A stretch of DNA of 64,000 bases, from contig WPIO01000098.1 of assembly GCA_009760855.2 (NCBI GenBank), forward strand, positions 622,501 through 686,500, given 5' to 3'. Positions 1-64,000 of the stretch are shown in pieces. Both the position numbers and the translations under genes were made by a program. This DNA comes from Cristatella mucedo (taxonomy: Eukaryota; Bryozoa; Phylactolaemata; Cristatellidae). A model generated the notes under the pieces. The model searched no databases and was not told the DNA's origin. It saw nothing but the letters and a program-made list of their open reading frames with translations. The first letter of the stretch is position 1. Every line of letters starts with the position of its first letter.

Positions 1-254
1 TGAATTTATTAGAGGCCCGTCGACAGAGGGCTCTCGTGAGCATCTGGAAGCAACTACCTCAAATATCGGAGCTGGATTGGCCTCAAACATCCGTTCTGCC
101 GACTCAAGCGACATGCAGTGTACGTCCCTAAACAGTAACCAAGAACACCGCCCTGCCTACCTACGGGACTACGTGCCGCGAGACCAGAGCTTAATCGACC
201 GCTAGTGCAAAGAGATCGTGTTGGGTCCCCTTGACTTGCGCCATTCCGGCAAAG

Positions 255-590
255 AACTGTGATAGATTAGTAAGCAGTGACTGTAAGAAGTCGTCACGGT
301 AGTCTAAAATGCTCGATCAATTGTTACGTAGAATCCTTCTCTAAGCAAGCCTGAATTATTGAAATGCTGCGAGACTGAAAACTTAAGCAGACTTAACTGT
401 GAAGCTGGTGAGGTCGTCTAGTCAAAGGTAATGTAACCTAGGAATAAAACACCTAATCTTACATGCTAATGCTGCAGGAGTGGTGTTGGCAGAGCCAATT
501 ATGAGCAGTTAACTTTCGAATTTGTAAGTTCCCCTTGGTGAGCCTGAAAATAGTAAGTTGGGTTTGCTCCCACGAGTTTTGAGAACTTTT
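255..590 (-). mobile_element. Decayed LINE-a fragment (L2/CR1 group)
   Basis: The stretch from the words AGTAAGCAGTGA and AAGAAGTCG through AAGCAAGCCTGAATTATTG and GGCAGAGCCAATT to GTAAGTTGGGTTT follows, in order, the minus-strand C-terminal part of the LINE whose best copy lies at 30862-33733 (compare 31533-31820). It is heavily substituted and carries small insertions, so it is an old copy; no reading frame survives. Ends are approximate because similarity fades gradually. Confidence 0.6.
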
Positions 591-679
591 CTAGGATTTA
601 AATCGAAAGTGTTTTTGGATGGCGAGAAGATACGGCGTGTCATGCCTTTAAAGAGTTGTAACAATGTAGTGCATTACAA

Positions 680-736
680 CCAATATGTACATTTTAAACT
701 GTATAAAAGGCTGGCCTAGATAATCTGAGCAGTCAG
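680..736 (+). promoter_or_regulatory. Possible TATA-type core promoter
   Basis: CCAAT lies at 680-684, TATAAAAG at 702-709, and an initiator-like TCAG at 733-736, about 30 bases after the TATA element. The CCAAT-TATA gap is shorter than usual. Such words occur by chance in A+T-rich DNA, so this is only a candidate; the short ORF just downstream is the one reason to list it. Confidence 0.2.
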
Positions 737-763
737 CTGTATTTTGGAGTCGCCGTGTTACGC

Positions 764-871
764 ATGGCTGCCTACAAATGCCAAGATATATACAATCAAA
801 TGGCTGCTTGTGAAATCATCCAGATTATGACTGACATTATTGTTCCACGATTCTTGGATTGGGAGGATTAG
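764..871 (+). CDS. Short ORF of 35 codons below a TATA-like element
   Basis: ATG at 764 opens 35 codons ending in TAG at 869-871. The start has G at +4 but C at -3, so the initiation context is mediocre. The product would begin MAAYKCQDIYNQ and end FLDWED. I recognise no family, signal peptide or membrane segment. It could be a first exon or pure chance; its position about 30 bases after the presumed start site is the only support. Confidence 0.12.
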   Translation: MAAYKCQDIYNQMAACEIIQIMTDIIVPRFLDWED

Positions 872-1229
872 GAGCCGATTGCACAAAAATGAGCAAAATA
901 GGCCGCATGAAAGCTAACACCAGGCAATAGGAAGGCTGTTGGGCTTCCACGGTTGGAATGGATAATAAAGCTGGTTTGAGCTCTAGGCCAAAGAGCATCG
1001 GTGTACGTCGTGGCCCCTGTTGATAGCCAGTAGCAGTCCCCTGCAGTCTAGGATTGTCAGTCCTCTGATGTCTGAATTCTCTCAAGATTTAATGTTAGAC
1101 TTGTCTACACTACCGATACAGACTTAATACGCTAAGGTATGAGCACTCACCATCTCAGCAGCATTCCTGATACTGTTGGCATACCTACATACAATGGTAC
1201 AGCACCTACAAGTCTCTAGCCTTAATACA
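872..1229. other. Unassigned interval
   Basis: I see no repeat, RNA gene or recognisable reading frame here. Open frames on the minus strand have no family resemblance and no conserved paralogue in the window. Confidence 0.4.
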
Positions 1230-3660
1230 GTCTTCAGGCGTCGCCAGTATTTGCCGCACGTCGGCTTTCACTATGTAAAACTAGCAATAGGTCAAAAGTG
1301 AATGGTTCGCAATTTGGACAGAGTGTTTTGTAATATGCATTCAAAATTAGAGCATTAAGAAAGCATTCAGAACTGAGTTTTTTAGCGGAATGAGGTGGAT
1401 TGCCGCATTGACACCGACCATTGCTTTCGACTGTCGGGCTTTGCTGACAGTTAACGAACAAAGCAGCCTCAAACTGCAACGGTTTCACTTTGGTCGCAGT
1501 AAAACGTTTACGTACTGACAATTGGAACTTCGCACTGTTAATTTCTCCTCCATAGGCCGTGAATTGAGGTGTTAAACGTGGCAATTGCTGTGGATTGCCA
1601 TTCATTGCTAGCTATAGTAAGTGCTCGATTGTTTTGCTAAAATAATGTGATCTAACTGTAACCACCGTGTGCTGTGACGCATTAGAAAAATGTGATCTAG
1701 GCCCTGCCATTACCCGGTGATTTTCGATAGATCGCTATAGATTGCCGTATTTGCCCGGTCTATTGCCATCGATTGACATGCCTTTCCCAAGAATGAAAAT
1801 AAATATGTTGAAAGTATTTTGGCGCACAGTGAGATGCTGCGTGGAATGAGAATTTGAGCTTCGTGCAGCCGATTTCACGCCGATTTGCCTAAGGATTGTT
1901 GTGGTAAGGTATGTAATGTAATTTAATGTAATGTAATGTATCTCCGTCAGTAACTCCACAAAGTCATAAAGACCATGTGGGTGTTACGCAGGAGAGCTTT
2001 GTATAGCTCACTCACAGCCTAAGCGGCTTTTGGTATGCATTCGGTAGCCAACAGACTTCGTCTCACGCAACAAAGAGAAAGCGGGAAGCATAGCAGAGTC
2101 AGGAGAGCAGTTGAGGTAGTGAGTAGCATAGAAGTAGCAGCTCAGGACCGCTGAAAAAGATGTGCCACAGTCGACAGTTGGTGAGTAGATGTCATTGCGT
2201 AATGGCCTGCCTCTGCTTTCGATTGTAGTGTATCATTGCCAATTAACGTAAACAATAGCTTAACACTTCTGTGGCATCAATTTCAAAAATGAAATTTTTA
2301 AATGCAACGACAATTAGAGCTTTGCTCAGCCAATTTGCATTCAATTTTCCACGAGCTGCAGTCGATTGCTGCTTTGACACCAGCCGTTACCACAGACTGC
2401 CAATCGTTACAAGATTGTAAAAGCCCAATGGCCTATAGTAATGTGGTTGTGCCCTTTAATATATGTGCTTTTTTGAAGCTTTTTAAATTAGAGAATTAAA
2501 AAGGCAATTTCGGGGCATTTTTAATCGGATTGCTGTAGATTGTGGTATCGGCTCTCAGGCCATTACCATAAATTGCAATGAATTGCTGCAGAATGGTCGT
2601 GGAAATTATAGCAAAATTGTGCGATAACATATTAACTGAAAATTAGAGCAAGGTACAATCACTATTCTATAGCAGAGAGTGTAAGCATGCTGGTCGTTTT
2701 GCTGGTCCTTCCCGTAGATTGGGCTATTGGCCCGGGCCGTTACAGTCTGCTGCAGAACAATGGAGGCAGATATAGTCAAAATATGGGTTTACAAAAATCC
2801 GAAGAGTAAAGCAGTGTGCAATCATAATCAAAGCTTTTAATGTATGCGTTCTAGTAGCTTTTCGGTGGATTTCGACGGATTGTGGTGAATTGTGGTATGG
2901 TACTGTGTCGTTGCCGTCAATTGCAGTGCACTTCATGAGAATGCTTTGTCCCAATGGAGTGAAACTGTATTGGCTTATATTTAACTGGGTCAAGTTTTAT
3001 ATGCAATGTAAATTAGTGCCTCACGTTGGCGATTTGAGGATGATTTGCAGTGGAATATATAGTGAATTGCGGTATTTTCAATGTAATTTTGGGCAATTGC
3101 CGTGCATTGCCAGATTGTGTGGATTCACAATGTGCAACACAAGCTAGAGTTCCGCGAAATATATTTCTGGTCATTTTAGGTGAATGTTGTGGATTGAAGC
3201 GGATTGCAGTATTAGCCCGCACTATTGCAGTCGATTGCAGGCATCGTAAAAAATCGCCGTGCCAATACAAGAGAAATGTTATGAGGAAAATTTTTGCAGA
3301 GTTTACTGTCACATGCAATCAAATCAGAGCTATTCAAACAGGATTTTTTCATTGTGCTAAGGAATTTAGTAAGTAGGGGAAAATTGTGGTACTGGCCAGT
3401 TCAGTTGCAAGCTTATTTCAGTGGAGTTTGTGAGAAGGGGTGAGCGGATTCGCACAGAATTTTTGGACTACATTTAACATGTAGCATGTTTTAAAATACA
3501 ATCTTAAAATTTGCATAACTGATTTATAGTGGATTTGTAGCAAACCAAAGTGGATAAGGATTGATTGCAGTTGATAGCGGTACAGGCCTCTGCCGTTACA
3601 GCTCATTTGCATTGCATGTGAGTGAGCGTGAAGATATGAAAGCGGAAGTTAGATCAAATT
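1230..3660. repeat. Field of GGATTGC/ATTGCAGT fold-back repeats
   Basis: Variants of GGATTGC, ATTGCAGT, GCCGTTAC and GATTGTGGTAT recur every 100-300 bases (for example near 1400, 1690-1770, 2360, 2525-2585, 2715-2750, 2880-2930, 3060-3110, 3190-3240, 3560-3605). Several pairs face each other as imperfect inverted repeats: arms at 2539-2552 and 2559-2573, and at 3199-3216 and 3219-3238. Conserved linkers such as AATTAGAGC (near 1345, 2309 and 2641) show that these are diverged copies of one unit of roughly 0.25-0.35 kb. An S3 SINE interrupts the field at 1910-2198. Function unknown; it could be another hairpin-RNA array or a decayed satellite. Confidence 0.5.
1910..2198 (-). mobile_element. 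S3 SINE-like element, copy 1
   Basis: This copy matches 8078-8357 (opposite orientation) and 40222-40497 (same orientation) along about 250 bases, including the shared words GAGACGAAGTCTG, CTCTCCTGCGTAACAC and GGAGTTAC read on the minus strand. Its 3' end is a run of ATTAC pentamers (plus-strand TAATG repeats at about 1915-1940), a tail type seen in SINEs. No reading frame. I did not find a convincing pol III box, so the class is inferred from size, dispersed copies, tail and the target-site duplication at copy 3. Confidence 0.6.
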
Positions 3661-4000
3661 GAAGGTGCTACAATATGCACCCAAGATCTGAGATCGGTAA
3701 CGCCAATTTTCTGTCAATTCTAGCCAAATTGGAGTGCATTACGGTAACTCGTCGAACCCAGGGCCTTGTACAACGTGGCGTCTTTAAGCAGTCTTTCAGC
3801 TACCGCAGCCCTCGAGGCGTCTCCTTTATGAACTTCGCACCGACCAAGCCGGACGGCGGACGGCCGCGACCCGTAGTCATGACCTAAAGTCAGATGCGAG
3901 CTCTTCGAAGCAGAACTCGATCCTCACCACCCCAGCTTCCCTCGAAGCAAAGTGACTCAGGGTGCGACTCTGAGTTCAGCCAGCTGTATAGAGAAATACC
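3661..4000. other. Unassigned interval
   Basis: More G+C-rich than the surroundings. An open frame at 3675-3887 (+) has no recognisable domain and no paralogue, and lies next to SINEs, so I do not call it a gene. Confidence 0.35.
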
Positions 4001-4168
4001 AGCTGATTTAACACCCTTTTTTGTATAGCGACAGAAGAGACATAACGGCAATCACCACTGCTTGCAGAGGCTTAAACGATCGCCCACAGCAGCATTCAAT
4101 CCCATGACTTCGGATCCGAGATCGTGAAAAGCAGCCACCTTACCTAGTGTGTGCAATCACGGCTCACC
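4001..4168 (-). mobile_element. S2 tRNA-derived SINE, minus copy
   Basis: Read on the minus strand it begins GTGAGCCGTGATTGC, passes a tRNA-like A-box region (CTAGGTAAGGTGGC) and B-box region (GGGATTGAATGCTG, degenerate), then a body with GCAAGCAGTGGTGATTGCC and ends in TCTGTCGCTATACAAAAAAG and GTTAAATCAGCT. The same order occurs at 4275-4443, 9029-9195 and 58560-58724. It faces the plus copy at 4275-4443 across a 106-base gap. Confidence 0.75.
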
Positions 4169-4274
4169 AAGCAATATAATCAGTGTAATCAATCTGTGAA
4201 TTGTGTCTTTCTTTAGAAAGACCACAGTGCAAAGCGAGAGCTGTCGAGACTTATTTGACTGATTGCCGCCCTCT

Positions 4275-4443
4275 GTGAGCCGTGATGGCACACTAGGTAA
4301 GGCGGTTGCTTTCACGGCCTCGGTCCCGAGGTCGTGGGTTCAATTGCTGCTGTGGGCTTTCCTTTATCGCCACTGCAAGCGGTAGTGATTGCCAGATGGG
4401 CTCTTCTGTCGCTATACAAAAGGGGGCTGTTTCATCGGCTAGG
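4275..4443 (+). mobile_element. S2 tRNA-derived SINE, plus copy
   Basis: It starts GTGAGCCGTGATGGCACACT, with the A-box-like TGGCACACTAGGTAAGG and the B-box-like GGTTCAATTGC at 4338-4348 (consensus GGTTCRANNCC, last bases altered). The body and the 3' end TTCTGTCGCTATACAAAAGG match the other S2 copies. The head looks tRNA-derived; it cannot be a working tRNA gene because the acceptor stem and 3' half are replaced by SINE body. Confidence 0.75.
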
Positions 4444-5010
4444 ATTTTTTCTACCAAACAACGGTTGGGGCTCGCTACCAAAACTAACGCCCCGCTCACT
4501 GCTGATCGCTTTGAATCAGCATCACCGAGTCTTCTAGAGGGTGTTAATTTTTGTGACTCGGCACCGCATCCAAGCTGGCTGGCTCTTGATGACGCGCGGA
4601 CATTACGGAAAGCTGCAATGCCGTGCAAAGAGGAAATATGAAATTCCTCGGTAGAGTTTAATATCAGGCGGTCGAAACGCAGCTCGAATACACTGAGAAG
4701 GAACAGGTAGCCGCCATTATCCTGCATCGAGCGCTAAAGAGTTTCAATATCTGTAGGAGCCATTTGCTCTCTTCCTCTCACTCAAGAACTGCACATGCAC
4801 AGCTCAGATCAAAGCCTGCGGTACAATGCATGCTCGACCGCTTGACGGCTGCGGTCACACGAGTACAGGAAGCCGAGTGCGTGAGCTTCAGCAAGCAGCC
4901 TAACTGCAAGCAAGCCAGGTCTCTTTCATCTAAACGAATAGCTCAAAAGAGAGTACACAAATGTCTACTCAGGCTCTACCTGTACCCCTTATCAGGCTCA
5001 CAATATTGAT
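4444..5010. other. Unassigned interval
   Basis: Nothing recognisable. Open frames here overlap the flanking SINE or lack any family resemblance. Confidence 0.35.
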
Positions 5011-5062
5011 GGTCAGAGGTCAATGACACGATGCGGACTCTGCATCATAGTGACCTCTGACC
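5011..5062. ncRNA. Isolated near-perfect hairpin (candidate pre-miRNA-like)
   Basis: GGTCAGAGGTCA (5011-5022) is perfectly complementary to TGACCTCTGACC (5051-5062). The stem continues inward to GATGC (5029-5033) against GCATC (5042-5046) with one small asymmetric internal loop and an 8-base terminal loop. Total length of 52 nt and the single bulge fit a short pre-miRNA precursor. No related copy occurs elsewhere in the window, unlike the array hairpins. A cruciform, binding-site palindrome (it contains paired AGGTCA half-sites, the nuclear-receptor core word) or chance are alternatives. Strand undetermined. Confidence 0.4.
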
Positions 5063-5751
5063 AAGCTTCAATGCCAAGACCGAATTCTTGTGGTGTAATT
5101 TAGGTTTATTCTGTAGATTTCATTAAGTTTCTGATTAGGAAAATAGGAAGAAATTTCCAAGAAAAACTAGGCTTCCAAAATTTTTCAAGACACGTTTGAG
5201 CATGCAAGCTTCACAGGATGAACGTTAGCTTTCATCAGCAATGCCCGATACATAATATGTCGACGCTAAATCACGACGGCTTTGAAGCCTTCCAGCCTTG
5301 ACCCCTCGACCCTGCTGCTGGCTAATCTTGTCATCTATTGCACGTCGGAGGAGCAGCTCGCGCGACGTTGACTCGCGTTGGGGCTTTATTTCGTGTGCGA
5401 CAGAGAGGGATTTCCTTCGCTGGCTAGTAAAGATAGCGGCACGCATGTGTCACCTCTCTTAACAGGGATATGTTTTATAATTCACTTTTTGGAACATCGC
5501 CTCGTCAAAGGGAACTCGGAAGTATGTGCCAAGCAGAGAGGCCCGAGTCTCTCGCTCTAACTCACGTGCAGTGACGTCAGCAGATGCACCTCAAAAATGC
5601 ACGGCGAGACTGGTGCAATAGGGTATTCTGCACTGTTTAGCCGAAGATACTGAGCATAACGCGGCTATCGCTCGGGAGAGTCAATAAATTGAAGTAGCTT
5701 GCATATTAAGCCACCATTCGCAGGATGCCTTGACTGCGCTCGACCGGTAGA
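5063..5751. other. Unassigned interval
   Basis: No repeat or gene recognised. Overlapping frames at 5225-5446 and 5378-5560 show no domain or signal. Confidence 0.35.
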
Positions 5752-5997
5752 CTACTCAAGTGGGCTCTCCCAATTCTCGACTTCTCGGCGTTTGGATTGA
5801 GCTGAGATTCGTTGACTGTTCCGGTCGGACGGACAAGAATCCAAAGGAAGGGTCATTATACCTTGACTGCCTGGCTCTCTCATCGCTTGCCTCTGACGTG
5901 AGATAAGGTCGGCGAAACTTTTCGCTGCTGCTACGAAACAGTACACCAGAAGGAGAGCAGCGGCGAGAGTAGGCCGAGCTTTTAAATTAGCAGCCAT
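5752..5997 (-). CDS. Small ORF with signal-peptide-like N-terminus
   Basis: An 81-codon frame starts at ATG 5997-5995 in a favourable context (A at -3, G at +4). The N-terminus has a basic n-region (MAANLKARPT), a hydrophobic core of about 15 residues (LAAALLLVYCFVAAA) and small residues before a plausible cleavage site near residue 26, which is the textbook layout of a secretory signal peptide. The remaining 55 residues are polar and basic (SFADLISRQRQAMREPG...). AAG|GTATAA on the minus strand near 5862-5854 could be a splice donor, so this may be a first exon of a secreted peptide or protein. No homology is recognised, and random GC-rich DNA can encode Ala/Leu-rich stretches. Confidence 0.3.
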   Translation of the reverse strand: MAANLKARPTLAAALLLVYCFVAAAKSFADLISRQRQAMREPGSQGIMTLPLDSCPSDRNSQRISAQSKRREVENWESPLE

Positions 5998-6348
5998 GCT
6001 GAATGGAAATAAAAGCTATCTGACAAATTGAAAAAGCCCGATTATTTACGAAAGGCTGGTCGCTCAAACTGTATCCAAACTGACTGAGAGCATAATCTCT
6101 GACTAGGCGGCTTAGTCATGCTCAGCATGAGAGACAGATCTTCTCTTTCGTTCTTCTTTGCGTGAATGCAGGTATTTTTTACTTGCAGACGTCTTACCTT
6201 AGAAAGGCAACCTCACGCTAAAAAGCACCAGCATAACATGACAGAAATTCAATCGTGTATTAGAAAAACCGAAGGGCAATTCACGATTCGCTGACCTTTG
6301 TACTTTTGCATCTTGCTGATAATGCTTTTCAGCTTGGCCGCAATATAT

Positions 6349-6402
6349 CATTAAGGTAGTGTGACAGTCGAATTGATGTCTGACCACCCAAACGTTCTCC
6401 TA
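6349..6402. ncRNA. Array hairpin A2-1
   Basis: GGTAGTGTGACA (6355-6366) pairs with TGTCTGACCACC (6377-6388), 9 of 12 positions. The outer 5' half expected to read GAACGTT is lost, while AACGTTCTCC remains on the 3' side. Partly decayed. Confidence 0.4.
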
Positions 6403-6967
6403 AGCAAAGTGATTCGTTGCTAAAAGCTAAAAAAAATAGTCTGAAGGGGGACCTACAGAACTTACAAATCGGCTTCAGGTTTACAATGGCAAGTGCAAGG
6501 TAGAGACTTTTTGAGTATCAAGGTTCCAAAATGGTTAATTTCAGGCATTGCCAATATATGCATATATGTATATACAAATTTAAAAAAATGACAATAAACT
6601 GCACAATATAAGAAAGTTCGATCTCCCTAGTGGAGCTGAATGTCTTTGTACTCTATGCCTAACTTACAAAGTCCTAATGGCAGTACCGTGGAAACAAGGT
6701 CAAACTGAAGTCATGACGTCCTCTTACAGTGATTGTGATCGTACGCATTTCACACAATCTCTCCGTGGTTGTATTATTAAATTCTTTTTCGGATTACTTA
6801 AAGATGGCGGGAGTCATGTACTTAGCGAAATAAACTACAAGAAGACTAGAGACACCTTCAGTCATTGCAAATATAGCGATCATATAGCAATATCTGCTTA
6901 TATCCTCGTACAAAGAAGAATCCTTAATTTGAAAAATATAAAGTTCTGCAAAAACACACGTTTAGTT

Positions 6968-7045
6968 ACACTGTGAGATCATGGGGATTCCCTAGCAGAA
7001 GATATAATGCTCCGAAAAGCTATGCGCTCTCAAGAAGTAAGGCAC
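6968..7045. ncRNA. Array hairpin B4-1
   Basis: The 5' arm (TGTGAGATCATGGGGATT) faces the 3' arm (AAAGCTATGCGCTCTCAAG) around CCTAGCAGAAGATATAATGC. Pairing is reduced compared with the copies at 30053 and 44627, but position 0.63 kb after A2-1 is as expected. Confidence 0.4.
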
Positions 7046-7212
7046 AACGCTGCAATCTCAACTTAAAAATAATACAAATTTGCATTAGAGGTTTAAATTG
7101 CTAGGTTATACAAACAATAGCTCACAAACTGACTAAGTAATCCAAGAAAATAATTAAATTATCACCAATTTAAACCACACTGTACGAGTTTATGTAAACT
7201 AATATCACAGAT

Positions 7213-8077
7213 CCGTGGAATATGGAGCTCGTCTCCTGAAAACCCTATACCGTCATCTCTGTGGTCTTCACGGGCAGATCAACTTAGCCATGCCACAACC
7301 AAGATTTGCAATGCTTCTTTGGTAAAAGGAGTCGTACCAAAGCTCTTCAGTTCGGCAGTCGTCAGGCCCATACTTATTAAGCCTGAATTAGATCCCAAGG
7401 TCCTTGCAAACTCTCGCCCAGTTCCCCTCTTCCTCTCTAACCACAGATTCTTGAAAAAATTGTTACTAAGCAGCTGGTGGCACATATTGAAAAGAATGAA
7501 ATGTCGGAAACATTTCAATCAGGATCCAAGAGGCAGCACTCCACTGAAACTGCTCTCCTTTATGGTATTAATGACGTTCTACATGGAAATGGTGACGGGA
7601 GTGTGACTGCCCTAGCTCTGCTAGATCTGTAAGTTGCCTGCGACACCATTGCTCACGATGTTCTAATTGAATGATTGAGAACAACAATCGGTCTGGCAGA
7701 CGAGGCACTGACGTGGTTCAAGTCTTACTTGCATGATCATGTTCAGTCCGTGACGTCCGAGGGACAGGTTTCGCACATGAGACGGGTAACCTGTGGAGAC
7801 CCTCAGAGGTCAGTCCTCGGTCCCTTGCGGTTCTCCGTTTATACTCAACTCATAGGAAAAGGAAATAGGACCCATGAAAAAGGATATAAATTTTATGCGG
7901 ACAATCCTAGCTGTTCGTCATTCAAAACGTCTAAAATCTGCTGCAGCAACTGAGAAACTGAATGCTTGCCTCGCCGACATTTGATCCTGGATGTCAGAAA
8001 ACTTCTTGAAACTAAATGAGGATAAAACCGAACTGCTGCTCATAGTGCACCCTAAGCGTGTGGCGAGCTTCTTACTC
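7213..8077 (+). mobile_element. LINE-b fragment: reverse-transcriptase pseudogene
   Basis: In-frame pieces spell RT landmarks: AVVRPILIKPELDPK and SRPVPLFL near the fingers, then (with a stop) LLDL...CDTIAHDVL for motif A, TWFKSYLHDHVQSV, GDPQRSVLGPL for the PQGSxLGP block, and GYKFYADNPSC where FYADD has become FYADN. Thus the second catalytic Asp is lost, and stops and frameshifts interrupt the frame. It is a different family from LINE-a. It interrupts an array monomer and is followed directly by an S3 SINE. Confidence 0.8.
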
Positions 8078-8357
8078 AACGACAACTAATCTCCTACTGC
8101 CGACTATGGCTCATCCTCTCCACGTCCTGATCTGCTACTTCCATGCTACTCACTACCTCAGCTGCTCACCTGACTATGCTATGCTTCCCACTTTCTCTTT
8201 GTTGGATGAGACGAAGTCTGTTGGCTACCTAATGCGTACCGAATGCTGCCAAGGCTAATAGCATGCGATACGAAACTCTCCTGCGTGAAACACGCATAGT
8301 CTCTTTGCGCTGTGGCTTTTTTGAGTTTCAGAAGGAGATACATTACATTATATTATA
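8078..8357 (+). mobile_element. S3 SINE-like element, copy 2
   Basis: Runs from CAACGACAACTAATCTCC through TCTCTTTGTTGGATGAGACG to GAAGGAGATACATTACATTA, matching copies 1 and 3 in reverse. It inserts at the 3' edge of the LINE-b fragment. The 3' end carries an ATTAC-like tail. The middle has lost part of the sequence around CTCCTGCGTAACAC. Confidence 0.6.
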
Positions 8358-8819
8358 CAGGTCTGTGATTCAACTAAAAAAGTGATATCTACCTTTAGTG
8401 CTTTTGATAACAGTAACAGCGAGGCGGTAATGTATTTCTTAACTCATTTCAAGCACCTTTTGTTCAAACACTGGCACTAAATTTACGATGTTTTTTGAAT
8501 AATTAGTTTTCACGATTTTCTGAATATTCTTCATATAATTCACTAAGAAATCTACGAGCGTAACCAGCGTTAGTCACTCACGCAGTGGGTCACCTCACCT
8601 CAATGCAAGAGAACACTAGCACTGGTGGTAAACAGCAGCCAAAAACACTAAAAGACGACTATCGACGAGCAGGCCAGACTTTACTTCACTAGGCTGTTAT
8701 CATCTTGGTATACGATAGGTCGGGCATCATGATCTGAATATTTTAGTACGATCTCCCGCCGATGACAGATAGACCAAGGCCTTTAGCTTGGTTATTAGAT
8801 AGTTTAAACATAATGTTTA

Positions 8820-9300
8820 GAGCACGCTAAGATAATTTAATCGCTATTCAGGTGCTTTATGTACGTCATGGTGCTCCCACCAGCGGTCTGCAGCACCGGA
8901 TGTAAGGCGCTTACTCATCACGAATGAAGCCGTCGGTTCGAATCCTGCAGAGGGCGATGTTACATTGCCATCGGTGTGCTGGTCACCTTCGACCATTTTA
9001 AGACTATTGAGATTTACATTTCCGTGCTAGCTGATTTAACAGCCTCTTTTTATATAGCGACAGAAGAGCCTTTACGGCTATCACCACTGCTTGCAGTGGC
9101 GATAAAGGATAGCCCACCACAGGATTTGAACCCACGACCTCGGGGCGGAGGTCATGAAAAGCAGCAGCCTTACTCAGTGAGCCATTACGGCTCAGCAATG
9201 ATTCCTCCTTTGCTGCAAACTTAAAGTGCCTAGAGGGTGATAAAGTTCTCTGATAACGCCATACGAACGTGTTTTTATGAATAACTGGTGGTGACTGTTG
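8820..9300 (+). mobile_element. S1-related tRNA-SINE composite, copy 1
   Basis: A minus-type tail relic (ATTTAATCGCTATTCAGGTGC) is followed by a plus-strand tRNA-like head with an exact B box GGTTCGAATCC at 8935-8945 and its own tail AAGTGCCTAGAGGG...AAGTTCTCTGATAACGCC near 9228-9262. Paralogous composites at 36060-36470 and 52640-53030 share this arrangement, so it was duplicated with the array. An S2 SINE is nested inside at 9029-9195. Confidence 0.6.
9029..9195 (-). mobile_element. S2 tRNA-derived SINE nested in the composite
   Basis: On the minus strand: TGAGCCGTAATGGCTCACTG (A-box region), exact B box GGTTCAAATCC (plus 9122-9132), body with GCAAGCAGTGGTGATAGCC, and end TCGCTATATAAAAAGAGG then GTTAAATCAGCTAGC. 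The host composite resumes after it (compare the uninterrupted copy at 36060), so this insertion is younger than the composite. Confidence 0.8.
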
Positions 9301-9541
9301 TTGTGGCTTTCTTGCCGCTATAAAAATGAGACATGTAAATCAGCCAATACTTTCTTTTCAGGTGTTCTCAAGCTTATCAAGCAGATGTCTGTGGTCGCGC
9401 ATTTTGAAGAAGCTTTTAAATATCCTGGTAACCTTACACAAGCAAATATTTTACCTTAGTCGCTTAAGGCTGCTGAAATCGTTTCAGTTTCTATTTCGTA
9501 TTTAGAAATTTATTGGTAATTCAGCTTACCTTCATAACTCT

Positions 9542-10716
9542 CTTGGCTGACTCTCACAATTGGCTCTGCCAGAAGATCTCCTGTCGAATCAGCTTAAAAT
9601 CTAGGTGCCATGTTCCAAAGTGGCATCTCGTTAGGCGACCACACCAGCTCCCCAGTCAAGACTGCCTACTTTCAGCTACATAGCATGGCTAAAATTCGGG
9701 CTTGTTTAGATAAGGATACCACGTCTGAGTTGATCCATGCATTTTTGACATCCCGTTTTGACTTCTGTAACTCACTGAGTGCTGGAATACCGGCATGTGC
9801 AATCAGGCGATAACAGCTGGTCCAAAACTCCGCAGCTAGGCTTGTCTGTCGTGAGATTCGCAGCTGCCACATCACACCACTTCTCGCCGACCTGCAGTGG
9901 CTACCAGTCAAGCAACGGATCGACTTAAAAAGTTTCTTCACTCACTTTTAGGTCACTTCTTTCTTTGGCTCCAGCCTATCTCTCAGATCTACTCCCCCAC
10001 CAGGCCAAGCATCGTACCACCTGCTTTTCGGAATCCAACAGTTTACCAATAATTCGTACAAACCTAAAATCCTTTGGAGACCGTGAATTTAATTTGTATG
10101 CCGCAAAGCCTAAAACTCACTCCCGACTTGCATCAGAACATACCCAGATTTCACCACATTTAAAAAGAACTTAAAAACACCTAATTAGACAGCATTTAGT
10201 GGGTTCTTGTGATTTGTACTTTACGTGCTTGTGAGTGCTGACACTGTGCATGGTGCCACTAACCACATTTGCATGCTAACATGTGCATGTCGATATGTTG
10301 CTGTGTCTCCGGTGGAGGCTGTTCTAATGGAGTCTCACGGAGACCCGAAGACACGAGCGGGCAAACGTGAGTGGTGAGCGAGACTCTTGTCTTTATTCCC
10401 CCAGCGGGGAAATATACGAGCTGGCGGCTGACTCACCACATGTGAGGTAGTGTCTCTACGGTGGATCACATGATTACGTCAAAGGCTGCCCCGAGTCAAT
10501 GGTTCAATCTCTCACTGCAGGGCGTACCTCAGCGGCCGAGAGCCAACAAGGGCACACAACAGTGTCACCTCTAACTATGTTATTCATGTTGTTTATCAAG
10601 CATGATATTACTCACCATTCAGTCGCGTTTCCATTTGCAGCAAATTTAAAGCATCTAGAAAGAGATTGAGTTCTCTGGCGGTGCTTTATCAAGAGCATTA
10701 TTATTATTATTATTAA
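9542..10716 (+). mobile_element. LINE-a copy, 5'-truncated, carrying an LTR-like insert
   Basis: Starts in the C-terminal region (TTGGCTGACTCTCACAATTG) and runs through the sense equivalents of the LINE-a C-terminus (frame pieces KIRACLDKDT, FLTSRFDFCNSL and the MAPAYLSDLLPHQAKHRTT block), the 3' UTR (GTGCTGACACTGTGCATG) and the terminal hairpin-related AAAGCATCTAGAAAGAG...CTTTATC into (ATT)n. Frameshifts and a stop after CAIRR disrupt coding. A 270-bp insert splits the 3' UTR at 10292-10561. Confidence 0.85.
10292..10561. mobile_element. Candidate solo LTR inside a LINE 3' UTR
   Basis: The interrupted LINE reads GCATGTC then ACCTCTAAC; other copies (61915-61930) read GCATGTCACCCCTAACC without a break, so the insert is defined by comparison. 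Flanks ATGTC (10287-10291) and GTGTC (10562-10566) fit a 5-bp target duplication with one change. Near the ends TGTTG (10296) and CAACA (to 10561) form the inverted TG...CA of LTRs, though four extra bases precede TGTTG. No protein. A non-autonomous DNA transposon is the alternative. Confidence 0.4.
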
Positions 10717-12852
10717 CTCTAACTTTATTGTTTGTCTAAAAGCTCGGCTAAGAATAAGCGGCGAGGAAAGATCAACTGCATATACATCATAACTTATGCA
10801 GCACCACACGAGCACTTACTTGGTAGCAGTCATCTTCCAGATTGATCGCCTGGGCAATCAGTTTTAGCCCGCCAGGGAAGGCTTTTGACCACCTTGGCGA
10901 TGGTAAGATAGAAGCGCACAAGAAATAGCAGCAGTCCATCGACGAACGAGAAGCAGTGAATCAACGGATGCGCTCAGAGAATCCTGCAAGGCGAACAGAG
11001 GAGATTATTGGTCTGTTAATTTTTATGCGAAAGGTCACGAGTTGCAAGCTGAAGGCGTGTGCATGAGATACTACTGCTTACTCTGGCAAGTACTAGTGAC
11101 GAACTTGCATATCCACCCGTAACTTTCCAAACGATTGGTTCTAAGCCAGGAGAAGAGGTAATCTAATAGTTGATGAGTACATGAAAAAGGGAACATTTAT
11201 GTCGAAAGAGGTGCGAACACTGTGCGAAGGCTGAGAGATACTGGTAACGACAGGCAGGAGATTGTCAACGAACGAATGATTATGCACAGGTGCACAGGGC
11301 AAGCCAAACAGGTACTTTAATAACTAAATTGCTGCTACTGATTTTGCTTGCTCATGTTCCAGGTACTCTATGTAAAGAAAATTTTCTGATTTATTTCTGC
11401 ACATGAAAACCGTACTCGTTAAACCCACACAGAATATTCGATTCAGTGAGTCCTGGACTGTGAGAATCACTGCTTCAAATTATTCTCCTGCTTCTGACTT
11501 TGTCATATCCTTTGCAGCCTTCCTGGACTGCTACCTTGCTGCTAATAACTCCTTGACTGCATCGCTCTTTCAAAAAGCTTGTCGCTCAATCTCGTTTCCA
11601 GAGATGACGTTTGTTACCAAATACATACGTCTGCTTAGTTTTTCAGGGTGCCGTAAAAAAGCTCTGCCTCATAACCACTTGGTCTATGGGGCTGCCTGGA
11701 TTTCACACGGAGATAAGTTTAGCTAAATTAAAAACTGGAAAGTCCATTTGAAATGCTAAAACGAGGTCTTCAATGTAGTGCAACTTTCGGAAAACAGAAC
11801 AATCAAGGTTATGTCAGTGAGGCGACAATGCACACTCGCTCTGATAAGGCGCAGAAGCGGCCTTGGATCGAGTGACATTTTAATTGGCACGTATTTGTTA
11901 ATGCCAGAATAAGCGGAATGAGTTTTAACTTAGCCGGTTAATCTCACATTCCATAAGTGCAAGCATGAAATCAAACTTGATGGACGTTCAATACAGTTTT
12001 TGAACTACTAAGGCCAATTTAAGGTCCGTAACGTTCGTATTCATTCGGCTTGCGATGCAGATGCAGCTTATCTGTAACCCATAAAAACGTAGGAAGTACT
12101 TTAAAAGTTCAAACAACGTCAGAACGTTCCCATGCCACCTTGAAGCAAAGGAGATCATGTGCAGAAACTCAAGCAATTCTGGGAATCTTCACATGTTTTA
12201 AAAAACGAAATAATGATTAGGATTTGTATTGGATAAAGCAAGTGCATAGTCAGGACTATTTGATTGGAAGCTCTTGAAAGCTCATTTTTATACCATTTAG
12301 ATTGTTTTACAGAATATAATCACATGATGCAATCCTATTTCAAGGAAACAGCTTTTTTCTGAATTAAAGTGAGCGTTGTTTTCCTAATGTCTACCTATTG
12401 ATATCTTACACGCATTGCCAGCGATAGATGGCCTCTTCACTATCAGGAAGATTGTTAAAGCTAGATGTAACTGATCTACGTCATACTTACTTAAGGGTCA
12501 GCCAAACGTTTGGGAAGTTTAAACAACGACACGGTTGCCTCATTTATGACTTAGTCAATGAAAAGTGGCGCGATCGTCATGAATGCTCAGAAAATCAGTC
12601 AGAAGTTCAGCAACAAAGCTATTATCACGACAGATGTAGCTGTAGTTATTACCAAATTGATTCCATGGACAATTACTGGTGGAAGCGCTATTTTCAACCT
12701 ATCCTCCAAAAAATATTGTTTCAGAAATGTATGCAATCACACTTACGCCGTGAGGGCGTCGTGGTTATAATAACAGTAGATAATTTGTTATGGAAACCGC
12801 TGGGCTTTCACAGAGCAAGGTGTAAACCTGTAGCTCGGCTAAAAAATGCGTT
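10717..12852. repeat. Array segment with decayed A and intact B1 hairpins
   Basis: AGCAGTCCATCGACGAACG to CAGCCTTCCTGGACTGCTAC (about 10930-11530) is paralogous to 36540-37130 and 53100-53700. From 11730 it follows the 15090 block (TCTTCAATGTAGTGCAACTTTCGG). A degenerate A hairpin may lie at about 12080-12132 (AACGTAGG...CAGAACGTTCC). GATGGCCTCTTCACTATC and GCTCCAAAAAG-type words lead into hairpin B1 at 12741. Confidence 0.65.
12741..12825. ncRNA. Array hairpin B1-1
   Basis: Left arm CTTACGCCGTGAGGGCGTCG faces right arm CGCTGGGCTTTCACAGAGC; the inner stem TAACAG/TTGTTA closes a loop around TAGATAAT. Several mismatches compared with 34008. Flank CCTGTAGCTC follows as in other B1 copies. Confidence 0.5.
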
Positions 12853-12962
12853 ATACACACACACACACACACACACACACATTTATATATATATATATAC
12901 ATATATATATATTTATATATATATATATATGTATACATATATATATATATATTTATATACAT
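12853..12962. repeat. (AC)n then (TA)n microsatellite
   Basis: An uninterrupted AC run of about 28 bases is followed by about 75 bases of mostly TA with ATTTA and GTATAC interruptions. It abuts the 3' end of a minus-strand S1 SINE, so the TA-rich part probably grew from the SINE tail. Confidence 0.9.
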
Positions 12963-13105
12963 AATTCGTTTATTTAGCGCCCCGAGAGAACTTAATCTGT
13001 ATTCAAACGCTTCACTTATGCCTCGGGGCTCGAGCCCACGACCTCAGTCAGACATTGGTCGGAGCGAGCACCTTAACCGCCAGACCAAACCAGCTCGTTA
13101 AATGC
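12963..13105 (-). mobile_element. S1 tRNA-derived SINE with LINE-like tail
   Basis: On the minus strand: CTGGTTTGGTCTGGCGGTTA (A-box region), GTGGGCTCGAGCCC (B-box region), then AAGCGTTTGAATACAG, AGATTAAGTTCTCTCGGGG and GCGCTAAATAAACG. The last part matches the LINE-a 3' hairpin tail (AGATTAAGTTCTCTGAGGGC). Its site is not shared with the other S1 copies in the array, so this is a separate, probably later insertion. Confidence 0.8.
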
Positions 13106-13674
13106 TCCATAATTTAATGCCAAAACGGTACTCTTTCGTTAAAAAGTGAGTTATTTCTAAGGAAATTAAAATTTACCTTCAATGCTCCTCTCTCGGTCGC
13201 CCAATTTGTAAGCATAGCCATACCTGTTGACGAATAAAAGTTATGCCTGCAAGAACGATTCACAGGGAGAGACTTTTATATGCGGCGCCAGCACACGCTG
13301 ACACACAGGCCTAAAGACCGTCAGCTGCGTTAAAATTCACTATTATTTATTGACAGCCAATCGCTCAAGTTTCTGAGAAATTGACTTTGAAAACATGCAG
13401 TATAAGTATAAGTATAAGACGCCGTATAAGTATAAGACTACGTGGATAAGTAGGCTCCAAATGCAAAATATTTTATTTCGATAGTTTGTGCGTGAATGAA
13501 ATCATTTCAATCATGTTGACCTCTTACCTTATGAAGGCAACCTCACACTCCAAAGGCACAAAGCATAAAGTGACAGCTATTGAATCGCATATTGGAAAAA
13601 TCACGTGGTAAATTACAATTCGGTAACATTTGTACTTATCCATGTTGCTGTTATTGACGTTCAGCATTGCCCTA

Positions 13675-13712
13675 TTATAACGTTTGGGTAATTTCAGACT
13701 ATCCGAACGTGT
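13675..13712. ncRNA. Array hairpin A2-2 (shortened)
   Basis: ACGTTTGGGTA (13680-13690) pairs with TATCCGAACGT (13700-13710) over 11 positions, two of them G-T wobbles in plus-strand RNA, with a 9-base loop. The inner TCTGACA part of the 5' arm has been deleted relative to 16782. Confidence 0.45.
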
Positions 13713-14344
13713 TGTTCATGCAAAGTAGCTAGTGGCCTTAAAACTAAAAAACGATTCATTCTCCGAACGGGCCGAGCTAGCATACTAAATTGCAATACAG
13801 TGGCTCGTGGCAAGTGTAAGATGGAAACTATTTGAGTATTTAGGTTCCAAATCACTTACCATCGGGCACTAGAGATAGATGTAAAGAAAAAAAACTGATA
13901 ATAAACTATCCTTACATATGGAAGTCTAATATTATAAGTTAGGCTGAATACTTTAATACTGCACGTCAACTCGAATAGTCGTTAAGGCTCTGCCGTTGGT
14001 ACAAGACTATAATAAATGATGGCGTGACGAAGAAATTGGTTAAGCAAGCTTACAGTAATTGTGATCGTACTTAAAAACTCTCCAGTGCTTTAGTATTGCA
14101 AACTCGCAAAACCTCTCCAGTGCTTTAGTATTGCATGTTTTATCCTTTTAAGACATCAGCAAGAGGTAGATACTCGGCGAACGAACTACGAACAAACTAG
14201 AGCCGCCTTCAGTCGTTGGTGAATGGGGTGCTAGAGAGTGATATTTGATAGAAGCGCCCTAGTCAATTTAAATTCGCGCGAAGCGGAATTCTTAATTTGA
14301 AAAATATAAAGCTCACTCCGAATACAGGCACGTGTCACTTGATT

Positions 14345-14412
14345 CCATGAGAATGCTGGGTTTTCCTAGCAGCCGATATAATGCAATCAAATCTCAGCCA
14401 TCTCAATAAGCT
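14345..14412. ncRNA. Array hairpin B4-2
   Basis: ATGAGAATGCTGGG faces CTCAGCCATCTCAA; the usual CCTAGCAG/ATGCTAG inner stem is broken because the 3' side reads TGCAATC. Weaker than B4-3 and B4-5. Confidence 0.4.
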
Positions 14413-16127
14413 AGGTACACAGCTGCACTCAATTAAAAGAACTAGCACGTATAGAATCAAATACAAATACAAATCAAACAAAACACTGGGTATGTGAACA
14501 ATACCACCGAAACTGAATGAACTATTCCGGAAAGTATGAGCATTATCCCTCACTGAAACCCCACTTTATGAGTTCCCGTGCACTAAAATCCTAGAAATGT
14601 GGCACACAAGTTTGCTAGTCCACTAACAAAAGAATATTTACCCTGTACGCTTTCAATAGCAGTAACAGCAAGGAAGGTGGTGCCGTTTCAAATCATCCCA
14701 CGAATCTTGCATTCGAAGCCTAGCAATCGATTACAAGCGACGTTTCGCATAATGAGGTTTTCACGAGTGGCTGAATTCACAACACGTATATTCACTGAAG
14801 AACTTGCCAACACCTGTCCCAACAATAGGTAGTCATTCACATACTCTTTTACTTCAAATGCTAAGAAGATGACACTAATACTTGTAAAAAAGATTAGTCA
14901 TTAACGAGAAATCAGTGTTGACATGCAGACTTGGCTTGTTTCTCTTGTGGTCTTATAGTAGCGGTACGTTTTGAGGCGGTAATCACGATCAGAATATTTT
15001 CTTCTGAACAGTCGCAGATGACAGACAGCCCACGGATTTTGGCATTATCATTCAATTCAGGAAAAATTTGCGCACGGAGGAACATTTACTTACATTAAAA
15101 GTTGGACAGTCCATTGGAAACACAGATAGGAGGTCTTTAATGTAGTGTACCTCTCGGAAAACAGAACAATCAAGGTTATGGTTATGAGGCGACAATGCGC
15201 ACCCGCTTGGGCGAGAAGCATGAGCGGCCTTGGAACGAGAGACATTTTGTTTGGCTCGTATTTGCTAATGCTAGAATAAACAGAATCATTCTTACCCTAG
15301 CCGGTTAATCTCGCATTCAAAGATTGCAAAAATGCAGTCGAACGCGAGAGACATTGGATCGCATTTCTGAACTGCTATGTCCAAATTATTGTCCTTGACA
15401 TTAGCAATCATTCGGTACACAGACGATGCATCGTATCTTTACCCCGTAAGATCGTCGGAAGTGTTCTACCCGTACAAATCCGATCAGAACGTCCAAATGT
15501 CCTCTCAAAACAAAGAGGCTTATGGCTTAGATCTCAAAAAACTTAGAGTTCTCTGAAGATTTAAAACAAGAAATAATGATTAGGATCTGTATCGGATAAA
15601 GCAAGTGCAATGTTAGGACTATTTGATTCTAAACTCCAGCTAGCTCACTTTGATAAAATTGAGATAGATTTGCAGCATATAAATGACATTAGGCAAGCCG
15701 ACTGGTAAGTAAACGAATTTCCCGAGTTGGTATGAACGTTTATTCTTTAATAGCTACATGTGAAATTTGTACAGGCGTTGCCCGTGATTTACGGCAACAA
15801 TATTGTCTTGAAGATTGCTAGAGCTGACTGTAATTGATCGAGGCTGTACTTACTTAAGTGTCAATCAATTTTTATAGAAGTTCTAAAATAAAACATTCGC
15901 TTAATGTATGAGTTATTCGATGAAAAGTGGCCTGATTATTTTAAATGCTCCAAAAAAAGTTAAGCGTTCACTAACGACACTCGAAAGCTATTGGCACGAC
16001 AAATTTAGCTGTAGTCATTTCCAAGATAACTCCGCAAACATCTGGTGGTAGAGCTATAGTCGATCTATCCTCCAACAAATAAATCCGTGATCAAACAAAT
16101 TAAGTTTTAAAAATGAAGACACCTATT

Positions 16128-16210
16128 CTTACGCCATGAGAGCGTCTTCGTTTTCATAACAGTTGATAATGTGTCAGAAAACCGCCACTATCTCAGGGAG
16201 TAGGCGTAAA
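16128..16210. ncRNA. Array hairpin B1-2
   Basis: CTTACGCCATGAGAGCGTC pairs with the right arm CCACTATCTCAGGGAGTAGG and terminal GGCGTAAA; CGTTTTC pairs with GAAAACCG. The inner AACA/TGTC stem is weakened. Confidence 0.5.
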
Positions 16211-16781
16211 GCTGTAGCACAGCTATACAATGTGTTTTAAATGTTCCATATTGCAATGCCTGAATATAACCCGTTTATTAATTTAAAAGCGTTTTATTGC
16301 TGAGGAAATTAAAAGTTACCGTCCAGGCTCCTCTCTCAGTCGTCCAATCTGCAAGCGTAGCCGTATCGGTTGACGATCGAACGTTCTACCCTGAAACAAG
16401 GAACCGACCCAGCAGCTTTTACGTGCAGTGCCAAAATCCCTGGCACGCATGCGTAAAACTATCAGCTTCATTAAAAAGCACTATTATTTAGTGAAAACCA
16501 ATCGCTAAAGTTTCTTATCAGTTAACTGAAAACACGCTGCATCTCTGACTACGCACATAGATATGCTCGGCTTGAGAAATATTTTATTTCAGTCTTTTTT
16601 GTGTCAATGGAATGTTTAAATCAAGCGAACGACTTACCATAGGAAGACAAGTTTACACTCCAGAGGCGCTAGCATAACATGACAGATATTGAATCCTGTA
16701 TTCGAAAAATCACGGGCTAATTTACAATTTGGCAATCGTTGTAATTATCCAGCTTGTTGATAATGCCGCTCAGCTTTGCTT

Positions 16782-16842
16782 TATTAGAACGTCCGGATAG
16801 GTCTGACAGTATAGTCAATGTCAGACTATTCGAACGTTTTGC
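16782..16842. ncRNA. Array hairpin A2-3
   Basis: Arm 16788-16808 (AACGTCCGGATAG then GTCTGACA) is complementary to 16819-16838 (TGTCAGACTATTCGAACGTT) at all but two positions plus a one-base bulge, with a 10-base loop. This is the best A2 copy. Confidence 0.6.
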
Positions 16843-17079
16843 TAAAGCAAAGTGTCATGTGACCTTAAATCTAAACGAGGATTGATACGGAATACGGATA
16901 AGAATGGCTTTGCAGAAGAAACATTTGTTTCATCGTTTCTTGCATGTATAAAAGTATTTTAAGCAGGTGGACGATTTACCTATGGAAGGCAAGCAAGCTC
17001 TCCAAAAACACTGGCATAACATGACAGATATCCAATCGGATATTTAAGAAATCATGGTATAAGTTACAAGTTGGCAACG

Positions 17080-17465
17080 ATTCTGAAAACTACTCGAAAA
17101 TAAACGATGATATAGCCAAAGTGCTACTCATAGGGCACTGTAAGCGTGTGGCTGGATTAAAACGTTTTGCTATTCTCATATGTGGTAGTTTTGGGGGGTT
17201 CATCACCATGTGCTCTAAATTTAGGAGCCGTTTTCAACAGCTGCCTAGTTTTTAAAATCTTCATTCAGAAGACTGCTTCTACTGCTAGCCACCACGTTCA
17301 ATGCATACCAAAGATAAGGAGCGGGCTTCCATGATGGCCTAAAGAAAACTAGCTAGCTCCTTAGTTCTGTTTTCTTTTGATTATTTTAATACCTTTTCGG
17401 CAGGGGTACTGAAGAAAGCGACTAGGCCATCGCAGAAGGCTATAACTATGGCTGCAAGATATTTT
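17080..17465 (+). mobile_element. LINE-b C-terminal fragment (pseudogene)
   Basis: CTCATAGGGCACTGTAAGCG matches CTCATAGTGCACCCTAAGCG of the LINE-b copy at 8040. Translated pieces then follow the usual post-RT order: LNLGAVFNSCLVFKI, CIPKIRSGL and AGVLKKATRP...TMAAR, corresponding to the LGV.F, IAKIR and LP...QN.AAR blocks seen in LINE-a. Stops occur in the middle. It replaces part of an A2 monomer. Confidence 0.65.
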
Positions 17466-18235
17466 TAAAGTCCTAGAGGTTTAACTAGGCGTGTCCTGTG
17501 CAAAAAGACCTAGGATGGCTGTCTGTTGATCAACGGATACAGAGAAAGTTCGTACGCTGATCCGCAAGCCACGGCTTGAGTCCTCCATGCTGAGGCTGAG
17601 CTGTACAGGGAAAGACGACGAGGTGGTTGTCAAACGACAAAAGGATTGGTCAGGCGACACGCACAGGAGCACTCGGTCAGTCAAACTGGAACTCTATTTT
17701 TCAAATTGATGCTCCTTATGAGGCTTCCTCACGCCTCGAGTACCCTATAGTTGTAAAGTTTGTGATATGTACTTGCAGGCGTCAAAAACCGTTCGAGACT
17801 GAAGCGTTTTATCAATGGTTCCTAAGCTGTGAAATTCAATTCCTCAGTTATTCTACTGCATCTGGCTGTGGTGTATCCTGTTCCAAAATTCTGAACTTCT
17901 CTTTTGCCCCGACGCTTACTCGCATTAAAGGCTGGTTAGTCACTCGGAAACGCCGACAGGTGGTGTTAAAAGTAGCGGATCTTTCAGAAAATAGGACAAG
18001 CAAAGTCACGGCGGCTGTGAGGCGACAGCATTGAGTGTCACCTAAAAGACGTATAAACAGCCACAGAATGAGAGAAATTGCGTTTAGCTTGCAATTGGGA
18101 GAATGAGCAACATAAGACTTACCTAACCTTACCTTAGACCTGGCGTTCAGAACATGCGGGAATAGAAATCGACCTTGACAGACAAACAATCACGTTTTTC
18201 AATTACTAAGTCTTTTTTATCGTCCGTGACATACT

Positions 18236-18473
18236 AATAATAATAATAATAATGCACTTGATAAACCGCCCTCAGAGAACTTAATCTCTTTCTAGGCGCT
18301 TTACATTTGCTGCAAAGGGAAATACAATTGAATGGTAAGTAAAATCATGCTTGAAAAACAAACAAAATGAATAAAATGGTTAGGGGTGATATGCGCAGGG
18401 TCAGCATGCTAATGTGGTTAGTGGCAGCATGCACAGTGTCAGCACGCATAAGCACATGAAGGACGAATCTCGG
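18236..18473 (-). mobile_element. LINE-a 3' UTR, severely 5'-truncated
   Basis: Begins with (TAA)n, then the hairpin tail (here ACCGCCCTCAGAGAAC...TCTAGGCGCTTTAC, with one stem base changed) and 3' UTR to GACGAATCTC. The monomer words CGTCCGTGACAT before and GCACTTATTCAGCC after are contiguous in uninterrupted copies, which fixes the insertion limits. Confidence 0.85.
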
Positions 18474-18524
18474 GGCATTTGCACTTATTCAGCCAATTGA
18501 AGATGCAACTTATCCTAACCCCAA

Positions 18525-18586
18525 AAGAACGTTGGGAAAATTGAAAGAGTAGAGATAACGTCTCAATTTCATCCTAACGTTCTCTT
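18525..18586. ncRNA. Array hairpin A1-1
   Basis: AAGAACGTTGGG and AAAATTGA pair with TCAATTT and CCTAACGTTCTCTT. The inner GAGAC found in 21324 reads GAAAG here, so the top of the stem is open although GTCTC is retained opposite. Confidence 0.5.
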
Positions 18587-19217
18587 AAAGTAAAGATCAT
18601 GGCTTGAAACTCAAAATATTTTGAGAGTCGCCTCAAGATTTAAACCAGGACACGTTGATTTCGATGTGTATTGGGTAGGGCAAGTGGAAAGTTTGGACTT
18701 GTAAAGTGGAAGATCTAAAAAGCTTACTTTTATAAAATCAAGATGGATTTGAATAGACAAAAACTTGTGCTATGCAAATGTGCTCTAATGAAAGCATGTT
18801 GTCCGCGTTAGGATGGCACCTTTTCTCTTAAGGACTTAAGGCTTTCGAAGCCGGACTTGCTTTGCTCGCGATTGATGACCGTACTACTATAGTGAGAGAT
18901 TGCAAGCGAATTGCAAATGGCGGCATACATTATTTGAGGTGATCAGCTCTTAAATGAACATTTGAAACGTTCTATCAATAATACAGTCGCCCGATTTACG
19001 ATGCATTCGATGAAAAGTGGCCTGATTCTTATAAAGGCTCCAACAAGTAATTGGACATTCACTAACGGAGCTATCAACTCAACGAATTCGGCTTTAGTCA
19101 TTACCAGAGTAATTCCGCAAGGAAACCTTTAATAGAAGGGCTATTTTTGGTTTAATATCCTAAAGGAATAATTCATAATTTTAAGAAGTTAAAGTTTTGC
19201 AAATGGAGACGCTTGAC

Positions 19218-19299
19218 CTGACGCCGCCGGGAGTTTTGTTCTTCATAACAGTAGATAATACATTAAAAAAACGCCACGCTCTCACGGAGCAAAACGTTA
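19218..19299. ncRNA. Array hairpin B1-3 (decayed)
   Basis: Right arm CGCCACGCTCTCACGGAGC is conserved but the left arm reads CTGACGCCGCCGGGAGTTTT, so the lower stem is largely unpaired. Loop words AACAGTAGATAATA remain. Confidence 0.3.
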
Positions 19300-21323
19300 A
19301 CCTATAGTTCAGCGATAAAATGTGTATTAAATGTTTCATATGTAAATGCATGAATGGTAGGCTATAAATCATTCATGCAATTTCAGTTCATTGCTTAATA
19401 AATTACAACTTACCTTCCATACTCCTCTCTCAGTCGTCCAATCTGCAAGCGTACCCGTAGTGGTTCACGAATCTCTTGTATGCCCTAAAACGATGAACCG
19501 CTGGCAGTGGCTTTTAGGCGCAATGCAAAAACACGCAGGCATGACGACAGTGGCACAATATAAAAAGAATTTGAAAAGCACCCTTACCTTAAGATGGAAG
19601 TTTTGTGTCCTTAGTGTAAACATTTCATTTCGACTGCAACGGAATATCAGAGGCTACGTCTATTTCATGAGGTGTATGATAGCTGTCTCACACCACAAAA
19701 TAAGCAGCAGTTGGTATCCAACCGGTGCGAATATTCTCGATTGAAGTCCATGTGGCTAATACAAAAAAACATCAGCTAATGCCTGGCTCCTAGTTCTTAG
19801 AGCGACTGCTGCAATAAACCATGGCTTTGGCGTCTGGAAATCGAGGTTGTCTCTTCATTACTGAAACAGTTTCCATATCATCGACAGAAGCTCAACCAGC
19901 GAGACAGTCAGATGGAGATCTGAGTACATCTACCGAATGGTACAGCTACGCGAGATAGGGAAGGAGGGGAATTATCTGCGTAAGTCGTGAAGCTGAAGGG
20001 GAGTAAGGCTGAGGAATGAGGACGATCTTCTTCGAGAAGGCCGAGAAGAGCTGAGCCGCGCACCGATGTGGGCATCGACCGGTGGTCACGTGGTCACTCT
20101 CAGAGAACACTCGCCGGCGGAATACTGACAGGCATGCTGGGATCGACGAAAGGCTGAAACGCAGACAGTTAGACAGAGAAGCTCGCTGTTTCACCCAAAG
20201 GCCGCCAGCTTTGGCAAGTCAGCGAGGTGCACGGAACCTAGACACTCAATTGTACCAAGACAGTGAGCTTTGTGGCCGAGAGGAGTCACCCTGCGGAGCT
20301 AGCGAGCTGGCAGCCTTGGATCGCGAACGCTCGACCACTATGAGTACATTTCGGCAAGGCTGACCGGCGCTGAGCGAGGAGAGAAGGGGGCCTTGAATAG
20401 TTGGCGAGTGCGTGAAAAAGAGAAATTCTGCTTGGAACCAGGAGCGTGCACTCGACAACGGCTGAGATGTACATGGAAAGCCATCGAGTTGTTTGTTAAT
20501 GCACGGAGGATTGGGCGTGCAGCACGCACTGGATCGCTCGGCCAGTCAAACTGGAACTTTAATATTTATATTGATGCTACTGATTCAACTCCCTCACGTC
20601 TCGAGTACTATTTAGACATAAAAGTTTTTTATATATACTTGCAGGCGTAAAAAACCGTTAGAGGCGAAAGCGTTTAATTGATACATCCTAAACTGCGAAA
20701 CTCACTTCCTCAGTTATTCTACTGCTTCTGACTGTGGCATATCATGTTCCAAAATTCCGTACTGTTCTTTTGCCCCGACTCACTTACTTGGGTGTTTGGC
20801 TCTTTCAGACAAGCTTGTAGCATTCCATTTGTTGTGAGATGACTTTGGTTACTTTCAGCATGCATACTGATAACTGCTTGAGCTGTTGATGTGCGTGTGT
20901 TTCGTTCGTTCATGACGACCACTTATCTGGGCTTGTAAGTGAATTTTTCACGCGGAAAATTGCTTACTTACATAAAAAGTTGGTTAGTCGCTTGGAAACG
21001 CCGAATGTTGGTGTTAAATGTAGCGGATCTTTCAGTGAACTGGACAAGCAAAGGCCACGGCAGCAGCGAGGCGACAACCTTCAATGTCACCTAAAAGACG
21101 CATTTGCAGCGTCAGCATGGGAAAAAGTGCGTTTAGCTCGTATTTTGAAGAAGGCGCAACATGAATCTTACCTTAGCCGGGTGACCTCGCACTCAGAACA
21201 TGCGAGAATAAAAATCAACCTAACAGAAAAACAATCGCATTTTTCAATTAATAAGTCTAATTTATTTTCCGTGACCTCTGTAGTTGTTCATCCAGTTGAA
21301 GATGCAGCTTGTCTTTGCCCTAA

Positions 21324-21385
21324 AAGAACGTTGGGAAAATTGAGACAGTAGAGATAACGTCTCAATTTCGTCCGAACGTTCTCTT
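21324..21385. ncRNA. Array hairpin A1-2 (best A1)
   Basis: AAATTGAGAC (21337-21346) is perfectly complementary to GTCTCAATTT (21359-21368). The lower stem AACGTT...GGGA pairs with TCCGAACGTT and terminal AAG with CTT, with two small internal loops. The 12-base loop is AGTAGAGATAAC. Total 62 nt. Confidence 0.6.
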
Positions 21386-21861
21386 AAAGCAAAGAAGGTC
21401 ATAACTTAAAAATATAAAAAATGTGGGAGTCGTCTCAAGGTTTTAAACACGAAATACTGAATTTGATTTGCATTGTGTAGGGCAAGTGGAAAGTATGGAC
21501 TATTTGAGTGGAAGCTCTAGAAAGATCACTTTTAGAAAATCGAGATAGGCGTAAATAAGCAAGAACTTGTGCTAGTCAAAGCTGCTCTAATGAAATCAGA
21601 TTATCCGCATTATGATGGCACCTTTTTTCTTAAGGATTAGCTTTTGAAGTCGGACATGGATTACTCGTGATAGATGGTCGTACTACCATCGCGAAGATTG
21701 CAAGTGAATTGCTGATGACGGCGTAAATTTATCGAGGCGGTACTTTCTTAAAGGAATTCTTGAAACGCTCTATTAACATAAAAGTCACAATATATTTACA
21801 ATGTATTCAAGGATAAGTCACCTGATTATCATAAAGGCTCCAAAAAAGCACCTGGATACTC

Positions 21862-22812
21862 TAATAATAATAATAATAATATTGCACTTGATAAAGCGCC
21901 CTCAGAGAACTTAATCTCTTTCTAGGCGCTTTACATTTGCTGCAAAGTGATACGCAATAGAATAGTAAGTAAAATCATGCTTGAAAAACAAACAAAATGA
22001 ATAACATGGTTAGGGGTTACATGCACTGGGTCAGCATGCAAATGTGGTTAGTGGCAGCATGAACAGTGTCAGCACACATAAGCACACCAAGGACGAATCA
22101 CAAGGACCCACTAAATGCTGTCTTAAATAGGTATGTTTTTAAGTTTCTTTTAAATGTGGTCAGGTCAGGGGATGTTCTGATGCAGGTCGGGAGGGAGTTC
22201 CAGGCTGTGGGAGCATACGAGCTAAATGCACGGTCTCCAAAGGATTTACGGTTTGTACGAGGTATTTCTAGACTGTTGGATTCCGAAAAGCGAGTGGTAC
22301 GATGCTTGGCCTGATGGGGTAGTATCTCTGACAGATAGGCTGGAGCCATAGAATGAAGAGACCTAAAAGTGAGCGACAAAACCTTGAAGTCAATCCGTTG
22401 CTTGACTGGTAACCAGTGCAGGTCGGCGAGAAGTGGAGTAATGTGGCAACTGCGACGCTCACGACAGACAAGCCTAGCTGCAGAGTTTTGCACCAGCTGC
22501 AATCGCCTGATCGCACATGCTGGTAGGCCAGTAAGCAGTGAGTTGCAGAAGTCGAGACGAGATGTCACGAATGCATGGACCAACTTGGACGAGGTATCCT
22601 TATCTAAACAATCCCTAACTTTAGCAATGTTATGAAGCTGAAAATAGGCTGATTTGACTGTGGAGCTGATGTGGTCGTCTAACGAGAGGTCGCTTTGGAA
22701 TATGACACCTAGATTTCGAGCTGATGCAACTGGAGATATGCTGGCAGAGCCAATTTTGAAAGTCAGCCTTTCCAATTTCTGAATAACACTAGGTTTGCCC
22801 ATAACTACTCTC
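21862..22812 (-). mobile_element. LINE-a copy with open C-terminal frame
   Basis: 5'-truncated copy from (TAA)n through the AAAGCGCC/GGCGCTTT tail hairpin to GCCCATAACTA. The region 22098-22802 stays open for 234 codons and differs from the C-terminal 234 residues of the copy at 30862 at only 9 positions by my count, so both inserted recently. It begins at MGKPSV, beyond the FYADD box, and therefore has no catalytic RT domain. Confidence 0.9.
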
Positions 22813-22966
22813 TAACAAACCTATGAACACAACGGATACGGCCTAAGTAGTTACCAAAGTATTTTCGCAGAAAAACTTCTGATAGCAGAGCTATTGCTTG
22901 TTTACTCTCCTAGAGGGGTAGTTCCTAATTTTTAAAATTTAAGTTCTGTGAATGGAGACGCCTTTG

Positions 22967-23049
22967 CTGACGCCGTGGGGGCGTCGTCTTTTTCATAACA
23001 GTAGCTCATATATTAAAAAAACCGCCACGTTCTCACGGAGCAAGGCGTA
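22967..23049. ncRNA. Array hairpin B1-4
   Basis: CTGACGCCGTGGGGGCGTCG pairs with CGCCACGTTCTCACGGAGC and GGCGTA. The inner stem (AACAG against TATTA) is weak; the lower stem is well paired. Confidence 0.5.
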
Positions 23050-23862
23050 CGCCTGTAGCTCAGCTATGCAATGTGTTTTAAATGTTTCAGATGTAAATGC
23101 AGGAATGGGAAGCTATAAATCATTCATGAGATTTCTATTGATTGCTAAGGAATTTACAATTTACCTCCCATGCTCCTCTTTTAGTCGTCCAATCTGCAAG
23201 CATAGCCGTAGCGGTTCACGGACATCCGTTATGCCCTAAAACGAGGAACCTCGGGAAGCGGCTTTCAGGTGCATTTCTAATACACGCAGGCATGCATACA
23301 GTGGCACGACACGAAAAGAAGTTGAAGAGCACCGTGTTTTATAATGGAAGTTTCGTGTCCTTGGCTTGAAGAGTTCTTTTCGACAGCTACGGAAGATCCA
23401 AGGATACAACGACTTCATAAAGTGTATAATAGCTGTCTCCCAGCACAAAAATTGGTCGGCGAAGCTAAGTGAATTTTTCGCGAAGAGATAGGCTTACTTA
23501 CATTAAAAGTTGGTTGGTCGCTCGGAAACGCCGATAGATGGTCTTAAATGTAGCGGGTTTTTCATAAAACTGAACAAGCAAAGGCCACGGTGGCAGTAGG
23601 GCAATAACCTTCAATGTGACCTGCAAGACGCATTGTCAGCTTCAGGGCGAGAGAACTTGGGTTAAGCTCGCATTTGGGAGAATTTGCAGCTTGAGTCTCA
23701 ACTTTATCAGGAGGACATGGCATTCAGAACATGCAAGAACAAAAATTGACCTTGACACGCAAACAATCGCATCTTTAAGTTACTAAGTCTAGTTATTGTC
23801 CGTGAAATTTTTTTTTATTCAGCCAGTTGGTGATGCAGCTCATCTATACCCCAACAAAAGAT

Positions 23863-23927
23863 GGGACAATTGAGACAGTAGAGATATAAGTAGAGACAAC
23901 GTCTCAATATCATCAGAACGTTCTCTT
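23863..23927. ncRNA. Array hairpin A1-3
   Basis: AATTGAGAC pairs with GTCTCAAT as in 21324, but the 5' outer arm reads AAAAGATGGGAC in place of AAGAACGTTGGGA, so only the upper stem is good. GTAGAGA is duplicated in the loop. Confidence 0.4.
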
Positions 23928-24374
23928 AAATCAAAGAAGGTCGTGGCTTGAAGGACAAAATATTGTGAGAATTATTTTAAGGTTTAAAACATGAAATATT
24001 GATGAGGATTCGTACCTGGACCTACAAGCCCGAAGTTTTGACTATTTGTGTAAAAGCTATGAACAACTTATTTTCAGAAAATTGGGATAGATTCAAAGTA
24101 AATAGAAAATTGCCACATGCAAGTCTGCTGTAATCAACTCATATTTTTCAAGTTTCAATGAAACGACGTTCCCTTAAAGACTAGATTTCGAAGATGGACA
24201 TGCGTGCTCGGGATATATGACCATATTACAACCGTGAAGATTTGAAGGGAATGCTAACGCTCAAATGAATTTTATTGAATTATACTTACGGATTCATTAC
24301 CTAAGTTTTAGAATATTTGTGACATTATGAGAGTTGCCCAAATTAAGATTCTATCGATAATTTTATAGCGATGC

Positions 24375-24505
24375 AATATAATATAATATAATTAATTGTA
24401 TGGCGCCCTGGGAGAACTTAATCTTTATTCCGTCGCTTTGCATACGCAGCGATGCTCGACACCACAATCTCGGCTACACCTCGGTCGGGGCGAGCACATT
24501 TTCAA
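24375..24505 (-). mobile_element. S1 SINE, array-borne copy 1
   Basis: (ATAAT)n-like tail, then GGCGCCCTGGGAGAACTTAA and a decayed tRNA-like head (TGCTCGCCCCGACCGAGGTG on the minus strand). Same flanks as the copies near 41900, 48820 and 54830, so one ancestral insertion was multiplied with the array. The B box is damaged (GTGGTGTCGAGC). Confidence 0.7.
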
Positions 24506-24712
24506 AAAGTTATTGACCTAATTATTATGACGATTTCAAAAATCAGTTAGAAATTAAGTAACGACACTGTAGGCACAACGGATTTAGCTTTAGCCATTAA
24601 TAAAATAATTCAGCAAAGAAATATCGGGTGCAAGAGCGATTGTCTATTCATTCACCTAAAAACTAACTCCAAATCTGTGGATAAAGGAATTTTAAAAACG
24701 GAGCCGCTTATC

Positions 24713-24792
24713 CTTACACCGAAAGAGCTTGGTGGTGTTCCTAACAGCAGATATATTGTTAAAAAACCGCCAAGCTCTCACGAAGTAGGCGA
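24713..24792. ncRNA. Array hairpin B2-1
   Basis: GAGCTTGGTGGT pairs with ACCGCCAAGCTC (11 Watson-Crick plus one wobble in plus-strand RNA); CTAACAG/TTGTTA extends the stem to a loop around CAGATATA. One of the strongest family-B hairpins. Confidence 0.55.
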
Positions 24793-25561
24793 ACAGCTTC
24801 AGTTCACCGAAAACCTGATGTAAATGTATTTCATTAGCTGGAAGTGGGGCTATTACTCATTCATTCAATTCATTTATTGCTGAGAAAATTATAATTTAAC
24901 TAAATTGCTCCTCTACTGGGAGTCAAATCAGCAAGTATAGCCACATCGTTTGAGGAATATCAGTTGAGCCTAAAATATCGCATAGTAGCCAGCGGCTTGA
25001 AGGCTCAGAACCAATATGCACTGGCATACTTTCAGTGGCACGACATGAACAAAAAATTGGAGAGCGCCCGACGTGAAGGTAAAACATTCTTATGCTTGGC
25101 GTGAAGAAGTCTTTACGACAGCAAAGGAAAATAAAAGGCTACCCATAATCCCTCTAGTGTAAAGAAACTGCCACACAATGCTAAAACAGCAGATATATAG
25201 TCCAGTATGCTAATTTTCGCAAGCAAACCCCACGTGGCTCAAACAGCAAAGATCAACTAATGCCTAGTGGGGACTTTCAGTGCAACAGCTAAACTAAAGC
25301 GTTACTTGGGCAAAGAAAACCGAGCGTTAATCAGCATTGCAAAATTGATTTTCACATCTTATGGAGGCGATCATCTTGTCGTAAGGCAAGTAAGAGCGGT
25401 CTAACAAAAGTCAGAGCTACATCTGGCAGCGTAGAAGGAGAGATCTTTAGTAAAACTGGGTAGCGCTTAGGAAAGCTGAGAAGTGCTATCGTCAATTTAA
25501 CTTCCGGCAAGTAAGAGTCATTACAGAGGAAAGTATCTAGTTCTAAAAGGGTTAGGCTTAT

Positions 25562-25643
25562 CCCTACACCATGAGAGCACCAGGGTTGCCTAGCAGCAGA
25601 TTCAATGCTAGAAACACTAGGCGCTCACACGAAGCAAGGCACG
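25562..25643. ncRNA. Array hairpin B3-1
   Basis: ATGAGAGCACCAGGG faces CACTAGGCGCTCACAC, and CTAGCAG pairs with ATGCTAG around CAGATTCA. The flank AAGCAAGGCAC follows as in all B3 copies. Confidence 0.5.
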
Positions 25644-25916
25644 AGGCTTCGAACTAGTGAAAAAAAAGTAACACACGTTTAAATTCAAACAAGAAACAAT
25701 TTGGTGTACAAGCATTAGCTTGGCTAATGGCTGAATAATTTCGGAATGAATGCAAGTTATCGCTCATTGGCAACGCACTGTATGCGTTTACTAGAACTAA
25801 TCTTATAGGTAGGTCACTTATGGTTTTTGGATTTAAATAAAAAAGCGTTACCATCGATGCTTTCAAAGAAGTAACAGCGAGTAAGCTAGTGCATTTTAGA
25901 TCATTCTACGCCTCTT

Positions 25917-26963
25917 AATAATAAAAATAATAATAATAATTCACTTGATAAAGCGCCCTCAGAGAACTCAATCTCTCTCTAGGCGCTTTACATTTGCTGT
26001 AAAGTGAAATGCAATTGAATGGTAAGTAAAATCATGCTTGAAAAACAAACGAGATGAATAATATGGTTAGGGGTGACATGCACAGGGTCAGCATGCAAAT
26101 GTGGTTGGTGGCAGCATGCACAGTGTCAGCACGCATAAGCACGTGAATGACGAATCACAGGGACCCACTAAATGCTGTCCTAAATAGGTGTGTTTTTAGT
26201 TCCTTTTAAATGTGGTCAGGTCAGGGAATGTTTTGACGTAGGTCAGGAGGGAGTTCCAGGCTTTGGGAGCATATGAACTAAATGCACGGTCTCCAAAGGA
26301 TTTAAGGTTTGTATGAGGTATTTCTAGACTGTTGGATTCCGAGAAGCGGGTGGTACGATGCTTGGCCTGATGGGGTAGTATATCTGACAGATAGGCTGGA
26401 GCCATAGAATGAAGGGACCTAAAAGTGAGCGACAAAACCTTGAAGTCAATCCGTTGCTTGACTGGTAGCCAGTGCATATCGGCAAAAAGTGGAGTAATGT
26501 GGCAACTGCGATGCTCACGACAGACAAGCCTAGCTGCAGAGTTTTGCACCAGCTGCAATCGCCTGATCGCACATCCTGGTAGGCCAGTAAGCAGTGAGTT
26601 GCAGAAGTCGAGACGGGATGTCACGAATGCATGAACTAACTTGGACGTGGTATCTTTATCTAAACAAGCCTGAATTTTAGCAATGTTGTGAAGCTGAAAA
26701 TAGGCGGATTTGACCGTGGAGCTGATATGGTCGTCTAACGAGAGGTCGCTTTGGAATATGACGCCTAGATTCCGAGCTGATTCGACAGGAGATATGCTGG
26801 CAGAGCCAATTTTGAGAGTCAGCCTTTCCAATCTCTGGATCACACTGGGTTTGCCCATAACTAGTAAGTTAGTTTTACCATCGTTAAGCTTTAGAAAATT
26901 TGCTGCCATCCATGTGCGGATGTCATCAATGCATGCAGCTAGTGAGTTGACAGAATTTCCTAG
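25917..26963 (-). mobile_element. LINE-a copy, 5'-truncated
   Basis: Runs from (TAATAA)n through the tail hairpin to GAGTTGACAGAATTTC. The frame 26196-26909 is open for 237 codons from AANFLKLNDGKTNLL onward but lacks the catalytic FYADD region. It is more diverged from 30862 than the 21862 copy is (for example ADMHWLPVKQ for ADLHWLPVKQ), and its open frame ends short of the usual C-terminus. It sits immediately before the fossil LINE of the array. Confidence 0.9.
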
Positions 26964-26983
26964 TGAATGCTGAGATTATGATA

Positions 26984-28005
26984 ATACTATATTTGTATAG
27001 TGCCATAAAGAAGCTCTATTGTTGAGACTCTATGTTAAGTTAGTTTCAAAGGAAGAATGATCGAAAGATTTTTGGTAGCAAGCTTAATGGCAACAAGCAT
27101 AACATGTTTAGATATGGCATGCCCAGGGTTAGCCTGCAAATATGGCTAGTGGCAACATGCACAGTGTCAGCACGCCAATACACATAAACGCCGAATCACG
27201 AACCTGCCAATTTATTAAAAAACAAGTGGATGCAGTTTTGCTTCTTTTTGGATATCTTCAATTAAGAGGATGTCGTTATGCCAATAGGAAGTGAATGCCA
27301 TTATTTGTGTGCATACGATCTAAACTTGTTGAGACAGGATTCGAAAATGCCAGGTCCATTTTTGACGGAGACCGCTATCTCAGCCAACCAAAATTAGTGG
27401 CACAGTGTGTAACTGATAGTACGTAGACTTTATCACGGACCTGATTGCTCGTTAAGTTAAATTTCACTTTGGAATAAAACATTTAGGTTTCGTGCAGATA
27501 ACAGGAGACATTCTGATATAGATAATTTTTAGAGGCAAGTTTAGCAACATGTGGACCACTCTTAGTTTTCCCATAACTTGTCAATAGGTTTTACCATAAT
27601 TCCGTTTAAGAAAGCGTGCTGCCTTTGAATTGCGGGTGTCATCACCACATACAGCAAGAGAGTTGACAACATGTGGCGTACTTTACAATAGGGAGTGATT
27701 AAAGCCAAGGTACAACTGAATGTCATCTGAACAGAAATGTGAGCCTATGTTGTGCCTGAAAATTACATCGGCATCAGGAACAGAACAGACCATGAGAAGA
27801 ACAGGACGAAACACACTCACGAGGTACCGCATACGTAAGTTGCTCCTCGGGTGACCATAGCTCACATCTATACTCGCGAGTATCTCACGCACTTTAAACA
27901 TCGTAAGGCTGTGACCATGATGCCAAGGCCAGTGAAAAGGTGCTTGAGAAGAACCTGGTTATCGATAGTATTAAATAAAAATACGACGGCTTGCAAACTG
28001 AGTAC
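26984..28005 (-). mobile_element. Fossil LINE fragment, array-borne copy 1
   Basis: Diverged relative of LINE-a in minus orientation: ATGCACAGTGTCAGCACGCC, GAGTGATTAAAGCCAAGGTA and GTACAACTGAATGTCATCTG mark the 3' UTR and the region around YADDTQLY. No frame survives. The same fragment in the same monomer context occurs at 42776, 50395 (short) and 56788. Confidence 0.75.
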
Positions 28006-28135
28006 CTCTCTAATTGCTTGAAGTCTTCTTCATCTGTCTCTATAAAAGAATTTGCAATTACGTAGCTACGCCGACATTTGTCGCTATTTAGTGCGTGTAC
28101 TTAAATGCTTCGAGTAGAACGACAGTACTAAGCTA

Positions 28136-28671
28136 AGCAGCTGGTTAACCATATTGAAAAGAATGGAATGCCAGAAACATTTCAATCAGATTTCACGATG
28201 AAGCACTCCACTAAAACTGCTCTCCTCCGTGCTAAAAGTGACATTCTACCCGGAAACGATGACAGGAACGTCTCTGCACTAGCTCTGCTAGATCTTACAG
28301 CTGCCTTCGGCAACATTGATCACGATGCTCTACTTGAAGGATTGCGAAAAACTATTGGTATGGCAAATGAGGGACTTGTGTGGTCTAAACCATACTTGTC
28401 TGATTGTGTTTAATCCGTGCCGTGTAGGGGTCAGGTCTCACACGCAAGACGGGTCACCTGCGAAGTCCCTCAAGGGTCAGCACTCGGTCCCTCGCTGTTC
28501 TCCAATTATACACAACCTCTGCGAAAAGTAATTGAAGCCCATGGAAAAGGATATCACCTTCATGACGACGATGCTCAGCTGTATTTGTCATTCAAACCGT
28601 CGTAATCTGCTGCAGCATCTGAGAAACTGAATGCTAGCCTTGCTGACATTCGATCCTGGATGTCGGAAAAT
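28136..28671 (+). mobile_element. LINE-b fragment: reverse-transcriptase pseudogene
   Basis: Frame pieces NDDRNVSALALLDLTAAF and GNIDHDALLEGL cover motif A (first catalytic Asp kept), then VPQGSALGPSLF in another frame for the PQG block and YHLHDDDAQLYLSF where FYADD is changed. A frameshift and TAA stop after SDCV separate them. Homologous to 7213-8077 and less decayed. Truncated at its 3' side by an S2 SINE. Confidence 0.8.
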
Positions 28672-28757
28672 TACCCACCGCGGAAATTGAACCCAAAACC
28701 TCGGGACCGGGGTTATGGAAGCAAATGCCTTACCAAGTGCGCCATCACGGCTCACCA
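28672..28757 (-). mobile_element. S2 SINE head, truncated
   Basis: Only the tRNA-like head remains: on the minus strand GTGAGCCGTGATGGCGCACT, GTAAGGCATTTGC and the B-box-like GGGTTCAATTTCC. The body and 3' tail expected before 28672 are missing, and the break coincides with the end of the LINE-b fragment. Confidence 0.7.
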
Positions 28758-29087
28758 ACCACTACATAGTAGAGTCTATTCGAGTATCTAGGTTCCGATT
28801 AGCTTACTTTCAGGCATTGTAGATAAAAATAAATATCTACAAACTGAAAATAACCTGTATTAAGATAAGGGAGTCTGATATTCCTAGTTGAGCTGAATAC
28901 TTCTATACTGTATGGCTAACTTACAAAGTCGTAAAGACACTGCTGCTGGTCATAATGAAATGAACGGCTGCAAATGTGATTTGATCAAGCATGCTTACAC
29001 TAATTGGGATCATACGAACTTCACAAAACCTCTCCTAGGTTCTAGTATTACATAGTGGATCACATTAATTTAAGACACCAGCAAGAG
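28758..29087. repeat. Array segment (downstream part of an A2 monomer)
   Basis: ATCTAGGTTCCGATTAGC, GGGAGTCTGATATTCCTAG and AAAGTCGTAAAGACACTGC match the post-A2 region at 44080-44350. The A2 hairpin itself is absent, replaced by the LINE-b/S2 insertion. Confidence 0.65.
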
Positions 29088-29150
29088 TGTTAAAAGTGCG
29101 TAGAAAGAAATTGAGTTATCTGATGCCGCATTGTCAAGTGTATTAATATT
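29088..29150 (+). mobile_element. LINE 3' tail relic (plus strand), copy 1
   Basis: AAAAGTGCGTAGAAAGAAAT...TCAAGTGTATTAATATTA is the sense LINE-a type tail. A paralogous relic lies at 44385-44460 at the same point of the monomer (after GACACCAGCAAGAGTGTT), so it was there before duplication. Confidence 0.65.
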
Positions 29151-29881
29151 ATTATTACTAATAATATTGCACTTGATAAAGCGCCCTCAGAGAACTCAAT
29201 CTCTCTCTAGGCGCTTTACATATGCTGCAAAGTGATATGCGATAGAATCGTTAGTAAAATCATGCTTGAAAAACAAACAAAATGAATAATATGGTTAGGG
29301 GTGACATGCACTGGGTCAGCATGCAAATGTGGTTAGTGGCAGCATGAACAGTGTCAGCACGCATAAGCACATCAAGGACGAATCACAGGGACCCACTAAA
29401 TGCTGTCCTAAATAGGTGTGTTTTTAAGTTTCTTTTAAATGTGGTCAGGTCAGGGGATGTTCTGACGCAGGTCAGGAGGGAGTTCCAGGCTTTGGGAGCA
29501 TATGAACTAAATGCACGGTCTCCAAAGGATTTAAGGTTTGTACGAGGTATTTCTAGACTGTTGGATTCCGAAAAGCCAGTGGTACGATGCTTGGCCTGAT
29601 GGGGTAGTATCTCTGACAGATAGGCTGGAGCCATAGAATGAAGAGACCTAAAAGTGAGCGACAAAACCTTGAAGTCAATCCGTTGCTTGACTGGTAACCA
29701 GTGCAGGTCGGCGAGAAGTGGAGTAATGTGGCAACTGCGACGCTCCCGACAGACAAGCCTAGCTGCAGAGTTTTGCACCAGCTGCAATCGCCTGATCGCA
29801 CATGCTGGTAGGCCAGTAAGCAGTGAGTTGCAGAAGTCGAGATGGGATGTCACGAATGCATGGACCAACTTGGACGTGGTA
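29151..29881 (-). mobile_element. LINE-a copy inserted tail-to-tail in an older tail
   Basis: Starts in the ATT/TAA run of the plus-strand relic and continues with the tail hairpin, 3' UTR and C-terminal coding region to ACTTGGACGTGGTA. An open frame at 29383-29868 (161 codons, HAFVTSHLDFCNSL onward) is close to the 30862 copy. 5'-truncated, no RT domain. Confidence 0.9.
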
Positions 29882-30861
29882 CTAAGATTTAAGTACTTGG
29901 CTAAAGAACCACAAGCAAACTAGAAACGTCTTAAGTCATTAACAGAATTATGGTCCTCGAGCATTCTACGTTAGAAGCGCCAGTGTCAATTAATCTTCTT
30001 GAGAATAGGAAATCCTAATTTGAAAAAGGTAAAGTTCTCTAATCGCACGTGTCCTTATACCGTGAGAACGCTGGGATTTAGTAGCAACAAATATAACGCT
30101 ACCAAAGCTCGGCGTTCTCAAGAGGCATGGCGCAAAGCTGCAATACAATCAAAAAACAACAAAATTCGGCATCAAATACAATGCACTGTGCATAGAAACA
30201 GCAGCGATAAAATTGACTGAATATTTTTAGAAAATATTAAAATCATCAATAATGGATACAGCACTGTATGAGTTTGCGTGCAATAAAATCACAAAAGAGT
30301 GGCAGGCAAGTTTGCTATTCCAATAATACAATAATATTTACCGTAGATGATTTCAGCAGCAGTAAAAGCGAGGCAGGTGATGCATTCTTAAAATCATGTC
30401 AAGCATCTTGCATTCAAAATCTGGCCGTTTAATTTCACACGATGGTTCGCATAATCATATGTTCACAATCACTGCAGTCTTAATTGATAATTTGACTAAA
30501 GAACCTGCAAGAACGTTGTATCAGCATTGTTAGTCATTCGCACTGGGTAACTAGAATGCTAATATAAGAAAACTAGTACCGTTTCTAAAGATCATTCAGC
30601 ACCACGTAAAAAATGTTGGCATGAAGGCCAGACTTTATTTCCCTACCGTTTATTCGTGGTGGCACTGTACAGGGCGGTAGTCAAGATCACATTATTTTCT
30701 CATGATCAATCGCAGATGACAGACAGCCCATGGCCTTTGGCACTCTTTCGTAATGACCACCTAAACAATTAATATATGCATTGCCCATTACAGAAGGCCG
30801 CATTACTATCGTGAAGATTGCAAGTGATAGCTAAGGCCTAATGCAATTGATTGAGGTCATA
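29882..30861. repeat. Array segment with B4 hairpin
   Basis: Continues the monomer interrupted at 29087 (CTAAAGAACCACAAGCAAAC matches GAAAGAACCGCAAGTAAAC at 44475). Hairpin B4 at 30053. The end, AAGATTGCAAGTGATAGC to GATTGAGGTCAT, leads into the LINE-a insertion. Confidence 0.7.
30053..30136. ncRNA. Array hairpin B4-3
   Basis: GAGAACGCTGGG pairs with CTCGGCGTTCTC (two wobbles in plus-strand RNA) and GTAGC with GCTAC. The inner pair is G-C where most copies have C-G (CTAGC/GCTAG): both partners changed together. Confidence 0.55.
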
Positions 30862-33733
30862 ATATAATAATAATAATAATATATTGCACTTGATAAAGCG
30901 CCCTCAGAGAACTTATTCTCTTTCTAGGCGCTTTACATTTGCTGCAAAGTGATACGCAATAGAATAGTAAGTAAAATCATGCTTGAAAAACAAACAAAAT
31001 GAATAACATGGTTAGGGGTTACATGCACTGGGTCAGCATGCAAATGTGGTTAGTGGCAGCATGAACAGTGTCAGCACGCATAAGCACATCGAGGACGAAT
31101 CACAAGGACCCACTAAATGCTGTCCTAAATAGGTATGTTTTTAAGTTTCTTTTAAATGTGGTCAGGTCAGGGGATGTTCTGATGCAGGTCGGGAGGGAGT
31201 TCCAGGCTGTGGGAACATACGAGCTAAATGCACGGTCTCCAAAGGATTTAAGGTTTGTACGAGGTATTTCTAGACTGTTGGATTCCGAAAAGCGAGTGGT
31301 ACGATGCTTTGCCTGATGGGGTAGTATATCTGAAAGATAGGCTGGAGCCATAGAATGAAGAGACCTAAAAGTGAGCGACAAAACCTTGAAGTCAATCCGT
31401 TGCTTGACTGGTAACCAGTGCAGGTCGGCGAGAAGTGGAGTAATGTGGCAACTGCGACGCTCACGACAGACAAGCCTAGCTGCAGAGTTTTGCACCAGCT
31501 GCAATCGCCTGATCGCACATGCTGGTAGGCCAGTAAGCAGTGAGTTGCAGAAGTCAAGACGAGATGTCACGAATGCATGGACCAACTTGGACGTGGTATC
31601 CTTATCTAAACAAGCCCTAATTTTAGCAATGTTATGAAGCTGAAAATAGGCTGATTTGACTGTGGAGCTCATGTGGTCGTCTAACGAAAGGTCGCTATGG
31701 AATATGACACCTAGATTTCGAGCTGATGCAACTGGAGATATGCTGGCAGAGCCAATTTTGAAAGTCAGCCTTTCCAATTTCTGAATGACACTAGGTTTGC
31801 CCATAACTAGTAAGTTAGTTTTATCATCGTTTAGTTTTAGAAAATTTGCTGCCATCCATGATCGGATGTCATCAATGCATGCAGCAAGTGAGTTGAGAGA
31901 ATTTGAGGTGCTTGAAGGCTGGGAGGGATCAAAGCAAAGGTACAACTGAGTGTCATCCGCATAGAAGTGAAAGCCTAGATTGTGCTTGGCAATCACATCA
32001 GCGAGAGGGAGAGTATAAACGGTGAAAAGGACCGGACCTAGCACAGAGCCCTGAGGTACTCCATATTTTAGAGGTTCTTCAGATGATCTTTGTCCATTCA
32101 CGTCAACACTCTGGAGTCTCCCACTGAGATAGGACCTGAACCACTGCAGAGCAGTGCCAGTGATGCCCAGGCGAGATGAGAGGCGCTCTAGAAGTACTTT
32201 GTGATCGATGGTATCAAAAACTGCCGAAAGATCGAGCAAAACAAGAAGAGACACTCTACCCATGTCTGCATTCCTAAGTAGGTCGTTGTATACCCGAAGC
32301 AATGCTGACTCCGTGGAGTGATTAGCTCTAAAGCCAGACTGGAACTTACTAGCAAGGTGTGAGGTTTCGATGTACGAGTTCAGCTGGTCTGCCACGACCC
32401 GTTCCAGTGTCTTTGATAGGAATGGTAGAAGGGAGACTGGGCGGTAGTTGCTTAAGTTCTCTTGGTCTAGTGTAGCTTTCTTGAGAAGTGGCCTGACTAC
32501 AGCTTTTTTGAAAGGTGCTGGGACCTGACCTGAGGCTAATGACATATTAATGATGTTGGCTATGCATGGCAGCAGCAGATCAATGCAACGTAGGAGCAGG
32601 ACAGTGGGAATAGGTTCCAGTGGACTTGTTGTCTTCTTTGATTGAGATACGAGCTTTAGGACTACATCACTGGTGACCTGTTTAAATGCAGACATTGAGG
32701 CGCAGCCAGGAACCGAGGAACAGCATTCTAGCGGGAAGGTTGTCATCGCAGGGATGGATTCCCTGATTTTGTCTATCTTCTGCACAAAGAATCGAGAGAA
32801 GCGATCGGCTAGATCATCACAAGGATCATCTGGTAAGGAGCTAACCTGGGAACGGTTGAGGAGATGGTTTATTGTCGACATCAGTATTTTTGGATTGTGC
32901 ATCTGTGATTCAACAATGTTTCTATAGAAGCTAGACTTAGCCTTTGCTAGGATCGATTGGTACGACCTACAGTAGTCTTCATATGCCTGTCGATGGACAG
33001 TTAGTCCGGATCTTTTGTATGCCTTTTCAAGCTTTTGTTTAGTAGACTTGGCTAGTTTAATGTCTGTGGTAAACCATAGGCCGTCTGGGCGGGGGCGCAC
33101 AGTGCGCTTTGTCAAAGGTGCAAACTCGTCGAGCGTGTCAGCTAGTGTCGTGTTGTAGCAATCTACCAGTGATGACAGATCGGAGGGAGGACTGAGCAGC
33201 AAAGGTGAAGCAGATATGCTCGCACGGACAGCATCGATGTCAAGGGTCTTGAGGTTTCGCGATTCACAGGTTATTTTAGAGGAGAATGTGGGCACACACT
33301 GTAGATTGAATGAGATCTGCATGTGGTCAGATAAGCAGGATTTGGTGATAACTGGTGATGACAAAGTGCAGTTATATGAGAAAATTTGATCGAGTGTGTG
33401 ACCCTTGATGTGGGTAGGGCCATGCACACGAGCCACAAGAGATAATGAGTCTGTCAATGTACGAAATTCGGTGCTGAAAGCGTCAGATAAGTTATCAAAG
33501 TGAACGTTGAAATCACCCATAACGAGGAAGGATCGATTTCTTGCACACAGAATCGAAATGAGATCGGAGAAATCTGAGATAAATGAGGATTTGGTACCTG
33601 GTGGGCGATAGACTACTGCCACTATCGGTAGCTTGCTTTCGGGTGAGACCAGGACAAAATTGATTCGAAAGACTGCTTCGAGGGTACCGCAAATGGCTTG
33701 AAGTTGAATTTCGAGCGCACGATCATAGCATAC
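30862..33733 (-). mobile_element. LINE-a, best copy (5'-truncated, frame intact)
   Basis: About 2.87 kb between monomer words GATTGAGGTCAT and ATACTTAAGGGTTAAGC, which are contiguous elsewhere; flanking CATAA/CATAC suggest a short target duplication. Order on the minus strand: partial APE endonuclease, reverse transcriptase, C-terminal domain, about 235 bases of 3' UTR, tail hairpin AAAGCGCC...GGCGCTTT enclosing AGAGA...TCTCT, and (ATT)n in place of poly(A). These traits fit the L2/CR1 group. The 5' UTR, any ORF1 and the start of the endonuclease are missing. Confidence 0.95.
31100..33622 (-). CDS. LINE-a ORF2: endonuclease (partial) and reverse transcriptase
   Basis: The frame is open for 840 codons from a GTG at 33622; it continues open upstream to the truncation point near 33733, so that GTG is not a real start. 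Landmarks by residue from there: VVYRPPG at 3-9, GDFNVHF at 36-42 and SDH at 98-100 (conserved APE endonuclease blocks), LSNYRPVSLLP in the RT fingers, LLDLSAVFDTIDH with the first catalytic Asp near 464, VPQGSVLGP at 522-530, FYADD at 553-557 (catalytic Asp pair), then a post-RT domain with NLGVIF and LQLVQNSAARL ending FSGSL. No stop or frameshift interrupts it, so the insertion is recent. Activity in cis is impossible because the N-terminus and promoter are lost. Target-primed reverse transcription is the family mechanism. Confidence 0.9.
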   Translation of the reverse strand: MAVVYRPPGTKSSFISDFSDLISILCARNRSFLVMGDFNVHFDNLSDAFSTEFRTLTDSLSLVARVHGPTHIKGHTLDQIFSYNCTLSSPVITKSCLSDHMQISFNLQCVPTFSSKITCESRNLKTLDIDAVRASISASPLLLSPPSDLSSLVDCYNTTLADTLDEFAPLTKRTVRPRPDGLWFTTDIKLAKSTKQKLEKAYKRSGLTVHRQAYEDYCRSYQSILAKAKSSFYRNIVESQMHNPKILMSTINHLLNRSQVSSLPDDPCDDLADRFSRFFVQKIDKIRESIPAMTTFPLECCSSVPGCASMSAFKQVTSDVVLKLVSQSKKTTSPLEPIPTVLLLRCIDLLLPCIANIINMSLASGQVPAPFKKAVVRPLLKKATLDQENLSNYRPVSLLPFLSKTLERVVADQLNSYIETSHLASKFQSGFRANHSTESALLRVYNDLLRNADMGRVSLLVLLDLSAVFDTIDHKVLLERLSSRLGITGTALQWFRSYLSGRLQSVDVNGQRSSEEPLKYGVPQGSVLGPVLFTVYTLPLADVIAKHNLGFHFYADDTQLYLCFDPSQPSSTSNSLNSLAACIDDIRSWMAANFLKLNDDKTNLLVMGKPSVIQKLERLTFKIGSASISPVASARNLGVIFHSDLSLDDHMSSTVKSAYFQLHNIAKIRACLDKDTTSKLVHAFVTSRLDFCNSLLTGLPACAIRRLQLVQNSAARLVCRERRSCHITPLLADLHWLPVKQRIDFKVLSLTFRSLHSMAPAYLSDILPHQAKHRTTRFSESNSLEIPRTNLKSFGDRAFSSYVPTAWNSLPTCIRTSPDLTTFKRNLKTYLFRTAFSGSL

Positions 33734-34007
33734 ATACTTAAGGGTTAAGCAAAGGCTTGAAAATTTGTAGCAATAAACAGTTTCCTAATTTACGATTCAT
33801 GGGATGAATAGTGGTCTGATTACTCTCAATGCTCCAAAAAGCAGTAAGGCGTTTATTATTAAGGCTATTAGAAAGATGGACGTAGCTTTTTCATTACCAA
33901 AGTTATTCACCTAGGACATCGGCTAGAAGAGCTCTTGTCGATCTTTCTTACAATGAAAGAATAACTAATTGGACAAGTGTTAAGTTCTACAAATGGAGAC
34001 GCCTATC

Positions 34008-34089
34008 CTTACGCAGTGAGAGCGTCGTGGTTTTCGTAACAGTATGTAATATGTTAGAAAACCGCCACGCTCTCACAGAGCAAGGCGTA
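34008..34089. ncRNA. Array hairpin B1-5 (best B1)
   Basis: GTGAGAGCGTCGTGGTTTTC (34017-34036) faces GAAAACCGCCACGCTCTCAC: 18 Watson-Crick pairs, one wobble and one C-C mismatch. GTAACA/TGTTA extends the stem and CTTACGC/GGCGTAA closes the base with a bulge. Total 82 nt with a loop of about 10. Confidence 0.65.
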
Positions 34090-34643
34090 AAAGTGTAGCT
34101 CAGCTACCAAATGCATTTTAAACGTTCCATATTTAATAGCCCAAACGGTACGCTATCACCCATTCTGCAAAGAGCGTTTTTTAGCTAAGGAACTTAAAAT
34201 TTACCTTCAATGCTTTTCTCTCAGTCGTCCCACCTGCAAGCGTTTCTATATCGGTTAACGAATAAAGGTTGTGCCCTGAAAAGACGAACGGCAGGCAGCA
34301 GCTTTCAGGTGAAGAAAATATCTACACTGGCACGCAGGTTTACAAATTATCAGCTGCAATAAGAAGCACTAGAATTTATTGAAAGCAAAGTTTCGTCAAA
34401 ATTGACTGCAAACACGCAGTATCTGTGACTACATGAATTAGTAGTTTCGTTACATCTTTCGCGAATAAAATCATTTAAAACACGTGGACGTCTTACCTTC
34501 GGAGGGCAAGCTGCTCACTCTCCATGGGCACTGGCATAACATGACAGGTTTTCAATCAAGTAATCGAAAGTCTTGGCAGAATTCACAATTCAGCAACCAC
34601 TTTACTTATTCAGCTTGCTGATAATACTGTTCGTATTTGCCAT

Positions 34644-34703
34644 ATTAGAACGTTTGTGTCAGTCTGACAGTGTAAGTTGTGTCAGACCTTCGAGCGTTTT
34701 GCT
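34644..34703. ncRNA. Array hairpin A2-4
   Basis: GAACGTTTG...TCAGTCTGACA faces TGTCAGACCTTCGAGCGTT. The TCTGACA/TGTCAGA core is perfect; the middle has mismatches. Confidence 0.5.
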
Positions 34704-35310
34704 ACAGCATAGTGGCTCGTGGCTTAAAAACTTGAAAAATTTGGATAATCCGTTGGGGCCAAAGTAGTATACTGAATTGAAATCAGGTGGCTCATTTCAA
34801 AATCATAGTGAAGACTATTTGAGCATCTCAGTACCAAAAAGCTTACTTTAAGGCACTGGAGATAGATGTAAGCAGCTAAAAAATGGTAATAAACTATCTT
34901 AAGATACAAAAGTCTTATATTCTTACTGCAGCTGGTTAAGTCTATGCTGCATGGCCGACTTATAAAGTCGTAAAGACATTGCCGATGGTACTTGATCATT
35001 ATAAAATGATGGCCTCCAAAAGAGATTGATTACACATGCTACAGTAATTGCGATCACAAGAACTTCATATAACCTCTCCGGGCTCTAATATTACAATGTT
35101 AATCACGTTACATTAAGACGCCAGCAAGAGTTACTTACCTGGCGAAAGAGCTACAAGCTGACTAGAGCCGCTTCAGTCATTACAAAATAGGGTCCTAGAG
35201 TAATATCTCTTTGAAGTACTTATGTTAATTTTTCTTAGTGTGAAGAAGAATCTCTAAAGTGAAAAATATTAGGTTCTGCAAACGAAAACGCTTATCCGGA
35301 GAATCTTTAC

Positions 35311-35395
35311 CTTACACCCTAATAACGTGGGGTTTTTCCAGCAGCAGGTATAATCCTAGAAAAGAACCGCTTTCTCAAGAAGGAAGGTGCAAAGC
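35311..35395. ncRNA. Array hairpin B4-4 (decayed)
   Basis: Left arm CTTACACCCTAATAACGTGG has lost GTGAGAACGC; right arm AACCGCTTTCTCAAGAAGG is recognisable. CCAGCAGCAGGTATAATCCTAG keeps the loop. Confidence 0.3.
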
Positions 35396-36059
35396 AGTAA
35401 ATTCATCTCAAAAATAAAAAACTTTTGGATTGAAATAAAAAACACTGGCTTTAAAAACAGTACTTCACAATAGGCTGAATACCTTCAGAAACTATTTAAA
35501 TCACCACTAACTGAAACCGCACTTTTATAGTTTAACGACCCTAAAATACTTCAAAGGCGGCACAAACTTTTGTTATTTAACTAAAAAAGGAATATTTGCC
35601 ATTGATGATTAAAATAGCTGTTACAGCAAGGCAGGTAAAGCGAATTTTAAATCACCCGCGCATCTTGCATTTAAAGGCAAGCAATAACTTCAGGTGACGG
35701 TTCACATGATCTGGTTTTCACGATTCGGTGAAGTCATAACACGTACCTTTACTTCAGAATCTACAAGAACTTGGCATCAAAATAACTTTTTATTCGCACA
35801 CACAGTGGGTTACTCCAGCAAAAAAAGTTAAAATACTAGTACTGGTATAAAAGATTAATCTGCACCACAAAATAAATGTTGGCATGCAGGCCAGACTTCA
35901 ATTCCTTTGGTGTTATCACCTTTGTTCATGTTACGGTGGCTATCAGGTTCAGTATAGTTTCTCATGATCAGTTGCCGAAGACACACAGCTATGGATTTTA
36001 GCATTATTAATTAATTCATTATAGATTGTAATGGATAATTCAATCGGAACGAACTTGCA

Positions 36060-36470
36060 TGTGTTTTCAGATGTAACTATCTTGCATAGTACCCTCAGAG
36101 AGTTTTTGGTCTGTATTTAGGTGCTTCATGTACGTCACAGAACTCGAGTAAGCGATCTGTATAAGGGAATTGAACGTGATAGTTTTTCGCGAACGAGGTC
36201 GTTGGTTCGAGTTGTGCAATGGGCGATATTTTATTACCATCGGCGTGGTGGCTACCTCAAACTATTTTACGATTATTGACATTGAGCTTTCAATTATGCT
36301 TTCTTTGGTGCAAATACTAAGTGCCTATAAAGCAGTGCTGTTCTCTGAGGGCTCCATAGAAGCGTATATTTAGCTAGATGTTCAAGCGATGGTGACAGCC
36401 GTTGTGGCTTTCCTGCCGTTATAAAAATTAGATATGCAAATCAGCTAATATTTTTTTCTTTAACTCTCCT
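36060..36470 (+). mobile_element. S1-related tRNA-SINE composite, copy 2
   Basis: Minus-type tail relic (CCCTCAGAGAGTTTTTGGTC) followed by a plus head with B-box-like GGTTCGAGTTG (36205-36215) and tail AAGTGCCTATAAAGC...GTTCTCTGAGGGC. Same order as copies at 8820 and 52640, without the S2 insert. Confidence 0.6.
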
Positions 36471-37677
36471 CTCAAGCTAATTCAGAAATTATCTGCAGTA
36501 GCACGATTTACGAAACTCGCATTTAAAGTCACCTCACCGGAACCGGAAGCAGTCCATCGACATATGCGACTCAGCGTAACCTTCGCGATAAACAGATGAG
36601 TCTGTTCATTTTTATGCGAAAAATCATGATTCGCGTACTGAAGTTGTTTGCATTCGATATCTGATCTGCTTACTCGGGCAAATATTAGCACGAACTTGCT
36701 TAGGCGCCCGTTACTTACCAAAAGATTGGTGCTAAGAAGGCAGAAGAGGCAATTAGAAAGTTGGTGAGCGCATGAAAAAGACAACACCCATGTGGAATGA
36801 GGTGGAAGCTCTCTGCAAAGGCTGAGAGGTACTGGTAGAGACAAGGAGGAGAGTACCAAAGAACGCGGGATTGAGCATGGGTGCATAACGCGACCCAAGC
36901 AGGTACTTTAAATCCAATATGTAGCTACTGATTTAGCTTCCTAATGAGTCAGGTAGGCTATGTACAGAACATTTTCTGATCTATTACTAGATATGAAAAC
37001 CGTACGCATTAAATTCCAGGTGGAAACGTTTACTCAGTAAATCCCAAATGGGGAAACACACTTTGTCATTTTTGCCGTCGCTTCCGACTTCGGCTTATCC
37101 TTTGCAGCCTTATGGAACTGCTACTTTGCTGCTACTCACTCCCTGGACTGCACTGGCTTTTCAGACACGCTTGCCAAACTTTCTTTCTACGTGAAATGAC
37201 GTATTTTACCATTTGCATGCATACCGCTAGCTGCTTATGCTTTCTTTGAAAAGCTTTGATAAGTAACACTGTTTCAGTCTGTTCGGCTGCAAGGATTGGC
37301 ACAAGGAGGGAAGTTTACTTACACTGACAGTTGATTAGCTGTTTGCACACGCAGATAGGAGATCTTTGATGCAGTGTGTCTTTTGATAAACTGAAAAAAT
37401 AGAGACCACAGCAGTATAGCAGCCATATTAAATGTCACCTACAAGACTCATCAGCCGCCTCAGAGTGAGGGAAATAGCGTTTAGCTCGAATTTGGATATG
37501 CGATAATGAGCAGCACACGTCCTGCCTTCGTCGGGCAGCCATGCGTTCGGAAGGTGGAAGAATAAATGTCGACCTTGACAGATACTCCATCGGATTTTTC
37601 TATTAAAAAGTTCTATTCATCGTTAAGGACATTTTTCTTTATTCGGCTGTCAAAGATGCGGCTAATCTTTACCCCAA

Positions 37678-37739
37678 AAGAACGTTAGGACAATTGTGAC
37701 AGTAGAGATAGCGTCACAGTATCATCCGAACGTTCTCTT
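37678..37739. ncRNA. Array hairpin A1-4
   Basis: AAGAACGTTAGGA pairs with ATCCGAACGTTCTCTT; GTGAC (37696-37700) pairs with GTCAC (37713-37717), replacing the GAGAC/GTCTC of 21324 by a matched double change. Confidence 0.6.
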
Positions 37740-38377
37740 AATGCAAAGACACTCATGGCTTGAAACTCCAAATATTGTGAGAGTCGCCTCAAGGTTTTAA
37801 ACGCGAAATATTTATCATGATTTCTATTAGGTACCGCAAGTGGAAAGTTGGGCCTATTTGGGTGGAAGCTCTGAAAAGCTCACTTTCAGAAAATCAACAT
37901 AGATTTAAAGTAAAAATAAAAGTGCCCAATGCACGCCTGCTGTAATGAAATCATTTTATCCGCGTTGGAATAGCACCTTTGTTCCTAAGGACTAGCTTTG
38001 AAGTCGGAAGGGCATTGCTCATGATAGATGACCATACTCACATCATGAAGATTGCACGCGAATTACTAAACCCGTATAAATCGATCAAGGAAATTCTTAA
38101 GTAACTAAAACTTAAGTAAATGTTTGAAACTTTCAATGAATAAAGCAGTCACTCAATTTATTATTTATTAGATGAAAAATGGCCCAATTATTATGCTGGC
38201 CCCAAAAAGCAGTTGGACATTCACAAGCAACGTTGTAAACACTACGGATTCGGCTGGAGTCATTATCAAAGTATTTCCGCAAACGAACGTCTGATAGTAG
38301 ACCTATTTTTGGTTTACTCTATTACGAAAATGATACCTAATTAAAAAAATACTAAGCTCTAAAATAAATAGGCATTT

Positions 38378-38461
38378 TCTGACGCCGCGGGGCGTCGCCT
38401 TTTTAACAGCAGTAAATATTTTTTTAGAAAAAACCCCATGCTCCTACGGAGCAGGGCGCAA
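38378..38461. ncRNA. Array hairpin B1-6 (decayed)
   Basis: CTGACGCCGCGGGGCGTCGC versus CCCATGCTCCTACGGAGC; partial complementarity. AACAGCAGTAAATAT keeps the loop region. Confidence 0.3.
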
Positions 38462-40221
38462 ACCTGTAGCTCAGCTTTAAAATTGGATTTCAAAGTTCCA
38501 CGTGTTAATACCAGAATGGTAGGCTATAGATCAGTCAATTAATAGCACTTTATTGCTAAGGAAATAACAACGTACCTTCCAAGCTTCTCTCTCAGCCGTC
38601 CAATCTGCAACCGTAGCCAATGCCGTTCACGGATATCTTTTATGCCATAAAACGATGGACCATAGAAAGCGGCTTTTAGGTGCATTGCTAATACACGCAG
38701 GCATGCATGCAATGGTACGACATGAAAAAACATTGAACAGCACCCGTACCTTAAGAAAGACGTTTCGTGTGGTTCTCGTGAACAATTCTTTTCAAAAGCA
38801 ACGGTCAGCTAATGCCTGGCACCTAGAAAATATTGTGACCACTGGAATAAATTATGACCTTAGCATGCGAAAATTGAGATTCACACTCTTCATTGCTGAA
38901 ATAGTTTCATCATCGTTGACAGATGCTCATCCAGCACGACAGTCAGACGGAAAGCGGTGCAGATCCAACGAACGGTCGAGCTACGTGTGATAGGGAAGGA
39001 GGCGAGGCACCTGAAAAAGCCGCAATGCTGAAAGGAAGGAAGGAAGGCTGACAGATTTTTCGAGAAAGCTGAGAAGAGCTGAGCAGTGCGGCCATCGATA
39101 GGCGGTCACTCTTGGAGGACACGCCCACCGAATGCGAGAAATTTACCTGCCAAGCTCCTCTCTCAGCCGCCCAATCTGCAAGCGTAGCCAATGCCGTTCA
39201 CGGATATCTTTTATGCCCTAAAACGATATACCTCAGAAAGCGGCTTGTAGGTGCATTTCTAATACACGCAAGCATGCATATGGTGGTACGACATTAAAAA
39301 ACATTGAAGAGCACCCGTATATAATAATAGAAGCTGTGTGTCCTTGTGTGAATAATTCTTATCGACAGCAACGGAAGATCAGGGGCTACACGTAATTCAT
39401 AAAGTGCATAGTAGCCGTCACACAGCCCCGAAAGCAGCAGTTGGTAGGCGACCGGGGCTAATAGTCTCAATCGAAATCCATGTGGATCATACAAAAAGTC
39501 AGCCTACTAATGCCTGTCTCCTAGCTATTAGTGCGACTGCTAGAATAAATCGTGGTTTTGGCGTATGAAAATTGAGGGCCACTAGGCATCACTGAAACAG
39601 TTTCCACATCGTTGACAGATGGTCATTGAGCGAGACAGTCAGACGCCAAGCGGAGTAGATCTAATGAACGGCCGAGCAATGCGAGGTAGGAAAGGAGGCG
39701 AGGCACCTGCAAAAGCCGCTAAAGTAAAGGGAAGGAAGGCTGAGGAATGACGACGATTTTCTCGAAAAGACAGGGAAGAGCTGAGCCGTGCACCGATGCA
39801 GCCATCGATCGGCGGTCGCGTTGTGTCACTCGGAGAACACACGCCCGCCTAATACGAACAGACCTGCTGCGACCCGAAGAGAAACTGAAACTTTGGCAGA
39901 AAGAGAGGCTGGCTGGGTCTCCAAAAGGCAGCGAGCTTCGGCGAGTCAGCGAGGCGCACAGAACCTTGAGACACTCACTTGCACCCATAAAGTGAAGCGT
40001 TACGTCCGATAGGAGTCGCCCGTCGGCACTAGCTCACAGTCTTAAATCGTGGACGCTTGACCACATGGAGATAATTTCGTCAAGGCCAATCGGCGCTAAG
40101 CTAGGACAAAAGAGGCGCTTGATTAGTTGGCGGGTGCATGAACAAGAGAAACCATGCATGGAAAGATGAGGGTACACACTGCAAAGGCTGAAATGTACTG
40201 GGAAGTAAACGAGGTGGTTGT

Positions 40222-40497
40222 TTTTGCATCTCCGTCTGTAACTCCACCAATTCACAAAGACCGTGTTGGTGTTACGCAGGAGAGCTTTCTATAGCGCAAT
40301 CACAGCCTAAGCAGCTTTCGGTACGCATTTTTTAGCCAGCAGACTTCGTCTCATACAACAAAGAGAAAGTGGGAAGCATAGCAAAGTCAGGAGAGCAGTT
40401 GAGGTTGTGAGGAGCATGGAAGCAGCAGCTCAGGACCACTGAAAAGGATGAGCAATAGTCGGCAGTAGGAGAGTAGTTGTCGTAGCTTAAGAAATGC
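40222..40497 (-). mobile_element. S3 SINE-like element, copy 3, with target duplication
   Basis: Flanked by exact GGTTGT at 40216-40221 and 40498-40503. Uninterrupted monomers read GAGGTGGTTGTCAATGC here (20480s and 47420s regions), so the 276-bp insert and its 6-bp duplication are directly defined. The ATTAC tail is reduced. Confidence 0.75.
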
Positions 40498-41334
40498 GGT
40501 TGTCAACACACGAAGGATTTGGCATGCGGCACGCACATGAGCACTCGGCCAGTCTAACTGGAACTTTAATATTTACCTTGATGACGTCAATTCGGCTTCC
40601 TCACGCTTCAAGTACTGTGTAGACATTAACGTTCCTAAAATATACTTGCAGGCGTGAAAACCGTTAGAAATGAAAGTGTTTAATCAGTAGATCCTAAACT
40701 GAGTAACGAACTTCCTCATTTTTTCTATTGCTTCTGACTGTGACATATCATTTTTCAGCCGTTCTGAACTTCTCTTTTGCTCTGACTCACTTACTTGACT
40801 GTTTTGCTCTTTCTCTAACAAACGCTTGTCACATTCCGTTTGTTGTGAGTTGACGTCAGTTACGTTCTGCACGCCTGTGGACATATGCTTGGGCGGGCGA
40901 TTTGCAATAAAATGATTTCCTGTGGACACCCAATTATCCGTGCGGCTAAGTAAACTTCTCACACGGAGATACACTTACTTACATTGAAAGTCGGTTAGTC
41001 GCTTAGAAACGCCGACAGGTGGTGTTAAATGTAGCGGATCTTTCAGTGAACTGGACAAGCAAAGGCCACGGTGGCATAAGGCGACAACCTTCAATGTCAC
41101 CTAAAAGATGCATAAGCAGCGTCAGCACGGGATAAATTGTGCTTAGCTCGCATTTTGAAGGAAGCACAACAGGAGTCTTACCTTAGCCGAGCGACCTCAC
41201 GCTCAAAACATGCGAGAATAAAAATCGACCATGGCAGACAAAAAATCGCATTTTTCAACTACAAAGTCTAATTAATCTTCCGTGACGGTTGTATTTATTC
41301 AACCAGTTGAAGATGCAGGTCATCTTTACCTCAA

Positions 41335-41396
41335 AAGAACGTTGGGATAATGGAGACAGTAGAGATAACGTCACAATATTATCCAAACGTTCTCTT
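41335..41396. ncRNA. Array hairpin A1-5
   Basis: AAGAACGTTGGGATAAT pairs with ATTATCCAAACGTTCTCTT, a longer matched middle than in other A1 copies; GAGAC against GTCAC leaves two mismatches at the top. Confidence 0.55.
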
Positions 41397-41889
41397 AAAG
41401 CAAAGAAGGTCATGGATTGAAACTCAAAATATTGTGTGAGTCGTCTCAAGGTCTAAAACATGAAATATTAATTAGGATTTCTATTTTTGAGAGCAAGTAA
41501 AAATCTGGAACTATTTATGTGCAATGAGCTTTGAAAATCTCATTTTCAGAAAATTGAGATTGATTTAAAGTAAATAAAAAAAATTCAGAGGCACATTTGC
41601 TGTAATTAACTCATATTTTTAATTTTTTTAACATTTAACAATAATATTTTTAACTCATATAATTAACTCGTATTTTTCAATTTTCGATAAAAAGATGTCA
41701 TAATTATTATATTTTAAAGACGGTTAGGCTAGTTTACGGTGGATGCCTATATTACCACCGTGAAGATTACAAGCGAATGGTAATGCTCAAACCTATTTAT
41801 CGAGGTCTTACTTACTGATTCCTTAGCTAAATTTTAGAGCATTTCCGACTGTATAGAATTTGTCTGCTTTTTGATTTTTATTTGACAAC

Positions 41890-42025
41890 ACAATGATAAT
41901 ACAATGTAATGTGATTCATTGTTTATAGCGCCTTGGAGAACTTAATCTTTATTCCGGTGCTTCACGTATTCCCTGTGGCTCGAGCCCACGCTCTCGCTAT
42001 GCCTTTGCCGGGTCGAGCACGTTGC
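41890..42025 (-). mobile_element. S1 SINE, array-borne copy 2
   Basis: Tail ACAATGTAATGTGATTCATT, then ATAGCGCCTTGGAGAACTTA and head with GTGGGCTCGAGCCAC (B-box region) on the minus strand. Flanks match the 24.4-, 48.8- and 54.8-kb copies. Confidence 0.75.
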
Positions 42026-42397
42026 TAAAAAGTGACCCAAATTATTATGACAAATTCAAAAAGCAGTTAGACGATTGAATAGAAAACATCAACTAATGCC
42101 TAGTGGGAGTTTTTAGTGAAACAGCTAAGCTAAAACGCTAGTTTGGCAAAGAAAACCAAAGGTTACTCAGCATTGCTAAATTGATTTTCACATCTTATGG
42201 AGGCGATCATCTAGTCGCACGGAAAGTAAGAGTAATCTAACAAAAGTCAGAGCTACATCTGACAGCGTAGAAGGAGAGACCTTAAGTAAAGCTAGGTAGC
42301 GTTTGGCAAAGCTGAGAAGTTCTATCCTCAATTTAACTTCTGCCAAGCAAGAATCATTGCAGAGGAAAAGATCTTGTTCTAAATGGGTGAGGCTTAT

Positions 42398-42478
42398 CCC
42401 TACACCGTGAGAGCACCAGGGTTTTCTAGCAGCAGATTCAATGCTAGAAACACTAGTCGCTCACACGAAGCAAGGCAC
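42398..42478. ncRNA. Array hairpin B3-2
   Basis: CCGTGAGAGCACCAGGG faces CACTAGTCGCTCACACG; TTTCTAGCAG pairs with ATGCTAGAAA without mismatch apart from the loop-closing bases. Confidence 0.5.
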
Positions 42479-42775
42479 AATACTTCGAACTAGTCTAAAA
42501 GAGTAACATACATGTGAATTCGAATAAGAAATAATTTCGTGTACAAGCAACAGCTCGGTTACTGGCTGAATAATTTCAGAAAGACTCTAGGTTATTAATC
42601 ATTGGAACCGCATTGTGTGAGTTTACGAGAACAAATCTCCAACAAAGGGCGCATATAGTTTTTTTATTCAAATGAAATCGTTACCATTGATGCTTTTGAA
42701 GAAGGGACAGCGATTCAGGTAGTGCATTTCCTAGATCATCCCATGATTCAACCATGTAAATGCTGAGATTACGAT

Positions 42776-43583
42776 ACTATGATACTATATTTTGAGGGTG
42801 CCATTAGAGAGATATATTTTTCGATTCCATTTTATTGTAGTTTCAAAGAAAGCATAATCAAACGACTAGTGGTAGCATGGTTAATGACAACAAGCATAAC
42901 ATGTTTAGATAAGGCATGCACAAGGGTTAGCATGAAAAGATGTTTAGTGGCAACATGCACAGTGTCAGCGCCCAAATACATATGAAGGACGGATCATGAA
43001 CCCGCTAAATTACATGAAAAGTAGATGCATTTTAGCTTCGTTTTGGATATGGTCAATTAAGAGGATGTCATGATGCCAGTCGGAAGTGAATTCCAGGCTT
43101 TGGGCGCATACGACCTAAACGTGCTGAGAAAGGATTCACAAACACTAGGACCAATTTATGCGGAGATCTCTGCCACAGTAAACCCGAATTCCTGAAACAG
43201 TTTGCAGCTGGTAGTATGTATACTCTACCAATAAGCTGATGGGGTCGTCAAATTAAAGGTCACTTAGGAATATTAAATATAGGTTTCGTGCATAACGGGA
43301 GACATTCAGATACACCTTATTTTGAGAAGAAATTTTTGCCACGCGTGAACCACACTTAGTTTGCCCCTAACGTTTAATTATGTTTTACCACTATTACGTT
43401 TATTAAAGCATAATGCATTTGATTTACAGGTGCCATTACTACATACAGCAAGGGAGTTGACAAAAAGTGGCGTACTTTAGAAAGGGGAGTGATTAAAGCA
43501 AACGTACAACTGAATGTCATCTGAATAGAAATGGAAGCCTAGGTTGTGCCTGATAATCACAACGGCTAGAGGAATCTATCAGG
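42776..43583 (-). mobile_element. Fossil LINE fragment, array-borne copy 2
   Basis: ATGCACAGTGTCAGCGCCC, GAATTCCAGGCTTTGGGCGC and GTACAACTGAATGTCATCTG follow the LINE 3' UTR and C-terminal order; coding capacity lost. Shorter at the 5' side than copies 1 and 4. Confidence 0.75.
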
Positions 43584-43901
43584 TTAGTTAAAAATCACTA
43601 TTGTTTAGTGAAAGCCAATCGCTCAAGTTTCATCAAAATTGACTGAAAGCACGCTTTATCTCTGACTACACGGCTAAGTGGACTCTGTATGAGAAATATC
43701 TGTTTCATTCTTTCTTGCATGAAAAGAATTATTTCAATCGTGCGGACCTCTAATCTGAGAAAGGCAAGCTCGCTTTCCAAAGCCACTGGCATAACATGAC
43801 AGTTATTCAATCGCTAATTCGAAAAAATCGCGGAGTAAGTTAGAATTCGGCTACACATTTACTTTTCCTGATTGCTGACAATGCTATCCAGCTTTGCCCT
43901 A

Positions 43902-43960
43902 CTAGAACTTTTAGATAGGTATGACAGTAGAGTTAATGTCAGATCATTCAAAAGTTTTGT
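43902..43960. ncRNA. Array hairpin A2-5
   Basis: TAGAACTTTTAGATAG faces CATTCAAAAGTTTTG, and ATGACA/TGTCAGAT form the top. ACTTTT/AAAAGT replaces ACGTTT/GAACGT, so complementarity is kept while the sequence changed. Confidence 0.5.
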
Positions 43961-44384
43961 TAAAGCAAAAGTGGCTCGTGGCCTTAAAACTAAAACAGAC
44001 TGATAGTCCGTAGAGATCAAACGAGCGCACTTAATTGTGATCACTTGGCTAGTGTCAATGGCATAATGGAGCCTATTTGAGTATGGAGGTTCCAATTAGC
44101 TTGCTTTCATTCACTGGAGATAGGAATACATATAAGAAAATGAAAATAAGCCATCTTAAGATATGTAAGTCTTATATTCCTAGTTGAGCTGAATAATTCT
44201 ATACTGCATCGCTAACTTACAAAGTCGTAAAGACACTGCTGCTGGTCATAATGACACGACAGCCTCGAAAAGAGATTGATCAAGTATGCTTACAATAATT
44301 GTGATCATGCGAACTTCGCAAAACCTCTCCTGGTTTTTAGTATTACATATTGGATCACATTAATTTAAGACACCAGCAAGAGTG

Positions 44385-44460
44385 TTGAAAGCGCCTAGAA
44401 AAAGGATGAGTTCTCTGATGGCGCATTATCAAGTGTTTTATTACTATTATTATTATTAAG
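44385..44460 (+). mobile_element. LINE 3' tail relic (plus strand), copy 2
   Basis: GAAAGCGCCTAGAAAAAGG...GATGGCGCATTATCAAGTG followed by (ATT)n. Paralogue of 29088-29150, here without the later tail-to-tail insertion. Confidence 0.75.
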
Positions 44461-44626
44461 AGTCACGTTCTTGGCGAAAGAACCGCAAGTAAACTAGAAA
44501 CGCCTTCAGCCATTTACAAAATTAAGGTTCTGGAGCATCCTACGTTAAAAGTGCCAGCGTCAATTAATCTTCTGACGAATAAGATTTCCTAATTTGGAAA
44601 ATGCAAAGTTCTCTAATTGCACGTAT

Positions 44627-44708
44627 CCTTACACCATGAGAACGCTGGGTTTTCGTAGCAGCTGATGTAATGCTACAAAAGCTCGGCGCTCTCAAGAGGC
44701 AAGGCACA
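44627..44708. ncRNA. Array hairpin B4-5
   Basis: GAGAACGCTGGGTTTTCGT faces ACAAAAGCTCGGCGCTCTC; GTAGCA pairs with TGCTAC, sharing the double change seen at 30053. Confidence 0.55.
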
Positions 44709-45805
44709 AAGCTGCAATATAATCGAAAAATAACAAAAATTTGTAATGAAATGCAAAGCACTGGGCATAGAAACAACAGAGCCGAAATTGACTGAATAAT
44801 TTTAGAAAGTATTAAAATTATCAATAATTGATAAAAGACTTTATGAGTTTGCATGCTCTAAAATCCCAAGAGGGTGGCACAGAAGTTTTTTATTCCAATA
44901 ATAAAGTAATATTTACCTAATAACGCTTTCAGTAGCAGTAACAGCGAGGCAGGTGATGCATTCTTAAAATCATCTCACGAATCTTGCATTCGAAGGTTGG
45001 CCGTTAATTTCATTTGATGGTAAGCATAATCAAGAGTCTGCAATCGGTGAGGTCATAACACATACCTTTACTACAGACCCTGCAAGAGCATGGCATTAGC
45101 ATTGTTAATCATTCACACTGGGTTACATGAATGTTAATAGTAGAACACGAGTACTGGTTCTAACGATCAGTCAGTATCACGCAAAAAATGTTGGCATGCA
45201 GGCTAGGCTTTATTTCTCTACCGTTTATTTGTGGAGGTACTGTACAAGATGGTATTCGTGATCACAATATTTTCTTGTGATCAATCGCAGATAACAGACA
45301 GCACATGGCCTTTCGCATCGTCATTCAATTCAGGCAACGTTTGCACACGGAGATACATTTACTTGCATTAAAAGTTGGATAGTCCGATGGAAATCCAGAT
45401 ACCAGGTCTTCAATCTAAAGCATCTTTCGTAAAACCGAACAAGCAAAGGTCACTGAATTGAGGTAACAACACGCAGTAACACGGACAAAAAGCACGTGCG
45501 GTCTCGGAGCGAGAGAAACTTAATTTTGCTTGAACGAGCTAATGCAAAAAAAAGCAGAACTAATCTTGCCTTAGCCTTTTAATCTCGGGTTCAGATGGTG
45601 GAATAATGAAATCGAACTCGAGAGGCATTTTATTGCATTTTTTATTTACCAAGTCCATTTTACAGTCTGTAACGTATTTTATTCATTTCACTTACCGACG
45701 ACCAGGCGTTCAGAAGTTGTAAGAATAAATATCAACTGTGCAGCTATTCAATCGCATTTTCCTCTTACTAAGTTCTATTCATCGTCCGGGTCATCTTTAC
45801 CCCAA

Positions 45806-45867
45806 AAGAACGTTGGGATAATAGTGACAGTATAGCTAGCGTCACGATATCATCCAAACGTTCTCTT
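45806..45867. ncRNA. Array hairpin A1-6
   Basis: AAGAACGTTGGGAT pairs with ATCCAAACGTTCTCTT; GTGAC pairs with GTCAC as in 37678. Loop AGTATAGCTAGC. Confidence 0.55.
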
Positions 45868-46327
45868 AAAGCAAAGAAGCTCACGACTGGAAACACAAAA
45901 TACTGTGAGACTCATCCTAAGGTTTTAAACCTGAAATATTTACTAGGATTTCTATTTTGTAGGGCAAGTGGAAATTAAGTAGATTATTTCGCGAGCCTAA
46001 CCTGCTGTAACGAATTCGCAGTATCGGCGTTGGGATAGCATCTTTTTTCCTAAGAACTAGCTTTTGAAGTCAGATGGGATTCGCTCGCGATAGTTGACCA
46101 TACTACCATAATTTAGGTTGCAAGTGAATTGCTAGAAACCGGCATTAATTGATCGAGGTGATACTTGCTGAACTAAATCCTTGAAACAGTTTATCAATAA
46201 ACCAGTCACCTGATTTACGATTTATACGATGAGAGTGGCCTAATTATCACAAAGTGGCATAATTATCATTAAGGTTCGTACAAACAGTTGGGCATTCACT
46301 AACGAAGCTATTAACACAAAGAATGCG

Positions 46328-46356
46328 GCACGGTCTCATGGAGCAGAGCGTAAACC
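46328..46356. pseudogene. Orphan right arm of a B1 hairpin
   Basis: CACGGTCTCATGGAGC and CGTAAACCTGTAGCTCAGC match the right arm and flank of B1 hairpins, but the left arm is deleted: AACACAAAGAATGCGG, normally about 130 bases upstream, joins directly. A broken monomer. Confidence 0.6.
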
Positions 46357-48296
46357 TGTAGCTCAGCTATAAAATGGGATTTCAATGTTCCACGTGCTAA
46401 TACCAGAATGGTAGGCTATAGCTCATTCATTTAATATCTCTTTATTGGTAAGGAAATAAAAACGTACCTGCCAAGCTTCTCTCTCAGCCGTCCAATCTGC
46501 AAGCGTAGCCAATGCCGTTCACGGATACCTTGTATGCCCTAACACGATGGACCACAGCAAGAGGCTTTTGGGTGCATTGCCAATGCACGCAGGCATGCAT
46601 AAAGTGGTACGACATTAAAAAACATTGAAGAGCACCCGTACCTTAAGAAAGACGTTTCGTGTGGTTTTCGTGAACCATTCTTTTCGAAAGCAACGGTCAG
46701 CTAATGCCTGGCACCTAGAAAATATCGCGACCACTGGAATAAATCATGACCTTGGCATGCGAAAAATGAGGTTCACACTCTTCATTGCTGAAATAGTTTC
46801 CTCATCTTTGACAGATGCTCATCCAGCGAGACAGTCAGACGGAAAGCAGAGTGCAGATCCAACTAACGGCAGAGCCGAGCGAGTTAGGGAAGGAAGCGAG
46901 GCACCTGAAAAAGCCGCAAAGCTGAAGGGAAGGAAGGCTGAGGAAGGCTGAGGAAGGCTGACCATTTTTTTGAGAATGCTAAGAAGAGCTGAGCAGAGCA
47001 GGCATCAATCGACGGTCACTTGGTCACTCTCCAAGAACACGCACCCGCCGAACATGGACAGACATGATGCGAGATCAAAGCGAGACTGAAACTTAAACAG
47101 AAAGAGAGGCTTACTTGGTCGCCCAAAGGCTGCGAGCTTAGGCGAGTCAATGAGGCGCACAGAACCTATAGACATTTACTTGCGCCCGGACAGTGAAGCC
47201 TTGTGGCCGAGAGGAGTCGCCTGGCGGAGAGAGCAGGCTCTCAGCCTTGGATCGCCGACGCTCGACCACGTTGAGTAGATTTCGGCGTGGCCAATCGGTT
47301 CGAAGAGAGGAGAGAAGGAGCCCTTGAATAGTTGACGGGTGAATGAACAAGAGAAATCGTGCTCATAAAGAGGAGCGTGCACTCTACGAAGGCTGAGATG
47401 TACTGATAAAGACAATGAAATGGTTGTCAATGCACAAAGGATTGAGCAGGCATTGCCCAAAGGAGCACAGCCAATCAAACTGGAACTTTAAAATTTAAAT
47501 CGATGCTACGGATTCGGCTTTCTCACGCCTCCAGTACTGTATAGACATTAAGGTCTCTAAAATATACTTAAAAGACATACAAGTTTCTTATACATATTCG
47601 CAGGCGGGAAAGCCGTTGGAGAGAGAAATATAATTCACTTCAGGGGAGAATTTAATCAGTAGATCCTAAACTGTGGAACTCACTTCCTAACTTATGTTAT
47701 TGCTTCCGCCTGTGGCATATCATTATCAACCTTCCCGAACTGCTCTTCTGCTCTGACTCACTTGACTGTCTTGCTCTTGACACGTTTGTCACATTCCGAT
47801 TACTCCGAGTTGACGTCGGTTACCTAGAGCAGGCATACTGACAACGGCTTAGGCGTTCGACGTGCTGTAAAATGAATTCCCGTTGAACGCCCACTTATCT
47901 CTGGGGCTAAGTGAATTTTTCATGCGGAAATGTGCTTACTTACATCAAAAGTTGGTTAGTCACTTGGAAACGCCGACTGGTGGCGTTCAATGTAGTGGAT
48001 CTTTCAGTAAACTGAACAAGCAAAGGCCACGGTGGCATCAAGGTGACAACCTTCAATGTCACCTACAACAAGCATGAGCAGCTTCAGCGTGGGAGAAGTT
48101 GCATTTAGCTCGATTTTTGAGGGAGGCGCAGCACGAGTCTTTTCTTAGGCGGGTGACATCGCCCTCAGAACTTGAGAGAATAGAAAGAGACCTTGACCGA
48201 CGAACGATCACGTTTCTCAATTATCAAGTGTAATATAGCGTCAGTGACATTGGCATTTATTCAGCCAGTTGAAGATGCTGCTCATCTGTACCCCAA

Positions 48297-48358
48297 AAGA
48301 ACGTTAGGAAAATTGAGACAGTAGAGATAACGTCTCAATTTCATCCGAACGTTCTCTT
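48297..48358. ncRNA. Array hairpin A1-7
   Basis: AAAATTGAGAC pairs with GTCTCAATTT; AAGAACGTTAGGA with TCCGAACGTTCTCTT. As good as 21324. Confidence 0.6.
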
Positions 48359-48814
48359 AAAGCAAAGAAGCTCATGGCTTGAAACTCAAAATTTTGTGAG
48401 AGTCATCTTAAGGTTTGAAACATGAAATATTGATTAGGATTTGTATTGGGTTGCACAAAGTACAAAGTTGAGGCTATTCGAGTGAAAGCTTTGATAAGTT
48501 CACTTTCAAAAAATTGAGATAGATTTAAAGTAAATAAAAGCATGTGTGACGAAAATCTGCTGTAAGAACTCATTTTTCAATTTTCGATGAAACGATGTCT
48601 GCATGACTAGCTTTTGCAGATGGTCATGCCTCCTCGTGATAGATTACTGTATGACCGTCGTGAAGATTAGAAGGGAATGCTTAAGCTCAAACTAATCGAT
48701 TGAGGTTATGAGGTCATTGAGGTCATACTTACGGATTCCGTACCTATATTTTAAAATCTTTCTGATACTATAACAGTGGCCTGATTTACGATTTTTTTGG
48801 TAACATGCAAATAA

Positions 48815-48958
48815 TACGATATAATATAACTCATTTTTACAGCGCCCTATGAGCATTTAATCTTTGTTCTATTTCTTCACATAGGCCATAGGGCACGAGC
48901 CCCCCCCCCCCCCCCGATCTCGGCTATACCTCAGTCCGGGAGAGCACCTTGCTGAAAA
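48815..48958 (-). mobile_element. S1 SINE, array-borne copy 3, with poly-C run
   Basis: Tail ATACGATATAATATAAC, then AGCGCCCTATGAGCATTTAA. The part corresponding to the B box has become a run of 16 C (48900-48915) where paralogues read CCCACGAC-like sequence. The poly-C may be real slippage or an assembly error. Confidence 0.7.
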
Positions 48959-49155
48959 GTGGCATAATTATTACGACGGATTTGAAAAGTGGCTGGAAAT
49001 TTGATAACAAAGATTTAAGCACAAAGGATTTCGCTTTAGTCGTTAATCAACTGTCAGTACAGAAATATCGGTTAGAAGAGCAATTGTCGATTAAGCATAC
49101 TAAAAAGTAAACCCAAATTTGAGGAATACTGATTTATTTTAACGGAGCCGTTTAT

Positions 49156-49238
49156 CCTTACACCGAAAGAGCTTGGTGGTTTTCCTAACAGCAGATATAT
49201 TGTTAGAATATCCCCACGCTCTCACGATGCAAGGTTCA
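49156..49238. ncRNA. Array hairpin B2-2
   Basis: GAGCTTGGTGG faces CCCCACGCTC and CTAACAG pairs with TTGTTAG; the right arm has drifted (ATATCCCC for AAACCGCC), lowering pairing compared with 24713. Confidence 0.45.
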
Positions 49239-50007
49239 TAGCTTCAGTTTAGAAAAAGTGTGTGTTCAATGTTCCATATTCCATTACCCTGACGTGTGGC
49301 TATTACTCATTTATTCAATATATTGCTGAGGAAATTATAATTTACCTAAATTGCTCCTCTCCTGGGAATCAAATCAGCTAGCGAAGCCAAATCGGTTGAG
49401 GAATATCAGTCGAGCCTAAAACATTGCACTGCAGCCTGCGGCTTGAAGGTGCAGCGCCAATATGCACGGCATGCTTTCAGTGACGCGACATGAACGAAAC
49501 CTCGAAGAGCGTCTGACATTGAAGCAAAACATGCGCATGCTTGGCGTGAAGAGGTATTTTTGACAGCAGAGAAATATCAAAGGCTACACATAATTTCTGT
49601 AGTGTACAGTAACTGCCACACGATGCTAAAACAGCAATCTATAGTCGATTAGGCTAATTTTCGCAAGCAAAGTCCACGTAGGTCAAACAGCAAAGATCAT
49701 CTAATGCCCAGTGGGAGTTTTTAGTTCAACAGCTAAACTAAAACACGAATTTGACGGAGAAAACCTAGGTAGCTCAGCAATGTTAAAATTGATAACCACA
49801 TCTTTGGGAGGCGATCGTTCAGTCGCACGGAAAGTAAGAGCGATCTAACGAAAGTCAGCGCGCTACATCTGGCAGCAATCAAAAAAAGATATCCTCAGTA
49901 AAGCTGAGTGGCTTTGGGAAGGCTAAGAAGAACTATTGTCGATTTAACCTCTGACAAGCAAGAATCATTACAGAGGAAAAAATCTAGTTCTAAAAGGGTG
50001 AGGCTAA

Positions 50008-50086
50008 TCCCTACACCGTGAGAGCACCAAGGTTTCCTAGCAGCATATTCAATGCTAGAAACGTCAGGCGCTCACACGAAGCAAGG
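50008..50086. ncRNA. Array hairpin B3-3
   Basis: CCGTGAGAGCACC faces GGCGCTCACACG, and GGTTTCCTAGCAG faces ATGCTAGAAAC. The loop is CATATTCA. Confidence 0.5.
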
Positions 50087-50394
50087 AATGAGGCTTTGGA
50101 CTAGTCTAAAAAAGGAACAAGCGTATGAATTCAAACAAGAAACAATTCGGCGTACAAACAACAGCTTGGCGAATGGCTGAATAATTTTGGAATGAATCAA
50201 AGTTATCGCTCATTGGCAACGCACTGTTTGCGTTCACTAGAACTAATCTCTAAGCAAAGTCACTTAATGTGTTTGGATTCAAGTTAAAAGCGTTACTGTA
50301 GATGCTTTCAAGGAAGTAACAGTGAGTAAATAAGTGCATTTTTAGATTATCCCACGCTTCTTCCTTGCGAACACTGAGATTATAAGAATAATAT

Positions 50395-50520
50395 ATTTTG
50401 TATTGTGCCGTGTGAGAGCTTTATATTTGTGACTGGACTTTACTTGAGTTTTACAGAATGCATGATCAAATGATTAGTGGTAGAATGGTTAATGATAACA
50501 AGCATTATATTTCACTTGCT
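50395..50520 (-). mobile_element. Fossil LINE stub, array-borne copy 3
   Basis: ATTGTGCCGTGTGAGAGC and GAATGGTTAATGATAACAAGC match the 3' ends of the fossil LINE copies at 26984, 42776 and 56788; the rest is deleted. Confidence 0.6.
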
Positions 50521-51235
50521 GCAGATTTAGCTTATCTTCTGCCCATAAGGACTTTGTAAGTCGTCTACCAGTACAAAGAATGCCAAATCATTCCGCAAGC
50601 CCTCTTCAAACAAAAAAGCTCATGGTTTGAAAATAAAAGATTTTTAGTGCCGTTTTAAGGTCTAAAATACAAAATATTAACTAGGCTGCGTATCAGATAA
50701 CGCAAGTAGAAAGTTAGGATTTTTAAAAGCAACCTCTAAAATGCTCACAGTGATAAAACTAAGATAATTTTACAACAAGTAAATGACGCGAAGCAAACCT
50801 TATCTAAGGAAACAATAAATTCTGAAATCAGAGGAAATCTTTTCTTAATGACTCGGCGTCAAATTCGATTTGGCATTTTCCAAGATAGATGGCGGCTTTC
50901 TTATCATGAATGTAACAAGACATTGCTAAAGCAGCATGTAACTGACTGATTTCCTTCTTACTTAAATGCTAACCAAACGCTTGAGAAGTTTTAACATTAA
51001 AACAGTCTCCTGATTCATGATTTATTCGATGAAAAGTAGGCTGATCGTTACAAATGCTCCAAAAAGCAGTCCGACGTTTAGTATCACAGCTATCAGCACT
51101 ACGGGTGTAGCTTTAGTCATCATTACCAAAGTCATTTGCTAAAGATATTTGCTAGATGCGCTCTTGTCGATCGATCCTCCTTTGAAAAAATCACTAATTC
51201 GACAAACATTAAGCTCTGCAAATGGATACGCTTAT

Positions 51236-51320
51236 CCTTGCGCCGTGAGGGCGTCGTGGTATTCATAACAGTGTATAATATGTTAGAAAACCGCCACGCT
51301 CTCACGGAGGAAGGCGTAAA
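51236..51320. ncRNA. Array hairpin B1-7
   Basis: CCGTGAGGGCGTCGTGGT faces ACCGCCACGCTCTCACGG with two wobbles in plus-strand RNA and one mismatch; TAACA/TGTTA extends it. Second only to 34008. Confidence 0.6.
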
Positions 51321-51892
51321 CCTATAGCTCAGCTGTAAAATGCGTTTTAAACGTTTTATATTTTAATGCCCGACCGTCAGGCTTTACCTCTTTCCTGTAA
51401 GAGCGCTTTTCGCCAAGGAAATCAAAATTTACCTTCCATGCTCCTCTTTATCGTCCAAAGTGCAAACTTAGGTATATTGCTTGACGAGTTTAGGTTGTGC
51501 CCTGAAACGACGAACCTCAGGCAGCAGCTGTTAGGTGAATAAGTATACGCTGGCACGCAGGCTTACACACTATCTGCTGCATTAAAAAGCACTATCATTT
51601 ATTAAAGCCAATCGCTCAAGTTTAGCCAAAATTGACTGCAAAAAGGCAGTATCTGCGACTGCACGTATTAGTAGACTCTGCATGACAGATATTTTGTTTC
51701 ATTCTTTCTTGCGTGAATGAAACTATTTTGAACATGCGGATGTCTAACCTTCGGAAGGCAACCTCACTCTCCGTGGTCACTAGCATAACATGACAGATAT
51801 TCAATCGCCTAATCAAAAAGTCATGGTGGATTTACAATTAGGCAACCATTGTACTTATTCAGCTAGCTGATACTGCTGTTCAGGTTTGCCAT

Positions 51893-51952
51893 ATTTGAAT
51901 GCTTTGGTTGGTTTGATAGTGGAAGTTATGTCAGACCTTTCGAACGTTTTCT
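51893..51952. ncRNA. Array hairpin A2-6 (decayed)
   Basis: GAATGCTTTGGTTGG and TTGATAG face TGTCAGACCTTTCGAACG; only short stretches pair. Position 0.64 kb after B1-7 is as in intact monomers. Confidence 0.3.
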
Positions 51953-52639
51953 TAAAGCACACTAGTTCGCGGCGTCAGAACTCAAAAATGATTTAGAGTC
52001 CGAACGGGCTAAACTAGCATCCTAAATTTGGATCATGTGGCTTGTGGCACGTACACGGTGGAAACTATTTGAGCGTCTAGTTTCGATTAAGCATTAACTT
52101 CAGGAACTGGAGATAAATATATAAATAGCCAAAAAATTATAATAAAATATCCTAACATAGGGAAGTCTGATATTCTTAGTGAAGCTGATTAAGTCTGTGC
52201 TGTACGGTCCACTGATAAAGTCGTAAATCCATTGCTGTTGTTACAAAATTACTATAAAATTATGGCCTGCAAAATAGATTGATTAAGCACGCTACAGTAA
52301 TTGTGATCATAAGAACTTCACTTAACCTCTTCGGGTTCTAGAATTGCATCTTTTATCATGTTAAATTAAGATATCAGCAAGAGGTAGGCACTTGGCGAAA
52401 GATCTACAAGCTAACTGGAGCTGATTAAGTCATTGTAAAAATAGGTTCTTGGATGGAGACGTGAAAGAAGCGCTTATGTTAATTTTTTTCTCGCGTAGAA
52501 AAATCTTCAATATCAAAAATATAATTTTCTGTAAATAGAAACACCATGGACAGCCCATATCTTTTAGCATTGCTGATTACTTCACAATACATTATATAAT
52601 GGGTAATTCAATCAGAATATGTAGTGGCACGAGTTTTCC

Positions 52640-53030
52640 GACGAAACTATCTTGTATATACCCGAAGAGAACTTTAATCTCTATTTAGGTGCTTCATGTA
52701 TGTCACAGGGCTCGAAGGCGCCATCTGTATTAATGGATTGGAGGTAATAGTTCTTCACGAACGAGGTTGTTGGTTCGAGTTGCAACGGGCAATCTTTTAT
52801 TTAAATTGGCATGCTGGTTAACTCTAGCCATTGTACGTTTAATTATATTGAGCTTTCAATCGCTCTATCTTTTTGCAAATATGAAGTGCCTAGAAAAAAG
52901 TGCCATTCTCTTATCTCTAATAAAAAAAGTATTTTTAATGACACGTTTAAGCGACGGAGACAGCCATTAAGGCTTTTCTACCGTTATAAAACGAGAAATG
53001 TAAATTAGCTAAGATTTTATCTTTGACGGT
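52640..53030 (+). mobile_element. S1-related tRNA-SINE composite, copy 3
   Basis: Minus-type tail relic (CCGAAGAGAACTTTAATCTC), plus head with B-box-like GGTTCGAGTTG (52772-52782) and tail GAAGTGCCTAGAAAAAAG. Paralogous to 8820 and 36060. Confidence 0.6.
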
Positions 53031-54271
53031 CCTCTCAAGCTAATCAAGCAAACGTCTGCTGCAGAACGTTTTACGAAGCGTGCATGTAAAGGGAGGACAC
53101 AGAACCGTAAGCAGTCCATCGACGCATGCGACTCAGCGTAACCTGCAAGATAAACAGGTGAGTCTGTTCGTTATTATGCGAAAAATTTCTATTCACATAC
53201 TGAAGTCATTTGCATGAGATTCTGCCGCTTACTCGGGCAAGTAGTAGCCCTGAAATTGCATAGGCGCCCGTAACTTACCAAAGGATTGGTGCTAAACCAG
53301 AAGAAGAGGTAATTGGATAGTTGGTGAGTGCATGAAAAAGAGAGCGCCGATGTGGAAAGAGGAGCGACCTCTCTGCTAAGGCTGAGAGGTACTGGGGAAG
53401 GAAGCAATGAAGAGATTGTCAACGAACGAGGGATTGGGCGCAAGTGCACTTAGCGAGATAAGCAGGTACTTGAATATTTAAATTGCTGCTACTTGTTTAG
53501 CTTGCTAATGATTCAGGAAGTCTATTCACATACTATTTTCGGATGCATTTCTAGACATGAAAACTGTCCGCATTAATTTCCAGATGGAATCTTTTATTTA
53601 GTATGGCCCGAACAGTGAAACAAACTTCATCCATTATTCTATGGCTTCCTACTTTGGCATATTCTTTGCAGCCTTCCTGAACTGCTACTTTGCTGCTACT
53701 CACTCCCTGGACTGCATTGCCTTTTCAGATAAGCTTGCCAATCTTTCTTTCAGCGTGAAGCGATATCTTTTACCTTATGCATGCATACTGATAGCTGCTT
53801 ACGCTTTCTTTGCACTTTGAAAAGCTGTGTTAAGTAACACCGTTTTATTCTGTGCGGCTACATGGATTTGCACAAGGAGGTACGTTTACTTACACTGACA
53901 GTTGATTAGCCACTCGGACACGCAGATAGATGATCTTTGCTGCGGTAAGTCTTTCGATAAACTGAAAAAACAGAGGCCCCGGCAGTATAGCAACAATATT
54001 AGATGTCACCTACCAGACGCGTAAGCTGCTTTTTTAGTGCGAGGAGGGAAACAGCGTTTGGCTCGAATTTAGCAATGCGAGAATAAGCATCACGAGTTTT
54101 GCCTTAGCCGCGCGACCAGGCGTTCAGAAAGTGCCAGAATAAATATCAACCTTGACTGAAATGAAATTCAATCTCATTTAATTCTCATTCAATTCATTTT
54201 CTTATTACTAAGTCCTATTCATCGTCTGAGACAATGCAGCCTGTCAAGTATGCAGCTAATCTTTACCCCAA

Positions 54272-54333
54272 AAGAACGTTAGGAGAATAGTGACTGTAGA
54301 AATAAGGTCACATTACCGTCCGAACGTTCTCTT
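54272..54333. ncRNA. Array hairpin A1-8
   Basis: AAGAACGTTAGGA faces GTCCGAACGTTCTCTT; GTGAC faces GGTCAC. The middle is less paired than in 37678. Confidence 0.5.
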
Positions 54334-54819
54334 AAAGTAAAAAAGCTCATGGCTGGAAACTCAGAATTTTGAGAGTGTCATCTCAAGGTTTAAAACACAA
54401 AATATTGATTGGGATTTTTATTGGGTAAAGCAGGTGGAAAGTCAGGTCTATTCGAGTGGAAGCTTTAAAAAAGTCCCTTTCCGAAAATCGAGATAAATTT
54501 AAAGTAAGAGAACATTTTGCGAAACAAATCTGCTGTACTGAAATGATATGTTTTAGTTTTGGGTGAGACTTTATCTTAACTTTATCTTAATTTATTTTAT
54601 TATTTTATATTTATTTAATTTACGACTTTATCTTAACGACTGGCTTTTAAAAATAGATAAGCTTGCTCGCGATAGATGGCCGAATGACAACTAACGATCG
54701 CAAGCGAATCCAAACGCTAGAACGAATAGATTGAGGTCATACTTATGGATTCCTTAACTAAATTTAAGGATTTTTTTGACAGTATAACGGTCGCATGATT
54801 CATGATTTATTTGAAGACA

Positions 54820-54960
54820 TCATAATGATACTATATAATATAATTTCTTTTCCTAGCGCCCTCGGAGAACTTAATCTCCATTCAGGCAGTTCACACATGC
54901 CGCGGTCCTCAAACCCATGACCTCGGCCATACCTCGGTCTGGGCAAGCACCTTGTTAAAA
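54820..54960 (-). mobile_element. S1 SINE, array-borne copy 4
   Basis: Tail CTATATAATATAATTTC, then AGCGCCCTCGGAGAACTTAA and head TGCTTGCCCAGACCGAGGTA, with GTCATGGGTTTGAGGACC at the B-box position on the minus strand. Confidence 0.75.
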
Positions 54961-55156
54961 AGTGGCCTAATAAATATGACAAATTCGAAAAGCAGTTGGA
55001 AATTTATTAGCGAAGCAATGAGTACAACGGCTTTAGCTTTAGTCATTAATAAAGTAATTTGGTAAAGAAATATCTGTAGAACAATGATAGTCAATGTATA
55101 CTCTTAAAGAAGAATCCCTAATTTTATCAATAATAATTTTTCTAAGGAGCCGCTTA

Positions 55157-55238
55157 TCCTTACGCCGAAAGAGCTTGGTGGTTTTCCTAACAGCAGATAT
55201 ATTGTTAGAAAATCTCCGGGCTCTCACGAATTAAGGCA
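55157..55238. ncRNA. Array hairpin B2-3
   Basis: CCGAAAGAGCTTGGTGG faces CTCCGGGCTCTCACG and CTAACAG pairs with TTGTTAG. Partly decayed right arm. Confidence 0.45.
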
Positions 55239-56024
55239 CATGGCTTCAGCCCACCAAAAACGCGTTTTAAATGTTCCGTGTTTCAATATCCGGACTGAGT
55301 GCCATTACTCAAACATTTAGGGGGTTTCATAGCTAAGGCAATTATAATTTACCTTATGAGTTGCTCTCTTACGAGTTCAACCTGCAAGCGGAGCCATATT
55401 GGTTGACGAATCTCGGTTAACCCTAAAACGTCGTACTGCAGCCAGCGTCTTGTAAGTGCAGTACCAATACGCACATGGGTACATACCGGGCAAGATGTGA
55501 AAATAAAATGGAACAGAGCCCTACGTTAAGGTAAAAAATTCATATGATGTACGTGAAGAAGTCTTTTCGACATCAACGGAATATCCGAGGCTACACGTTA
55601 TTCATAAAGCGTATATTAGCTGTCACACACAGCATCAAAAGCAGCAATCTATAGTCGATTGTGCTAATTTTCAAGCAAAATTCACGAGGCTCGACTTGCA
55701 AAAGTCAACTAATGTCTAATGCAAGCTTGTACCGCAAGTGCTCAAATAAAACATGTTTTTGGCATAAAAAAATCATGGGTAATTCGAGGTTGATAAAATT
55801 GATTTATATATCTTTCAGAGACCCTCATCTAGCCAGACAGTGACACGGAAAGTAAAGCAATCTACAAGAAAGTGTTTAGTACATCAGGCAGAGTAGAAGG
55901 AGAGGCGCTCGGTAAAGCGAGATAGCATTAGCGAAGGCTGAGAAGAGCTGGTGTCGATTTAGCCTCTAGCAAGCAAGAATCATTAAAGAGGAAAAGATCT
56001 AGTTCTAAAAGGGTGAGGCTTATC

Positions 56025-56102
56025 CCTACACCGTGAGAGCACCCGGGTTTCCTAGCAGCATATTCAATGCTAGAAATGCTAGGCGCTCACACGAAGCAAG
56101 GC
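56025..56102. ncRNA. Array hairpin B3-4
   Basis: CCGTGAGAGCACCCGGG faces ATGCTAGGCGCTCACACG; TTTCCTAGCAG pairs with ATGCTAGAAA except one base. Confidence 0.5.
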
Positions 56103-56412
56103 ACAAGGCTTCAAACTAGTCTGAAAAAATGAACAAGCGTTTGAATTCAAATCAGAAGTAATTCGGCGCTCGGCTACTGGCTGAATAATTTCGGAATGAA
56201 TATAAGTTATCGCTCATTGGAAACGCACTGTATGAGTTGACTAGAACTAATATCTAAGGATAGTAACTTATATTTTTTGGATTCGAGTAAGAAACGTTAC
56301 CGTAGATGCTTTCAAGGTAGTAACAGCGAGGAAATTTGTGCATTTTTAGATTATCCCACGCTTCTTCCTTGCGAATGCTGAGATTATCTAGTTATAAAAC
56401 GGCTGAGCTTAC

Positions 56413-56492
56413 CCGTACACCGTGAGAGTGCAAGGATTTCCCAGCAGCCGATTCAATGCTAGAAAAAATGTGCGCTCATACCAAGCAAGTCA
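56413..56492. ncRNA. Array hairpin B3-5
   Basis: CCGTGAGAGTGCAAGG faces ATGTGCGCTCATAC, and CCCAGCAGC faces AATGCTAG. More diverged sister of 56025. Confidence 0.4.
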
Positions 56493-56787
56493 CAAAGATT
56501 CAAAATCGTCTGGAAAAAACAGACTTTAATTTAAATTAAAAATAATTTGGTGCACACTTAATAGCTCGGTTCCTGGCCAAGTTATTTTGGAATGAATCTA
56601 AGTTATCACTCATTTGAAACGCATTGTATGAGTTCACGAGAACTAATCTCTAAGGAATGTCACATATAGTTTTTTTATTTGAGTAAAAAACGTTTCTATT
56701 GATGCTTTCACAGAAGTAACAGCGAGTCAGGCAGTGCATTTTTTGTAGATCATTCCACGGTTCAGCATTGTGAATGCTGAGATTTTA

Positions 56788-57830
56788 ATCAAACTATATT
56801 TACATAGTGCCGTAAGAGAGCTCAATTTTTGTGATGGGAGTTTACATTAGCTTCAAAGAATGCATGACCAAACGATTATTATTATCGTGCTTAATGACAA
56901 CAAGCACAGCATGTTTAGATATGGCATGCACAGGGTAAGCATTCAAATATTATTTGTGGCAACATGTACAGAGTCAGCACGCATTGCAAGTAAAGGACCA
57001 ATCACGAACCCGCTAAATTATGTGACACAAAAAATGCATTCTAGCTGCGTTTTGGATATCGTCAAGCAAGAGGATGTCGTGATGCCAGTCGGAAGTGAAT
57101 TCCAGGCTTTGAGGGCATGCGACCTAATTTTGTGGAGACAGGATTAACAAACGCTAGGACTACTTCAGATTATCTCTGTCTCAGTAAACCCTAACTTATA
57201 TATCAGTGTGTATCTAACAGTAGGTCGACTTTACTGGGGAGCTGATGGGTTCGTCAAATTAAAGGTCACTTTGTAATTGGCCATTAACTTTTCGTGCAGA
57301 TTTAACAAGAGAAATGCTGACAGAGCTAATTTTGTGAGTTAATTTTTCCATAATGTTAATCACACTTGGTTGACCCAAAGTGTTTAAGTAGGTTTTATCA
57401 TCACTCCGTTGAATAAAGTGTGCTGCCTTTGATTTGCGGATGTCATCGCTACATATAGCAAGGAAGTTGATAAAATTTGACATCCTTTTAGAACGGGAAT
57501 GGATTAAAGCAAACGTACAGCTGAGTGTCATCTGCATAGAAATTGAAGCCTTGGTTGTGCTTGACGATTTTCAACGGCAAGTGGAAGAGACTAAACCATG
57601 AAATAAACAGGCCCAAACACAGACTCGCAAAGTATTCCATACATCAGTGGCTCCTCGTTTGATCTTGGCTCACATCAATACTCACGAGTGTCCCACGTAC
57701 TAAAAGCATCGTAGCGATTTTCGCCCGCGAAGCTTATGCGAGCGAAGAGGCGCTTGTGAAGCACGTGGTGATCAATAATATTCGTGTAATTCAATGTGTT
57801 GCACACTGAACTCGTCTCTAATTGCTTGAA
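56788..57830 (-). mobile_element. Fossil LINE fragment, array-borne copy 4
   Basis: GAATTCCAGGCTTTGAGGGC, CAGAGCTAATTTTGTGAG and GTACAGCTGAGTGTCATCTG follow LINE-a order. Short frame remnants around 57259-57537 recall RSWMAANF and KTNLLVMGKPS in altered form. Coding capacity lost. Confidence 0.75.
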
Positions 57831-57835
57831 GTTTT

Positions 57836-58559
57836 CCTCATTTGTCTCTATGGAAGAATCTGCAATTGCGTAGCTACACCGTCATGTGTCCGTACTTAGG
57901 GCATGTACTTCAATGCTACGAATAGAATGATAGTACTAAGCAAATACAGGCAAAGCGTAAAATTTGTTAGCTTGAGAACGAGACTACATGTGAATACACC
58001 ATTATGATTGAATGGTACATTAAAAGGCTGTAGTTATTTAAAGATTATTCTGGCGAGATTAGCGGTAGAAGACCACTTACCAGTAGCTCTATGCCCGGTT
58101 CTTTAATCCAGGGCATTAGCCTGCAGGGTTAACTTAGTCAGGATGTAGGATGATACAGACTTGTCTTTAAAATCACGGCCAAAATTTGGCAATCTCCTAT
58201 TTCAAGAAATATTTGGTCATACTTGCCACAAGAAGAATGTTCGACTCAAGTTGGTTGCTGGTACTAAAATCATCACTAATAATAATGCACTTTCTAATAT
58301 ACTAAAATCATTGCACTTTCAATCACTCATTAAAAAGTCAGTGCAAAATCGGCTGACCTCTACCTTAAAAGAGTGTGCTAAAGCTTGATGTGAACAAGTG
58401 GCAACAAGCAACCGGCTGAATTTAGATAGTCACTCCTGCAGCAAAACACGAGTCTTGGTTGCAAAAATCTTTCGTTTTGTAAAATGAACTGTTGCTGTGT
58501 ATTTGATAAAAATACATTGTAGTCACCAATTTATTGTGCAACCTACAAAATTTTTAAGA
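57836..58559. other. Unassigned interval between array units
   Basis: The first 100 bases match 28020-28135 (paralogous flank beyond the fossil LINE). From about 57950 I recognise nothing. A lysine-rich frame of 75 codons at 58161-58388 (+) has no family resemblance. Confidence 0.4.
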
Positions 58560-58724
58560 TGGTTTAGTAGCCTCTTTTGCATAGCGAAAAAAATTCTTCA
58601 CGGCTATTACCCCCACCTGCAGCAGCAATAATGGGTCGCTCATCGCAGGATTCGAACCTACTACCTCGGGACCGAGGTCATGGAAAAACTCGACCGCCTT
58701 ACCTAGTGTGTCATCACGGCTCAC
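58560..58724 (-). mobile_element. S2 tRNA-derived SINE with exact B box
   Basis: On the minus strand: GTGAGCCGTGATGACACACT, GTAAGGCGG, exact B box GGTTCGAATCC (plus 58648-58658), body and end TCGCTATGCAAAAGAGGC. An extra TCGCTCATCG-like insertion lies just after the B box. Confidence 0.8.
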
Positions 58725-58861
58725 CTAGCAGCCAAAGGGTGCCAGAATAAAAGTAGTCGTGTCAGATATTCGATCGCGTTTCGTTGCGAAAGATCCGTAA
58801 TTTATTATTCTGCAATCATTGCATTCACGCGTGCAGACAATGCAGCTCATCTTTACCCTAA

Positions 58862-58920
58862 TAGGAACGTTAGGGTGTTCTGACACTTAAAATAATGTCA
58901 GAAAATCCGAGCGTCCTTTT
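58862..58920. ncRNA. Array hairpin A1-9
   Basis: GAACGTTAGGGTG...TTCTGACA faces TGTCAGAAAATCCGAGCGTCC. The top CTGACA/TGTCAG resembles A2, making this an intermediate between A1 and A2. Confidence 0.45.
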
Positions 58921-59515
58921 AAAGCAAAGAAACCCACTGCAAAAAAAACGCAATAAACCACGAGAGCGCTTGCAGTGCCGTCAGAGATACTTACAATTGT
59001 TTAGAATAAGTACTGAGGTGATGGAAGTGCAAAAGGACGAATTCACGAGGCTCTAAAAAAGCTACTTTTAGCAACTGAAGATAGGTTAGTGATAATTAAA
59101 AACCTTTATTAGGCAATCTTATTTTAAGGACGCTGATTTTCTTAGTTGGGACGAAGATTTTTGGTATTGTCTGACTACTTTTGAAGTCTTATCCGAATTG
59201 CCATATATAAATGATCTTATGACTAGTATGCCAATTTCCAAGGGAAGAATAGATTAAGTTAGATTAACTCGACCAATATTTAACTTGACGAAACTTCAAA
59301 CGGTAAAGCAATAACTGTTACCCTAATAACTTTAAATTCCTCAAAAAACATTTAAGCATTCAGCGAAAGAAACTATAAGCACAACAAAGGTAGCTTTAAT
59401 CTTGACTAATATAATTTATTTACTTTACAACTAGCGCAAGCCACATTTTCAGTGTTCAATCAAGCACTAAAGCAGCCCTAATTCAAAAAATATCTTGCAT
59501 TTAATTTGGAGATGC

Positions 59516-59606
59516 CTCTCTTTACAACATGACAACGTAGGGTGTTTCTAACAGTAGATGTTATACTAGAAATAACATACGTAACTGCGAAGAAAAATAG
59601 CTTGGG
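59516..59606. ncRNA. Array hairpin B4-6 (decayed)
   Basis: TTTACAACATGACAACGTAG and AACAGTAGATGTTATACTAG hold the B4 position and loop; the right arm is barely recognisable (ACATACGTAACTGCGAAG). Confidence 0.25.
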
Positions 59607-59899
59607 CTTAGTAAGAATAAACACAATACTGCATTTTAAGTAACTTACGTTTAGTATAAAAATTAGAGCTTGCATAATAAATGAATTTCTTAGAATACGT
59701 GTAAAATAATTCACTGAAATGCGTATCTTATATTGATATTTAAACGGATTCACCTGAAAATTCACACACTGAGTTTTGCGATTCACGTGAAAGGCACCAC
59801 CCATAACATCACGCTACCGTGCAGCTGCAGTAACAGCGAGAAAGACTTGAGCCGTTTCTTGAATAATATCAAGTGTCTCTCTGTTTCATGCTAATCCTC

Positions 59900-61596
59900 A
59901 AGCTAGACAGTCAGCCAAAGAATGAGTTGTCTTTCTTTGTGCAGCGCTCCCCTTCATCTGCGATGCATGTGATGTGCTCAGAGAGGCAGCGAATCACTCA
60001 GAATTAGCGAGAGGCATTCAAAAACGTTGACTAGCTATTGGCCAGCATGAGATTGATTCGTTCAATAGGGATATACTAAAATCCGGTGAAGCATCCGGAA
60101 AGAAGAAGCAGCACTCGGAAAAGTAGGTAAGTAAGAATAAATGCTAAGGTTAACTTGGTATGGTAGACATGGCGGTGCGAGTTGAATATGCACTTGGCTA
60201 GTGTATCAGGATCTCAGCCAACTTTAGGGTCATTCAGAAACACAGTGAAGAGCTGGGATAGAAGAGATGCGTGATTTGAAGGCAAGTGAAATCGCTAGGA
60301 AAGGCTGAGTGACCTGAGGAAAAAGACAATCAGTGCAATAGGGATGCATCGGATGGCGAGGCAGTGTACCAGTGGTCGAGAAAGACGGAAATCTTGGCAA
60401 CGCGGAGCGGATTTCTCGGCAAGGCAGACTATCCCTAAACAATGCCGAGAGGTACTTGGAAAAAGTGGAGAAGCGCGTGGCAAAGCAGAGCGGTGAGCGG
60501 AAAGAGACTAGTGCGCTCGGCAATGAGTTTCAGTAAGCGACGGGCCGAGAGAGACTATCGGCGAGGGTCAGAGTTATCACCCCGTCGACGGGGATTCGCA
60601 GATGGAAAGAACTATACCCAGGCAATCGCTCGCACAGGTCGAGCGATTTGGCAGCAAACGCCAAGCTTAAGGTGCCTCCAGCAAGGAAGTATAGCCTTCG
60701 ACGAGCCGGACTAGTGCTCGCAATTGCTAAGAGGCACTCGACAGCTCAACAATTACAGCAGCACGTCTATGCGGAAGGATAGGCCAATTGAGCCAATAGG
60801 CATACAGCCAGTCTGCTAGGCAAATTGATTCTCGAGCAGTTTGAGAGGCGCTCATTAAGCCAGAAGTGTGCATGGAAAGTGACACGTGACAAATTCGTCA
60901 TAATAATAATAATAAATGTGCATAGCAAAGAGCATGTCATAGTTTATCTCTCGAGTTATGGCATATCTCGTCGAGTCTGTGGCACGACGAGCAAGCGTGA
61001 GAGTTGCCTTTCAGGTGGAAATGGGCACAATTCACAGTTGACAGGCGCTTGGCCTATTTGATAAGAGTGAAATAAGCTGGGTGGAGGCACGCAGAAGTTC
61101 CAAAACGCACCTTCACGAAAGCCAGGAATGCCTTTGACACGACGGAGAGGATCGGGCTGCTTCAAGAAGACAAGAAGAAAAGCACCGAGAGGGAGGAGCA
61201 GAGCCAGTCGTTGCTCCCTTAGCCGAGAAACACGGTAGCCATTGTCATAGGCAGACAGTCGACAAAGAATTACTATTGCAAATGTATTCCAAAAATACCG
61301 TTAAAATTTAAATTCAAATCAAAATAGACCTACGATTAATAAAATTACAATCGAGAACAGACACTAGACGTGGCACAGAGCGGCTCGGAAAATGAGGAAC
61401 CCCTCGGCTAGGCTGACGAGTACTCTGAGGGCAAGTGCGTATCGAACACGCTATTTGGTGCTCTGCAGTGTCAAAATTGACTAGAAGACGCACAGAACGG
61501 GGTACGAAAAGCTAGATATGTATTCGGTAAAGCAGAGAGGAGCCCCGAGAAAATCAGTGTCTCCCTTGGCTCTAGGTTGGGAATCTGCCGATTATC
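59900..61596. repeat. Purine-biased degenerate repeat region, left part
   Basis: Words such as GGCAAAGCAGAG, GAGGCA, GGCTGAG and GAGAGGC recur irregularly with no fixed period. Style and words (AGGAAAGGCTGAG, AAGAGCTG) recall the G+C-richer part of array monomers at 38930-40200 and 46810-47400, suggesting very diverged copies. A TTAAAATTTAAATTC-rich island lies near 61295. No gene recognised. Confidence 0.45.
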
Positions 61597-62073
61597 CAAC
61601 TCTCCGACATCTACTCCCCCGATCAGGCCTAGCATCGTACCACCCGCTTTTCGGAATCCAACAGTCTAGAAATACCTCGTACAAACCTTAAATTTTTTGG
61701 AGACCATGCATTTAGCTCGTATGCTCCCAAAGCCTGGAACTCCCTCCCGACCTGCGTCAGAACATCCCCTGACCTGACCACATTTAAAAGAAACTTAAAA
61801 ACACACCTATTTAGGACAGCATTTAGTGGGTCCCTGTGATTCGTCATTCACGTGCTTATGCGTGCTGACACTGTGCATGCTACCACTAACCACATTCGCA
61901 TGCTGACCCTGTGCATGTCACCCCTAACCATGTTATTCATTTTGTTTGTTTTTCAAGCATGATTTTACTTACCATTCAATTGCATTTCACTTTGCAGCAA
62001 ATGTAAAGCGCCTAGAAAGAGATTAAGTTCTCCGAGGGCACTTTATCAAGTACATTATTATTATTATTATTAT
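61597..62073 (+). mobile_element. LINE-a 3' end, plus strand
   Basis: Frame remnant of PHQAKHRTTRFSESNS onward (here PDQA), then FKRNLKTHLFRTAFSGSL with its stop, the complete 3' UTR, the tail hairpin region AAAGCGCCTAGAAAGAG...TCCGAGGGCACTTTATC and (ATT)n. 5'-truncated; a frameshift lies near the start. Confidence 0.9.
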
Positions 62074-63896
62074 CCAAACGGGGCGTGAGACGAGACGCAG
62101 AGGCACACGGCAAAGTGTATAGGCACCCGCGGCTGGGCATAACCTAGCTGGCGAGCTAGAGATATCGCAAGCCGAGGAATTAAGAAACTCTCTTGCCAAC
62201 CATTTGAACAAGAGCGTGGCTAGAGGTGGACGGATGCTAAGAAATCCATAGAAGCAATAGGAAAAGTCAAAATACAATTGACTATGTAAAACAGAGTCCA
62301 TTATGACGAGAAGTGAGCATTGATGCAATCAGGCTCTCTGCCAAAAACATTTGCCCTCGGCAAGCTAATGAGGAGTTGGCAAGTAGGAGAGACGCCGGAG
62401 AACACATAGCTCAGAGAAGAAAGGCATCCGGCGATTTAGGATGTCATTCGTCAATGCGCAGTGAGGCGCAGTATATGGCATACAGGCCCTCGACTCTACT
62501 GAGAGAGCTACTCCAAACGGTGCATCGGAATTTTGGCCTGGAGGTTCTCAGGAGGCAGATATGCATACGGCAAGGTATAGGCTGACCCATAAAGACAGTA
62601 ATGAACGCTAGGGGAGGCTGAGAGGCCCCAGGTTAGGTAGAGAGGTGATGGGAGAGGCAAAGACTTGGAATAGTCAAAGAAGCGGTCAGCGAGGCAAGGG
62701 GGTCCTGGTTAGGCTTCGCAGATCTCTGAGCCTAGAGATTCAAAAGGCCAGAATAAAACACGCGCTTAGACAGGCAGGAAGGCAATCGTACTCACTGATG
62801 GGCACTCTGGAAAGCTGACGCGAGCTCGGCATGGTAGACAATTAGCTACAGAGAGAGTGCTTTTCTCAACAGGGCACTGAAGGGCTCTGCAAAAACTAGA
62901 TGTGCTCTGTAATTCATATAAAAAATCGGCAACCGGTGGTCCCTCGGTGAGTCATACAAAGTAGGAATCGTTAAGCCGGAGTTGTGTGCAACCCGGCAAG
63001 TTGGCGGGCGGATGACCGGGATTCATTTGCCAAAGCTGACAGGAATTCAGTAGGACCTAGAGGCGCACTGTAAATACTGAAAGCACTCCAAATGACAGAA
63101 AGGTACTAGTCTGGCAAACAGGCAACCGACATGACAGAGGGCTATCGACCAGACAACAAAATTATTTGGTAAGGAACTGTGGCACCGCAAAGAAGTGACG
63201 TTCTTCCTAAGTTTCAGAGGCAAGGTGGCCTATAAATCGGGCATAGAGATGCTTTGGTTGCAGAGATGTGATCAGCGAGTCAGAGAGTCGATCGCAGGGC
63301 AATTTGATGCATGTTTGCGGAAATTAGCTTGCGAGGCAAGCAAGCATTGCAGATAGCCACTTGCCAATGCAGAATGTTGTCCTTCAGGGCAGAGAGGCAA
63401 TCAGTCAGGCTAAGAGGCAGTCACCAAATAAAAAGATGCTGATGGAAATGACCTAAGATTGTTGGCTACGCTGCAAGGTACTTGGAATGGTCGGAGAAGT
63501 GCTTGGAAAATTAGAGATGAGCTTAGGAGGCGCAGAATAGCTCAGAATGCAGACCTACACTCGGCAGGGCATACGGGTTATTGGCTACTCAGACAAACCG
63601 AGGTCGCTGAAAAGGGTGCGCAGACAAAAAAATGAGCTCGGCAAAGCAGAATGAATTTAGGCATACCGAAATGCATACGACAGATAAAGGATGAGCTTGG
63701 CCAGTTACTGAAGCACTCTACAAGTCACATAGCATTTGAAATAACTTTAAAAGTAGATAGAAAGGCAAAGGCACAATTGACCAGGCGCATGATATTCTCA
63801 AAAAGGACGTATGCGAACAAACATAAGAATAACTAGACATGGCTGGATGGTAATTGGTAAGGCACACAAATGTGGGGCAAAGCTGCACAATATTTT
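62074..63896. repeat. Purine-biased degenerate repeat region, right part
   Basis: Continues 59900-61596 beyond the LINE insertion: GAGGCAATCAGTCAGGC, TAAGAGGCAGTCACC, GCGAGGCAAGCAAGC, GAGAGGCAAAGAC. Purines dominate the plus strand. No reading frame or RNA gene recognised. Confidence 0.45.
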
Positions 63897-64000
63897 GTAA
63901 TAATGTTATTAATAAAAACACATGTGATAAAGCGTCCTAAGAGAACTAAATCTCTTTCTAGACGCTTTACATTTGCTGCAAAGAGAAACACGATTGAATG
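63897..64000 (-). mobile_element. LINE-a 3' end, running off the window
   Basis: TAATAAAAACACATGTGATA, then AAGCGTCCTAAGAGAAC...TCTAGACGCTTTAC. The stem is AAGCGTC/GACGCTT: both partners changed from AAGCGCC/GGCGCTT, keeping pairing. The element continues past 64000. Confidence 0.85.

Follow-up and report, generated by a model that had tools for sequence, protein, structure and literature searches.

A hairpin array in the Cristatella mucedo genome that is probably a lineage-specific microRNA cluster

Results

A tandem array of 40 homologous hairpin units

The window, a 64-kb stretch of the Cristatella mucedo genome, contains an array of 40 homologous hairpin units that all point the same way, which we interpret, with a probability of about 0.72, as a lineage-specific microRNA cluster that grew by tandem duplication and whose hairpins would be processed to small RNAs. 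Iterated profile searches placed all units within positions 6335-59600 and divided them into 18 members of family A and 22 of family B, which mostly alternate (31 of 39 neighboring pairs). Tandem recurrence is seen as A-B dyads (~1.3 kb) and as larger A3-B1-A2 and A1-B2-B3 blocks, with paralogous hairpins arranged head to tail as in a tandem microRNA cluster.

An earlier note on this DNA had described 36 hairpins and an orphan arm, in two families of the same orientation, spaced 0.62-0.9 kb apart where no transposon intervenes. The array is present, but the count becomes 40 units, only 28 of which have a stem above control; because the other twelve fail the stem threshold given below, 36 exceeds the number of intact hairpins. 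The orphan arm is the unit at 46273, where the profile matches the right-hand part only. A midpoint-rooted tree recovered both families, with support of 1.0 on one side of the root and 0.73 on the other, and the common orientation stood, as minus-strand profile matches with E < 0.1 were the same palindromes in reverse reading. Unit starts are often 0.63-0.92 kb apart, but intervals of 0.39, 0.48, 0.53, 1.07 kb and more also occur.

Features of the array (coordinates in the window, strand, description, basis; z, folding energy against shuffles on the + and - strands)
6331..59604, minus (favored as putative RNA strand): whole array, 40 homologous hairpin units, transposon-interrupted (profile search, tree, strand analysis)
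6335..6407, minus: A2, no stem above control (profile search, stem test)
6966..7042, minus: B4, no stem above control (profile search, stem test)
12072..12148, minus: A3, no stem above control (profile search, stem test)
12743..12820, minus: B1, hairpin z -5.2 (+) / -4.4 (-) (folding vs shuffles)
13667..13723, minus: A2, shortened around loop, no stem above control (profile search, stem test)
14341..14415, minus: B4, no stem above control (folding, stem test)
15439..15513, minus: A3, weak (folding, stem test)
16129..16203, minus: B1, weak (folding, stem test)
16776..16850, minus: A2, hairpin z -9.0 (+) / -9.9 (-) (folding vs shuffles)
18516..18593, minus: A1, hairpin z -4.5 (+) / -6.2 (-) (folding vs shuffles)
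19220..19292, minus: B1, no stem above control (folding, stem test)
21315..21392, minus: A1, hairpin z -8.3 (+) / -8.0 (-) (folding vs shuffles)
22969..23045, minus: B1, moderate stem (folding, stem test)
23846..23934, minus: A1 with insertion, no stem above control (profile search, stem test)
24714..24790, minus: B2, hairpin z -7.4 (+) / -5.4 (-) (folding vs shuffles)
25564..25639, minus: B3, hairpin z -1.8 (+) / -5.0 (-) (folding vs shuffles)
30055..30129, minus: B4, hairpin z -4.5 (+) / -5.6 (-) (folding vs shuffles)
34009..34085, minus: B1, hairpin z -7.4 (+) / -9.1 (-) (folding vs shuffles)
34637..34710, minus: A2, hairpin z -3.1 (+) / -3.4 (-) (folding vs shuffles)
35312..35387, minus: B4, weak (folding, stem test)
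37669..37746, minus: A1, hairpin z -4.2 (+) / -6.5 (-) (folding vs shuffles)
38380..38456, minus: B1, no stem above control (folding, stem test)
41326..41403, minus: A1, hairpin z -4.1 (+) / -9.4 (-) (folding vs shuffles)
42400..42475, minus: B3, hairpin z -3.7 (+) / -5.1 (-) (folding vs shuffles)
43894..43968, minus: A2, hairpin z -3.2 (+) / -2.7 (-) (folding vs shuffles)
44629..44704, minus: B4, hairpin z -5.6 (+) / -4.1 (-) (folding vs shuffles)
45797..45874, minus: A1, hairpin z -4.5 (+) / -10.3 (-) (folding vs shuffles)
46273..46348, minus: B1, one arm only (orphan arm) (profile search, stem test)
48288..48365, minus: A1, hairpin z -5.2 (+) / -7.1 (-) (folding vs shuffles)
49158..49234, minus: B2, hairpin z -4.0 (+) / -6.6 (-) (folding vs shuffles)
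50011..50086, minus: B3, hairpin z -4.0 (+) / -7.3 (-) (folding vs shuffles)
50538..50612, minus: A3, no stem above control (folding, stem test)
51239..51314, minus: B1, hairpin z -7.0 (+) / -6.0 (-) (folding vs shuffles)
51886..51961, minus: A2, no stem above control (folding, stem test)
54263..54340, minus: A1, hairpin z -5.0 (+) / -6.4 (-) (folding vs shuffles)
55160..55236, minus: B2, hairpin z -5.2 (+) / -2.7 (-) (folding vs shuffles)
56026..56101, minus: B3, hairpin z -3.1 (+) / -5.3 (-) (folding vs shuffles)
56415..56491, minus: B3, no stem above control (folding, stem test)
58854..58927, minus: A4, outlier at right end of array, hairpin z -5.6 (+) / -6.4 (-) (folding, tree)
59522..59600, minus: B5, outlier at right end of array, weak (folding, tree, stem test)

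No further units were found in the 20 kb on either side, and in genome queries covering subclasses A1 and B3, all matches listed (8 of 8, at least 8, for A1; 5 of 5, at least 5, for B3) lay inside the window. The hairpin patterns had no match among the viral contigs or genome contigs searched, and the reverse-transcriptase ORF had no relative among those genome contigs. Linker regions between units showed only weak conservation peaks, and a tRNA search found none. Of 15 ORFs of at least 120 aa, 10 were searched against Pfam, and the retrotransposon ORF was the single one to match.

Stem strength and folding stability

Multiple lines of evidence bear on the microRNA reading, for which we applied criteria for animal microRNA genes that follow MirGeneDB practice. 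First, stem scores of 28 of the 40 units lay above 35.1, the 99th percentile across 160 displaced control windows, and consensus loops span 10 columns, in keeping with the 16 or more paired bases and the loop of 8 nt or longer that a microRNA hairpin should have. The largest control score, 56.5, came from a CA/TA microsatellite at ~12889-12974; the next was 36.0, a value exceeded by 26 units. The twelve units below threshold (6335, 6966, 12072, 13667, 14341, 19220, 23846, 38380, 46273, 50538, 51886, and 56415) look like decayed copies. Second, compared with 200 dinucleotide shuffles, 22 units folded with z < -3 on the plus strand and 23 did so on at least one strand, as against 2 of 240 displaced control windows (plus strand only, 100 shuffles each). 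Precursors stabler than shuffled sequence are expected of microRNA genes, and one outcome that the earlier note had named as fatal to its proposal, stems no stabler than shuffled ones, did not occur for these 23 units.

Conservation and covariation of the arms

Third, in five of six subclasses (A1, B1, B2, B3, and B4) the hairpin was the best conserved window within 300 nt, a comparison among paralogues only that used 32 of the 40 units. The A2 hairpins failed this measure, being no better conserved than their flanks (83 of 450 windows equaled or exceeded them). That the array is a once-functional microRNA cluster now in decay would fit the A2 result and the twelve copies without a stem above control, but is highly improbable given that the other five subclasses still have the hairpin as their best conserved stretch. 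Within subclasses, loops were about as conserved as arms, which is unusual for microRNAs and counts against that reading.

Between subclasses of family A, mid-stem identity was 0.29 and 0.35, against 0.59-0.67 for the loop and its surroundings, 0.84-0.88 for the AACGTT blocks, and 0.41 for the 3' stem base; the corresponding family B values were 0.56-0.60 for the mid-stem, 0.69-0.71 for the base, and 0.57-0.74 for the loop region. The proposal of distinct arms with shared loops is thus clear in family A, the 3' stem base aside, but slight in family B.

Fourth, paired changes in the arms exceeded those in shuffled controls (31 of 40 units, 500 shuffles per family). Pairs with a change on both sides numbered 8 in family A against 3.6 in shuffles (1 of 500 as high) and 11 in family B against 7.5 (15 of 500). 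Cells with a change on both sides numbered 13 against 4.8 and 33 against 16.3, respectively (0 of 500 each), and no shuffle in 500 matched the covariation score or the paired-cell count. Further standard pair types were no more numerous than in shuffles (as high in 145 of 500 for A and 372 of 500 for B). When arms were swapped among units, own arms out-paired swapped arms in 16 of 18 family A and 21 of 22 family B units (p 1/5001 in each family); inside single subclasses the effect was weak, with p at 0.03 for A1 and at 0.11-0.66 for the remaining five. RNAalifold on plain MAFFT alignments of family B gave five pairs in one run and none in another, in our opinion because subclasses slip out of register. 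Family structure was instead voted from single units; such voting favors pairing, and we therefore relied on shuffled and slid controls only.

Strand of the putative RNA

Folding energy was at least 3 kcal lower on the minus strand in 22 of 40 units and on the plus strand in 7. Among the processing motifs named for animal microRNAs in one account (CNNC, basal UG, and apical UGU; PMC10954719), CNNC was present 6-11 nt outside the unit in 26 of 40 cases on the minus strand and in 13 of 40 on the plus strand, at an offset chosen post hoc in copies that share ancestry. Wobble departures were balanced overall (35 G.T and 41 A.C columns, 28 of 40 units), so RNA-type wobble tolerance is visible in A1 only, where 1 G.T and 10 A.C columns give a skew of the kind that a minus-strand RNA should show (p = 0.012, ~0.07 allowing for six subclasses). 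Folding energy, the A1 bias, and CNNC lean toward the minus strand but are not decisive, and overall wobble counts do not favor it.

The equal frequency of G.T and A.C departures would also be expected if the hairpins act or persist as DNA inverted repeats, either protein-bound or template-switched palindromes, with no functional RNA. Template switching between arms can produce co-varying arms without selection. We consider this quite improbable, as it leaves conservation above flanks in five of six subclasses to be explained, together with the A1 bias, weak as that is after six subclasses.

MicroRNA machinery and database searches

Fifth, the 572-Mb assembly encodes both Drosha (E 7.6e-258 to PDB 6v5b) and Dicer (E 1.6e-43 to PDB 8dfv), as a microRNA gene requires of its host. 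Piwi-domain matches fall on five contigs, let-7 is present with a mir-125-like motif adjoining, and there are mir-2-like hairpins, mir-2 having value as a clade marker for protostomes. The let-7 locus with its mir-125-like neighbor and the mir-2-like hairpins place the genome among protostomes, and Drosha, Dicer, and the Piwi-domain matches give it predicted microRNA machinery. Drosha had no relative among the viral contigs searched.

An Rfam scan gave no match at gathering level. Permissive matches touching units were mostly to weak microRNA models (mir-H11, MIR1509), far below gathering, with one chance-level bacterial sRNA model also below it. Twelve arm fragments had no occurrence in the literature searched. 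The Rfam null and the loop conservation, which would follow from a protein reading the loop, would suit another structured RNA that is not Drosha-processed, such as a short RNA transcribed on its own or a source of hairpin siRNAs that depends on Dicer only. This alternative is unlikely considering the presence of Drosha and Dicer, the microRNA character of most permissive matches, and stem and loop sizes within the range of animal pre-miRNAs.

Discussion

A microRNA cluster, as the earlier note had proposed, draws support from folding, hairpin-centered conservation, paired arm changes, and the Drosha, Dicer, Piwi-domain, and let-7 matches; the twelve copies without a stem above control do not fit it. 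The A2 conservation, balanced wobble, pair-type count, weak within-subclass arm swap, and Rfam null also count against it. A transcript, probably from the minus strand, would bear the hairpins; Drosha would cut about one helical turn above each hairpin base, Dicer would remove the loop, and ~22-nt guides would be loaded into an Argonaute. The array could in this way supply related guides in high dose along with a spectrum of variants.

In family A the mid-stem varies, with matched changes on both arms, between a loop and AACGTT blocks that are retained. The locus might accordingly be a fast-diversifying small-RNA repertoire whose guides keep up with shifting targets such as maternal mRNAs, mobile elements, or viruses, an idea that we regard as doubtful. 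The contrast on which it is based, clear in family A, is slight in family B. Amplified near-perfect targets were rejected for one 16-nt A1 arm word, which occurred with at most one mismatch at 17 places (8 in the array, 9 elsewhere) compared to 19 for its reversed control; for that word there is therefore no siRNA-like target signal elsewhere.

Comparison with known clusters

In our best reading, the array would add one more tandem microRNA-type cluster to those known, with no match in Rfam families or in the literature searched for arm fragments. The mouse C2MC cluster in Sfmbt2 intron 10 is described as holding 65 microRNA genes, on one strand, in ~54 kb, and its growth is modeled in two phases in which a short unit was arrayed into a long unit that was then reduplicated head to tail (PMC3212979). 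As described there, it resembles our array in being a one-strand tandem array of comparable length that would have grown by repeated unit duplication. In C2MC, however, the unit is 296 nt long, the hairpin overlaps self-complementary microsatellites that adjoin fragments of B1 SINEs, and the microRNAs are annotated, whereas our neighboring units are mostly 0.6-0.9 kb apart, their hairpins are not simple repeats, and their microRNAs are putative.

An early-embryo locus of Capitella teleta reportedly carries, on a single scaffold, many microRNAs that look like tandem duplicates, and its authors draw a parallel with miR-430 (PMC8915122). Compared by description only, it is likewise a protostome tandem array, but one that was expressed and sequenced. 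The mir-3791 family of the spider Parasteatoda is reported to number 34 copies, of which 13 lie in a 50-kb stretch (PMC4987109), which is fewer per locus than here, with single copies in two other chelicerates. The miR-430 and miR-427 genes of zebrafish and Xenopus are put at around a hundred to hundreds of copies with one common seed (PMC7564603); that seed is AAGUGCU, whereas AAGUGC occurs in none of our 40 units on either strand.

If expressed, the array would rank as a large tandem microRNA cluster among the protostome cases compared (13 copies in 50 kb in the spider), one whose duplication history is still legible and in which decayed copies sit next to intact ones. MicroRNA gene birth, dosage, and decay could then be measured at a single locus, which would stand as a protostome parallel to the miR-430 and Sfmbt2 arrays.

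Organization of the array

Self-comparison of the window revealed a diverged tandem array spanning ~6–59 kb, with 186 same-strand versus 43 opposite-strand matches, and the longest of the latter were between dispersed repeats. A profile seeded with 16 hairpins detected 31 units (homologous hairpin copies) at E < 1e-3, and a second profile built from 10 family-A hairpins with 40-nt flanks yielded 40 units in one orientation over five rounds, with no growth thereafter. The earlier note's claim of a shared orientation is borne out, as minus-strand profile matches (E < 0.1) were the same palindromes in reverse. Its two families are also recovered: a midpoint-rooted tree of the 40 units split into A (18 units) and B (22 units), comprising subclasses that we named A1, A2, A3, and B1–B4 plus one outlier per family at the right-hand end of the array. 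The families alternated in 31 of 39 neighbor pairs (permutation p 0.0002), and longer blocks recurred (A3-B1-A2 and A1-B2-B3, three times each). We infer a history of tandem copying of A-B dyads, later re-copying as larger blocks, and transposon insertions. Transposons and other repeats in the window, with the related stretches and the 0.45-kb element taken from self-comparison, are as follows.

31100–33784, minus strand: 894-aa open frame with reverse transcriptase (RVT_1 8.2e-31), which we take to be CR1/L2-like
22098–22811, minus strand: 3′ copy of this element
26196–26975, minus strand: 3′ copy of this element
29383–29919, minus strand: 3′ copy of this element
9545–10290, opposite strand: stretch related to this element
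61609–62073, opposite strand: stretch related to this element
3994–4447: 0.45-kb element, 71% identical to its own reverse complement
9027–9194: partial copy of the 0.45-kb element
28674–28755: partial copy of the 0.45-kb element
58602–58724: partial copy of the 0.45-kb element
29107–29203: inverted repeat, 45 pair columns, 7-nt spacer, with an end, GCGCCCTCAGAGAACTCAATCTC, that recurs as a variant near the let-7 locus
25949–25990: second occurrence of that end
12852–12964: CA/TA microsatellite that forms a strong simple-repeat hairpin, near B1 unit 12743

Hairpin stability and conservation

Each unit was folded with 4 nt of flank and compared with dinucleotide shuffles (200 on the plus strand, 100 on the minus strand). 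Values of z below –3 were obtained for 22 of 40 units on the plus strand and 23 on at least one strand, and for 2 of 240 control windows displaced by 120, 200, or 300 nt to both sides and folded on the plus strand only. By a strand-neutral stem score, with 160 displaced windows as controls, 28 of 40 units exceeded the control 99th percentile; the top control, a CA/TA microsatellite, was surpassed by only two units and the second-highest (36.0) by 26. Thus, the hairpins proposed previously are genuine for most units, and we take the 12 below the stem-score threshold to be decayed copies.

Conservation within subclasses was assessed for 32 of the 40 units in alignments including 300 nt on either side. 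Mean pairwise identity of the hairpin was 0.70–0.89, and the hairpin was the most conserved window in A1, B1, B2, B3, and B4, equaled by 0 of 444–448 non-overlapping windows; in A2 it did not stand above these flanks (83 of 450 windows equal or higher). Loops and arms were about equally conserved within subclasses. Between subclasses (27 units), family-A identity was 0.29 and 0.35 in the mid-stem, 0.59–0.67 in the loop region, 0.84–0.88 in the AACGTT blocks, but only 0.41 at the 3′ stem base, and family-B identity was 0.56–0.60 in the mid-stem, 0.69–0.71 at the base, and 0.57–0.74 in the loop region. Distinct arms with shared loops, as suggested earlier, therefore describe family A, whereas family B shows little contrast. 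It is an odd trait of family A that the mid-stem diversifies while the loop and AACGTT blocks are retained.

Paired change and strand

Covariation was tested on structures voted from single units (A, 35 pairs in 12 units; B, 32 pairs in 19 units). Two-sided, pair-keeping changes occurred at 8 of 35 pairs in A (shuffles 3.6; slid structures 1–6) and 11 of 32 in B (shuffles 7.5; slid structures 5–8), and further pair types showed no excess over shuffles (A, 145/500; B, 372/500). Swapping arms between units reduced the stem score in both families (A, 42.1 to 35.4; B, 38.2 to 34.4; permutation p 1/5001 for either family). A unit's own arms scored above the average of its swapped pairings in 12 of 16 cases in A and 15 of 21 in B. 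This signal was mostly between-subclass in origin; p values inside single subclasses were 0.03 (A1), 0.11 (A2), 0.15 (B1), 0.66 (B2), 0.20 (B3), and 0.26 (B4).

The minus strand is the favored RNA strand, based upon folding energy and CNNC elements. Folding energy was at least 3 kcal lower on the minus strand for 22 of 40 units and on the plus strand for 7. CNNC usually lies 16–18 nt past the Drosha cut. An element 6–11 nt past the unit edge was present in 26 of 40 units on the minus strand and 13 on the plus strand (background >30 nt out: minus mean 8, maximum 16; plus mean 6, maximum 17), although the units are not 40 independent observations because this offset was picked post hoc and the copies are related by ancestry. 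CNNC is described as Drosha-recruiting in PMC10954719. Wobble columns over 28 units were unbiased (35 G·T versus 41 A·C departures); in A1 alone, 1 G·T and 10 A·C departures favor minus-strand RNA.

Searches for copies beyond the window

In the source genome (572 Mb, 688 contigs; window at C685, 622501–686500), copy queries with the A1 and B3 subclasses alone matched at least eight places (191-base A1 query) and at least five (111-base B3 query), and the matches listed were all inside the window. Profile search (E up to 1) found no additional unit in 20 kb to either side, an Rfam scan of the window gave no gathering-level match, and 12 arm fragments (six per strand) were not found in the main texts of 5.39 million papers. 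On another contig (G000:C255, 445558–482279), four occurrences of one word that differs from the A1 arm at a single position lie at ~12-kb intervals, which suggests an unrelated long tandem repeat.

MicroRNA machinery and known microRNAs

Five RNase III domain matches (2 + 2 + 1) occur over three loci. One pair belongs to Drosha (686-aa frame in locus L022, as-given orientation; E 7.6e-258 to PDB 6v5b and 2.1e-257 to 9asm, named Drosha) and the other to Dicer (E 1.6e-43 to 8dfv). Piwi-domain matches number 20 on five contigs, some with internal stops, Argonaute and Piwi clades pooled. Long GA/CT-type microsatellites, visible as SLSL/ERER frames, occur at the loci encoding Drosha and Dicer and in the sequence to the left of the window (L022, L024, and L017).

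The genome also has a let-7 hairpin with the canonical mature sequence and mir-2 hairpins, one over and one under the Rfam cut-off. As mir-2 marks protostomes, these hairpins identify the animal as bilaterian and, by mir-2, protostome. At the let-7 locus (L004), let-7 at 1508 is followed 171 nt downstream by a mir-125-like TCCCTGAGACC motif at 1679, an arrangement that resembles the ancient let-7/mir-125 linkage. Two mir-2-like 3p sequences lie 265 nt apart at 1537 and 1802 of locus L038.

Interpretation

Fold, conservation, paired change, and machinery genes are established here, and a microRNA cluster, known in kind but unusual in scale, is a solid prediction. The hairpins would be borne on at least one transcript, probably from the minus strand; Drosha and Dicer would free ~22-nt duplexes, and one arm would be loaded by an Argonaute, with arm choice and targets equally conditional. 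By analogy alone, its likely role would be to produce related guides in large amounts during a single stage. Among the most similar known cases are the mouse Sfmbt2 cluster (PMC3212979), an embryonic tandem cluster in Capitella, an annelid (PMC8915122), spider mir-3791 (PMC4987109), and miR-430/427 (PMC7564603).
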